The notes under the pieces: model-generated
Database searches by the model: none
What the model was told of the DNA's origin: nothing
What the model saw: the letters and a program-made list of their open reading frames with translations, nothing else
Made by a program: the position numbers and the translations under genes
Assembly (NCBI RefSeq): GCF_019059575.1
Contig: NW_024881583.1
Location: forward strand, 1,052,501-1,116,500
Length of the DNA stretch: 64,000 bases
DNA from: Amphibalanus amphitrite
Lineage: Eukaryota > Arthropoda > Thecostraca > Balanomorpha > Balanidae
Reading direction: 5' to 3'
Part shown: positions 1-64,000 of the stretch, piece by piece
How the letters are laid out: every line of letters begins with the position of its first letter
How positions within the stretch are numbered: the first letter of the stretch is position 1

Positions 1-3000
1 CATCAGACTAGGGTGGTTCTGTCCGATGTCAAATAATGTGAACAATGTCACAGGCTCTCTTCTGTTACAGCTGGTTATGGTCTGCTCTTTTGAGCGCCCT
101 TCAAGTTTCACTGGTCCCATAGACGATGCGAAAGCCGAAAGTGTCTACTGAAGCTACCATGGACTATGGAGTGGAACTATATCTACAGAATCGGTTGGGA
201 ATCCAGAAATTCTGCATGTTCTGTGGGTATACCAGACCCATGCCTACCTATACCCACAACTGATAATTGTTTGACCCTGAGGTCTGGCCATTGTCTGAAC
301 CAAAATTCAATTTTGATGCCCTTCGAACATCACTTCAATAAAAGTCATTCGATAAACTAACTTCTACAGCTCGTAGGCAGTTCCTGTAAATCAACAAAAT
401 CTAAGGTGCCAGTATACGGACGGCGTCTCCTCAAGGTCCCTGGGTCAGACGTGGGTATCGGCCGACCGATGAGTCCCCGCGATAAGCGCGATAGGCAGCC
501 ACGTCGCGGCGCCCCGCCCGTGCCGACGAGACGAGCGCTGACCGGAGGCGACAGGACAAAAGGTGGCGAGGCCCAGATAGCGCGCCTGCTGTCCGCTCTG
601 GCAGTGATGCCGCTCGTCTGCGCCGTCACCGCCGCCGCCGCGCCGCTGACGCCCCCACCACCCGAGTCTCCGCCGCGCCGCACACGTCTCCGCCGTAGAC
701 AGCTCAGTGTAGGAGTGCCCGAGGAGCGAGCAGCCGGGCACACGGCTCGGTACAAACCAAACACTTGACTGCTCAACGATCGGTAAAAGGAGTCGACCGT
801 GAACATGATGATGCAGAGATTTTTGAATTTCGAATCTGCGTCATGGATCCACTGGGGGGTTACCAAGTGGTCAAGAATGTTAGCGCAGTCAAGATAGGCG
901 GTGGCATCAAATCATTGAATTTATCGGAAAGGAGGTGATGGCCCGAATTCGAGTTGCTTCGATTACAGCGATTCGACTCTGACGGGACCGGCCCGCGGTC
1001 AGAAGTGGTGGTCAGATTACTGGCTTGGGGAACTACTGCAGACCGAGACTTCAGACTCCTTGATGGAAGTGCCGGCTTATAGATTCATCGGATTGATGCA
1101 GAAATGCATAAACATGATTCTGGTTTATCATGATTCATGCCCCTGGATTGCGGAATAGCTCAATATAGCTACAGTCAAATTTAATGGACCTAGACAGCAA
1201 ATGTTTTAGGTACATACCCGTTATACTTTATATGACTATGGGGTACGACATTCGGTCAGTTAAATGTGTATTGCTTTGATTTAATTTCAATTTGCGGTCG
1301 TTTCAACCGTTGTTGTCGGACCCAAAGAGCTCTCTCGCCGGCTTCCGCACCACAAAGATGAGCCAGTCCAGCTCCAATGTTCCAGCTCAGTACCTCAACC
1401 CAGCGCCAGTGGACTATAGTTTACTGTGACGACTACCAGTGGACTATAGTCCACCGGTGGTGGAGGATATATCCTGCACCACCTACCCCGAATTCCAGCG
1501 CGGGCTCGTCGAATTAGCCAGCGCGGCTGCGGTATCGCTCGTCTCAGCTGCAGAATAATGTCTACTGAAAATGTTACGCCCAATCGCATCGATCTCCAGC
1601 TTCGTAAGCAGGTGCTGATGAGAGTATGTATAGTAGTCGGACAAAGCTGGTAGTGAGCGGATGCAAAGCGGACAACGTGTTGGCGTGATGAACGACGGGT
1701 CTTATATTTCGATCTACACGGCGTGACGCAATAGTTCGATGCAGCGACACTGAAAAGCGGTGTAGGTGCTGTAGCTTACAACGCCACCGAGTCTGAACGG
1801 GGTGTGTAGGCGGAATTCCGGGCCCCTTATCTTTGACATCGCCAGTGACAGTCGGGCGGGTGGCAATCAGTTGGTATACGTGCCACTTGGTACTCGTGGG
1901 TGTACATAAGCATCGAGCCGTTGTCACCACTTCGGATTATCAGCTCTTGCGCTTCACTGGTCATAGTACACGCAACTCGTACTGCATGAGCATACCTATC
2001 GGTAATTTGGGTTTTCAATAGAAATTTTGTCCGAATGGACGAACGGGTGGTTGTGGGTCCTGGTTTCATGAAGGTGAAACGTAGGTATGCTTCAAATGTC
2101 GTGAGCCCATCGGCATAGGTTATACCAGTGCGCTCTCGAAGTTGCTCGCATTGTATTGAGGGACAATGTCGTGCACGAGCGAGAGTTTAATAAAACTATC
2201 ACAATGGGCCACATCACGTAACATGCCATATTTGTCAAATAGAGATTACGATAGTTCAAATTGTGCGACAATCAGTGTTGTTGGCCCGTGTTTTTGGAAA
2301 AAGGGTGTGTCCGGTTGTCGTGGTCAGACAAAAAAATAGGCGGCAGGTACTGCGACTCTGGACTGCTCAGCACGCCAGCGATGCGGTTCCGGTTCCTGAA
2401 TGACAGCTGCTGACACGATGGCGTGACATCTATGGAGTGGTAGGTCTACAGACGGACCTATTGCATAACAAGGAATGGGTTCTCAAGATATTTACACTCA
2501 TGCACGTATCTGTAAAAGCTGCGGGTCTCTAAGACTAACTGCTGCCTAAGTTCTGCCTTGTTTATATGCCTATGATTGTTTGTACCCCTTAATTATTACG
2601 AAATATATTAAATAAGAGTTCGTACTTCGTTCACAGTCATGTAAGTACACAAAATTTTGATATTATCCGGCCTGTAGCATACCCACTATCCACTACCCAG
2701 TAGGCTAGCCTACCCTGAAAGCTGACCTCGCAGGCAGTATAGTTAGCAGTCACGGCCAGTCAGTATCGGCCCGGTCACACCACGGGGTTGGTCACCAGCA
2801 GTCTCAATCACGGGTCAGTGACCTGACAGTTCACACCAAGACCGGAGTCGCAGCGCACGCGGCCACCCGCTGTCGGCCTCACGGCTGTCTGGGAAGGCCT
2901 CAACTCAACGCAGATACCACCCCCGCCCCTTACAGACGGAGAGGCCTGAGGCGACCTCGGCACCCCCCCCCCCCCCCACACGACCCTCTCCACTCGGTGT

Positions 3001-6000
3001 GATAGTCTGGGCATACGAGGGGGAGGCACGGCGGCGGTCCTTATGACTGTGATACGGCCTGTATCAGTCGGCGCGGAGAGGAGACGCAGCCGCGGCTGAA
3101 GACGGCCGCTGATGCAACGGTCGTTTGTCTGTCCGACCGCACCCGTGACCGCACCCTCAGCCACACCCCTGGCTACGTCACAGTCGGAGAACTCCGCCGC
3201 ATTGTTAACGCAGCGGTCATCAGTTTGTTTGCCTTCCATGTCATCATTGGATCGGCACGACCTTTACATTTCACTCGCATATTGATGTCATGTTCTTCTT
3301 TCTCGATATCTATAGGTCTGTCACCATTTTATCATATCACTTATTGGTTCGTTCGGCTTTGTGTTCTTGAAATAAATGAATGAATGATTATTATTGAAAT
3401 TATTACGCCCATCTTCTGACGTTCGCATCATTATTCCTTCGCCCTCATTCCATTCTGACAGGATTATCATTTATCTTTCTAATTATTGACCACATCGAAG
3501 CGTTTTTAGCTTCTCTCTCATTTAGAAAAAAAAAATCCTTAGATAGGAGCTTTCCGCACATTTGCGGGTAAACTGTTACTGTTCAGACGTTACGTCCGTT
3601 TATCAAACTTGGTAATCAAAACAACGCTTTAAATATGAAAAATGGCACAAAAAGCGAATAAAAGCGTCCTCTTTGCATCCTGGAACAACGCAACCATCGG
3701 AGCGGGGGGGGGGGGGGCACCGGGGCACCGCGCCCCCTTTGATTTTGGCATTTTAACATCGGCCCTATGGGCGTTGCATGGAAAGAATGGGACCAAAAGT
3801 CCGTAGTGCCCACCTTAATTGAAGGTGTTCCGCCGCCATTGAGCGAAACTACTTTGCAATTACGTTTTAATTGTAATTGCGTATGTAATATGTTTAAAGA
3901 ACTTTAATCAACGAACGAATAGGCATGGTCTTTTCCATCACACGCGCTTTACGGAAAAGAACACAGCCTGATAAGCAGTATCGATATTCATCCATCCTCT
4001 GAATGTGTTTACCCCCCATCACACATACAGCCTCTCAATAATGCGATACGTTCCGGCTCCCTCGCACACCACAGCACACGGTGACCGATGCCCTGCGTCT
4101 ACCTCCGCCCACCGCGGCGCCCATAGCGGTGACGGATAGTGCTGCATCGGTCGGAGCACCGCCCCGCGACCCGCGGCGGCGCATTGTAGTTAGTGGCCCA
4201 CCGAGTACACACGACCGGGCGTATTTGCCGACAGACGAATGGTCCGCCGCGAAACCCGCTACTGCGCAGTCAACTAATGACCTGTGTGTTTACGTATGAT
4301 GTTATCGACTAATGCCAGATGATCGCCCAAGTCTGTTGACAGCAGCGACATAGTGCTAGGTTGATCGTCGTTTGTTCTGTGTTGTGATGTTGTTCGTTTG
4401 TTCTGCTCATGACTCGAAATGTTCACGATCTAATTGGATTATTGCTTTGCTTGTTGTTGTTATTTTATGATACCTAAACATGAAACAGGACCTCTACTTT
4501 TTAACAATAATACGTCGGGACAGACTTCCCTATAAAGAGCAGCGTCTGCAGTCGAGACAGTCATCAGCTGGTGACAATTACGACCCCGTGCCGCGATCAG
4601 TCTACATTTTTTCGTGGTCATCGTGGTTATCCAGATCCAGGATGTCACAGGAAGAGCCGCGCAGTATTTCCGTCTAATCGGTCCCACCTCCACAGCCTGA
4701 GCACCCTCCCCCCCCCCCTCCAGGGCCACTCGGCGCCCTCCCACTCGGTCCACCCCGTTCTCCGGTCTCGTCCGCAGACGCCTCCTCTCGCCGAGATGGT
4801 CCGACGGTGCGTGACGTCACTGCGTCGCCACCGACGCGCGTCGGCTCCGTCGGCGGCGGCGATTGATCGGCGAGCGGCGCACCGGCGGCCGCAGTCACGG
4901 CGACCGGAGCGCCGTGGACTGTGGAACGCCGTGGTGTGAAACGGACACAGGGCCTGCAGTTGGTGACTGAATTGAATATAGAAGAGTTCTGTGGTTTGAG
5001 GTTCAGCCAGTGTTGAATCTTAGGTTGGACTTAGAGTGACAACTTTCGGCGAGTTAATGATAGAAAACGGTTCTGATCAGGTCAGTGTAAACCTGATGCT
5101 CGAAGACTTGGGTCAGTAGATAGTATCAAACTATCACAGTCACGTTTCATAGATGTCATATGTGACGAAGGCGTGGTAGCGCGCAAGTTATCACGCTCGA
5201 TAATTATCAGACCATGGCGCCGCTTAGAACGTGCTGGACTTGAGGTCCGTCAGTGACTCCAAGTTCTTCGAGGAACTCCTCTCTATGGCACCATGGAACC
5301 TGCATATCGTCGATAGGACACACAACGCTATGTGATCAGGTAAGTAGCGGAAGGATGCCCGGCTTGAAGTGAGCATGTGTAGATATCCGAAAGTCCAACA
5401 TTCTAATCCAATATCACGTCACATTTGATGAAAGGGTCGAAATCAGTTTTACACGACCTTATTCTTTAGCGACATTGTGATGAAGGGATGTTTACATCAA
5501 TTAATTAGCTAAGCAGTAATCAAAACCGCGTCTAAAACTTTTCAAGCTGTCTTAAAAGTTACCATTTAAACGCTTAGAAACACCGTTTGCTTAGGTATTG
5601 ATAGATGCATTGGCGGCGGCCAGATAAAATTAAAATGGAAAACCATACACCAATTTTAAGGAGAAAATTGTAAGAAACGAAAGAGCACTGCATGATAAAT
5701 TTCACCAAACAGGTAGGTAAGAATTTCATACTCGAGAACGTATGTGAACCTCTTCCCTGTGTAGCCTCGTGACCGTGATTCTCATCCATTCGTTTTCTGA
5801 AGGTCTCCTCTCACTTTGCTGCAGGCCGTCTGAATCCTTTCTTTTCTCACTGCAATTCAGCTGCCTCTCTTTGCTCCTAGCTTCCTGTAGGGTCTGGCAC
5901 TCGGTTCACTGCAGGTCACCTGTCGTGGCTGCACGGCAGATCTCCCTTCGTGCACCAGCCCAATGCAGTCGACAGGCGCCGCAGTTACTGGCAGTAATTG

Positions 6001-7230
6001 TGCGCACCATCGCCGGTAGCGCAGTGTCCGTCTGTTCACTCACCTCAGAGGTCACGTCTGACATGGCCTCACGTCGACAAGCAACGGTGGCGCGTATGCT
6101 AATGTCCAGGCGTGCGGACGAAATGGGCAGACCCCTTCCATCATAGCGCTGTCGCCATTGAGCAGGGAGCGCAAATCTGCAGGGCATCTGGCACAGTCTG
6201 TGCCACTGCTGTCTGCCGGCACATCCCTGGTGGTATTACGACCACTTGTGCCTGGAGCTGAAGGTCGTAAAACGACCAGAGTTATATGGACCATTATGTC
6301 ACCGGCCGGCCCGCTTTGGTTACCGTGACCTCCGTGCACTGTCTGCGTGCCGGGGCACTCCCAGGAGCGCGCGGGCCGAGTGGCCGCTGGGGACCGCGAG
6401 CTGGCGATGCGGACAGGCGTTAGTCACGGATGCGGACAGGGAGAGGCGTTTTCCTTGACCATGGGTTGGGAAAGGCGACGTGCCTTCTGATCGCCCTACA
6501 ATGATTTCGGTAGGGGGACATGTATTTTGTCGGGCACGGGTCTGGTCAGGACAATGCGTCTACTGTTCGTTTTAAAATCGGGCGAAACTACGCTGGCGAG
6601 TAGTCAGCCTAAAAGGCTTCAGGTAGAACGAGGTGTCCAATGTTGTCTATGGCTTTGTACAGGGCCAAAAGTCTACTTTGACCACGGATTTTTGGAGCTA
6701 CCGCCCCATGGCGCGCAGTGCCCGCCGGGCGCCGCCCCTGCCGTCCCAGTCCGCCGCCGGTCCGCACGCCTGACCTCTGGTCATTCCTCGCTCGGTGCCG
6801 TTCCGTGCCGCGGCCAGTCACAAAATACAGACGAGTGGTGGTGCCGTGACGTGGCGCAGTCACGGTACGGTACCGCTCCAAATGTCAGAATGTGACCTTA
6901 CACAGCGAGAACACGGCGAGCCCTGCAGATCTCGCACAGCGAAACGCTGAAATGAATTTCACTTCGCCTCAAAGAGCATCAAGATGTTGCCGACTAACGT
7001 CATACAATTTGGAACTAGAGCAGAAATTACATTTGTGACCAGTCAATAAATCATTAATTCATTCATTGTCTGTGCTGGGCTCCCACAGGATCAGATTATA
7101 TGTGCATGACATTTCTGCTCGATTATTATACCTTTTACAGCAGGTTGCTGCACCTGTTCAGCGGAAACGACCACGGTACCAATAGCGTTTCTATGTATCG
7201 TATTGATGCATCCAGTTCGCAAATGAGAAT
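1..7230. other. Intergenic region, no recognisable gene
   Basis: I see no conserved domain, plausible exon chain or RNA gene in this stretch. It alternates between AT-rich sequence and GC/CpG-rich patches (about 400-770, 2810-3240, 4080-4290, 4680-4940 and 5880-6890). Those patches give long open frames on both strands only because stops are rare there. Homopolymer C or G runs occur near 2968-2979 and 3703-3718. The patches could be promoters or untranslated exons of genes lying outside the window, but nothing here demonstrates it. Confidence 0.5.
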
Positions 7231-7234
7231 TTAA

Positions 7235-8066
7235 CCCGGCAGTTGCTGGGGTATTTCGCCACCCGCCGTTTGCTGAGGGGGGCGTTAAACGCCCCCAGCC
7301 GATAAATAGGCGCGGAGAAACGCACGAGGCGGCAAACGAAAGAACGCGACGAGACGCTTCAGATGAGTACTTTAAAAATGAGTTTTGAGGTCACAGGTCG
7401 GGTCAAGGTCAGGTCAAACACCTGAAATCGGGCTTTCAGTAGCATGGACTTCGGAACCTCGCAATGGGCGCCTCTCGTCATAAACTCTGTCAAAACGGTG
7501 CACAATCCTTCATATAAGGCCTACAAGAGTGTCAGATCCATGTAGGGGTCAGTCAAGCATAGGTCAGGGTCATGTTCAGGTCAACCAGGTAGGCACATAT
7601 CCCCGAAAATCTAAACTGATATTTGCAGCCTATGAGTGTGACATATGTTTTATGGGTAATTTTGGGCGTAGAACACGATGGTAACATTTATTTCATCATA
7701 GGTAATTTAAGAAATGCATGCATCATGGTCGTGAAGTAGTCACGAGAAAATGCCAAGATTCAGTTCAAGATTTTGGAAGATTCGAAAAGATAATGAAAAA
7801 TCGAAGATAGCCATTTGATTTTCCATGGTATTGGCGGTCTAAATGTCTATTCTGTGATTTTATATGATTTTTCGAACATATGCCGTTTTTGGTCGAAAAT
7901 TAAAAACATGACGTCACTAAGACCTCGATATCTCAAAAAATTTTCGACCGATTTTTGAAACTTTGTCACAATATACTTCAATCAATTCGCGCTGTTGTTA
8001 TGCTATAGCGCGGCGAAAAAGTGGGGGGCGTTTAACGCCCCCCCCCCCTCACCAGCAACTCGCGGG
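7235..8066. mobile_element. TTAA-flanked AGGTCA element, copy 1
   Basis: The element is bounded by TTAA at 7231-7234 and 8067-8070. Its ends are imperfect inverted repeats: it begins CCCGGCAGTTGCTGGGG, and the right end reads back as CCCGCGAGTTGCTGG. Inside each end is a palindromic hairpin of G6-CGTTTAACG-C6 type, at about 7277-7302 and 8020-8050. The interior at 7388-7590 contains many AGGTCA or GGGTCA half-sites, and there is a TGACGTCA core near 7910. No transposase frame is visible, so the copy is non-autonomous. A TTAA duplication is typical of the piggyBac and Kolobok superfamilies; assignment to either is inference. Confidence 0.8.
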
Positions 8067-8070
8067 TTAA

Positions 8071-9420
8071 ACGAAGCTAGCGGTTTTGTGCCAGCATTTT
8101 GTCATGAACAATTGCCTAAAATCGCATTCATGGGTCAGGTCAAGTCACCGACCTAAGTCATAATCGCAAGTTTTAGACCTCTGCATTATCCATGTAAATG
8201 TCGCAACTTGAAATTCTCTCAGTGCCAGGGAATCTTGAAACTTTCAGTAAATAGAAAGCTTCTGAATCCCTATAAATTGTTTCCATGACAGTCACCTGTC
8301 AAGCACCAGATCACGTGTCAGGTATGTCACGTAACCTTTTCATTATAACTCAGCAGGAGAAACACGGAAACTGCTTATTCAGCGCTGGTTTCCGCCGGCG
8401 TTGCTCTACTCCTACCTCATGCACGTGATGTCGCATTTTCTTGTTCATTTATTTTCATCTTTTATTTGTTCTTTTTATTTGCAATTTAGACCTTGCATGA
8501 CGTCATACTTTTATCGTGTCACTAAAGTCATTTGATGTCGTCCGATTTCTTTTACAAATTTTTGGTTTTCTACATATATGTTGGCCGAGTCGGTAGGGAC
8601 CCCTCTCGCAATTTCACCCCTAATGGAGCTAGAGGTTCGCGGAAACGAACGGGCGTGTGCGCCGTTACGACACGCAGCGATTGGTACCCGATCATCCGAT
8701 GTTAGGGTCTCAGGTCAACCGGTGACCTCTGAAGTCAAGTCAAGTGACCCAAGGCACGGGTTCAGTTTTTGGTAAAAAAGCTTGCCAAAAATGGTCGCAG
8801 AGCCGTGATTTTGACACAATCGTATTCTCCATGCTCAGGCGCGTCGAATGGTATACCTTTTGTTCGGATGAGGTCAACTCAAGGTGTTGACCTCGGGTCA
8901 AGGTCAGGTCAGCGCTCTTCAGGTCACGAGGTTGGTCGAACCTCGTACACCCACCTCGGCCGGCGAAGGTTAGCCGGCGAGTCGGGTAACGGCACCAACT
9001 AACTCTGTATTGTAACCTGCTAACATAAAGTTGTATGAAAAATGACCACCCCAACCAACTTCCTGACTGAGAGACTTTGACCTAACCTTGACCTGAGACC
9101 GACACCGGAATCAAACTTTGTCAGACAAAGTATACCATTTAACGCGGCCTAGTGCGACGAAGACGATGATGCCAGCGTCGAAAAGCATTGTACACTTCAT
9201 GTTGAGTCATACGACCATTGTTTACCATTGACTTCACCCTGATCTTCAGGTGTTTTACCTAGCCTCAGAAGTTACCGTTTGACCTCAGACCTATTATGCA
9301 GGCACAGGCGCTGCGTCTACTAACGATGCTCAACATTTTTTTTTTCGCGAAGCCCTAGCCTATAAAATAAGGGCAAAACGGTGAAAGAGGTCCTAACTCC
9401 CCCCCCCCCCCCCCCCACTC
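8071..9420. repeat. Diffuse AGGTCA-rich repeat block
   Basis: GGTCA and its complement TGACC recur here (about 8131-8160, 8290-8330, 8705-8755, 8868-8935, 9075-9100 and 9270-9290), often as pairs a few bases apart. A long C run at 9400-9417 closes the block. The composition resembles the interior of the TTAA elements, but I could not find matched terminal repeats with TTAA on both sides. It may be a decayed or rearranged family member. No gene was recognised. Confidence 0.5.
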
Positions 9421-10071
9421 GGCCAGACCGTGTGTAGATAACAAACAACATCGTAGCAAGCAGTAACAGCAGCAGCATGACTTACACAGATACTTTCGTA
9501 AAAAAAGCTCAGGCCATATGATCCCACTGTATTTCTCCACCAAATGAAGGTGCTGGGTCATCGACCAAGCTGCTTTATCTATAGGGATTAGGGATGAATG
9601 ATGATTCACATGGAGGTGATGCCCCGCCCTACAGCACATAGGAAGACTGTCAATAGATAAAGGTACGGCTTTCCAGAACTCACACACATTCACGGGTTAA
9701 TTACATTTTTTTTTATAGTTGCCAAAACCACGGTGACTATAAGCCACAACTAGCTGGCAGCCCAATCAGCCAGCCGAGCGCAATGCGAGCCTGTCTTTTG
9801 TCACCTTTTATCCCCTCCTCTTCTCCGTATTTCCCCTCCCTGCCCACTCCGCCTCCTATCGGAAATGAATCGACCTCTAAGCTCGTCCTGCACTTTGTTC
9901 TGGCGAAGTGCCGGCTGATTTTCTCCACAGTACCTACCGTCTGATTTTCTCCACAGTAGCGGCTGATTTGTCCCTGCGTCCGCTCAATCCAAGGCCCTCT
10001 AACCGCTCAATCGGGCTCTCAGTCGCAGATAGATACTTATATGAATAATGGATTCCAGGAGGGCAGTCCCA

Positions 10072-10127
10072 TGACGTCATTGGTTCTTTTGTGTATCGTT
10101 ACCATGGCAACCAGCCCACTGACGTCA
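10072..10127. promoter_or_regulatory. X-box flanked by two CRE sites, with inverted CCAAT
   Basis: A palindromic TGACGTCA (CRE, CREB/ATF class) lies at 10072-10079 and is followed directly by TTGG, giving an inverted CCAAT pentamer (ATTGG). GTTACCATGGCAAC at 10098-10111 is a full match to the RFX X-box consensus. A second TGACGTCA is at 10120-10127, and a partial X-box (GTTACCATAAC) follows at about 10139. The cluster lies roughly 1 kb upstream of the GPCR start codon on the same strand, so it could be an enhancer or upstream promoter for that gene. Binding and target are inferred. Confidence 0.55.
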
Positions 10128-11108
10128 GTAAAGTGCATCGTTACCATAACTACAGTCACCATGGGATAAACTCACTAGGTAGTTATGGATAAAACTGATA
10201 ATAATGGACAACAGAAGAAGATCAGACGAAGCTCAAATATACATCGGTAAGCACTCGAGTGCATTGCGTTGCAAACAAGAAAGTTGATAGAACTTTCAAT
10301 TGACCTTTGAAGCAATTTATTTTTAGCAATTAATTTACGGTTGAAAAAAGATAGAAATGTAGAAACCTCTCGAGTCACGATTTGTGCGTTTTTTGTCTTT
10401 TAACAATGCCCCGTTTTGTGGAGGATGAGAATGAGGTTATCATTTGGCACTGATCGGAAAGTCACTCCAGAGAGCACTTCAACCTTGCTACGCACCAGAT
10501 CACATCTGCTTAATCAATTCGACGTCCAATAACCGGTGAGCTAATCCCACCTTCTATCCATAATCCCTCTAACCCTCTGTTCAGCATCCGGTACGCCTCG
10601 GTCCGTGACTCCGGCGTTGCTCTCCGCCCGGCCCGGACAGGGTACCTTACTCCGGACATACTCCGGGTCCGGAGTCCGGAGCGCCGCCGGCGGAGGCTCG
10701 GCCCGGGACGGACCAACCTCGGCCGGCCCGGCCCGGCCCGGAATCAATAGGTGGCGCTCGACGACCGGCCAGTGACGTCACCGTCCGCCAGCGGGTCAGA
10801 CGCTGACCCCGGCACGGCGGGGTCCGAAGGCTACGGGCAGCCACCGGACCGAACCGGAAAACACTGAACTGCAATCGGTAGCACTCTCGCATTAATTCAA
10901 CAGGGTTCCTCAAGGATCAATGTCCTTATTTTCTTCGCAAAATGCACATCCATTAGCATCCCAGTTTCCCTCGACATTAAGTTCCTCTTCTAGGTCCCTG
11001 TACCGGCCACCTCGTCTGCGTTCCGTCCCGCCGCGTCTGACGGCACCTCTCTGTTCACCAGGCGCCGCACCGAGCCGCTTCACCGACGACGGTCAGCACC
11101 GGTGACCG
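10128..11108. other. GPCR upstream region with CpG-rich segment
   Basis: No separate gene is recognised. The part from about 10510 to 11100 is GC-rich with many CpG and GGCCC motifs (for example CGGCCCGGCCCGG near 10725), as expected for an unmethylated promoter and 5' untranslated exon. It leads directly into the GPCR start codon at 11109. The transcription start was not located. Confidence 0.4.
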
Positions 11109-12526
11109 ATGGCGATCGCCGGGGGAGTGCCGGAGGCGGCCGCCCGCGCCCGAGAGCCCCGGCCCCAGTCCGACCTGGAGGCGTGGCGCAGCCTGCTCAG
11201 CATCTTCTCCAACTACTCCTCCGTACTGGACGAATGGGTGAGACACGAGTGGGGGAAAGAGAGGGGGAAGATGTAGAGAGAAAAAGCTAGAGTGGGTTTG
11301 TTTCCATACCGGTATAATTGTTTACGCCGGATATTAGGTACATAGTCCTAAAAAGGTAAATAAGATGCATGAGCCCGGTAGAGCCTTGAGTAAAGGCATA
11401 TGCATGCCTTATTTGGTGTAAGAATTGTTATAATTTTCCGTATTTTGCAACACAAAAATAGATAGTATTTACGTGAAAACATAGCGTGAATACCTACAAG
11501 ACGAGCAGTCAACCATTCAGCCAGAAGCTGTCGTGTTTCAGCCGAAGCCATCTGCGTCGCTCCGTGACGCTCCACTTGCTCTGCTCGCAGGTGGAAAAGA
11601 TGCTGGAGGAAGCAAAACGACACGAGCAGAACGGCGAGCCCGAGCTGTGGATCATGAACAAGCCGGCGCAGTCGCTCTGCATCTGCGTCATCATCACAGC
11701 GGCCGTCATCCTCAACATCTGCGTCATCCAGAACATCTACCACAACGACCTGAAGCTGAAAACCGTCCACTTCCTTCTCATTAAAAACCTGTGCATCGTA
11801 GACTTGATCGGGGCGCTGTGCGTGCTGCCCGTGCCGCTCATCACCACGATGCAGGGCGAATGGACCTTCGGCGAGGTCATCTGCAGCCTAAACAGCATCA
11901 TCAACGTGCTGCTCTGGCTGCAGCACATCATCATGTTCATCATGCTGAAGATCGACCGCGTGCTGGCGTCGTGTCTGCCCATCGGGAAGTACCCCCTGTT
12001 CCCCATCCGGTTTATCAGTTTCGTGGTGATGCTCTCTTGGCTCTTCTCGTTCAGCGTTGCTGTGTTTGTCACCACCAACTACGACGCCCTCTTCGAGCCG
12101 GCCATCATCCTCTGTATCCCCGACCTGCCGTCGGTGTTTTTCATCTTCATCCTCGTCATCTACTGCCTCGCACTCTTTACCATCATCGTCGGCTACGTGC
12201 TAGTGGCCATCTTTTTGCGCCGCAAACAGGTAGCCGCGTCCCACAACCCGGCCAGTGTGCACATACTCGACTACCGTGGTCTGGAGCGCACTGCCATGGC
12301 CTCGTTCCTCGTCACGCTCAGTCACTTGGTGCTCTATATTCCGACCCTGCTGGTGATCGGCCTTCATGGCTGGATCCTGCCTCCGATCGGCATCCTCATC
12401 TGCGACATGATCGTCTACTCCGAGTTCTTCATCCACCCGGTCATCCTGCTGGCCACGTCGACTCGGATGCGCAAAGAGGTGCGCAGCACACTACGCCGTC
12501 TCCGCCAGTCTTTTTCGCGTCGGTAG
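11109..12526 (+). CDS. Orphan class A (rhodopsin-like) G-protein-coupled receptor
   Basis: Two coding exons, 11109-11237 and 11591-12526, are joined in phase 0 (donor TGG/GTGAGA, acceptor CTCGCAG), giving 354 residues. The start ATG lies in a good context (ACCGATGG), and the N-terminus has a glycosylation sequon at N35. Seven hydrophobic helices follow, starting near residue 70. Family landmarks are N85 in TM1, D114 in TM2, W134 before TM3, and C141 of the TM3 disulfide, with a matching Cys in the second extracellular loop. The DRY motif is D165-R166-V. TM6 lacks the CWxP tryptophan (LYIPT instead) and TM7 has FIHPV where NPxxY is usual, so activation may be atypical. The tail is short and basic. 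It is expected at the plasma membrane; the ligand is unknown and I do not recognise a subfamily. Confidence 0.85.
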
Positions 12527-13464
12527 CGGAGGCTGCTAGAAAAGTAGCCGACATCCGAGCACGGCCGTTCGCAAAGCTGGTGGAAGTAACATCCGCCGCG
12601 AGACAGCTAACGAGGTGAAAGCGTTAGCTGTCAGCTGTATGTCTGCAGGCATTGGGGTGTACTGTCCGACTCCCCCTCCACTAGACTCGTGTGTGGGACG
12701 TGCGTTCGCCGCCATGCCGCGAACTCTGAGATATCGGCACAGCAGCGGCAGTCATGTACTTATACCGTGATGTGAAGTGGTAGCAGGGACTTGTCTAAAT
12801 GAACAGACTCAGTGACGAACTTTGTGAGGTGCTCAATCGGAGCTGCGCGCGCGGTGGCGCCGTGTGCCGCGCGCGGTGGGCTGTTGAATCGTTGACGTTA
12901 CAGTGTTGTGTGGGTGGCGAGCTACAGGAACGCACACAGTGCTCCACCTCGCGGACAGCACAGGGCACGAGCACGCTTTCCATGGCCTTGAAGTTTCTGA
13001 CTATACATATTTACGTAATGTTGAGCTGTCCTAAGACTTGTTCCAATATTTGTGCAGTTATACCCCCGTTCTTCAACAATGCCATGCTTTAGTAGTGATC
13101 CCATCCAGACCCGGCTATTTTTCTTGTCCCGTTTTAAAAGCCCTCCCCATATATCCATTTTAGGCCACCGCTTGACGCTCTATTTCCCATGTTTTTAATC
13201 TGCAACCGACTTACGGAAAGGCGACACCGCACTTTGGTATTTGCCATTTATCAACAGCTGGAGACACGCCGTTTGTTCGATGGCTGACAGCGTTTCTGAA
13301 CTTACCGACTATATCGGGGCATTTCTTGACGCCTGATCTCTTAGCAGAGCGTGCCGCCTGTTCATACGTGAATCATAGTTATACATGTTTGAATTCGATT
13401 GTTAGATGATGTTACAATGCCGTTGCGCTGTCCTGTCAGTATTAAACGTTGCAGGGAATGTTGC
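12527..13464. other. Downstream flank of the GPCR gene, nothing recognised
   Basis: This is presumably the 3' untranslated region and intergenic DNA. I saw no canonical polyadenylation signal close to the stop codon and no further coding sequence. Confidence 0.4.
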
Positions 13465-13994
13465 TATAGTTCGTTTTTTTTCAAAAGGACTCTGGCTCCA
13501 AGTATGTTTTTCGAAAAAGCACGCGTTTTAGCGAGCAAAACGAGCAAAAACTGAGCTTAGAAACTCGAACGTCGCCTTATTTTAACATGTGAATTATTCC
13601 CGATAAATTCCATCCGTGCATTTTGGAGCCAGATATGAGAACAGTGGTGACGTCATGCTGTCGAACTTTTTTGCAATGAAGCGTATAACTATTATGGACG
13701 AAACCGCCTACTCGATTATAACCTCGGCAACAGTGAAAAACGAAGTTTTTTCCAAATTCGTCGAAACCTTGTCCCATCGTACGGACATTGATTGCCCGCT
13801 GCCACCAGTGACGTCATCATAGTATACTAATTTTTCAAGACACAATTTCCAGATACTTACCGTGCACAATTTGAAATCGAATATTTTTTCGGTAAGAAAT
13901 TCTTGGCCAGACGCTGAAGCTGTCAAAACTCACGTGAGAGCTTCGATAAGGAACTTGGAGCCAGCGTCCTTTTGAAAAAAAAAAACGAACTATA
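13465..13994. mobile_element. Mariner-like MITE with TA target duplication
   Basis: Terminal inverted repeats of about 38 bp begin TAGTTCG, followed by a T run and CAAAAGGAC. They face each other at 13467-13504 and 13953-13992, with single-base and T-run length differences. Both ends are flanked by TA (13465-13466 and 13993-13994), the duplication typical of Tc1/mariner elements. The interior of about 450 bp has no transposase and carries two TGACGTCA cores near 13648 and 13809. It is a non-autonomous copy; superfamily assignment rests on the TA site only. Confidence 0.75.
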
Positions 13995-16900
13995 GTTCTC
14001 CAGTTACGTGCTATCGATCAACTGCTCCTGAATCTCGCCAAAAACACATTGCACGGTGCTCAGCCTCATCACAAGCATTGAACGAATGAAGAAAATCTAA
14101 ATAAAACAGCAAATTCATACGCAAGGAGTGACACAATATGGAGCTGTTTTTCATAGCAAAAATGCACCAACATTCAATCCAGAGTCATCAGAGCACAAAA
14201 CACATTGGGTAGCTTCTGATATGTAAAAAATTACTTTCTGTTAATGTTGAGGAGGAAATGTGAGCAATATGTGCGCGAGTGCTGTCCACGCGCTAGAATA
14301 ATTTCGAGTGAAAAATAAAGGAGGGCAGTTGTGAGAGACAACAGCAGGACAATATGTAGTGTTTTTTACTTTAAGCATTTAAGTTAATTTGAAGCACAGT
14401 ATTGTCAAGCATTAAGTATTTAAGTTAAAATAAACACAACGCGAGGAGAATTATCACGGTAACAGTTAATGTAGCGGAGTCCTATTTATACGCAATGTCT
14501 AATAAAAGGATAAACAAATGTCAACGTCATGCTCTCGCTCCACTTAGCTTAATATGTCGAATGTCGATCACAAGTTATTTTTCACACGTTAGTGGGCAGG
14601 TACTAAATGACTTTTCATCAAATTTCCATGACACCGTGTGCAATCCTTCAGAGTGGGATACAATGTGAACAATGTGACTGACGGTGGCCACTAACCAGCT
14701 CAATGTTTATGTGATTGGTCTCCCTTTCCATATATGATCCCTCTGCCTGGCACTAGTTCACCGCTATTGACCGGTGGTGCAGCAGCAACCGTCTCAGAAT
14801 GAGACGCCAATGCTCGACATCTTCACGCACACTGATAGCGGAAGGGCACCAAACTTTGTCTCCGTTCTCTCGTATTCTCTTCCCCTGTTCCACTGGCACC
14901 AATCGCAGAGACCCGGTACCGCCAGTCTCGCGCGACGCGTGCACCAATCAAAACGGTGTCCTCTTACGGGACAACCGGGACCTATTATCAACAGTGAGCG
15001 TCGACCGCAACAGTAACCGTTGACTGTTGGTGAAGCTGGCGGTACCTGCCCGTCGGGCGACAAATGATGATGTCGCGGTTCCAGTGCTCGAATAAGGGAG
15101 AACATCGTCTCAATAAACGTCCACACGCTGGGGTCAGCCGAAGAATCAGTTGTATGTGCATTGGAGAAGCGGATACTGGAGAGTACGCGAGTGAGAGTCG
15201 ATTCCTGCGCTGTAGGACGGTAATCGCATCGATTCAATGCTTGCGCCAGGTTCAATGCTTGGTGATGCTTGCGCACTTCAGGCAATGTGGGGATAGTCGC
15301 CGTTTCTGTCGAATAGGTATATCTTTTGATTAAGACACGATATAGACGTCAAAGAAGACAGAATCCTATCTGTTGTGCTGGATCAACTTGATCAAGGGCA
15401 TTTAGGTATCAAATTTGTCTCAGGTGAAAACTTGCGGTGTAAAAAGGTTATAAAGCTTTGGAAAGGCTTCCCCTCATCGAACTACATATAAACACAGATC
15501 CTGATGTGAAATGGTGTTTTCCTGATTTTACGAAATCTACCACTTTTGACTTTTTTACTTCAGCCCATGTTACGCATTTAGAACATTTATTTGCGGGGCG
15601 GAATTCTCAGACCATCTCGCTGCTGTGAGCGGGGTGGTGAGTCGGTCAGCGCCCGACAGGTGGCAGCACCTGCGGGGCTCTGGCCGGCGGCGGGCCCGGC
15701 GCCAGCGCGGCGATCGACCGTTCAGCGTCGGCAGACCTCGTGCTCAGCTGAGAGAGAGAGCGATCAATGCAGCCGCCGCTGACCGCCGGAGGCGGCCGCC
15801 TCTGATACGGAGTACCTACCTCCACCTGATCCGGATATCTCTTGGTCTCATCTGACCAGCGGACACAGGCAGTCTCTTATACCGAGTGGCGAGCACCTGC
15901 CTCCATCTGACATCTGATAAACACTGGAACAAATCATCTACAATACCGTGTTCCTTCATCCGACCTATCCACGAGACAGATTCTCCGTACCTAATTATCT
16001 TCCTTCCCATTTGCTGACAGACTAGATTGTGGACAGATCGTATTAAATGTGCGTCCGATCGACCACTGGACGATGGTTTCTGTATGCCTACACATCAAAC
16101 TGCAGATTATCTCCAGTATAAAACACGTTGACTATTGGACATCTCCGACCGCTAGAAATATCCTGACTGATACACAGCTCATTACTGGACAGCAAAGGAG
16201 ATCCAGAAAGGCGCTGAATTTGCCCCAAATGCCCCTCCAAATGGATCCGCCAGTGCTTGGCAGCCCCTGAGTAACTCTCCGATTACTGTCCATATCCTAC
16301 ATAACGCATACAATCGCCGGAAAAATCACCCCTGAACAGTTCCACGTTCTTATTAAGCCAGATCGGGCCAATGATGACCTGTTGCAAGCTGATACCAAAG
16401 GGTCGGCCAGGGTCGGCTTCGGATGCCTAAAACTAAATCGCTACGCGGGCAGTCTCTAGTGATGTCGAGCAACCACCTTTGATCTGATCTCTGGGCACGG
16501 ATCCTCTTGTTCTCTACTACAACGCATCTATTTATTTCTCTTAGCTGACCGCCGGACGGAGTCAATAATACCGAGGAGCACCCCCACCTACATCTGTTTG
16601 TCGTATCAAGTCACGTCGCATGACATTTCACTTATTTGTTTCACTTATTTGTAAAAGTCCCAGTTGAGTGTTAGCCTAAGGTCACATCAAATTCCGTCAG
16701 AGTAATACGATGGCTGAGAGCGATCAAGCTGCTATTCGACAAAGAAAGCCAGCCAATATCAAACGGATCGTTTTCAAACAGACTGACGCAGCCAACAGGA
16801 AAACTACTTGGGATAAAAACTCTGCGATATATATTTGAGCTCAGTGCTCGCAGCTAGCGGCCTCCACAACAGCACGATGGCCATAACGACCGTAATAACT

Positions 16901-17641
16901 GCCGAAAAAATAAACCAACCAAATTGAACTGATCTCCAGCGCAGTATCGCCAATCATTGCAGCGAAGCTGGGGGTGATCAAGCGCGCAGTTAGTTATAGG
17001 CTGCTGAACAAGAAGCCAGTCTACTTCACAGAAAACATCGAAAAATGTTGATATCGATCTATGTCGGACACCGGTGGTAAAATCATACCAACGATACAAA
17101 GACATAAGAAAATAAAACCACCCTAGGAATGACATGACGTCACGCCGTCGAAGACAGAGTCCGGACCGCCTAGTTAAAACACTAAGCACCAAAGGACTTG
17201 CGTAAGAACTATCGACAGGTATGCAAACTGTTGCAAAAGACAGTACTGTTGCCTGGAGACCTTCAACGGGGGCCTCACATCATTATGCAAGAAGACTCCC
17301 ACCGCATCTAGTATATGATGAGAAACAAAAAACGAGATTGTTAAACATGAAATTCTGCTGGTAACTTAGATTATTGTCAGTGTACGGGACCCATCTCTCC
17401 AGCACGGGGGATTCGGGGCGTAAAATGTCGATGTGAATCCACGGATGTTGATGAGGCCGGATGATACTATCAATAAATCGACTTCGTTGTGCGACCGAGA
17501 AAGTGAGTCAATGCTAATCTCTTAGCGGGCGTTAGCACAAACTCACTTCTCCGGATGCTCTTTCACAGCCGACAGTGCCACTCCCAACTCCCCGCCTGGT
17601 AAATACAAAACAAACTCACTGCCGTGTGAAGCAGACTCTGC
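13995..17641. other. Intergenic region between GPCR and PNKP 3' end
   Basis: No gene could be supported. There is a GC-rich patch at 15590-15800. The phrase GCTGACCGCCGGA with a following ACC-rich tract occurs at both 15775 and 16545, suggesting an old diverged duplication. An open frame on the minus strand at 14794-15285 shows no recognisable domain and overlaps equally good frames on the other strand, so it is treated as chance. Confidence 0.4.
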
Positions 17642-20600
17642 TCACTTCTCCAGTAGGTAGAGCCGGTATATTCGCTCCTGTTGTTGATCGCTAAAGGTCG
17701 GCAGACAGTCCAGTCGACAGATCTCTGAGAATCCCTCGTCGGTGGTGGGCTCCTCGTATCGAGACCTGCGATAAACCGGTGTGGGGATTGGTGGTAAGCG
17801 TGACAGTTTGTTAGGTTACCGGGATTATCAGATGGTTTTACACAGTCACGCCCAATGGGAGATTGTACCATTGTGCGCTAGACATGGGAAAGAGCCACGG
17901 GAAGTAAGCCATCGGAGGATACCGAAGGGATTAGACCACAGGAGTGGGACGCCAGCCACCGAGCGACCGACACAAGGATACCGGGACGACAGGGTCGGCT
18001 GCACATTGCACAATGCTACAGAACGTTAGTATTCTCGTATTTAGCTTGCGACAAAAGTTAATTGTGTCCTCAATATATAACATAGCTATATCAATGATTT
18101 CGAGAGATGAATTAAAACCAAGTAACTCGTCGACATGTGGGCCTGCCTACGTCAGCCCAAATGCCAGTCGAGGTAATCAGCAAACGACTCATCAATCACA
18201 TTAACCGCAGCCGCATTGACGCAAATGCTGCTGTGCAGCTGGGCTTTTTACTTGCGCTACGTCAGATACGCTACCTCTAGGTTTTTCATCCCATTGACCA
18301 GCAAGCTTTTGGCAAAGTGCAACGGGCACGGCCTCCGCCCACCTGTTTCTGGACTACTTTACAGATATACCGCAGTCATTGAGATTCAGCACTATTCTCA
18401 AGTTCGGTCGAGGAGTCTGGGGTGGTTACCTTCTGAAGTCAGTTGCATTTAAACTGTTTCCATTTCTGAACCGTCCGAGGGGGTGCTTTAAGTAGGGATA
18501 CGGCCACAGCACTCACAGTTCACGAATGACGTCATGCTGTGAGAGGCCAAAAACACAGCGCAACCCAAGAACGAGAGAAATGACGTCACACAGCAGGCTA
18601 TAAAACACCCAGCGCCAACCAGGCACGGCAAGGACAATGCTCGTGCTAAGAGTGATGAGATGTGGGAGGGACCACGAACATTCACAAAACATCCACGTAA
18701 AGCAGAAACATCCAAGAAATCCAAGCGTGGCCATTAAAATGAATAAATAAAGCATGTTAACTTCAAGAGCTTACTTGAACATGTTGAAGATCATGTCGCT
18801 GACGTGCTGGTGAGACGAGTCAGTCAGCTCCCGGTACTGAAATGTAACAGACACGCCGTCAGATGCCACTGACGAGAAGACGCTCCTTTTGGCTTTGGGG
18901 AGCCCGCACGGGTTCAGTTATTACTTTGTTACGAGAAAACAGTTTCGAAACTCTAATGGACGTTAGAGTACCTAACTAACGACATCCGAAAACCCGGCCT
19001 GTGCTTAGGAAGCATGTACCTACCATCTAACAATCATAATTATGTAGCAAACGGGCATTGATGTGTAGTAAAATTAAAGAAAAAATGCGTGTTGTGTTGT
19101 TGCTGCAGCTGTCCAGCACCACGACCCACCTTGTTGTTGTGCCGCGCGTGCGCCAGTGTCGTGGTCATCAGCAGACAGCGGACGGGCACGCCGAGTCGGC
19201 GGCCCAGCTGCACGTACCGGGCGCGGCTCTCGCGGTCCCCGTTAGTGTTGTCCACCGCCGCGCTCTTGCCCTCCTGTCCGGTGTTGGGGGGGGGGGGGGG
19301 GGAGGGAGGAGGGCAAAGCAGTCAGAACGGGCGGCATATTCCATACCGTAGCTCCCAGCGGAATTAGCTGAATTCGTTAGTGCCGTCTGTGGCTGCCAGG
19401 GGATAAAACACTGCTTGCACAACCAGCGTTTGAAGCTTGCTCTACTTAATGAGCTTAAGCACAAAGCAGAATAAGTCGAGAGCTAGCTCACTCGGCCCGT
19501 GCCTCGAACAGAGCATCTATACCAGAAAAAAGCCCTTTGTGGGGCTGCAGGTCGGTAGATAGGCAGTGCTTCACCACAATCAACCCCTTCTTGGGCTACA
19601 GGCCGGTCCTATCTGAACCCGAGAGGGCACACAAAAACAGCAGTGCCTACCTTGATAGCTTGTTCGGCGACTTGGACGCACTTCTGCCACGATTTCAGCG
19701 TATCCCGGTTGGCAGCCACGTAACCAGCGGGCACCAGCTGGGTGGACGTCACGTGACTCTTGCCAGAGCCGGGCGGTCCGACCAGGACGACAATCTGCCG
19801 GCGGGAGGTCGGGTCGGTCACGATGATATAGCACATGATGTCACATCGGTGCACATAGTCACGCTAAACCTGGTGGAGGCTTGAAATATGCATTTAACCC
19901 GCGCCCTGGTGGGGTCTGTTTATAACGCGACCTGGTGGGGGGGGGGGCTACTTTTTGCCCCCCCCCCCTCATATCTCCGAAACTACTGGACGGATCCGCA
20001 AAATTCAAACGGCGTTCAAAAGGTATGTCAAATTTGTCGAGGGAAATCAAGTTTCATTGACCTCGGGGTCACCGATGACGTCACAGGTCAGGTCAAAGAT
20101 GAAATGTTTCACCGTTCACGGGTCTTCTAGGGAATGCGCTGTAACACCGAGGAAAACACATTTTGTCGAGAATCAGTTCAGCCATAGGGCGTCAGTTGCC
20201 TAGTACATATGTTGCTATTAGAGGTCACTGACAACATCAGGTCAGGTCACAGGTCAGGTCACCAAGGGTCACAGGTCAGGTCACATGAACTCAACTTTAC
20301 TAAGGTTGTGCTTTGCATGTTTTATGACCAATTTTTCATCTCCAACTCAAAAATGTTGGTTATAAGACAATGAGGTACGGCTTAGGTCACTTTCTGGTGA
20401 AGGTCAGGTCAAGGTCAGGTCAAAAAAGGTCAAATTTTAAAGTTGATAGTTTTGCATTAAACGGGTATTGATTCGATGCAGCTCGTCACGGGGAGTCTAA
20501 TGGTGGTCTTTGTTTTGCGCTACGGGGTCTAGAATTGCTAAAAATTGAGTTTGAAAATTTGGCGTCATAAATTTTGAAGTTTTTTTTCGCTATAACTTCG

Positions 20601-23600
20601 CCAAAAAAAAATTGGTATCGATCTCAAATTTGGTATGTGGATAGAAGGCGGTAAGGACTATCACATATATTCCGGTTTTTGCGAAATTCAAAAAACGTTT
20701 TGGATTTTTCGACTATTATATTCAAACAATCTATTTTTCTATTTTTGGGCGTCAAAATCAAAAAATTTCAAAAATCCGAGATACCAGTTTTATAGCCCTG
20801 TCAATTCTACAGCTTTTATGTCTTTATAATTTTTCTGTATTTGTAAAGCTATAGGCCTGACAGCTCTTCCCGCGAAACCCTTTTTTTGGGTCGAAAACGA
20901 CAGAACATGACGTCACTCTGACGTCATTTCCGGCCAACCTATCATAGTCTTTGGAAAAAATTTTGGTCACAATGTGTAAAATTGATGTCCGGGAGGGTAC
21001 TGAAAGTTTGGCGACGATCGGCGCAGCAGTTCTGTAGATATATCGAAAAGTCTGGAGGGGGGGAATAGCCCCCCCCCCCCCCACCAGGGCGCGGGTTAAT
21101 CATTGCAATCATCATTGCACCGAAAGGCGAAAAAAGTGAGACTGAAATGCTAACGCACAATTTAAATTGAATAGGGCAGACTTCATTAACGTTTCCTGTA
21201 CTATTGCATAAAATATGCCACAACGCACGCACACAAATTTATTACGTAGCTCTTCAAAGGCGTGTACTTTTTAATAAGCCATCCAAGGGAGTTCGACGAC
21301 TGAGGCATGATCCCTAAAGATCTTTGCGAACTGGTACCCGAAACTCGTCCCATTGCCACCACAGCACGACAGAAGAAATCCAAAAACGCGACCGGCCGTG
21401 AAGAACGACCACCAGCACATCAGCTTAACCTTCTGCCGCTTTTGCCGACAACAAACTTCAGCGCACGCCACGCTAAATTATTCAACACACATGCAGTTTT
21501 TAGATGTTTATGAAGCCCTGAGCTCAGAAAGCAGCAAGGAGGCCTCAGAAGTCAGAAAGCTGCAGCGTGGAATGAGCCGAGATATGTGCAACATTAAATA
21601 TATGAGCTTAAGTTTTTGTAATAAATGTTTGAATCTAGTTACAGTCAAGGTGAGAGGCACTGAAAATGTAGCGGCATAACATTCATGCCTTTAATCAATT
21701 CTGTAAAAACGAGAAGCGAGGGCCTCTTTGCCTCTTCCTCTTCGCCCTTCCCCTTTTCTCCTGGAGACATCTCTTCCCAACACGCTGGGATCACGCTGAC
21801 CTCACCCCCTTCTCAGTTCTCGCTGCGCTGACCTCCCCCCGACCAGGCCGTGCTGACCTCTAACCTCTGACCCCACCTCCTTCTCAGCCCGCGCTGCGCT
21901 GACCTCACCTCCCCCCCCCCCCCCCGACCAGGCTGTGCTGATCTCTGACATCTGACCTCACCTCCTTCTCAGCCCGCGCTGCGCTGACCTCCCCCCCCCC
22001 CCCCCCCGACCAGGCTGTGCTGACCTCTGACCTCACCTCCTTCTCAGTCCGCGCTGCGCTGACCGGGACCGCCGTTCGGGCGCCATCCACCGCCGCCCGA
22101 GGGTCGAACTCCGGCAGCTGGTACTTGTTGGTGGCCGGCTGACCTGGCGGTGCAGGTTTACACGTGGTTAGTAAGTGCCACAGCAGTCCACTCGGACCCA
22201 CCAGGGACGGTCAGACACAGTCAGTGACAGTGAGAATATGGTGATACCGGCAACTGACTCGTGCCATGCACGCTGAGCATAACGGGAAATTAGCATATCT
22301 TCCCGAAAAAAGAAACAGACAGAGTAGATACCAGACACGGGGATAATGCCAAGTAAACTAATCACAGTACTACACGATCCAAAGTAAGCTGCAGATAATG
22401 AATTACAATGTACTAATTCAACATGTTCAAATACCTAATTCAACATTTATTTGTTCATTGTCACTAGCACCAATGACTCACCGAGGAACAGCTCTTCAGG
22501 CGTGTAGAACCGCAGTCCCACATTGATGGCGAACAGACGATCGGAGCACGAGAAGTCCTTTTTCTTCTTGGGTGCCCAGCCCTCTCGGCGGCCGGCCGCG
22601 TCTCCACAGTAGAAGCTCTCCTTCATGTTAATGGTACGCGATCCGTTTTCCTGCGTGACGATCGGAACGATCACGTCTGTGAACTCCACAACTGCAGCGA
22701 TGAGCATTTCACAATCTGAAGTTTCTTTCCATAATTGACCCATCACCTGGAGACAACATCAAGCCTATTTACTCATTTAAATTTAGAAAAAAAAAACGCG
22801 ATGCTTGTATTATCTCGAATAACCGAGTTAGCATACTTGTCAACCCAATTTTATAACGATGAAAAAACCTGTAACAAAACTAGTCAGTGGAAATTACCGT
22901 TTTGATCAGGTACTCCCACATCCCGGGCCGCGGTTTTCGGTACCAGCGGTCGCCGGGCGAGATGAGACACTGCACCGGCACACCCAGCCGACCGGTGATG
23001 TTCTGCAGCTTGTGTCGCAGGTCCTCCGGCAGCAGCTTCCGCTTGCTGATGCCGAGCTGTCGGAGAGGAAGGCACGCCGTCAGGTGGCTTGGAGTCGAGA
23101 GGGGGGAGGGCAGGCGACTGCGAGATACGGTATGCGCGTGACCGTACCACAGCGCAGTTGTAAGATTATCCGCCGGATAATCTGTTGGACAGCAACATGC
23201 ATTCAGTTAAACGTACTTCGATGACAAACAATGATATCGTCAAAAAAAAAAAAAACGAAAGGGCATACATCCCGGTTCCCTGAAAAGGTCAAAGAACTTC
23301 TAAAATTTATTCACCTGATTTGTTAGAAAAACAATCTTGAAGCCGCTTTTGCTGAGTTCTTTCAGCTTTCTGGGCACATCTGGGTAGATGATCTGCCAGT
23401 CGTCCCTGTCTTTGGCGAATGTTTTGCCCGACTTGGTCGTTATTATCGTTCCGTCCAGATCGAACGCCGCTATCTGAAACAGGTAAAACCGCCCACGTTT
23501 ATAAAAGTGCTAGAATCCAACAGAAAGGGAAACTGGAGAGCCTGTCCCAACACAACATGCCTTTTTGTTTGCTTGTTTATTGGAGCTTTGGGGCGCGTCC

Positions 23601-25936
23601 ACTAAAATTACGGGCTTTTGCGCCCAACATGCCTTTTTGGCGCGTTATCTGTATCGTTACCTATTTCAACAGTTTCGATAGATCTTCGAATGACACTACG
23701 AATGTAAAGCAAGCATATCAAAGTTATCATTGACAAACAGTAAGCTCCGCAACCACGAACGAGCGACAAACCTTCGAGGACGGCTTCACTCCTTTGGTGA
23801 CAAACATCAGCAGCTGGTCGTTCTTTAACGACGTCCACTGTTCCGCGAGGGTCTCCTGTTCCTCGCCATCAGACTGCTCCCTTGACCCCTCCTCGTCCGA
23901 TCCGGTGGCCAGGGCACCGTCCGGGCGAGCCCTCTTCGGGGACGGAGCCTCCGCCGGTCCCGCCGCCCGTTTCAGACCACTGGGGCTGTCCCGACGGGCG
24001 GTGGAGGACCCCGAGGCGGTGGTCGGCGGCGGCAGAAAGTTCACCGCGAACCGATGCTGTCCGCTGAGCAGCTCCAGAGAGTCTCCGTGCCGCAGTGACA
24101 CGGATTGGCCCTGAGGCAGCGGCCGGCCGAGCGCCGCCGACGGGTTGGCGCCGAGGGTGCGCACCAGGACCGTGCCCGACGACAGGTCGACGTCACACTC
24201 AACTGTGGGTAAAAATAGTAAATGGAACTGAGATATGTGATCACTTCACCTGCAACCTTCATCAAATTTACGCTTATTTTGTTGCTATAACAATCATTTG
24301 ACAAGACAAATACTCTCAAAATAAGTCTAGCCTTATATCTGCTTTGTTCCAGACAGCAAAGCATGACAGGTCATGGTGTGTCAAAAGTGGAAATAGCCGC
24401 CCGGCTTTAGTTCGCCAGCCTTGTCAATAGATGGCAGTACCACAATATGGGCAGCAGATCGTGCAATTGACGTCAAATTTTCGTTATCTGCTAAGAATTG
24501 AATGGCGGATCTTTTCATGCAAAAATCAAGTAAATCGGTACACAACTTTTCTAGCAACAGAGATATGAAGTCAAACACCCTGCCAGAGCGGCGGCGCGGC
24601 GGCCGGCGGCGGCCGTTACGCGCCGCCTGGGAGACTGCCGGCGCGGGACGGTCCGACTTGGCATTGCATTTAAACCTGTCAACTGCTTGGAATAGCTATT
24701 ATAGCAAAATTTTCATTCAAGTGAGGAATAACCATGGGCAGGAAGTATGTATGCTTGTGTGCGTACTGTGTAAGCTAAGAAACTGCACTAGCAGATACTC
24801 GCTAATATTAGATCCAGCCAAGTCCAAACGCATTCCAAGGGATGTGTTTCTGATGGGTCAATAATGTTTATCGTTCGAGGGCGGATACAGTTTAGACAAT
24901 ACAAAAAATATTTTTGCACAGCTCTATTCCTTGAATAATTCTCTTCAACGCCTCATTCCTAGTTAAGCGAATTAGCCCATCCTGGTTGAATAAATTAGGC
25001 GATTTCGCCACAAGGTCGCGGAAAACCGACCGAAAACGACCGCGCTCAACGTTAATTTGGGCATGCAGACTCTTAAAAACTCGCATTGGGCGGGTAGGGT
25101 TTCCCAGGTATTGCCTCCAAAACACCGTATTCCGCTCCCGAATACGTCCAAGTGACCCGCCTCGTTCCTAGTTAAGCTCTAATTAGATCAAGTGACTCAT
25201 AAGGAGCGAAAAAGCGACAAAAAGCATGAATTTCCCTATGGCGGCGGGCTGCCGGGTTGCCAGACGGCGCACCGGCTATTTCCTTTTTTGACACACCATG
25301 TTAATAACATCTTGTAGTGTTGCATGCTCAGCTTATTAGGGTGACAGGTGTCATTTATGAGCTTTATTGGCAAGCACATATGGTTGATTTTAGAACACAA
25401 ATGCCAAGGCCATTGGCTATTGCTATGTAACTGCTAAAATTATTGGTGAATATCAGGCTATACCAGGCCTAAAAAAATTACAATCATGGTTAGTCATAAT
25501 CTTTCAAGCAAAGCCCATTCTTTGAGATAGGGACCTCAGGAGGAGCAATGGCAGATTTCACACAAATCAGTGCAGGTCCACCATAAAACCAAGCTTGAGC
25601 TGACACCACTATGCTGGCACTATCGACCACTCTGAAAGACATGCTGCCTGGCGCCTGCTGGTGTTTAAGAGAATTCAGACCAGCCAGTGAGCAGTCGGAC
25701 AAATTTCTATATCTTCTTCTAGCTGCTCAAGCTGTGGATGAAAAAAGCTGGCTCACATCTTTAACTGTCTCAATCCAGTTCATGTTCAATAATGCAGCAG
25801 TGTTCATACCTTGCTTCTTGGAGCAGCGCACATCTTTTATCATAGTCTCTCTTGACCTTCCAATGATTTGTTTTCCATTCACAAGAGGCACATTCACCCC
25901 ATCTTTTCTCTTGAGTGTGCAACCAGAGAAGGACAT
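17642..25936 (-). CDS. PNKP: Bifunctional polynucleotide phosphatase/kinase
   Basis: Ten coding exons in transcription order: 25936-25810, 24202-23772, 23473-23315, 23056-22898, 22650-22482, 22143-22037, 19794-19651, 19273-19130, 18836-18775 and 17765-17642. All joins keep frame, giving 541 residues (about 520 is usual). PNKP restores 5'-phosphate and 3'-hydroxyl ends at DNA breaks for base-excision, single-strand-break and end-joining repair in the nucleus. Residues 1 to about 105 form the FHA domain (IIGRSRE, then RCSKKQ), which binds phosphorylated XRCC1/XRCC4-type scaffolds. A charged linker with a KRARP basic patch follows. The HAD phosphatase has its catalytic DLDGT at 191-195, FLTNQ at 235-239 and GDAAGR at 308-313. 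The kinase P-loop GPPGSGKS is at 390-397, followed by VDNTN and SRARY in exon 8. The C-terminus ends YRLYLLEK. All catalytic motifs are present, so the enzyme is probably active. Confidence 0.93.
18527..18605 (+). promoter_or_regulatory. CRE pair plus TATA-like box inside PNKP intron 9
   Basis: TGACGTCA occurs at 18527-18534 and again at 18581-18588, followed by TATAAAA at 18599-18605 on the plus strand. The arrangement resembles a CREB/ATF-driven core promoter read antisense to PNKP. No coding exon was found downstream, so it may be chance, an element remnant or a non-coding transcript start. Confidence 0.25.
19898..21095. mobile_element. TTAA-flanked AGGTCA element, copy 2 (PNKP intron 6)
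   Basis: TTAA at 19894-19897 and 21096-21099 flanks a 1198-bp element. Its ends, CCCGCGCCCTGGTGGGG and CCCCACCAGGGCGCGGG, are perfect inverted repeats. Just inside each end is a G-run/C-run hairpin, with roughly 11 G, a 9-base loop and 12 C on the left. The interior at 20050-20430 is packed with AGGTCA in tandem and spaced arrays, and TGACGTCA occurs near 20075 and 20910. It is homologous, in reverse orientation, to the copy at 52902-54097 over nearly its whole length. No transposase frame is present. It lies in the intron between the exons encoding the phosphatase-kinase linker and the P-loop, clear of the splice sites. Confidence 0.88.
21790..22065 (-). repeat. Minisatellite made of PNKP exon 6 end plus its 5' splice site
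   Basis: A unit of about 70-85 bp is repeated four times. Read on the minus strand, each unit contains the final 24-28 nt of exon 6 (coding VSAAR-EKE), a GAG/GTGAGG-type donor, and a G-rich run of variable length. The copy at 22037-22065 is the one joined to the rest of the exon and is the donor I used, because it gives the expected linker length. Units at about 21950, 21865 and 21800 are downstream decoys within intron 6. Confidence 0.75.
23163..23183. repeat. Short perfect palindrome in PNKP intron 3
   Basis: AGATTATCCG and its exact complement are separated by one base, giving 10-bp arms. It lies in the intron between the two phosphatase-domain exons. No function is known to me. Confidence 0.5.
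24372..25300. mobile_element. CATG-ended MITE, copy A (PNKP intron 1)
   Basis: Terminal inverted repeats start CATGGTGTGTCAAAA and continue for about 26 bp (GTGGAAATAGCCG inside on the left). CATG is either the tip of the repeat or a palindromic 4-bp target duplication. The element has a very GC-rich island at 24590-24650. It is a close relative of the copy at 27112-29187. A minus-strand frame of about 75 residues (24892-25125) is shared with that copy, but I recognise no domain in it. It sits between the two exons that together encode the PNKP FHA domain. Confidence 0.8.
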
Positions 25937-27111
25937 TTTAATTTCCTACCAAGTCATTTAGGAAAATAAATGGGTAAGAACTTGAGTTGTAGATTGCAAG
26001 CCAAAGACGGAAATGTTTTCATTCAGCAAAGTGAATTATTGGAGGCCTGTGAAAATCGCCTGCAAAGTAGGTACCTATCCCAAAACACAGCATTTATCTC
26101 TTATACACGCCTTTAGCTTGAAACATCACATGGCTGACATGGCTTGAAATCTTTCAAACTGAAACCTGTTCCAAACACACGTGTAGTTTTATTTAATGCA
26201 TCAAAAATCTACATCTATTACTATTCACCACTGAATTATAACAAAGACATAAATTTTGCACACACTTTGTTAACATATCACTATTTTCTGATACCATTAG
26301 CATGCATTTTATTTCGGTAGAAAATCGTGTCAACAAGAATAAATTGAACAAAAACTTTAACTTCATGTCCTCAGCAACAGATAATAATGCATCTGCAAGT
26401 AGAATGTCAAAATTGCAAACATAAGTCAAGTGCGAAAATAAAATATATAGTGCTAGCTCAGTATTTATGACATAGCTAGTTCTCATATCAGCTGTAAGCC
26501 TCCTTTTATTTTCTACATATCTGGCGCAGATGTGACAAACAAGCTGTTATGATTTTTGCTTTTGATCTAGTTGCCATGGTAATTTCATAGCAGCCTAATG
26601 TTAACATTCTATCTATCGGTGCTACTTCGAATCCCCTGAACACTAGTCACAGCGCAATGATTTTCGCGAGCACGGCCTCAGGCCTCAGCCTTGACAACAG
26701 ACCCATAATTCCGAGGAAAACGCGCAAAAAACGCGTGAGAAGTCCTCGGTAACCGGGCCCCGGGGTCTGATACTGCCGGAGGGGCACATCAGGTTTCGTA
26801 CCTATTTGTTTGGGAAAGACTGTGGTAAGTGTTGGTGTGGTGATAGATAGGGGATGACTGAGTGTGAATGTATGTAAATATGAACTGCTGACTGCTGGGC
26901 TGGAGTAGCAGGACCATCACCATGGCTATTTTCGTTACCAAGATAAATTAGCAAAACATTATTTTAACAGTTCAGGTAGGTAGGTACCTAGGTGGTAAAT
27001 GTTGACATGAAATAGCATCAAAAGTGAAATGTAAAAAAATGTGCGCCAGTTATGTGTGTTTTGAAGAATTAATGTTTCGTTCACCATCTAATGCTATATC
27101 ATGTGACCTTG
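25937..27111. other. PNKP upstream region
   Basis: This is AT-rich sequence 5' of the PNKP start codon. No gene was recognised. It contains the X-box-like site listed separately and probably the PNKP promoter. The transcription start cannot be placed. Confidence 0.4.
26570..26583. promoter_or_regulatory. X-box-like site upstream of PNKP
   Basis: GTTGCCATGGTAAT differs from the full palindromic RFX X-box only in its last base. It lies about 630 bp upstream of the PNKP start codon. A role in PNKP expression is inference from position. Confidence 0.35.
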
Positions 27112-29187
27112 CATGGTGTGTCAAAAGTGAAAATAGCCGCCCGGCTTTAGTTCGCCAGCCTTGTCAATAGATGGCAGTACCACAATATGGACAGCGGATC
27201 ATGCAATTGACGTCAAATTTTCGTTATCTGCTAAGAATTGAATGGCGGATCTTTTCGTGCAAGAATCAAGTAAATCGGTCTACAACTTTTCTAGCAACAG
27301 AGATATGAAGCAAAACACCCTGCCAGAGCGGCGGCCGGCGGCAGCCGTTACGTGCCGCCTGGGAGACTGGCGGCGCTGAACGGTTCCGACTTGGCACTGC
27401 ACTAAAACCGTTAACTGCTTGGAATAGTTATTATAGCAAAATTTTCATTCAAGTGAGGAATAACCAAGGGCAGGAAGCATGTATGGGTACCCGTCAAAAT
27501 TCGTGGAGATTTGGGTCGATATTTGTCCCACAACTGATTTCCTAGAAATAATTACCTTTTCATAAACCATGCACCCTAGGCTGTTCACAGTTGAAATTAT
27601 TCAAAAATGCCATTGCGCATGCGCGTAAAATGGTCCGTGACCCAGAAAAAATAAAAATTTCGTCTGGGTCACGCATTATCAAACCAGATACGTTCATTCA
27701 CCTCATGCGCGATATAACCCCCTTATCGGCAATGACCTTCTCCACACGTAGGCGGAAAGACTTGCCTGTCTTGATGATGTAGGTGGGCAGAATTTCTCTT
27801 CTGGGTCACGATTTTTTTTCCTGGGTCACGCTAAAATTCGTGACCCAGAAGAAAAAAATGCGTGACCCAGGGGAATGTTTTTTACAGTTTTCCGAATATG
27901 GCAAGTTTGTTATCGAATACTAATCTCCAAGTACATCTTATCTGGAGTACCTGAGCACGCAGCAACACGACACTGTGATTCTTTTCGACACTTACCAGCC
28001 ACAAGCCACAAGGGCGTGTGACCCAGAATAAAGAAATCTTATGGCACGCAGGAGATGATTTCCCCTGGGTTCGCCCAGCCCAACTGACAGTTTTCAGTTT
28101 CCGCCCCCGCTCTCTGCGCCTTCGCGGGATAGGACCATATGCAAGTCTGCAGACCCTGCTTACCCGGTCCGTAATGCTTTGAATGAGGAGCTAAGTACCG
28201 TGACCCAGAAACAAACGTGACCCAGAAAAAAGTTTGCCAAAAACCGTGGGACAGACGTTTTTGCGCTGTGCAGTTTTGCTAAATTGTATAACCAAAAAAT
28301 AAGAACCATGAAGAGAAATTTCAATGTTTTTGCTATTCACAACGCTCCCTCGCGCTCAATTATCTCTAAAAATAACTACACAGCAGCTCTGTAGATTTTT
28401 TTCGCAGGTTGTGGGACAAGCTAAAATACATAGGCACACAAAAGCACAGTTTTGGAAAGATGTCCAATTTTTTTTTTTGCCACTTTGCTGTTGCCTTTTC
28501 AATGATTTTTTTCTTCAATCAAATGTCCAAATCTCGCGTACGGACCCGTGTTACGCTGAAATAAGCTCATTTATTGACGTGAGGCATTATTGAAATCGTG
28601 GGACAGCATATCTCCACGAATTTTGACGGACACCCGTATGCTTGTGTGCGTACTATGTAAGCCAAGAAACTGCATTAGCAGATACTCGCTAATATTAGAT
28701 CCAGCCAAGTCCAAACGCATTCCAGGTGATGTGTTTCTGATGGGTCAACAATATTTATCGTTCGAGGGCGGATACAGTTTTAACAGTACAAAAAATATTT
28801 TTGCACAGCTCTATTCCTTGAATAATTCTCTTCAACGCCTCATTCCTAGTTAAGCGAATTAGCCCACCCTGGTTGAATAAATAAGGCGATTTCGCCACAA
28901 GGTCGGGGAAAACCGACCGAGAACGGCCGCGCTCAACGTTAATTTGGGCATGCAGACTCTTAAAAACTCGCATTGGGCGGGCAGGGTTTCCCAGGTATTG
29001 GCTACAAAACACCGTATTCGGCTCCCGAATACGTCCAAGTGACCCGCCTCGTTCCTAGTTAAGCTCTAATTAGATCAAGTGACTCATAGGGAGCGAAAAA
29101 TCGACAAAAAGCAGGAATTTCCCTATGGCGGCGGGCTGCCGGGTTGCCAGACGGCGCACCAGCTATTTCCACTTTTGACACACCATG
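27112..29187. mobile_element. CATG-ended MITE, copy B, interrupted by a nested element
   Basis: This copy has the same terminal repeats as copy A at both ends (CATGGTGTGTCAAAA facing its complement at 29173-29187) and matching internal sequence on both sides of an 1151-bp insertion at 27485-28635. Without the insertion it would be about 920 bp, matching copy A. The shared minus-strand frame lies at 28755-29012. Because copy A preserves the empty site, the order of events is clear: MITE first, nested element second. Confidence 0.8.
27485..28635. mobile_element. Nested TIR transposon with repeated GTGACCCAGAA motif
   Basis: Terminal repeats of 26 bp beginning GGGTACCCGTCAAAATTC (left) and GGGTGTCCGTCAAAATTC (right, complement) match at 24 positions. 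GTAT flanks both sides (27481-27484 and 28636-28639) and occurs once at the empty site in copy A, so the duplication is GTAT or a shorter TA inside it. The interior carries at least eight copies of GTGACCCAG or its complement, mostly followed by an A-rich tract, plus GTGGGACA near both ends. The longest plus-strand frame (27591-27782, 63 residues) shows no known domain. Confidence 0.75.
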
Positions 29188-31321
29188 GAAAGCTGAGAGG
29201 AAAATTTACCCTGGTTTTCAAGGAAATATACCACTTCACATGGGTTTTTTAACTGAACTATCAGTTTTGTAGCTTAAGGTGAGACAAAAACAAATCAGTA
29301 CCTAGCTTTTACAGCCCAATGATCACCCTAGCCAAAGTTACCTCTACTGATCTTAGTTCCAAAATCATGCCCTTATGAAGGAATGCATTCCCTTACTGAA
29401 GCATGCCAAGAATGTAGCCACCTGTGGCAGAGGCCAATCATCAGACAATCAGCATGCTGCTGGTTTGATTGAACTATGTAATATGGTTGATCAACACATA
29501 ATCAGCTTCTGCTGCCAACACTGTTTATTAGCCTATACCAAAGATGGAAAGTAGTTCTTCCTATTTCATTTAAGAGCATTACAATGCTTTGTAAATGTTC
29601 ATTATTTTCTTTTTTTGTCATTTCAAGCATGTAGTGAAAAACATTTCATAAAATTGGTATATTCCCTGTAAGATAAAGTGAAAGCAGCAGCCAGCAATGA
29701 ACTTGTCATTGCTGAACTGGACACTGGTAATTGTTAGGCACTATAGAATCATTGTGACATTGATAATTGTAAATTGAATGTCACAATAAACGCCTTAAAA
29801 CGCCCAAAAGGCGTTTTAAGGCGTTATATAGTTATTGTATTTATTTATCTATGGGGCAATTGATGTGTAGATATCTAAATTTAGCTGATTTTAATTCATT
29901 CAATAGTTATTAAGCTATTTTATTTGTTGAGCTGTTCAAATTGAAGTGTTATTTAAAGCTAATGATTAAAGGAAAAACAATTACAGCTGAGCTGTTCTTT
30001 ACAATCCTGGAGTAATGATTTACCAGAAGGGTGGCCTGCCCATGCCCAAGTCACTTTGGGCTCATTTTGGACTTTCAAATGAATTAATTGGAATGTAATG
30101 AAACAATCATTAGAGCTGGCAGACCAATGATTTAATTGCGCTGCAGCAAAGGCTGTGTCTGACACACGATGACAGACCTGCATGTGCTAATTGAGCCAGC
30201 AGGCAGTATTGAGCTCTGCACTTGTGCTATGCAATATGCATACACAGAAGCATTATAATGAGTGCTGGGAGTGGTATGCTTTATTCTGCACACTGACATG
30301 ACTGATAATTGATTTCATTGAACTTCAGTTGGATATATGTACCTAACCCTTTCCTGTTTATTTCAGATACTTACAAAGGTAGCAGTTTGCTGAATACTGC
30401 TGATTTAGAGATGATTAAGTTTATTGTAAGTACCTCCTTGTCCTGGCATATGAAATTAACTTTTCCTATATGGCAAACTAGGCTGATCTTACCATGACAA
30501 CCAGCTTTTGCTAGCAATTATCTTCTGGTTTGAGAAAATCACGTCCGCGTGGGCTCCGCAGCCAAGGGGGATGGGGCTAGACAGGGAAGGGGTATAAACT
30601 TGCATCCATAATTGTATTGCTTTTATTTGCAGGAGATACTAGATAGTAGATAACGTGATGATCATGATGGCATGTTGCCTTTACCTACGGCTATGGATAT
30701 CGGCGATTGCATGGATATTGATAATCGTAAATCAGAAGGACTGAAATCCTTACACACAAAAAGATGGTTAGGTATTGTCCCACTCCCACCAATGGAAAAA
30801 AACGTAAATATTATAGACCGATGTTCACTATTTCAGCTTGGTACAGTCTGAGGCGTAAAGATCGTAACAGAGTGTAATCCTATAAAGTCCTCTGGGGCTG
30901 CTGTTGTCTGTGTTGCTGCTAGCTGATGCTGATGTTGCCTAGTTAGACTCCGCAACCCTATCACGTTGTCCCTTTTGCCGCCCGGTCCGCTCCTCCGGAC
31001 CATGCCTCGCTGTCAGTGTGAGTTGTGCGCCCCCCCCCCCCCTCCCGCGGCATTCCGACCCCGGTATTTCTGGCGGCAGTGCCGCGGGCTATTTGGGTCA
31101 GCGCGCGGCAGCGTCGGCGCCGGCCGACGGGCAGGAAGTCACGGGCTCGGACACGCGCTCTGCGCTAGTAGTAGTGCCACGGAGAGACTTGGAAGGAGAG
31201 GCGGGACATAGTGATTCACCGACCGAACCACCAACCACGGGTCATGACCCGCGTGTGACCGGTGACCCGGCCGTCGCCCGGTGACCTCTGGTGACGGGCG
31301 GGACACTCGGAGTGGTGCAGG
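29188..31321. other. Intergenic region upstream of the STMP1-like gene
   Basis: This is mostly AT-rich with no recognised gene. From about 30960 to 31300 it turns GC-rich with many CpG, consistent with a promoter/5' exon for the small gene starting at 31322. A short hairpin at 29788-29825 is listed separately. Confidence 0.4.
29788..29825. repeat. Short hairpin-forming inverted repeat
   Basis: Arms of about 16 bp (AACGCCTTAAAACGCC and its exact complement) are separated by a five-base CAAAA loop. It is followed by a T/A-rich stretch. The stem is too short for a typical animal pre-miRNA. It may be the tip of a mobile element or chance. Confidence 0.45.
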
Positions 31322-32966
31322 ATGGTGCTGGTGCTGCTCTACGACCTGGTGATGGTCGGCTTCATTGCCGCCCATTTATTAGTAGGTGGCGCAGTAAGCA
31401 CACACTTTTCCTCCGCTGTGTTGGCTCGCACTTTCCCTCTCGTCTCGTCGTCTGAATAGGCTATGTGGGCACTTAGCATAATCCATCTCCCCGACCACAG
31501 CTTGTTTTTTAAGATTTTAAGTCAGATGAACTGAACTATTGGAAGACACGCCAAGAACAGACGCAATGTATCGACCATTTATTACCTTCTTTTTTTCTAA
31601 TGGACTAGTGAAGTAAGAAACTGCAGCCCATTTTCCAGACCGTTTGACTTTTTTTCGGTAACATTAAGTTGTGGATGCAGACGAACGCAATGTCATGGAA
31701 GTATCAGAACCTTTTTTTTACCTGACAAGGCCACTCCTAGCATTTTCTCGTCTGCAACAGTCGGCAGACATTTTTCTTTCTTTTCTCTCACTGCTCACAT
31801 CTACGAATCGAACACCTTTAGGGTGTGCCGTCACCCCATCCGCCTTCGGGCCGTTACGGATAGGAAAATGACTAGCTTCAGCGGGAGTAAAAGCGAACCG
31901 GGTTGCAAATGGCCCCATTCTCGGCGAGCGTTACGCTACCGGGCGGCCGGTGCTGGGCTTGGCAGCCGTCCCTGCCTTAATCACCCCGTAATACCGACCG
32001 GCTGGCGGTGACCCGTCTCAGCAGCGGCGGAAGAGGGAGGGAGGGGTGCTTCCGGGGAGGCGCGCTCCTCTAACCGCGTTATGTGAGATCACCACAATCC
32101 CTGCTCTGCTGCTACTCATGTGCCCAAGGCCTAATTACCCAAATCCAGAGCCCGCCATTGGGGTCGAATAGTTGGACACGCCCGATGAACTAACGCAATC
32201 CCCCCCCCCCCCCCATACCCCCATACGGCCTCAGTGTGGTCAAAGTATGAAGTATGAACCTTATTGATTAACTGATACCGACGGTATTCGCCGAAACCAT
32301 GCCTTACTATCGACTGTGTAACTAACCATACTCTCTCTCTCTTTTCAGCTAACTTTTGGAGCCGGCGTTTACGCTGGCATCTACGCCTGCCAAAATTACA
32401 ATGTAAGTATGTACCCTACGATTCGTGTAACATCAGGAAAACAGCGCGGGACCGCGGCTGGGCACCAGATAGCAGCAGTGTGCGCCACGCCTAGCGGGAG
32501 AGACTTGGGATGTTGTCACCTCGTTGGACCGAGGTCGATACGCCGATGCAGCAGCCCCAGTCTGTTATCGCCTCTGCGGCCGAAACTGTCTACCGCCTAT
32601 CGGCCGAGGTCATTGATAAGATTGTAGCGGATTAACTTCACATTCTCATGCGTTACGCGTGTCTTATCGACCTAAAATGTAAATGGTCGAAGAGTGATTT
32701 TTTCTCGAAACGGTTCGTGGATGGGACCCCTATGCCTAACTTATTACGATCAATGCGCTAAAATACCTCGCTAACTTTTTCCACCTTAGCAACAGTGCTT
32801 CCGTGCGTCACCAGCTGACTGCGAACTTATCGACAGATCGTCTGTGCGTTTAATATTGTGTCTGACAGATTTGTATTACTTTTTTCCTCAGATCCCGCGG
32901 GTCGATGATCCATCAGAAATAATGGACAAAGTTCGAGAGTTCACCGACAAATACAAGAAGAATTGA
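31322..32966 (+). CDS. STMP1-like short transmembrane mitochondrial protein
   Basis: Three small coding exons: 31322-31381 (or to 31393), 32349-32402 and 32892-32966, all in phase 0, encode 62 or 66 residues. Two donors 12 bp apart (GTAGGT at 31382, GTAAGC at 31394) both keep frame. Exon 2 encodes a glycine-rich half-helix ending YACQNYN. Exon 3 starts IPRVDD and ends in a lysine-rich helix (DKYKKN). The order hydrophobic helix, QNY, IP, charged helix is that of the STMP1/DUF4535 family, whose vertebrate member is about 47 residues, sits in the inner mitochondrial membrane and affects respiratory-complex function. The extra hydrophobic sequence encoded by exon 1 (MVLVLLYDLV...) is longer than usual. 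The final coding exon ends in a GTGAGT donor after the stop, so a 3' untranslated exon probably follows near 33332. Confidence 0.7.
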
Positions 32967-32970
32967 TATG

Positions 32971-34416
32971 GTGAGTAACTGTCATCTTGCCGAAGGCGCT
33001 TGAAAATAGTGCAATCAGATGTATTGTGAAGAAAAGGTCGGTCGCAAAGGGAGGTACTTTCGGTGATTGCCTCTGTTTGAGAATAACTGCACCGTTACGA
33101 AACTGCAGACGCCATACTCTGTTTGTAGTCTGAACATGCTAGCCTAGTTCGAAAGCTGCACGTCTATAAATCGATAGTGTATGATTCTGTGGTTAAAAAA
33201 TGTGAGCTCCGAACCGTGTGTAGTTCGCGCGGTCATCACCGCAATGACAGCGCATTGACAGTCCGTTCAGTTGCGATGGTTATCTCTGTAGTAAGTATTG
33301 CTTGCCTGACAGCGCCCTCCCTCCGCTCCCGCAGGAGCCGTTTTAGCACCTGGCTGGTGCAGCAGCCGGTGAAGGACCGTGGAGTCTGGTCCGAAGCCGA
33401 CCGCACCAGCCAGCCGTCAGACCCCGTGTATTCCAGTGTGGCAGATCAGTCAACTGCCGGAGACAGCGCCCCGATCGAATGAAGCTCCTGCCGTGATCAC
33501 CGCCGCGTATATAAACACTGTTTGGAACTATGACGTGTATTTTCATGTAAATAGAGCAGTATCCACTGACGAACGAAGGTGTCTGGTGGATGAACGGTGA
33601 CCGGCGGCGCGCCGGCCCGCGCGGTGGCGGCGGCGGCCGGCGCGCGTGGCCCCTTGCTGATGACGGATGACGGCGGTGGTCGGTGGCGGGCCGGACGAAC
33701 GGTGCGATGACGAGCCCAGAGACCGGGCGCCGGCGTGGCGCCATCTCTGTCCGTCCGTCTCTGGGCGCACTGCGGTGTGCTCACTGGTTGTACGTCGGCA
33801 CTGATAGTCCGCCGAGCCACACACATTCGTGTCCCATCGCCCGGCCGTGCGCGGCCGCACCTCAGTCCTCTCTCTCACTCTCTCTGGCCTCTCGCCTCCC
33901 GGGCTCCCGGCTCGCACATTCCCGTCGGTCACACACGTCTGGCGCACGCCTCTCCCTCACTCCCGGCACCTACTGGCCGGAGAAGCGGACGTCAGAACGA
34001 CCAGCAATGTGCACCTGAAAACGAACAGCGTCATACCAGCTTACCTCCTCGGCGCGGCGGCAACCCGACCGACCAGTCAGACTAGCACTCCAACCCCGGC
34101 AGTGGACTACTCTCGCACTCAAACCTGAAATCGTGATCTCCAGTGCACTCGGAAAAGGCGACGGCTTCTCGCCGCACGCCCAATTCAAAAGCGACCACCT
34201 ACAACTTACCTGTGTTCAGGAACGTCTGACGACGCTACGAAAAACTCGACACACGCTCACTTGCGCGCTATGGATAAAACAAACTGGGGGGTGGGGGGGA
34301 TGTCGCGGGCATTACGGTGTGCTCCGACGAGGCCGGTGCGTGGCGGCGGCCCTGGTGGGTGGTCTCCGCGGCACGGCGGCCGTCGGTTGTCCGCTGAGCG
34401 CTGGCGGTCGGCCGCT
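32971..34416. other. 3' untranslated/intergenic region between convergent genes
   Basis: This lies between the STMP1-like stop codon (plus) and the ACIN1 stop codon (minus), so the two genes are convergent. A 3' UTR exon of the small gene plausibly starts at 33332, after a pyrimidine-rich CCGCAG acceptor. The GC-rich stretch at 33590-33960 gives open frames on both strands without any recognisable domain. Confidence 0.4.
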
Positions 34417-37400
34417 CTATCTCCTGCGGCGGTCCCGGTCCCGATCGGCCGACCGCGACCGGGAGCGGCTGCGGCGCGACGCTGCCTGGATGGCCTCCAG
34501 CCGCTTCTGGCGCTCGGCCATGCGCTGCCGGCGCTGCCGCTCCTTCTCGGCGATCTGCTCGGCGGTCAGCGGCAGCCAGTAGATGCACGGCGTCGCCTTG
34601 GTCTTTCGGAACAGGTCGTCCAGCAGTTTGGCTGGCGCCTCCTCCTTCTGCCGTTTCTCTGTCGGAAACAGGGTACAGATAGGTCAAATCGGTGCCATGG
34701 TGGCAGGACGAGAGCCCGAGCGAGCGTCCACAGCCTGTAGACACTGGATGATCAAGTTGAAACACATGCCTATAAACCTTCAACGGTAAAAACGCGATTT
34801 ACCAGTAACCGTAAATATCACAAACACGATGGGAAGTCTAAATCGTGCAGCTGCGACCGCCGAGCACAAACTTCTGTCGCATTTCCAACGGCCATACCGT
34901 TCAAACACGCAGCATCTCTAATCCCTATAGTGCCAACTGGTGCTCACTCACCCTTGCGCTCCTCTTTGTCGGCGGCTGTGGCAGGGCTCCTGCTGCGCCG
35001 CTTCCGACGCTCTGTCTCCTCCTCGCGCTCTCTCCGGCGCCGCTCGCGCTCGCGCTCCTTCTCGCCGGGACTGGTCTCGCCGATTTTCACCTTATCCCAC
35101 TCCCGTACCGATTCGCGCTGCAAAAGAACCGGCGGTTAAAGGTCATTTGAGAGACAGACACTGACATTTAGAGGCACTGACGCATACACGGTAAGGAAGC
35201 AAACATCAGTCTCACACCAGTTTATCTTCCTTTTCAAATTGATCCACCCCGATGCCCCCCAAATATGATGCCCCAACCGAGCTACCTACCCGTTTCTCCC
35301 TGACGGTCTCTGCACGCAGCTCCTCCTGCTGGCGCGTGGCGAAGTACGGGTCCACCTTGAGCGGCTCCGTCTTTCTGGGGATCTGTTCAGTGAGCGCCTT
35401 GTGGAAGTCGAGCTCGTCGGCCGTCGAGAAGTCGACCATGAGCTTCTTGGGGTTGGAGGGCGGCCAGCGCACGCCGTGGAGCGCAGTGCGCGTCTCCACC
35501 GCCTCGGCATCTGTCTCGTACTGTTGGAGGGGAGGGGGCGTCAGACACTGATCACTGCACACGGGGCTGGTAATCACATGGGTGGTGTCTGCTCGTCCAA
35601 TTCAAAACAAAAACACTTATGTCAACGGCTTGAATTAACTACTCGCTTACTAAAGAACGGGATTGGTACATATAACCGGGAACTGCCTCACCGTTCAACT
35701 AAAGGCGGCCACTTATCCTCCGAGTTGCCAAAGATGGCTACAATCTACCCAGCCACCGGATCCCGTCAGCTTACGGCTGTCCAAGATCTATCAGTTCAAC
35801 TTAGCCACTGAATACCCTGCGAGTCAGCTCACCTGGCAGTAGCACTTTGACTTGATGTTGTCGATCCAGAAGTCGGCGATGTTGCCCGTGCGCGCCAGCA
35901 GCTCCTTCAGCTGGTTCACGGTGAACGGCCGCACCAGGTTACGGATGTGGATGACGCTGGAGGCAGAGTTCCGTGCAGGGGACGGCTGTCGCTCGATGCG
36001 CGGCGGCCGCCGGCCCGGCTGCGGACCGCTCTCGGCGCCGCCGGGTACGTCCTGCCGGGCCCGGAGGGATTGGAGGGTTAGGCGAGTCACGAGCGCACTA
36101 TGCGGGCCCGAGCAGCAGCTGGTGGCGAGCTGGAGGGATGCCGCCGGCCTTTGGTTGTCAAGCGTGTAATTAATTTATGTAATGACTACATACAGAACGT
36201 ATTGTACAGGGTAAAATATGACCCACAGACAAATTAACCATCATTCATTACAAGATAGCATCTGGCTGTTCTGCTCGTTTTCGCTCCTTTATATCAATTT
36301 TATCTGTCCCTAGTCCCCTCCGCGCTAGCCGGTCCGTCCCTGCTCTACGTTCACCAGCCAGCTCACCTGAGTGACTGTTCGCTTGATGAGGGGCGGCGGC
36401 GCCGGGCCCTCCTCCTGCGGGCTCTGCGGCCGGCCGTTCTCCGGCGCGGCGGCGGCGGTCTCCGCGGCGGGAGAGGGCGAGCGACTGCCGGTGGGCGAGT
36501 CGTCTCGGCGCTCTCCCTCCTCCTCCGACTCCGACTCGAGTCGGACGGCCTCCTCCGAGAGGGGCCGCACGTCCGGCACCAGGTCCTGGCGACACGGTGC
36601 GAGACAGACGGTCATCACACAGCTCAAACAGACGCTCAGCCCCCGCAGTCACTCGCCATCCCCTTCAAACACTCAGCCTCTTCTTACAGACCCGTAAGAC
36701 CTCCACAAGCCTGCCAGTGCCACCCCTTCCCCGTATGGGCTATCAGCCAAGGAAAACCGTTAGCCAACGCACAATACCAATTATCAGGTATGCAGCTCCA
36801 CCAAAACTACGGTAACACGAACTGGCTTCGACACATATTACGCTGAATTCAGCAAAACGCCCCAATTTCACCTGTTTGCCCGGCGTCCTGTGCCACGTAC
36901 CCTGAGTGAATCTGTCGATATGCTGACTGGCTTTTTGTCGCCGTCCGGTCGCGCCGCGCCCCAGCGTCGGCGCCGCTTCTCGCCGGGAGCAGCCTCGCCG
37001 CCGTCCTCGGGCCGTCGCCGGTCCCGCTTCAGGGAGACTGGTGACACGAGAGAGGTGTCACAGTCAGTCACGGACAGTGCAATCACGAGCCACGACAGGC
37101 ACAGTCGTAAGAGACAGCCTCGGATATCTCTTTATGTTCAATCTTGCGACGTTAAGGAGGAGCCGGGTGCCATAATTACACTTTGTTGTAACAATTATTA
37201 GGCTTAGACGAAGGCTATTCCGATAGTTCGGGTCGCTGTTATACTGTTTAGGCTGTTGCACTACTGCCACCTAGGTTATCGTATTGTGCTGAAGGTGAAC
37301 CAAATGCAACAAAGAAGCAGATAAACGTGACAGAACGAAACGAAATAAAAAGATCATTGCATAGGTGAATATGCAGGACCTTTCTAATGTCGTGTTCTGC

Positions 37401-40400
37401 TGTCCCGCTCAGTGTCCTGCCCCGGTCCGGGCCCGCTCGACTTACCGAGTCTGCGGAAGGTGGGCGCCGGGCCCGCGGCGGGCGCCGACGTCTCTGTCGA
37501 CTCCGGCTGCTTCTCCGGGGTCCGCTCCGGCTGAGTCTCCGGCTCCGGGGCGGCTGGGGGCGCCTGGACGGGCGAGCGGCGCCGCTCCCTGCCCCGACCA
37601 CGCTCCGAGTCACTGCTGGAGGCCGACCTGCCGGCAGGGGAGAGAGGGAGTGGTCAGCCGGCGACAGACGGCTGAGGCGGCTCGGTAGGCGAATCAGTGC
37701 TCAAAACAGATCGTTATGATAGAGTGACCAGAGCAAAACGCAAACGATGGGCGTATTTGAGCAGTGGTTTAAACGCTAGACATGTGGAGAAGTCTGTTAA
37801 CTGATTAAAAAATGTATATACAAATCATTGGATACCTAATATTACCTACACTTTATCAGCTGATCCGTAATCGAGCATTGAAGTCGTACATACCTGTCAC
37901 GGCGGCTCCTCTTCCTTGGACTCCCCTCGCGCCTCGAGACTGGTGCCGTGTCATCAGACTTGCTGACAGACTCTCTGTGAAAAGAGTGAATGGGACAGGT
38001 GCTGAAATGGTCTTGAGCTGTTAAAGCATACCGCTAATTAGTCACTTGTCAGTCAAGTAAGTAACCCTCAATCTTGTAGAAAAATGGAGATCATCTTCTA
38101 ATTACGACACATAGTGGAACACGATGACCGAGTCAAAACTTAGTAAAATCGGCACCGCGTCGTGAAAGGGAGAAAGAAACACGCCCAACTGTAGGAATGA
38201 GTCAGTCGCCCGTCACTTACTTTTTGTCTCCGGTGCTGGAGTTCCGTTTCAGTTTGAGTTTTCGCTTCTCTTCCTTCTTGAGAGGCTGTGCTTCTTCTTG
38301 TTCCCGTGAGGATTCCTTCTTAGAAGTATCCTCTGCACCCTGTTCCGGCTTCTTTTTGTCACCGTCAGCCTCAGAAGCGGCCGCTTTAGTGACAGCTTCG
38401 CCGTCGTTCTGTGAAAGGAAACGCCGGAAATCGCGGTCATCGAAAGTCGGCAACATGTGCGAAATGCTCTGGAAGAAGGCACCTTTGTAGCATTAATACA
38501 ATTTTATCAGCTAGAATAAGGCAAAATACCGAAGGTCGTTGTAAGCTTTTCATTTAGAAATTAACGTTTGCGAAATTAACATGTCACGAAATACTCTGCT
38601 ACATCACAAGTCTGATAGACCAACCGCTGTAAGTCCGCTCACAGTACCGGCATCACACCCCGCCGCAGTAAACACTCACCTGAGCCGGCGCGTCGGAGCT
38701 CCAGAAGGCGGCGGCTTCCCTCCACTCTCCGTCCTCCAGAACCATCTCCTCCGCCGACGGAGGCCGCTCGCCGGAGTCGCGCCGCCCGCGCCGCTCGGAG
38801 GAGTCGTGACGGGAACGGCGACCATCGGACGGCGCGCCCGAGCCCGACCGGTGCCGCTCGCGCTCCTTACGATCGCCCGAGTCGTGCTTCTTACGATCGC
38901 CCGAGTCGTGCTTCTTACGATCGCCCGAGTCGTGCTTCTTACGATCGCCCGAGTCGTGCTCCTTACGATCGCCCGAGTCGTGCTTCTTACGATCACCCTT
39001 CTCGCGCTCACGCTCCTTGCGCTCGTCCACCTCGCGCTCTTTACGATCGCTTGAATCGCGCTTCTTATGGTCCACTGGCTCCCGCGCATGTTCTTTGCTG
39101 TCGCCCGCCTCTCGCTCACGCTCTTTACGATCGCCTGATTCGCGCTCACGCTCCTTACTATCTTCCGCCTCACCTTCGCGCTCCTTATGATCGGCTGAAT
39201 CGCCCTTCTTACGCTCGCCTGAATCGTGTTTCTTACGCTCGCCTTTCTCCCGCTCGCGCTCTTTGCGCTCGTCCGTATTGCGTTCTTTACGATCGCTTGA
39301 ATCGCGCTTCTTACGCTCGCCTGAATCACGCTCTTTACGATCACCTGCCTCGTGCTCCTTACGATCACCTGATCCACGCCTCTTACGATCACCTGAGTCA
39401 CGCCTCTTACGATCACCTGATTCGCGCTTTGAATCGCGATCCGGAGAGTGAGGTTCCTTGGATGCGGGAGACTTGTCCCGCTTTGCCTCTGAGGAATCAG
39501 CAGGCTCGTTGTCATCATGCTTGTCGTTGCTAGACGACTTTTTGGAATCAGTTCTGTCGTCCGAGCTTTTCTCTGTGTGCTTTCCTTCAGACTTGTCGGA
39601 ACGCTTATCATCGGCGTCGATCGACTTCGATCGGCGGTGTCCTTTCCTGTCCGATTCCTTATCGTCCGCCTTCTTTCTCTCGGCCTCTTTTCGTTCCCTC
39701 TTCTCTTCCTCCTTCCTCCGCTCTGCCTCTTTACGCTCCTTCCGCTCGTGCTCTTTCCTCTCTTCCTTCTTGGCTTTCCTTTCAGATTCTTTTTCGCTTT
39801 CCTTCTTCCGCTCAGCTTCCTTCCTCTCCCTTCGTTCGGCCTCTTTCCTTTCCTTCCTCTGAGCCTCCTTTTCTTCGTCCCTCTTTCGTTCCATTTCTTT
39901 TCGTTCTTTCCTTTCGGCCTCTTTCTTTTCTTCCTCTCTTTTTCTTTGTCTTCGTTCCTCTTCCTTACGCTCTCTTCTGGCCTCTTTGTCTTCTTCGCGG
40001 TGACGGTCACTCTCCTTTTTCTTTTCAGACACGTCCTTGGCTTTCTTCTCTCGTTTATCTGTCTCTTCCACTTCCTTCAGTTTCGGTTCCTTAACCTTAG
40101 TTTCATCTTTCTCCTCTTTGCCCTTTCCTTTCCGCTCAGCCTCAGTGTTGTCTTCTTTATCAGACTCCTTCTCTTCCTCAGTCTCTTTGGTTTTACCCTC
40201 ATCCTTCTTTGGTTCAGCTTCTTTTCGGGTTTCTTTTACTTCCTTCTCCGTCTGTTCCTCCTCACCCCCGGCCGTCTTGTCTCCGTCGGTCACCGCCTGG
40301 GGTCCCTCCCCGGTCCCGTCCGGCTCAGCGGGCGGCACCTCAGTGTCGCTGTCGCCGCTCTGCTGGCTGACCGAGACGCGGCCGCCCGAGCGCCGACTGC

Positions 40401-43400
40401 GGCGCCGCTCCGGCGTCTCCTCGCCGTCGGCAGAGTCCACCGAGGCCGTGTGGCGCCGCGAGCGGCGGCTCGGCGCCGGAGACGGAGGCGCCTGCAAGGA
40501 AAACAGCGTCACACGGGAGCGACATCATTCGACCCAGTTACGTGACGAAACATACACGTGTTTCACTGCAAACGGTTTACAATGATTAAAATAAAGGCCC
40601 ACCTCGGTTAGGCCCACCTTCTATATAAAACATAAATGACGTAAAATGATCGGCAGACGTACCTTCTCCTCCGATTCTGGTTTCTTAAACGACTGGTCGC
40701 GGGACTCGGGCGAATCTCCTGAAATGAAAGAAAATGAATGAGATAACGATACACAACTTATAGGTTAAAGCGCCATGTTGATATTAATGCGTGAAAATGA
40801 TGACAAAGTGACAATCATAAACAAGATGAATAGCGAACAGACATGGACATTGCTAGTCAGGTGGCGTCATCCAGCAGCAGTATGGAATACAGCGTCCATC
40901 CAGCTAAGGACAGACGGCGACAATATCACTAAGTCCACGATCTGACAACCACCACCAGTCAGCTATCTCCGGCGCAGTAGCCGGAGCGAGTGCCCGCATC
41001 CCTACCTTTGGCGGCCGGCGTCGACTCCTGCTCCTCCTCTCCCTGGCTGTCGGCGCTCTCCGACTGCGACTGCTCACCTGCGAGACACGACCAGCGCGGT
41101 CACAGCTCGGCGAGCCACCACCCGCACACGGCGGCCGGACAAAACATACAGCCGGCCCTACTCACAACCGTACAGTGGCGGCACTGCTAACTGACTACAC
41201 AAGCCAGGATTAATCATAAGAATAATTAGCTTCAACAGCAGTTAGAAATGAATTGTACAACTTTTAAGCCGATTTGGAAGAAGTTATAAGCAAGGAGTCC
41301 ATGCAAGCATATTCAACCAACGTACGAAATTCTTAACCTTCGCCCCAGTGGGGGGGGGGGGATATGTTACCACCCTGTCGCGTTTTTCGCATGTGAATAA
41401 AAAACCGCGGCGCGTAGCGCCGCGCCGCTTGGGGTAGCTTTTCACACATCAATTTTGGACAATGTGTGAAATTGTTGACCCCAGGTCAGGTCAGGTCAGG
41501 TCACCAGGTCAAGTTAACTGACCAATCCTAAAAAAAGTTTGCAATCATGTCCAATCTGCAGTGTTTGTCAGAAAGGTTTTAAACTTGGTGGATTGCATGA
41601 TGTAATGGGCGCCTACAATTTGTATATCTCGGATTCTTATATCCGTGACCTAAGGTCAGGTCAGTGGCGTGACCTTACCATTATAAGTCAATGGAGAAAT
41701 ATGAAAATGCCTCTAGATCCGTGTGTACGCATAGGAACAGTCCAAATATTTCAGAATCACAATGATTTGGACCACCCGTGACGACCAAGGTGTCGTTTTT
41801 GCTGATAGCCTCTAGAAAGGCCATCCGAGGTCATTTGAGGCTACAAACAGATGTTTGCCAATAACTCTCGATTGGAAAGAGATAGAACGCTGGGGATGGT
41901 CTCATTGTGTTTGTCTTGCCGAGACGCATCGACTGATATGCAACATGACCTTTTCCGGTCAGGTCATGACCTTGACCTGAGGTCAAATTTTCAAGTTGAC
42001 CTTGCAAGGTCAAATTATAGTTCATTCGATGCGTCTCGGCGAGAGGAACACGATTCTGGCAATAGAAATGTCGTGGCTTTTTGGAGTCGAAAGTTATTGT
42101 CGAAAAACACTTTTCGTAAAAACAGCTATTTTTTAGTTTTTGCCCTCTGGAGGCTAAACCGTTGACCTGAGGTCATTTTTGATGATCTTATCGAAAGAAG
42201 AGTTCAAGAGCTATCGATTGCATTTTAATGCGTTTTTAACTATCATAGTTCCTGAGATAAATGCATGTTTTTGGAAAAATGTAATGACATTTGGCAAATT
42301 TTGACCTTTGATGACCTCCAGTGACCCCAATATTGCTCTAAGATTAAAAATGACCGAAATACTTTCAAACGTACGCATTGAGAGCTATCGATTGCTTTTT
42401 ACCGCGTCTTTCTAGCCCTCTTAGTTTTTGAGTTAGAGGTGGGTGGTAACATATGCCCCCCCCCCCCCCACACACACACTAGGGCGAAGTTGGCGGAGAC
42501 CGCCACTGGGGAGCGGGTTAAGGTCCTATAACCGATGAATCGCATACCCAAGATGATTTGATGAGCATGCGATGAGAACAACAAGCACAAGACGATACAT
42601 TTTTGAACGAGATGACACGTCTTAAAACCCAACACTCAAGCTACCATGAAACAAAAGTTGGAAAACTTGAACCCACGGCACCAAATACACCCGCACCGCA
42701 CGTTATAGACAAATCAAGCACCGCATGCATTTTTTTAGCACAAACATGTACAATTTTAGAAAACAGCCGCAGACCCCGCCCGCGGCAGTTTCCCAGTTTC
42801 TGTGCACGGATGTTTTCGCGGGCCGGTAACGGCGGGTGCTGGTTAGAGAAGCCGGCTAGGCCCACCTTCCACCTTGCGTCTGGCCTCACGCTGTTGGATG
42901 AGCTGCGCCTGCTGCTTCTCCAGGTACTGCTTGATGAAGTCGTTGCCAGCCAGCGCGCCCTCGTTCCTCATCTGTGCGCAGAGCCATGCCGAGGTAAGCG
43001 AAAGGAACGGCCGACTGCGAGCCATGCAGGTTTGTTAGGGCGTGCTTAAGGAACATTCATTGTTCACTTAAGGCCGCCGTCCACTATGCGGAGCGCTTGC
43101 GGTCCGTACGGAATTTAACACAGAGCCCTATGGGCGCATGCGGTTTCCGTCCGGAGTCCGTCAGGAATGTCTCCGCATCCGGACAGCAAACTGAGGGCTC
43201 ACGCACACTCGATATCACTTGTTACAAAAAGAAAATATGGCCATTGCCTAGCATCACAAGATGGTGCCATGCCAAGGAAATAAATTTTATCTATAGTCAA
43301 AATTGATGTGAAAATGATCAATAACATGCCAAAAATTGTATTGGTTCTTTAGTTTACCAAAGAGAAACAAAAGAGACAAGCTTTCGACAACACTGTCATC

Positions 43401-46400
43401 GTCTGAGTTTTTGAAATTCCTTTACACACTTCACAACATACAAAAACATATACGCACGCTACAATGATGGAAAACATTCCTCCGTTTGTATGTAGGTAGA
43501 TGTCGAGATCCAGATCACAAAATGCTTATTTCAATGTGCCTACAACGTCACATGTCACAAGTTCTACATAATCAAGCGCTCATACAAACAGATATCACAC
43601 TATGCAAGTAACAAAAAATGAATGCTACTTTCTGGTTCGTAACCTACCAAAAGTCACAACAGCCTAAACAATTGGCCAGGACTGTGTGAAGGTATTCAAG
43701 TTTGGGTTGATATCACGGATTTTCATAGATTCATCAATTTTATTGTCAGCCACGTCACGGTTTCTGCTCAAAATATCTATACGAAAGTTGTTGTTCATTT
43801 CCTTGTGACTAAGTGTCGGGTGTCTATCTAAGGCATGCTCACCAAGTCCGGTACCTAGCCTTCTTAGTCTGGCGTCAGAAAGGTGCTCGTTAAATCTCTC
43901 ACGAACCGGTCGCGACGTTTCTCCGATATAAATATAAGGTTTGTCCTGACATGTTTTACAAGTGATTTTATATACGACATTTTTTATGTGGCATTTCCCC
44001 TGAAGACCGTTCGGGCACGTGTGACACCGGGTTTTGCCGCGGCAAAGCGGAGGCTGAAGGGCAGATCTGACCAGTTTGCTTTTCACCGTGGGTCCACTCT
44101 GCCAAGCCACCCTAAGGTTAAGCTTAGATGCCCTGATAATGCCATTGACTCGATGACACACTGTTTCATTGACGTAAGGGAGCCTCATGTAAGTCATCTG
44201 CCCTGATTGAGCGTTTTTCCTATCATGTTGTGCCTTTCGTTTTTTGTTGTTTTTAAAAGTTCGGTCAATGATGTGCTCAGGATATCCGTTTTCTAGAAAG
44301 AGGTGCTTGATTTTGTCCAGGCTGCGTTGCACAGCAGATGGGGATACCTGGACCGCTCGTTTCGTTTGGGAAGTGAGGACACCTAGCTTAGTTTTCATGG
44401 GATGAGCCGATTCATAATTTAAGATGATTGGGGCAGTCATGGGTTTGATGAACAGTTCTGTTGTGTAAGTGCCATTGGGATGAACCGTAACCACAGTGTC
44501 AAGAAACCAAACCGTAACCATAGTGTCATGCCAACCATCCAAACGATTAAAAATTTTATCTACTTTGTCTTGAAAGAGTAGAAATTCAATCTTAAATTTC
44601 CAATTGAAAACTCAAAGACGGGCGACGGCCCATGTCCGCATCCATTCCGTCTGCGTTCTCCGCACACAGTTCAACACGTTGTACTTTGGTACTTCGTCTC
44701 TGCGACAACCACTTCGGATGTCGATGATTTCGACTTGAATAAATCTAGCTCAAGGGAGGTCACGCGCGACTTGCATAACGTGACTTCCGAGTCTGGACTG
44801 AATATAATTACGCCAATTATCAGCGATATGTGTCCACACAACATGGATGCGGTTCGCACACGATTTCCGTACGGACCGGATGCGCCCATAGGGTTCTGTG
44901 TTAAAGGAAAAGGGCCACCTTCGTGAAATATGAAGATATCGTTGTTTTTCATTTTGACATTATTTTTCATTTTCTTTTTAAAACTGGTGCCAGAAGTGCA
45001 CAATTCGCGAAAAAGTATTTAAAACTATTTAACATATTGGTACTATGTTGATACTCTCTACGGCACCTACTGTATGATGGCATAGCGATGACGTCACACT
45101 CAAGCCAATCAGCGTTCAGAAGACAGACTCGTCGGATTGTGTCAGATAAGCTGATTGGTTAAAGCTGAGCTGATTGGTAAAAAAACCAAAGCCTCGCCGC
45201 GGGTGGCTGTATTACAGGGTAAGGACGCATTCCTGGGATTAGGACGCATTCCTCTTTTAAAATTGCCGATACCTACGAATGGAAGCCGAAATCGGCCGTA
45301 AGGATATAGACTGGTGGGTTTTCGGACACGGGCTACAAGATGGCTATCTCAGTTTCAATCCCCATGTTAAAGGTGGCCCTTTTCCTTAAAATTCCGTACG
45401 GACCGCAAGCATTCCGCACAGTGGACGGCGGCCTTTACAGTTTACACAATATCTTATCATAATTGTTTCCATTTCACACCAGCTTACAAAAGTGGACATG
45501 AGCGTCACGGTTAGCTGATGAAAACAGCTGAAAGGTAAACTGGCACACCTGTTTTTTTCTTTTTTTCTTGTCAAACTCTCCCGAGTCTAATTACAGCACC
45601 AGTTTCATTTGAAAAAGCAGTGTGCGAACCACACCAGCTATGCAGCGAAGGCAGCTGGGCTCGTGTTCAGTCAATCGTGGATCGCGCGGACAGAGGACGG
45701 AATGGAGCCGGCCAGGCTATGAGCGGCTGAGAGCTCCTCCGCGAACGTAGGGGACCGCTTACCGTTACCCAACCGCTATAAGTCGACCCAGCGCGGCTGG
45801 TCGGACACTTAAACAATGTTAGATTGGGTTGATGGATCATCAGGGAGCGTGACAAGCTAGGAATGCCCTAAAGTTGTTACTGACGATGCTAGTAATCTGT
45901 TGCTGCTGCAATAACGACCTGCGCTGATGTGTTTCAGGTGAAGTTAATAGCTGCTGGTATCCCTTACCCGCGACTGGCCAAGCAAAGGTCTATTATCATC
46001 AGGTTGGCTTGAAGCCCTTTACTGTGCAAGTTCCTCAGCCAATGCCCCTAGATTACCGATGGAATTTATCAGTGGTTGAAGTGGAGAGCACTGTTATTGT
46101 GAGAAACCAGCAGCCTGATCCATCCCGGCCGTGAGATGCTTATCATAGCCTTGACCAATCGAAATATGTCTGCTGCATCACCCCATCCAGTAAATCTTGA
46201 AGTCAGCAACTTTTGTGTTTACATGGCAGCAGGGCTGTCAGAGACAATATGTTTATAACACTGAACTCTATAATGTGGAAGGCGCTTCGGCCGCCAGATG
46301 GTGTCCAACGGTGCCGCCATGTTGCGCAGACCAGGAAGCGGCCGCCGCCTGTGTTGGAGAATAGGGAATTCGGGACCTCGATTTACGTTTGCGGTCGCTG

Positions 46401-49400
46401 CATCCGTTACGTTCAAGCTATGTGGACACGGAACCCGGCATCTTTCGCAGAATTGAGTGGAGAACAAGATGAAATCCTAAAAAATCCTCAGATACAAGGA
46501 ACTAATACGTTAAACCCTTATAAGTCAATGGGGAAATATGAAAATTGCTATTTTGGCGCCGAGAATGATCTGAAACTATCTCAAGCATATAGAATCATGA
46601 TTTCATGCACTCTTTGCAAGGTTCTATGCTTCATATTTGCATTGTTGCCCTTGCGTGACGTCATTTGTGACGCCACAAAGGTCACAATTTTTCTTCAATA
46701 ACTCCCGATCAAATTGAGCTAGCGAGTCGGGAAAGCCACCAATGGACTCAGGAAGACCTGCCGAATCGAATGATATGCGACATGACCTCTTTCGACTAAC
46801 TTCGTGACCTGGGGGTGCTGACCTGACCTTGACCTGAGGTCAACACCCTAAGTTGACCTGACCCGAACAAAAAGTATATCACTCGATGCGCCTGAGCTAG
46901 GGGAACACGATGATGCCAAAATCGCAGCTCTACGGCCATTTTTGGCGAAGTTATTTACCAAAAACCGAGCCCGTGCCTTAGGTCACTTGACCTGACCTCA
47001 GAGGTCACCGGATGACCTGAGACCTTTAAAGCGGATTCCTACCAGTCGCTCTGGATTGTACTCTGCCTCATACGACCACTTTACCGCTAAATTCTAGTTG
47101 AATTAGCGGCGCATTAGCGAGGTGGGTTCAATCAACCCTCTCGGCCGGGGCAAATGTAAAAAGACGATGGTCCGGCGAGTGAATTTGAGCAATTCTGATG
47201 ATTTGATCGTGTTCCCCACTCAATTCTGCGTAAGATGCCGGGTTTCGTATCTACGTACCTTGAACGTAACGGATGCGGCGGCCGCAAACGTAAATCGAGG
47301 TCCCGAATTCCCTATTCCTCAACACAGGCGGCGGCCGGTTCCTGGTCTGCGCAATATGGCCGCCACCGTTAGACACTTCGGCCAATAGGGTTGAAGCGGC
47401 AGTGCTCCCCTGTGGTTTATAACAGGCAACTCCCCATAACTATGCGGACTACCCTAAAATTTTATCTTTGAGTGAGCACTGAACATCCTGGGCAATGGAT
47501 TTATATGTCGTTATTGAGGCAGTGGTACTTCTGCACACGTGCGTGTTCAGGGCCCAGGGGCAGCTTCTGCATCTCCATGGCTGGGCCGATTGCACTCAAT
47601 GTTATAGAACTAGGATTGAAATGGAATGGTGGCTAGCAATCAGTTGGGGGTCTCATGACACACTGAAACAGCGTTTACTATTGCACTTGCTGGTTTGTGG
47701 CCCAAAGGCATTTTATTGATTTATTTATGGTGTGACATATGAAATGTCTTAAGTATCACTTGCAACAGGCTGCATGAGCACAAAAGGTACACAAAGCAGA
47801 CAATTTGTGTGGCATAATGCATAAAAGATTGACAGCAGTTGATTGGTAGCATGAAGCTTTTGAATTACCTCTATACTTACACTGATGTTTGGGGCCTGGT
47901 CATCTTCACTGCTGGCATTCCGTTCTCGCTCTTTTTCGAGGTGGACATACTGCAAAAAGAAGACATGGTATAAGGGCTTGAAATACACATATTGACATAG
48001 CAAGGGCTAGACCACTGCAATGCACACTCACAGTGGTGTAGTGTGGTGAAGGCAGCTGATTGAGAAGAAATGGTACAAAGCCTATAGGTTCATGCTGAAC
48101 TCAGTAAGTCAAGGTACCTTCTATGCTGAACAACTGCTTCAGTGCAAGTAAAGCTTTGTCCACAAAATTATATACAACTTGCAAGAGATGACTGTCAAAC
48201 AGTGAGCAAGTCCTAGTTAAAGTTCATATATTGGGGACTGGGGAGCATTCACAGTGGGTATTCTGCACCCAGGTTACACATAGTACAGAAGCAATGCAAG
48301 ATACTAAGACAGTGCAGGATCAGTGTACCAAAATTTGTCATTTTGGGTGGAAAACAACATCCAAATAAAAATCATTTTTGACTCTGACCTTCAACTTTTT
48401 CGACTATTTTCCTCTCCCAATTCTACAAAGAAAAACATTTACATAAATTATATGTAGATCGCGTTTTACATTCTACAGCCGACCACGATTGTATATAGAT
48501 TCATACTTTTGATTATATTCAACTCTTTTTGGGCCTTTCGTGAACGTTACTTTTCCACTCTCACCCATGATTTGGTGATCAATTTTCCCCTCTGACACCC
48601 AGGCCAAAATATAATTTTGGGACACTGTGCAGGATAGTACAAACAATGCATGAGACAGGTCGTGGTGTAAGTTAAGAGGGAAAAGAGACGGGTTAAGCAT
48701 CAGACAGTCACAGCAATTCCTTTTTTGCAGTTTTTCTCAGCACATCACCCTTGATTTACTATAAAAATACAAGCAATAAGCTTGTCACCCTAGCTGGTCT
48801 GCCTCCACACACTTGCATGTGACAAGAAATGGCTTTGCAGCCTGGCTTATGTCTTCAATTGGGTGGAATCTGAAAAACAGGGCACCTGAGGCGATCTAAT
48901 CAATGCTCTTGAAATTCGCGTGTGCAAATCACATGACAATAAGTGTGTTGAAGGCAGCAAAGGGGGAGAATTTCTTTGCTGTCACATGACTTAGCGTGCA
49001 TTCTACGTCCAGATCAGGGATAATTATCCGGGATCACCAGTAAGTATTTGGTATTGCAGGGACCATTGATGCAAGTATTCACATTGTTAGACTGCTTTTG
49101 CTCCCTAATGACTCTTTTTCTCATTGTCATGTCCATTGGGCAAGACGTCGGCCTAAAAAAACCAATGATCCCAGGTGATCCCAGAAATTATCCCTGGTTA
49201 TCCGCATGCTGAATACCCAAAATATGCCCTGCGGTGCCGTTTTCAGATTCCACCTACAATTGGTCGATAGTCGAAGGAGATGGCACAGATTCATACCAAT
49301 GCAAGGGAATGCAAAGAAGTGGGAAAACGCTGTTAATTCTATTCCTCTGCTGCACTTAAAATCAATGAATGAAATGTAAGAAGAAAATAAACAGCGAAAA

Positions 49401-49584
49401 CAAATAATCAGAGGACGCTGCGCCACGTTCGTCTAAAGAGTTCACAACTTACCGAGCGCAAACGCTCCAGTAGCTCTTTCTTCGTTCCAGATTTCGACAA
49501 ATTTCTTTTGTCCAATTCATCCTTTAAATCAATCACGCGCAGTGATGAAAGCGCCTTTCCATCTATTTCTAATTCAGAGTCCAT
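34417..49584 (-). CDS. ACIN1: Acinus (apoptotic chromatin condensation inducer), ASAP/EJC splicing factor
   Basis: Fifteen coding exons in transcription order: 49584-49453, 47949-47881, 42971-42866, 41077-41006, 40718-40663, 40491-38680, 38408-38221, 37974-37894, 37627-37446, 37037-36901, 36585-36367, 36051-35833, 35520-35290, 35117-34952 and 34658-34417. Phases agree at every join, giving 1303 residues, close to the vertebrate length. Acinus is a nuclear scaffold of the ASAP complex with RNPS1 and SAP18, deposited with the exon junction complex and involved in splicing and apoptosis. Visible parts: SAP DNA/RNA-binding domain at residues 9-44; the conserved [10 protein letters not shown] at 79-88; a KE- and RS-rich region at 146-749; [11 protein letters not shown] at the end of exon 10; LVPDVRPL in exon 11; RRM about 1050-1125, starting SSVIHIRNL; and the RSB motif ([13 protein letters not shown], then CIYWLPLT) at about 1232-1260. 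An RS tail closes the protein. Exon 2 is the least certain, supported by splice sites and phase only. Confidence 0.92.
38680..40491 (-). CDS. ACIN1: ACIN1 exon 6, giant KE/RS-rich exon with coding minisatellite
   Basis: This single 1812-nt exon encodes residues 146-749, almost half of the protein, and is in phase 0 at both ends. It is nearly free of hydrophobic residues: first RS-type repeats, then a long KE-rich segment predicted to form charged coil, then DRKK/ERE repeats. At 38869-38988 a 24-bp unit (HDSGDRKK in protein) is repeated five times almost without change, and decayed versions extend to about 39440. The composition creates long open frames in two other reading frames, including 342 residues antisense; these are artefacts of low complexity. 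Confidence 0.9.
41337..42517. mobile_element. TTAA-flanked AGGTCA element, copy 3 (ACIN1 intron 3)
   Basis: TTAA at 41333-41336 and 42518-42521 bounds 1181 bp. The ends are CCTTCGCCCCAGTGGGGG and, read from the right, CCCGCTCCCCAGTGGCGG, which match over the CCCCAGTGG core. A poly(G) run followed by GATATGTTACCACCC at the left pairs with GGGTGGTAACATATG followed by a poly(C) run on the right. AGGTCA half-sites occur in tandem at 41483-41515 and again around 41655, 41965, 42000 and 42165. No transposase frame. It lies entirely in the intron between exons 3 and 4. Confidence 0.83.
43664..44542 (-). mobile_element. Penelope-like element fragment: RT C-terminus and GIY-YIG endonuclease
   Basis: An open frame of 292 codons ends at a natural stop. 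The N-terminal part (LFIKPM, then [11 protein letters not shown]) resembles the thumb region of Penelope-like reverse transcriptases. A CxxC-rich linker ([12 protein letters not shown], then CKTC) is followed by [18 protein letters not shown], the GIY-YIG nuclease motif that distinguishes these elements. The reverse transcriptase palm and its catalytic aspartates are missing upstream, so this is a 5'-truncated copy. The frame itself has no stop, suggesting a fairly young insertion. The conclusion rests on motif recognition without a database search. Confidence 0.85.
44905..45385. mobile_element. Small TTAA MITE nested in a TIR transposon
   Basis: TTAA at 44901-44904 and 45386-45389 flanks an element of about 481 bp with inverted ends around GGAAAAGGGCCACCTT. 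The other end of the host transposon (near 43115) preserves the uninterrupted sequence with a single TTAA, so the duplication is verified within the window. No coding capacity. Its ends differ from those of the AGGTCA family. Confidence 0.8.
46290..47390. mobile_element. Long-inverted-repeat element with AGGTCA-family core (ACIN1 intron 2)
   Basis: Arms of about 170 bp at 46300-46475 and 47205-47380 are inverted copies with scattered differences; each contains GGGAATTCGGGACCTCG and CGCAGAATTGAGTGG or their complements. Long arms of this kind are seen in Mutator-like MITEs and foldback elements. The core between them carries GGTCA/TGACC arrays (46790-46870, 46980-47020) and a phrase (TATAAGTCAATGG, then GAAATATGAAAA) also present in the TTAA element at 41337. 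It may therefore have captured part of a TTAA element. Confidence 0.65.
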
Positions 49585-49644
49585 TTTCCACTATATAGAC
49601 ACCGGCCCACTCGCGCAACGTGCACACACAAAACACGCTCTACC

Positions 49645-50072
49645 CTGAGCCCTGTTCATGAAGTGTGCGGCCGCTGCGGCCGGCCGCAGGTTCTAAGCCC
49701 CGCCCATTTTTGAAACGTCATCACTCACTCGGCCGCAGCAGCGTTCCATGAACAGCGTCTGCTGCCGAAATAGTTTCCGACAATTGTTTACAACTGACGC
49801 ACACCGCTAGATAATTTGTTTACAAAATCGTCTCCATGACAACACGGCTTGCGCCTATTTGACTTCAGTGCGCCAAATTCAGTGCAATTAGTTTTCTTGC
49901 GGCTCGGCGGTCGCTGGATTGCGGCCGCAGAGATCGCAGCGGCCGCAGCAAGGTGACGTCATACATTCGTCATACTACATGAGCCCCGCCCCTTTTCGTG
50001 ACGTAACAACCCGGCTGACCGCAGCGACCGCAGCGGCCGCAGCGACCGCCGGGGTTCATGAACAGGGCCCTG
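49645..50072. mobile_element. hAT-type MITE in the ACIN1 5' flank
   Basis: Inverted ends begin CTGAGCCCTGTTCATGAA on the left and CAGGGCCCTGTTCATGAA on the right; CAGGG tips are typical of hAT elements. CTCTACC flanks both sides (49638-49644 and 50073-50079), matching the 7-8 bp duplication of that superfamily. The subterminal regions are rich in GCGGCCGCAG repeats. It ends 60 bp upstream of the ACIN1 start codon, so it must overlap the gene's 5' untranslated region or core promoter. Confidence 0.75.
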
Positions 50073-50079
50073 CTCTACC

Positions 50080-51033
50080 CGCTCTACCGAAATCAAGGAT
50101 GCGAGGTTTGTGCCGAAACTGAGACCAGTAGAATGCCTCAACGTCTAACGGTAGCCACAGCCTAATAAGCGGCTGTGACGTAATTGGGGGACAAATCGAC
50201 ACAGTCGTCTATAAATGCATAATGCATATATGTAAATAATATAAACGACAGTTGCCGGTGGTAATGCGTGATGAGAATCGAGAATCGCCAGCAGACTTGT
50301 CTCCCGAATTTTTTATTGGTCCGCTTCGCTTTTTTTAATTACATCTACAATAGCTTAGTTGTTTTGTTTTGTTGGGTTAGACCTTTTCGGTCTGACAAGA
50401 CCGTTTCAGAGCCGGAAGGATGATAGGAATTAGGGGGAGACGTTGGTCTCGGCAGACATCCTGGAGAGTGGCGCCGGGGCTGAGACAGTCCGTCCAAATC
50501 CGACCCCCCCCCCCCCCAGCACTCCCCGCACCCGTCCCGGCTACGGGGTGAGCTCCTGTAAGGGAGCGGGTACCCATTAGCGTCGCCACGGGGGGGCAAG
50601 CGGGGCAGCTTGCCCCCCCCCCAACCTCGGATCGGGCACCCCCTGAGATCGATACAGATCCGATGAGATTTAGGGGTCGGGAAAATGGAGGTACCTTTCA
50701 TCTGAGAATGCCTGTGATGTCCGACTCGGTTGGGGCGTGCAGTTCAAACCAGAGTCGGAGTCGCAGTCGCCAAAATCTTCAAGACTCCGACTCCAGACTC
50801 AGAAATGTCAATGCTGTGATTCATTCCCTGTTCCTAGTTGGTTCTTTATTACATTCTATAGCTGATTTTCATAAGTTTTGGAGTGCTGCCACATAATTTT
50901 CGTTCAAAGCGTGACACGAAATCTTCGGGACCTTTCTCAATTCTTGTCAAATGTCTGCGACAGGCTCAAGTATTGTTCAAGTGTCGCGGGGCTCATGAGC
51001 TAGCTTTTCACACAGGCTCCTAAGGAGCTTTAC
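50080..51033. other. Intergenic region, nothing recognised
   Basis: AT-rich at first, then GC-rich at 50430-50640 with several C runs (50502-50519, 50611-50624). I see no gene or matched terminal repeats. Confidence 0.35.
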
Positions 51034-51037
51034 TTAA

Positions 51038-51937
51038 CCCTCGCCCGTATGGGGGGGGGGGGGGTCGAACGGACCCCCCCCCCCTCGGTTTTTCACGAAT
51101 AACTCGCGTAAAAAGCGGCCGATCGCGACGAAACTTTCAGTTCCCTCGAATTGATCAATTTTACACCTACCCTAAAATTTCATGACCCTGACCCAAATGA
51201 CCTTTGACCTGTGACCTACTTTTCGAGACCATGTTTGGCCGGAATCGCGATTCGGCGTATGTCGGCTCGCATTAGCGGCGCGTTTGCAGTCTTTTCAGTT
51301 TTCGTGGTTTCAAGCGTTCAAACATCTGAAATGATGTTGGTCCCATGCATTAGGGTGGGTGTCAAGGTCACCTGAAGGTCAGGTTAGATCATTGACCTTT
51401 GATGACCTCGGTTCACTTTTTCGAGTTTTACATGTTTCTAGGCCAGTTTTTGGAGCTGATTTCGAATTTAACAACCATATGAACGTTAACGAAGTAGTTT
51501 TGGTGCCTTCGTAACATGTTACGAAGCTGTCAGAGGCGGTTGACACCTACTACGAATACCCGGCAGGACTCCTACTGGTTGACCTGATCTGACCTGACCC
51601 GACCTGGTCTAAATGCTTAAAGACATCATCTGTGATCAAAACTAACATGATATTCGTGATCAGCACCCCGAAAAACCCCATAGCAGCCACACTTTACGAC
51701 ATTCTAACAGGTCCCGCCTTTCCCGACTTTTGGGTCATTGACCTGACCTGGAAGGTCAACCAATGACCTAGGACCTTAAATTGGTTATCTTCGGCTTCCT
51801 CTCGTCACGGGCAGCACGCTCGTTTTTTTCCGCGAAGCTCTAGCTCGATCAGGGGCGAAACGGCAAGGGGGGGGTCCAACGCCCCCCCCCCATCCCTTAT
51901 ACGTTCGCGGCTGGAAAAACACCAATACGGGCGAGGG
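51038..51937. mobile_element. TTAA-flanked AGGTCA element, copy 4
   Basis: TTAA at 51034-51037 and 51938-51941 bounds 900 bp with perfect 13-bp ends, CCCTCGCCCGTAT and its complement. G-run/C-run hairpins lie just inside both ends (51050-51082 and 51868-51891). The interior carries TGACC/GGTCA sites near 51190-51220, 51362-51410, 51580-51605 and 51735-51775. The sequence next to the left hairpin, ending AAACTTTCAG, is also found next to the hairpin of the copy at 52902, linking subfamilies with different tips. No transposase frame. Confidence 0.85.
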
Positions 51938-51941
51938 TTAA

Positions 51942-52420
51942 CTCTAAGAAGCTTTCAGAGGGCCCACACCGGCCTCTGAGAGTCCCACTGGTGGCCATGG
52001 TCTCTGAGGGCCCATACAGGGATCTTTGAGGATCTTATACATGCGTAGACCTCTGAAGGGCCACACGGATCTTTGAGGATGGCTTCGAAAATTTCTGAGA
52101 ACTTTAACTGGCCTCTGATAGCTCAGCCAAACGTTTGAGGCGACAGACTTTACTAACCCCAAGCCGGCATATGAGGGGTGGGGTCACAACTCACGTGTCC
52201 CTCTGAGGGCCGCAACACATGTTTCTTATGTCCCTACGTAGCGTCCTAAGGGATTCGACACAGACCCCGATGGTTCACACTGTTATCCGAGGGTTCCAAG
52301 CTCACCCTGGGCCTATTCGCTTAGCGCCCGCCACCCACACTGGCTTCTGAGGGCCCCACCTTGGGCTCAGAAAGCCCTAAAGCACCACATATACGTAAAT
52401 ATTTGGGGGTGACCCACGCC
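51942..52420. repeat. Degenerate CTCTGAGGGCCC-type repeat
   Basis: Variants of TCTGAGGGCCCACAC recur every 30-60 bp across this stretch. Related sequence resumes at about 54945 (CTTCTGAGAGTCC), beyond the inserted retrotransposon. It looks like an old tandem array that later received insertions. Unit length is too variable to define by eye. Confidence 0.5.
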
Positions 52421-52424
52421 GATA

Positions 52425-54936
52425 TTTCATTTCATTTCATTTATTCACCATATCAGCCACGGGACATGCCCATTTACGGCCAAAGTCACAGCACAATAAA
52501 AATACATGAACCATACACAGTCTTCATAAAATTTTCCCTTTTGCTAAAGTACAAGATAAAATAAGGAATAAATTTAAAAATAAACAAATGGGAGCACTAA
52601 ACATGCTAAAATCGTTTCAAGCGCTATGAGAACAAGCACTCTTAACATACCTTAAAATACAAGACCTGACGCGAGATAAAGAGTCATGAAATATGTCGAC
52701 CTCATCACATCGCTGCAAAAACTCGTTCATCACCCTGGGAAGCCTACAAAACATGCCCATTTTCACCGTTCCTACCCTTCCGTGGGGCACCGCAAGAAAA
52801 GTACGCAGCCGGGTGATGCGGGGCGGAACGGCCAAGCCGAAGTGCGACCGCAAGAAGCTGGAGTCGATATTATTTTTCAAGATGCGTGTCGAGAACATTA
52901 ACCTTCCAGGCGGTGGGGGGGGGGCATTTTTTTGCCCCCCCTTTAGTTTTTTCGATATATCTCGAGAACCGCTGCGCCGATCGTCACCAAACTTTCAGTA
53001 CCCTCCCGGGAGCAGCTAGCGCACATGGTGACCAAAAAATTTTCCAAAGGCTATGATAGGTTGGCCGCTAATGACGTCAGAGTGACGTCATTTTTGCCAT
53101 TTTCGACCCAAAAAAATGTTTCGCGGGAAGAGCTGTCAGGCCTACAGCTTTAGAGATACAGAAAAATGTTTCAGACATAAAAGGTGTGGAATGAAGAGGG
53201 CTACAAAACTGCTATTTCGGTTTTTCAAATTTTTTGGATTTTGACCCCCAAAAATCAAAAAATAATTTTTTTGAATAAAATAGCCTAAAAATCCAAAAAG
53301 TTTTTTGAATTTCGAAAAAACCGGAATATATGTGATAGCCCCTACCGCCTTCTATCTACATACCAAATTTGAGATCGATACCTCTTTTTTTGGCCAAGTT
53401 ATAGCGAAAAAACTGTTCAAAATTGATGACGTCAAATTTTCAAACTCAATTTTTAGCAATTCTAGACCTCGTAGCGCAAAACAAAGACCACCATTAGACT
53501 CCCGTGACGAGCTGCATCGAATCGATACCCATTTTATGCAAAAATATCAACTTTGAAATTTGACCTTTTTTGACCTGACCTTGACCTGACCTCCACCAGA
53601 AAGTGACCTAAACCGTACCTGATGGTCTTATAACCAACACCATTGAGTTGGAAATGAAAATCTGGCCATAAAACATGCATCGCATAACCTTAGTAAAGTT
53701 GGGCTCATGTGGTGACCCTTGGTGACCTTTGGTGACCTGACCTGTGACCTGACGTGGTATGACCAGTGACCTCTAATAGCAACATATGTACTAAACAACT
53801 GACGCCTTATCGCTGATTTTCGACAAAATGCGTTTTACTCGGTGTTATAGCGCTTTCCCTAGAAGCCCCGTGAACGGTGAAACATTTTATCTTTGACCTG
53901 ACCTGTGACGTCATCGGTGACCCCGAGGTCAATGAAATTTGGTTTCCCTCGACAAATTTGACAGGGCTATCGAACGCCGTTTGAATTTTCCGGATCCGTC
54001 CAGTAGTTTCGGAGATACGGGGGGGGGGCAAAAAAGTGCCCCCCCCCCCCCCCCCCCACCGCGCGGAAGGTGGCTGGTAGGCCCACCGCCTGCCGGGTTA
54101 AGTCGTGTTGAGTTCGCCTTACATTCAGTGGACAGAGAGAAAAGTGAGAAAGCAGGCGGCTATAGTCGAGAGTTTGAGGCGCGCCAGAAACGTGGGTCGA
54201 CAACCAGATAACAAATTTGTGTTGTACGCGCTCTATTCGTTCTGTATGGGACTTCGCCGCCCCACCCCATACCACGCTACAATACTCCAGTATGGACCTC
54301 ACATTAGCACAATATGCAGCGATCAAAGCCGTTCGGTTAAATTTGACCTGTCGTCCAGACTGAAAAGAACGTATCATCACACCGAGTGCCCTATTGGCTT
54401 TCGAGACAATGCTATCGACATGCAACTGAAACGTGAGCTTACTATCAATGATGACGCCAAGATCTCTGATGAATTCTACATGTTCTAGAGCCCTGTCATG
54501 GATACAATACACACTCTTCATGGGCGCACGCCGCAGAGAGATGGTAAATGATCGACATTTATCAGCGTTTAATTGCAGGCGCCACGTCGCCGACCAGTGT
54601 TCCAGTCGCTTGAGGTCAGCACGCAGGCTATCAACATCACTGGCAGATCCTACACAGTGGAATAGCTTGACATCATCAGCGTAGAGCAAACAATTTGTGG
54701 ATATGTGCAGCGGTAAATCATTTACAAACAGGGCAAACAGCAGTGGAGAGAGCTGACTACCTTCAGGAGTACCGGACGTCACACGTATCCAATCAGATGT
54801 GCGACCATTCATCACTACTCGCGGGCGTCTATCTGACAAAAATGAACGGATCCAATCCAGTGCTCTATCTTTAAAATGGAAGCCATTTTCAAGTTTGTGA
54901 AGTAAAAGTCTATGATCTACACTCTGATATCCGGGA
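52425..54936 (-). mobile_element. Non-LTR retrotransposon fragment, split by a TTAA element
   Basis: The reverse transcriptase frame runs from about 54925 to 54098 and continues from 52901 to 52617. It contains SGTPEGSQLSPLLFALFVND and the catalytic LLYADDVKLF, then the conserved C-terminal domain (SILEYCSVVWGG, LLSHFSLCPLNVRR). The stop is at about 52617, followed by a 3' tail of repeated TTTCAT (minus strand ATGAAA) at 52425-52440. These features fit jockey/CR1-like elements. The 5' end, including endonuclease and early RT motifs, is missing, as usual for truncated insertions. The gene is interrupted once, at a TTAA, by the element at 52902-54097; apart from that the frame is open. Confidence 0.87.
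52902..54097. mobile_element. TTAA-flanked AGGTCA element, copy 5, inside a reverse transcriptase gene
   Basis: TTAA at 52898-52901 and 54098-54101 bounds 1196 bp. The left tip CCTTCCAGGCGGTGGGG and right tip CCCGGCAGGCGGTGGG are imperfect inverted repeats. G/C-run hairpins lie inside both ends. It is the reverse-orientation relative of the copy at 19898-21095, sharing nearly the whole interior, including TGACGTCA cores near 53070-53095 and 53909, and AGGTCA arrays at 53565-53600 and 53710-53760. Removing the element with one TTAA leaves the surrounding reverse transcriptase frame continuous, which proves the boundaries. Confidence 0.93.
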
Positions 54937-54944
54937 TCCTAAGC

Positions 54945-56430
54945 AGGCTTCTGACTTCTGAGAGTCCAAACTGACCGTGAGTGGCCTGAAATGGCCTGGA
55001 AGTACCAAGCCTATCTTTAAGGGATCCCTTGCGCTATGCCGTGCGTAACTTTTGGTTCCGTTAAACATTTTTTGTTGGCGTTTGCAGCGCTTCCCTTCAC
55101 ATGAAAAACGAGAAACTTTTTGTTCACACTCGAGCGAACAAAACACTTCCACTCACGGGAACAAAGATGAAATTACTTCCGATTTACACTTCCGACATTC
55201 ACCGCCGAATGCCCAACTTAGCTACAATCGGCGGCTGGGATAAGCCCTATGCATTTCATGTAAAACCTCTGCATGCATGCGTGAATGGAGTTTTAGCAGG
55301 GTGATGCAATTAAATGGACCGTTTTTCATCATTTTGCTGGGTGATGATCATGAGCGACGAGCGTCTGCAGCGTCCTCGGTGCGTTGGCAATTGCCGCCAC
55401 TGTAATTCTACCGGTCGTTTTTGTCCGGAAATTTCAAAATTTCGAATTTTTCTGTTTAAAAATTACATGTCATAGCTAGAAGGAAAACTTTGTCACCATC
55501 GGATTCCTCGCACTATTGCGCGTCGAATGATATGTAAAACGAGTGAGTAGCGACTGGGGAAAGGCAAGATTTAACACAACAATTGATTTTGCCCCCCCCC
55601 CCAACCGAAAATCTCTGGCGACGCCTATGCGGGTACCACTTGTCATTTACTATGTAGAGTAACGTAGAAATCGGGAGGAGAGGCAACGAAGGGCCTACAG
55701 GACCGGCCTAAGCCCCCTCACACGTAGCCCAGCCCACATTCGCCCAGATTCCCCACTTCTAGCCCACGTGGGCCCCATTTGGGATGACTGGCTGGGAGAC
55801 ACATCCCTAAAACAAGTAGTGACATCTTATGAGCGTCTCCAAATTTATCGAGAAAAGAAAAATGCAACAAAACCAGCAATGCAGCTCTGTGATACCAATA
55901 GGTAGGTACAAGTGACAGGAGCACCGAACACGCTTACCTCTTACATTCCAGCTCCTTATCCCTCTCTTAGCCAAGGTGACATCAGGCTGCTTATAATATA
56001 TCCGATTAATACGTAATAACACGGTGACGTCGTTTCGCTGAATGGTTGTTGATTAAGCGACACCCCACAAAGGTAGCTACAAATTAACTAGGTATTCCAA
56101 TAGAAAAATATTCAGTTAGCAAATATTGCAGTCTACGCTTACAATAAACGCCTTGGTGTCATGAGAGCACGGCCAGCCTGATGTCACCCTGTTGCCCGAT
56201 GTCCGGCACGTGGAGCCGGAGGGATACGGCGGACATCGCCCTGGAGAGTCGTCAGTGGCCGGCAGAGTGCAATTCAAGCATACTGATATTATGAGCAAGC
56301 ATGACATATTCAACAGTGTCCTGATTCAGCAATTATTGGTCTCTTTCCGGTGGCTGAAGACTTTCCAGAACCCATGACATCAGCATCATGGCCTACCTAC
56401 CTGTCCACATTGTAAAAAAAATATTTACTT
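54945..56430. other. Intergenic region, nothing recognised
   Basis: This begins with a continuation of the CTCTGAG-type degenerate repeat, then unremarkable sequence with a C run near 55591-55600. No gene, matched terminal repeats or RNA gene was found. Confidence 0.35.
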
Positions 56431-56565
56431 ACTTCCGTGTTATCCTGGCAAATCTCGCTAACCCAAGGCGTGTTGAATTGACATTGACACGCCATGGGTT
56501 AGTGAGATGTCGCCATTGAGCACGCTTTGGGTTAGTGAGATTTGCTGGCAGGATAACACGGAAGT
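56431..56565. mobile_element. Small foldback MITE
   Basis: The element of 135 bp is almost entirely an inverted repeat. ACTTCCGTGTTATCCTG and CTAACCCAA in the left arm are mirrored in the right arm, with a few base differences and a 3-base indel. It would form a long hairpin if transcribed. No clear target duplication was found. Confidence 0.65.
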
Positions 56566-56579
56566 TAGCAATTTTTTTT

Positions 56580-56900
56580 TTTCAGTGTAGTGCCTAATTA
56601 CATTACAAACCACTTACAATATCTATACCTATACCTACCCTATGCAGTAGTGTCCCTACACCCTGCCAAGTGCCAACCTACCTACCTACCTACCCATGCC
56701 CAAACCTATACCTATATACCTGCCTATACCTACTAGCCTTCCTACCAGTCTACCTTTCAGCCTACCAGCCTATCAGCCTATCTCCACTCTCCAGCCTACC
56801 TTTCAGCCCCAGCCTATCAGCCTATCTCCACTCTCCAGCCTACTCCTTTCAGCCTACCTACTAGCCTACCCACCAAATCCTACATAAGTATACCCAGCAC
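56580..56900. repeat. CCTA-type microsatellite, degenerate
   Basis: CCTA/CTAC repeats, with longer phrases such as CAGCCTATCAGCCTATCTCC occurring twice (about 56768 and 56812). It is a low-complexity tract with no coding meaning. Confidence 0.7.
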
Positions 56901-57171
56901 CTACCGAAGTTAAAAAGAACGACAAGTTATTTATCATCAACACAGGTAACATATGCGACAAGCCAGAATTATAATTCGTATGCGTAGTTTATCAATCTTA
57001 AACACGCATAAAATACTTTTAAAATGTATACCTATTTCGTTTATCGTACGAGCTATGAAAACTATTCTCAGGTATACATAGTAAAGAAGCATTAACGTGT
57101 TCAAAACACAAATATTACTAACAATACCTACATCACAGCTGTCAGCCAATGGAACTTTGTCAAAAAATATA

Positions 57172-58189
57172 TACCGGGTGGCCCAGAAAAAACGTTCCCA
57201 ACTTTAAATCAATATTTCTCAAAAAGTGATAAAGATACAACATTGAAACTTCGAATAGTCAATGCGGCATACACTTTCAGTAAATGGTGTGATTTTCATG
57301 GTGTTCGGTAAATAACTTTTTAAACAGTTCGTGTTTTAAGCATGCCATGTAAAAATTACTTTTTTGCTCCGATGTTTACTGAAAAATGTGAGTGAACGGG
57401 TCACTTTCACCCCGCGGCACCGCGGCCTAGAGTAGAGCAATCACTTCTTTTGGCAGCTAGTCTCAATGATGGTTCGGGCTTGGTTCGGGTCTCAGGATGA
57501 CACATTCCCTCAGACAACCACGATGGCTCTGTGCCAGCGGCATCGGAAGAAGTTTCCAGTTTTCTAACCATCTTGTGGCTCAAATGCTTTCCTGGCTGAC
57601 ATTCCTGGGAAAAGGTAGCTTTTCAACCAGTTTTTTTTTGTCATCTGCTGGCAATGTTGTTTTTCATAAGCTATTCTGTGGTCTTCTGGCACAGGACCAG
57701 TCTGCTTTAGTTTGTTTTCCTTATCCGGTCGATTTACTGTTTGATCTACTGAAAGGAGGGTAATCAGCAGTAATCCATGCACCGTGCCACTCCTGCTCGA
57801 AACATGATTTGATGTTGAAACGAATGACATCCATGAGCACCATTTTGGCTCAATATTTGAATATTTGGCACATAAGTGTGACAAAAATATTTAAAATAGG
57901 AGCATACGTGTTGGTTTCATTCACGTGCTCTATTTTTTATTCTTGTTTATAACATGGGACGTCTAACCCAATCATCACTATCGTTTGACATCGGCAAAAA
58001 AAGCAAAAACGTCTTGCTTAATTCAACTCAAGATTGCCAGCTTGAAAATGATGGTATAGTGTTATAATTTGGCATACCAATGCGCAAAGAAATGACGCAA
58101 ACTTGATGAAAATTTTGGCTCGTTATTTGTACTCGTATTTGATATATAGGCCTCCAAAGTTCGGAACGTTTTTTCTGGGCCACCCGGTA
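57172..58189. mobile_element. Mariner-like element with TA duplication
   Basis: Ends CCGGGTGGCCCAGAAAAAA and its complement face each other, flanked by TA at 57172-57173 and 58188-58189. The inverted repeats run about 30 bp (through ACGTTCC). A length of about 1 kb is near that of a full mariner, but no intact transposase with a DDE/DDD pattern is evident on either strand. It is a decayed or internally deleted copy. Confidence 0.75.
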
Positions 58190-60502
58190 TATTCATTAAC
58201 TTTTAGTTTCATTGAACGACAAGAGGCTTCAACAAACTGAAACTACAAAGACACTCCACAGTTGTAAATCGATTGACCCGAGTGGACGCTTATACATCAG
58301 TGATCCCCTTATTTTATCGAATTCTTTCGTAGTATTCAGCTTTCAGCTTAGTAAGTTTTACCCAGTAAAAATAACATCACAATTGGATATGAAAATTGAC
58401 AAAAAAACCTTTTGCATCATTTTTAAACCACAGAAGATTGGTTAGGAACATGTACATAAAAGGTTAGCGAGACTCATTCACTCTAAAATTATGTACACAT
58501 TCACTGAAAACGACCTACATGCTCATTGTGAAAATTGCATAAAATAGCATAAAGCCATAAACTACTAAAAAAAATAACAAAAAAAACATTTACATGGAAT
58601 TATCACAGCCTGGATAACTAAAGTGGAGATGGCCATATAGCAACAGTGAGGTACAAACATTAAAATAGCGTCAACATATAATCATATAAATGATGTACCT
58701 AGATAACGAACTAAAACAGCCACTACTCACAGGGGCCAAACCGAACACAGAAGCAGCGAAACAAAAAACGATATCAATAAGCTTACTCAGAGATACCTAA
58801 AATACAGTAAGTAAACACTACTCACCTTCTCAGTACCATACCGTAAGAAAATAGTTTTGGTTTTGTACAATGTTCTTGCACACTTTAATTGCATGGCACA
58901 ATATTGCACGCGATAGATATGACTGATAAAAATCCTGCCAAAAGACACGATTTCTTCACGTTTGCTTACAACTGTTGATATGCCCGCAATAAAACTTAAA
59001 CGGCAAACGGAACAAACCGTCGGGAAGAAAAAGAACATTGGATCAACCAGCCATAAATGTAGCGGACAGCTTCTTAAAATGCCTATTGGTTCTGTTTGTG
59101 TTTCAATTTAACTGTTTCTACCGACAGCGGAAGGCAGCGGCGCGCGCGGCGCCACTAATTATTGCCCGTTGATGTATCATGGTTTATGCTTACCGAAGCG
59201 CTTAACCTCACCTCTATCAAGTCGCAGAGCACAGATGAGATCGTCTTCAATAGAAGAATGGCTTGTAGCACTATTTTGAAACCATTTCTCAAAAGCAGTG
59301 CCAAATCAACGCATAACCACATTTCGCAACAAAACGAAAAGCGTGGAAAAATTAAAACAAACAAATATCAACGGAATGTCGCGCGAGAAAATGTTTCCTA
59401 AATAAACCACAACCTACTAAAACAAAACAAAAATCCAGATTACCAATAAACACAACAACGGCATCATCGAACGACAAGATAGCATCGCGTCCCACGCAAA
59501 AAAAAGCAAATGATTATTTACACCATACCTACACATAGAAGAAGTTGACAAAATGGATATCAAGTAAAACAGGCTTAACATTGTAAACAGCCATTGTTAG
59601 ATGTGACGGTAAAGAGCACAATAAGATCAGCAGTGATGGCCTGCCGCCTAACATGCAATTTGTTGCAAAATGTTCCGAACCAGACGTATCCGAGCTTTGA
59701 GTGGCACGGGAAGAGTGAATTCAAATTGCGTGGTTTTATCCGTCATTTCCGTTTTTGTTTGTCCGACACATATTTTATATTTGATTTGAGGTGAGTGTGT
59801 CGTGTCACTCTGTCTCTGTCCGTCTGCGATCGAGGTCCCGACATGGTGACTGATGACATGGCTTTGATGGGTCTGAACGCGATCAGGTGGACAGTCAGCG
59901 AGTGGTTACTAGCTACCAAAAAGTGCAAAGTTCCGTCACAAATCTTGCATGTTAAAGGTAGAATGCCACCTTCCAATGATTTCCCATTTTATTTTTCCTA
60001 GGATAAGAAGCTTCTGTTTTTACCTAATATCGCAAAAAAAAAAATCAAAAATGGGCCTAAAATAGTGTTTTTTCGCCTAAAAGTTTATCGGTTTTTCGAT
60101 ATGTATAACAACTGTATAGTGGGCTGACCTGCAAACAGGCGTCGGCAACAATCGCGAATGCGGCGCACATGTGACAATAAACAAAGGTCATTATAGAGTT
60201 ACGACGTACGGGAATGAGTTATCAGCTGTCTAATCGTAGACAACACAATGTCGAATTTAAACTGTAAGCCTATATTGGTATTGTTTCTTTAATTTGGCTG
60301 TCGAACATTAGTTTATGGTTTGAAATATTATTTTATGTAAAATAATTGATATGAAACAGCCGTCTCTAAAGTAATGACCCCATCTCACCACATGAAAGTG
60401 GCAGAAATGACAATGATCAGCTGACGCATTTTTCTTGGCCGAAGTCAGAGCGCGCGGCCCGACGCACCACCACCGCACCACAAAGTATGAGCAGAAGCCA
60501 CC
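58190..60502. other. AT-rich intergenic region, no supported gene
   Basis: Two stretches look weakly exon-like, with good donor sites: minus strand ending at 59212 (AGAG/GTGAGG) and plus strand ending at about 59791 (TGAG/GTGAGT). Neither encodes a recognisable domain and no partner exons were found. No other feature was seen. Confidence 0.3.
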
Positions 60503-60740
60503 TGCGGTAGACCGCGCCCAAAGCCAGGGCCCCGGTAACGTGAGGTAGCCGAGTCGGGGCAGCGTGCGCTGACCCAAGCCGGGGCCGCGGCTTTGGGCGC
60601 GGTCTACCGCATCCCCGGGCAGCCCCGGGCTATCACATGACACCGGGAGGACGCGCGGCCCCGGCTTGGGTCAGCGCACGCTGCCCCGACTCGGCTACCT
60701 CACGTTACCGGGGCCCTGGCTTTGGGCGCGGTCTACCGCA
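60503..60740. repeat. Perfect 87-bp inverted repeat, GC-rich
   Basis: The arms 60503-60589 and 60654-60740 are exact reverse complements by eye across 87 bp, separated by 64 bp. The spacer begins with another copy of the outer arm tip (CTTTGGGCGCGGTCTACCGCA at 60591-60611), so a smaller alternative hairpin is possible. The arms are far more GC-rich than the surrounding sequence. No protein is encoded. Confidence 0.85.
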
Positions 60741-61540
60741 CCACCTAACAGGCGTGTTCGAAACCGCAGGAGATGATGATGAACGGGTTTATCGAAACTT
60801 GATTGGATGAGCCTATCGGTAATAGCGATTTCAGTGTGTGCATTTATTGTTCATAGTGGTGAGAAATGTGGTTGGGGTACGACCGACAACCCGTCGGGGC
60901 GAATTTCGCACTGGGGTACTCAAAATTTGAAGAATTTAAGACGTTTCCATGAGTTTTGAAGGTATGGATAAGTTCTAAAAATCCGGTTCTCCTTATCTGG
61001 GCCATTAACTCCATACGGTCCAGGAAAGCTGGCACACTACCTTTAAACATGGCGTGCAAAATTGTGCGAGAAGGTCAACATGTGACTGACACGGGTGCAG
61101 TCTCGGGGAAATATCGGTATCCAACTGTCCAATCGGAACGAGGAAAATAACATCGTGTAGAGAACTGAGCTGGCTATCTAATGCTGGGCCGAGGGTATCA
61201 CGGGCCACGATCACGTATGATGGCAGTTTTGTTCGAAAACTGAATTTGTTGTCCTGCTTTCAATTGATGCTGTTTGTTAATGACCTTATAAGGGAAAAAT
61301 TAAAAACCTATTTTCGAGAAATATAGACCATCTTGCTGTACGGCTAACCTCTGCACAGGATATTGGCTATGAACAAGATGGTTTGTATTACTGGTAAAAT
61401 TGCATTAACGCAACAATTGGCTACTTGTTTGTTTTGCCAGATTTCTTGCATGACCTTATTCGTTTTGAAATTAAAACGTTACCATTCAAAACAGCATTCA
61501 AATTTCAATTTCGTTCAAGAATCACATTTTGCCTATTAAA
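60741..61540. other. Spacer between inverted repeat and satellite
   Basis: I see no gene, repeat or regulatory structure here. Confidence 0.35.
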
Positions 61541-63850
61541 GTACTCGACTAACCAAACTGCAAGGAGCGCTGAACTGTCTAACTAACCAAAATCACTTTA
61601 TGCTGAAGCCATACTATCCGAAAAATGACCATGGCAAGACCACTTGCCGTTAAACTATCACACTGACCAAGATCACGTGCCGATAAACTAGTTATTCAAC
61701 AAACCAAGATCAAATATCATGGCGAAATCCCTTGTCACTGTATTATCCGACTAAACAAGAGCACTTGCCGCTAAAATACATATCCAACTGACCAGCATCC
61801 GACTTGCCGCTGAACTATCCGACTAATCAAGATCACTTGTCGCTGAACTATCCATCTAGCTAGAACCACTTGCCACTGAACTACCTGACTAGCCTCACTA
61901 GCAAGATCGTTTGCCGCTGAATTATCTGGCTAACCAAGATCACTTTACCGCTGAACTATCCGACAAATAGCCAAGGCAAGATCACTTGCCGTTGAATTAT
62001 CCGACTGAGAAAGGTCACTTGCCGATGAACTAATCCAAAAAGCAAGATCACTTACCGTTGAACTATCCGACTACTGATCATGCCAATCTACCTTCCCAAT
62101 GAATTACCCGACTATTCAAAATCACTTGTCACTAAACTAGCCGACCAGTAGCCATGGCAATACCACTTGCCACTCAATCCGACTACGGACTAACCAACAT
62201 CACTATTCAAGATCACTTGCCACTGAACTAGCCGACCAATAACCAAGGTAATATCACTTATCACTCAATTATGCGACTAAATAAGATCACTTGCCGCTGA
62301 TCTATCCGGCCAATAAACATAGAAGATCACTTGCCACTGTATTATCCGACTAACCAAGATCACTTACCGTTGACCTATGCGACAGACCAAGATCCGTCTT
62401 GCCGCTGAAATATCCGACTAATCAAGTCACTTTCCGCTAAGCTATCTGACTAACAAGCTAATGGACCAGTTGCCGCTAAACTATCCGCCTAATCAAAACC
62501 ATGGCCACTTAACTATCTGACTAACCAAGATCACTTCCCGTTGAACTATCCGACTAATAACCATTCCAAGTTCACCTGCTTCTGAGCTATCTGACTAACC
62601 AAGATCTCTTGCCGCTGAGCTAACCGACCAGCCAAGATCTCTGGCCACTGAGCATACATACACGACTTATAACCAATGCAAGATAACTTGCCACTGAATT
62701 TTCCGACTGTCCAAGATCACTTGCCACTGAACTAGCCGACCAATAACCAAGGTAATATCACTTATCACTCAATTATGCGACTAAATAAGATCAATTGCCG
62801 CTGATCTATCCGGCCAATAAACATAGAAGATCACTTGCCACTGTATTATCCGACTAACCAAGATCACTTACCGTTGACCTATGCGACAGACCAAGATCCG
62901 TCTTGCCGCTGAAATATCCGACTAATCAAGTCACTTTCCGCTAAGCTATCTGACTAACAAGCTAATGAACCAGTTGCCGCTAAACTATCCGCCTAATCAA
63001 AACCATGGCCACTTAACTATCTGACTAACCAAGATCACTTGCCGCTGAACTATCCGACAAATAACCATTGCAAGTTCACCTGTCACTGAGCTATCCGACT
63101 AACCAAGACCTCTTGCCGCTGAATTATGACTATACCCACGTCCCACGATCACTTGCTGCTGAACTATCCGAATAATAGCAATGATAAGACTACTTGCCAC
63201 TGAACTATCTGACCAACAGCCATGGCAAGATCACTCTCCACTAAACTAGTCCGGCTAACCAAGATCCCTTGCCGCTGAACTATCCGATTAGCCAAGACCA
63301 CTTGCCGCTGGACTATACTCGACTCGGACTCACCAAGATCACTCGCCGTATAACTATCCGGCAAATAACCAAGGCAAAATCACTTGCCACTGTATTATCT
63401 GACTACTACAAAGAATGCTTGCCGTTGAGCTGCCCTACCAATAACCATAGCAATATCACTTGCCACTGAATTATCCAACTAACCAGGGTCACTTGCCGTT
63501 GAACTATTCGACTAATAACTATGCCAAGATCGCTTGTCGTTGCATTATCCGACTAACCAAGATCACTTGCTGCTTAACCATCCGACTAACCAAAATATCT
63601 TGCTGCTAAACTATACGATTAAATATTAATCGAGATCACTTGCCGCTGAACTATATGACTAATAACCACGGGGAAATAGCTGGGCGCTGAACTACTCGAC
63701 TAACCAAGATCACTTGCCGCTGAATTATTCGGAAACCAAGTTGAACTATTCGACCAACCAGTCCCCAATCAGCCACTGATGACTGCGGAGACACCAACTA
63801 AGCAATATTCACCAATAGGTCACTGCTTTCTGTTGAATTATCCGACTCGA
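61541..63850. repeat. Degenerate satellite, 33-40 bp monomers with a higher-order duplication
   Basis: The phrase AAGATCACTTGCCGCTGAA followed by CTATCCGACTAACC recurs with variation for about 2.3 kb. Clean monomers are 33 bp (for example around 63530-63595); others are stretched to 36-40 bp by AATAACCATGGC-type inserts. A block of about 420 bp at 62205-62625 is repeated with few changes at 62709-63129, an offset of 504 bp, showing recent segmental amplification inside the array. Confidence 0.85.
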
Positions 63851-64000
63851 ATAGTTCTGAATGATCGAATGGAGAGTGATCGAGTAGTCCAATAGTTCCG
63901 AGCCACAGTTGTGCAAACAAGTCTTCAGGAGTCAGCGATCATTATGCATATCAAATTTGATCAACTGCATCTCTTGTGTGGACGGGACGAGTTTTCCGTT

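Follow-up and report, generated by a model that had tools for sequence, protein, structure and literature searches.

The five elements E1 to E5 are, with a probability of about 0.8, non-autonomous transposons of the piggyBac superfamily, which belong to several families and are moved by a piggyBac transposase from gene-bearing elements, with the tip, its inner copy and a neighbouring palindrome as the sites of this enzyme. Insertion at TTAA, asymmetric ends, the spacing of the inner tip copy and gene-bearing relatives of the same end plan, one of them with a cysteine-rich stretch, were observed. All coordinates of the elements count from position 1 of the window, which is the whole analysed stretch of 64,000 nt (Table 1).

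TTAA-bounded elements with unequal ends

TTAA flanks both borders of all five elements (832–1198 bp in length), and the intervals given by the original prediction are exact to the base. The 15-bp tips match their partner tips at 13 (E1), 15 (E2), 12 (E3), 14 (E4) and 12 (E5) positions. All ten ends open with CC[C/T], in agreement with the predicted CC tips; the fourth base is T in four and G in six of them. The window contains 237 TTAA sites, of which only seven pairs 100–4000 bp apart have a tip match of at least 11/15. Five of these pairs are E1 to E5; with 11 shifted site sets as control, 0 to 3 pairs were obtained per set. The two remaining pairs were set aside: 43115-44904 (14/15) contains a GIY-YIG ORF and is part of a repeat that has an inverted repeat of its own (43070-43116/45389-45435), and 59952-61046 starts with AGG and is Kolobok-like.

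The elements had been predicted to lack a transposase and to be non-autonomous, and no stop-to-stop ORF of at least 130 aa is contained in any of them. The sole ORF of this size overlapping E5 belongs to the host LINE and encodes its reverse transcriptase, and joining the flanks of E5 over a single TTAA yields the unbroken RT frame of this LINE.

Table 1. Positions of the elements, their inner tip copies and palindromes, and the LINE interrupted by E5
Feature	Position	Strand	Details
E1	7235..8066	+	long end left, short end right; TTAA 7231-7234 and 8067-8070
E2	19898..21095	+	long end left, short end right; TTAA 19894-19897 and 21096-21099
E3	41337..42517	+	short end left, long end right; TTAA 41333-41336 and 42518-42521
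E4	51038..51937	+	short end left, long end right; TTAA 51034-51037 and 51938-51941
E5	52902..54097	-	short end left, long end right; TTAA 52898-52901 and 54098-54101
E1 inner tip copy, long end	7262..7276	+	offset +27, 11/15, shuffle p 0.0136; then G-run 7277-7282, C-run 7292-7296
E2 inner tip copy	19924..19938	+	offset +26, 12/15, shuffle p 0.0004; then G-run 19937-19947, C-run 19958-19968
E3 inner tip copy	42476..42490	-	offset +27, 12/15, shuffle p 0/5000; minus-strand G-run 42456-42469; no C partner
E4 inner tip copy	51897..51911	-	offset +26, 9/15, shuffle p 0.077; weakest of the five
E5 inner tip copy	54056..54070	-	offset +27, 13/15 against the short-end tip, shuffle p 0.0002; G-run 54039-54057, C partner 54019-54028
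E1 short-end G/C-run palindrome	8023..8048	-	
E2 short-end G/C-run palindrome	21057..21082	-	
E4 short-end G14/C11 palindrome	51051..51084	+	fold z -4.12, the minimum among all ten ends
LINE reverse transcriptase ORF (RVT_1), target of E5	54102..54938	-	listed ORF 53967-54938 extends into E5
LINE ORF, C-terminal part beyond E5	52617..52897	-	end read by eye

The chief feature of the elements, overlooked by the original prediction of mirrored ends, is that every one of them is asymmetric. The short end consists of the tip and a G-run palindrome; in the long end, the tip is repeated 26 or 27 bp inward, and the palindrome comes after this inner copy. Summed over the five elements, the inner copy matches at 57/75 positions in the offset bin 26/27. 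Each bin takes the higher value of two successive offsets, so that neighbouring bins overlap; their sums are 38 (25/26) and 50 (27/28), with 20–33 in the remaining bins. The inner copy of E4 is not above chance matches on short ends (6–9/15). In six further long ends with G-runs, which were picked by eye, the best copy is located at +27 in each case, one of them being weak (9/15, p = 0.315), and all 30 fetched copies of E2 have it at +26.

The AGGTCA-rich interiors that had been predicted were found (54 AGGTCA/TGACCT in the five elements versus 2.3 expected), but the motif is not exclusive to E1 to E5, since the rest of the window is enriched as well (65 versus 27 expected). Such arrays are also present in the element X (46290-47385) and at 8694-8940, and the gene-bearing C44 element described below has 10 AGGTCA/TGACCT and 4 TGACGTCA. 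No function was found for the arrays, which are presumably dispensable for movement.

Families and G/C-run palindromes across the genome

Instead of the single family predicted, several families are present, as only E2 and E5 share a full-length body in the window (90% of aligned bases). Their tips, the short one of either element compared to the long one of the other, match at 8/15 and 9/15 positions. E2 has 40 scored places with 90–100% identity in the genome, and its tip pattern has 3,025 exact matches. Genome copies lacking TTAA at both borders had been set beforehand as a refuting outcome, which did not occur, since 26 of the 30 fetched copies of E2 have TTAA on both sides, the exceptions being L005, L009 (TCAA on one side), L010, L017 (CTAG on both sides). 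A 3.4-kb candidate with E2 tips (C4:876300) was rejected; it is an E2 copy nested in another with a further insert, in which no transposase ORF was seen.

In the census of the genome (808 Mb), the short-end pattern, which misses ends such as that of E1 (G-run from bp 19), was found at 16,334 and the long-end pattern at 20,323 forward-strand sites, with 0 and 3 matches, respectively, in the backward controls. The wrong-spacing control gave 217 forward-strand matches (10 in its own backward control). Permitted spacings were a window of 6 for the short end and of 13 for both the long end and the spacing control. Forward counts alone were used, because the reverse-strand counts look inflated, one border matching with several end points. 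These counts of structure-bearing sites beside TTAACC bear out the predicted wide spread and speak against the second refuting outcome, G/C structures absent from most copies. Among the matches listed for contig C1, a long end lies at a distance of 1,009–1,197 bp from six of seven short ends on the minus strand.

Regarding the paired poly(G)/poly(C) structures predicted near each end, a G-run of at least 6 is located between bp 14 and 62 at all ten ends, but a C-run partner beyond it at only eight, E3 being without one at both ends. The fold check proposed with them was positive for a part of the ends: in single-strand folding against dinucleotide shuffles, z was below -2 at only four of the ten. 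The length of the G-run varies from copy to copy of E2 with complementarity kept; such variation within one family is odd for a site read by sequence.

That these structures take part in transposase recognition, as originally suggested, is plausible, the pairs adjoining TTAACC at the forward-strand sites counted above. Two other readings compete solely with this palindrome part of the explanation. According to the first, which is unlikely, the elements belong to piggyBac and only tip and inner copy matter, the G/C-run pairs being by-products of replication or repair without a role in recognition. The differing run lengths among E2 copies are consistent with this, as are E3, which keeps tips and TTAA without any C arm, and the other piggyBac families of the genome, which, where ends were found, have no G-runs there. 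Against it, the forward-strand counts of the G/C pair at its two fixed distances from TTAACC are 75-fold and 94-fold that of the spacing control, both ends of the transposase-bearing C44 element have G/C palindromes, and L067 and L069, from another family, have a mixed-sequence palindrome at the same place. Still less probable is the second reading, in which the paired runs of piggyBac elements work by forming a hairpin, a G-quadruplex or an i-motif and not as a duplex site for cysteine-rich domains. A run length that is free as long as complementarity is kept and the four ends with z below -2 would fit, but six of the ten ends miss this value.

Gene-bearing relatives and a proposed mode of transposase recognition

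A search for an autonomous copy with the same tips had been proposed with the original prediction. The same genome does contain gene-bearing relatives with the same end plan, but none of those found has tips identical to those of E1, E4 or E5. The C44 element, for which both ends were seen, spans 3,975 bp from TTAA to TTAA and has tips alike at 12/16 positions, G/C palindromes at both ends and an inner copy at +27 (11/15). Its 667-aa stop-to-stop ORF contains DDE_Tnp_1_7 (PF13843, 236 bits), the best solved relative being T. ni piggyBac (E 1.2e-73), followed by piggyBat (7.3e-31). Aspartates of C44 align with the three catalytic aspartates of T. ni piggyBac (pB). A cysteine-rich stretch is encoded in a different frame from the main ORF. 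C1173 has a long end of the C44 type and an ORF of 590 aa (DDE_Tnp_1_7, 231 bits), which starts later and ends in a cysteine-rich stretch with a cysteine/histidine pattern. A common long end with three different flanks, whose tip matches that of E2 at 14/15 positions, was seen in C257, C431 and C33; the upstream stretches fetched for C257 and C431 showed no short end. The piggyBac ORF of C257 scored 205 bits for DDE_Tnp_1_7 (open frame of 666 aa). The right half of E3 is 71% identical (450/630 columns) to the 3' region of C257, and the long end lies 3' of the gene in both C44 and C257.

Within the 30 piggyBac loci of highest score, none of the genes was recognised as having its own G-run ends. 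Ends were found in 18 of them, of the type CCCATTAG, CCCTTTACC or CCCAGATC, and the search within 1.5 kb gave no end pair for the other 12. One piggyBac (L050) is nested in an outer E2-like element. A possible, weak inner copy at +30 was seen in the gene-bearing L041, which has other tips, and seven further gene-bearing loci with other tips gave no convincing one. In L070, a structure at 4474 resembles a long end without TTAA.

The asymmetric plan and the piggyBac genes inside elements with such ends argue for piggyBac, in several families, and not for Kolobok. Of the two sources of the TTAA duplication originally considered, piggyBac is thus favoured by the same end plan on elements with DDE_Tnp_1_7; non-autonomous elements of the Kolobok type (T2-MITE included), the only other superfamily known to duplicate TTAA, are highly improbable given their ends of 5'-RR/YY-3' in the published excerpts (PMC9587614, PMC6004289), compared to CC at all ten ends here. 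The transposase of Kolobok is a different one.

For the piggyBac elements E1 to E5, the transposase would be supplied by gene-bearing elements elsewhere in the genome, bind a tip motif, roughly 15 bp long, at both ends, and cut and insert at TTAA. Its core would presumably sit on the tip and the inner tip copy, and a dimer of its cysteine-rich C-terminal domains on the paired G-run/C-run palindrome. Given the extra tip copy 26–27 bp inward, a second transposase dimer could be loaded at the long end and may be needed there. It is conceivable, albeit doubtful, that the body stays constant while the three transposase sites of an element, namely the inner copy and both tips, are replaced jointly as exchangeable recognition cassettes, so that a body passes between piggyBac transposases, E2 and E5 being such a pair. 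The palindrome would then be read by complementarity or structure and not by sequence, for which pure G/C runs of drifting length would suffice.

As far as the excerpts of the studies go (PMC7351741, PMC11707139, PMC13405395), the discrimination of the two ends by piggyBac transposases was elucidated with T. ni piggyBac and piggyBat. This genome offers many thousands of ends of several tip families, with a constant offset of 26–27 bp and an unequal pair of ends, as well as long transposase ORFs. A recognition code could be deduced by comparing tip, inner copy and transposase, and natural variants could serve to test whether asymmetry is required, as has been claimed. The G/C-run pairs sit where the second DNA grip of the enzyme should be, and therefore provide many thousands of natural test sequences for the reading of ends by piggyBac, a widely used gene-delivery tool.

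Comparison with known systems

The tips of pB open with CCC, as in the E-type tips, and its long end is on the 3' side of the gene, as in the two relatives mentioned above. The excerpts on T. ni piggyBac (LE35/RE63; PMC7351741) describe TTAA and a palindrome just inside the tip module, as in E1 to E5, and a DDE_Tnp_1_7 transposase with a cysteine-rich C-terminus, as in the gene-bearing relatives. RE bp 34–63 is almost identical to LE bp 7–35, so that at one end the module is repeated 27–28 bp inward (26–27 bp in E1 to E5); a CRD dimer occupies the palindrome at LE bp 17–33, and loading of a second transposase dimer at one end was already proposed there. The palindrome of pB, at bp 17–33, has 19 bp of mixed sequence, whereas E1 to E5 have a longer G-run/C-run pair from bp 14–19. 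The tip sequences also differ, and the copies in the window carry no gene. Seamless excision is a further trait of the piggyBac superfamily; the sites observed here are all insertion sites.

PiggyBat of Myotis lucifugus, in the excerpts at hand (PMC11707139, PMC13405395), resembles E1 to E5 in its core motif, followed after 3 bp by an imperfect palindrome bound by C-terminal domains, in the A/T-rich centre and in the unequal ends. It differs in the motif spacing (44 bp) and in having three copies on one end, and its transposase is more distant from that of C44 than the T. ni piggyBac transposase.

The G/C-run palindrome, the scale and the divergence of the E2 and E5 tips despite 90% identical bodies are unusual; G-run palindromes at piggyBac ends are not described in the titles and abstract openings returned by a literature search. 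In the excerpts on CMITEs of Acropora (PMC2872659), piggyBac TIRs are given as 12–19 bp with a terminal CC[C/T]T motif, from which the G as fourth base at six of the ten ends here deviates. CMITEs share with E1 to E5 the TTAA, piggyBac-like tips and families with interiors more alike than tips, a trait seen here in one pair, E2/E5. They are about 100 bp long, with an estimated 1,600 or so copies and no G-run palindrome in the described parts, compared to 0.8–1.2 kb for the E-elements. In the crustacean Daphnia, according to the excerpts (PMC3849761, PMC4912750), the piggyBac superfamily is represented by Pokey and by the mPok MITEs as derivatives.

Five TTAA-bounded elements with unequal ends

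The intervals of the five elements (E1 to E5, Table) were exact, each bounded by TTAA and carrying CC tips. In the whole window, seven TTAA pairs lying 100-4000 bp apart with at least 11 of 15 matching tip bases were found, compared to 0 to 3 in 11 shifted controls. The host site of E5 is a LINE; insertion at TTAA was clean, since the flanks joined over one TTAA restore an open reverse transcriptase frame. The GGTCA-rich interiors were borne out as well (54 AGGTCA/TGACCT copies inside E1-E5, 2.3 expected), and 65 further copies lie elsewhere in the window, where 27 are expected. G-runs were present at all ten ends, at most 62 bp from the end, while the C-run partner was found at eight and is lacking in E3.

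The mirrored ends of the original prediction gave way to an asymmetry missed earlier. Each element has one short end, in which the tip is followed by the G-run, and one long end, in which the short-end tip sequence recurs between tip and G-run. Summed across E1-E5, 57 of 75 inner-copy bases match in the offset bin 26/27, compared to 38 and 50 in the overlapping neighbour bins and 20 to 33 in the remaining ones. The inner copy of E4 alone would not convince, as chance matches at short ends already reach 6-9 of 15. Tips are unlike between elements and alike within each, and the inner copy mostly agrees too.

Elements and neighbouring features in the window (tip and inner-copy matches out of 15 bp; shuffles, base shuffles reaching the inner-copy match)
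Feature	Position	Length (bp)	Tip identity	Inner-copy offset (bp)	Inner copy vs short-end tip	Shuffles	Description
E1	7235-8066	832	13	27	11	1.4%	
E2	19898-21095	1198	15	26	12	0.04%	
E3	41337-42517	1181	12	27	12	0/5000	
E4	51038-51937	900	14	26	9	7.7%	
E5	52902-54097	1196	12	27	13	0.02%	
Subterminal motif	20989-21060 (E2); 52950-53015 (E5); 51100-51160 (E4)						type CCGATCG..AC.AAACTTTCAGT.CCCTC, by eye
Element X	46290-47385						GGTCA-rich; ~184-bp inverted repeats (46313-46496/47180-47363); by eye, not bordered by TTAA
GGTCA-rich stretch	8694-8940						adjoins E1; 85% complementarity with part of element X; probably a degenerate relative
ORF	43664-44611						GIY-YIG domain; possibly a Penelope-like element remnant
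Possible Kolobok-like MITE	44901-45391						TTAAAGGAAAAGGGCCACC at one end, near-inverse at the other, by eye
TTAA-bounded pair	59952-61046		12				AGGTAG tips, Kolobok-like; perfect interior 87-bp inverted repeat (60503-60589/60654-60740)
Repeat array	61590-63728						33-bp repeat units; includes a 504-bp duplication (99% identity over the 300 bp reported)

Copies and end plan in the genome

The genome (807,550,619 bases, 2,644 contigs; the window is C86:1052501-1116500) was searched with E2, giving 5,914 first-look candidates. The 40 scored were all long matches at 90-100% identity, including the window's own. TTAA was present at both borders in 26 of the 30 best copies fetched; the exceptions were L005 and L010 (altered short tips), L009 (TCAA at one border) and L017 (CTAG at both borders). 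Common flanks make L008/L024 and L013/L014 non-independent pairs, reducing the tally to 24 of 28 sites. These 30 best-scoring copies differ from their majority sequence by 1.3-4.6% substitutions. A 19-base E2 tip pattern with TTAA had 1,510 and 1,515 exact genome matches (controls 0 and 0).

The short-end pattern (TTAACC, 9-14 bases, G7, 4-14 bases, C6) matched 16,334 times on the forward strand (control 0), and the long-end pattern (spacer of 34-46 bases) 20,323 times (control 3). A wrong spacing of 60-72 bases yielded 217 matches (control 10). On the reverse strand the counts (46,836, 63,682 and 621) appear too high, since the listings give one site with more than one end point, and forward counts were used. 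Among the places listed on contig C1, six of seven minus-strand short ends had a plus-strand long end 1,009-1,197 bp away; no partner was listed for the single minus-strand long end. With forward counts doubled for the other strand, the genome may hold some 30,000-40,000 elements, which at about 1.1 kb each may be ~5% of it.

A candidate transposase

Searching the genome for PF13843 (piggyBac DDE) gave 116 scored matches from 232 candidates, all above the cut-off. In the 30 best loci, none of the genes was recognised as having its own G-run ends: ends with other tips were found in 18, and in 12 the search met no end pair within 1.5 kb. Among eight further loci fetched, the short/long-end plan was found at the gene's own end in L063 (contig C44) and L064 (C1173). 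The C44 element spans 3,975 bp from TTAA to TTAA, with a long end (tip, inner copy at +27 matching 11/15, G9/C10), a short end (tip, G12/C10) and a stop-to-stop ORF of 667 aa. Among solved structures, this ORF matches T. ni piggyBac best (E 1.2e-73) and piggyBat next (7.3e-31). The cysteine-rich stretch of C44 is in a different frame from the main ORF; the C1173 ORF (590 aa) has one at its end. Both ends were present in C527 and only the short end in C42, and C171 had a G/C pair without a TTAA tip in the fetched stretches. By eye, the C44 element also has a sequence similar to the subterminal motif of E2, E5 and E4.

In C257, C431 and C33 (each 205.3 bits, with a 666-aa open frame) the same long end was seen, 1.6 kb away from the DDE match on its 3' side, with three different flanks beyond. 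The tip of this end matches that of E2 at 14/15, its inner copy at +27 the E3 short tip at 13/15, and C257 is 71% identical to E3 over 630 columns.

Stretches resembling element X occur in piggyBac loci L032, L041 and L045 and near C257; the L041 piggyBac sits at a TTAA of an X copy, for which the window's X represents the empty site. In L074 a single TTAA is shared by a back-to-back pair of piggyBac short ends, and in L023, L025 and L029 the flank beside the TTAA also resembles another element's tip; element TTAA borders may be reused as insertion targets.

Comparison with known elements

Both superfamily and architecture are known; the G/C-run palindromes and the scale make for an apparently new variant. 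A full-text literature search, judged by titles and abstract starts, met no earlier description, which makes for a weak claim. E2 and E5 have 90% of aligned body bases in common, their tips not, and in this resemble Acropora CMITEs, whose tips are less alike than the interior according to the part of PMC2872659 available. Selection for a new transposase would be expected to leave coordinated change at three sites, but so would gene conversion between ends.

For T. ni piggyBac, the available portion of PMC7351741 describes left-end bp 7-35 as almost identical to right-end bp 34-63, a palindrome at left-end bp 17-33 bound by a dimer of the cysteine-rich domain (CRD), and both excision and integration by the native enzyme in cells only with the unequal LE35/RE63 pair. 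In piggyBat, an imperfect A/T-centred palindrome follows the core motif 3 bp inward (PMC11707139, in part). In the window, short-end G-runs start at bp 14-19 and the loop between the runs is A/T-rich at several ends. From these layouts, tip and inner copy are read as putative core-binding sites of the transposase, and the G/C palindrome as a putative CRD-dimer site. A mixed-sequence palindrome at the matching place in L067 and L069, of a different piggyBac class in the same genome, supports the position of the palindrome, not the G-runs. The G/C pairs exceed the T. ni piggyBac palindrome in length, have their centre deeper inside the element, and their run length drifts among copies, which is a real difference.
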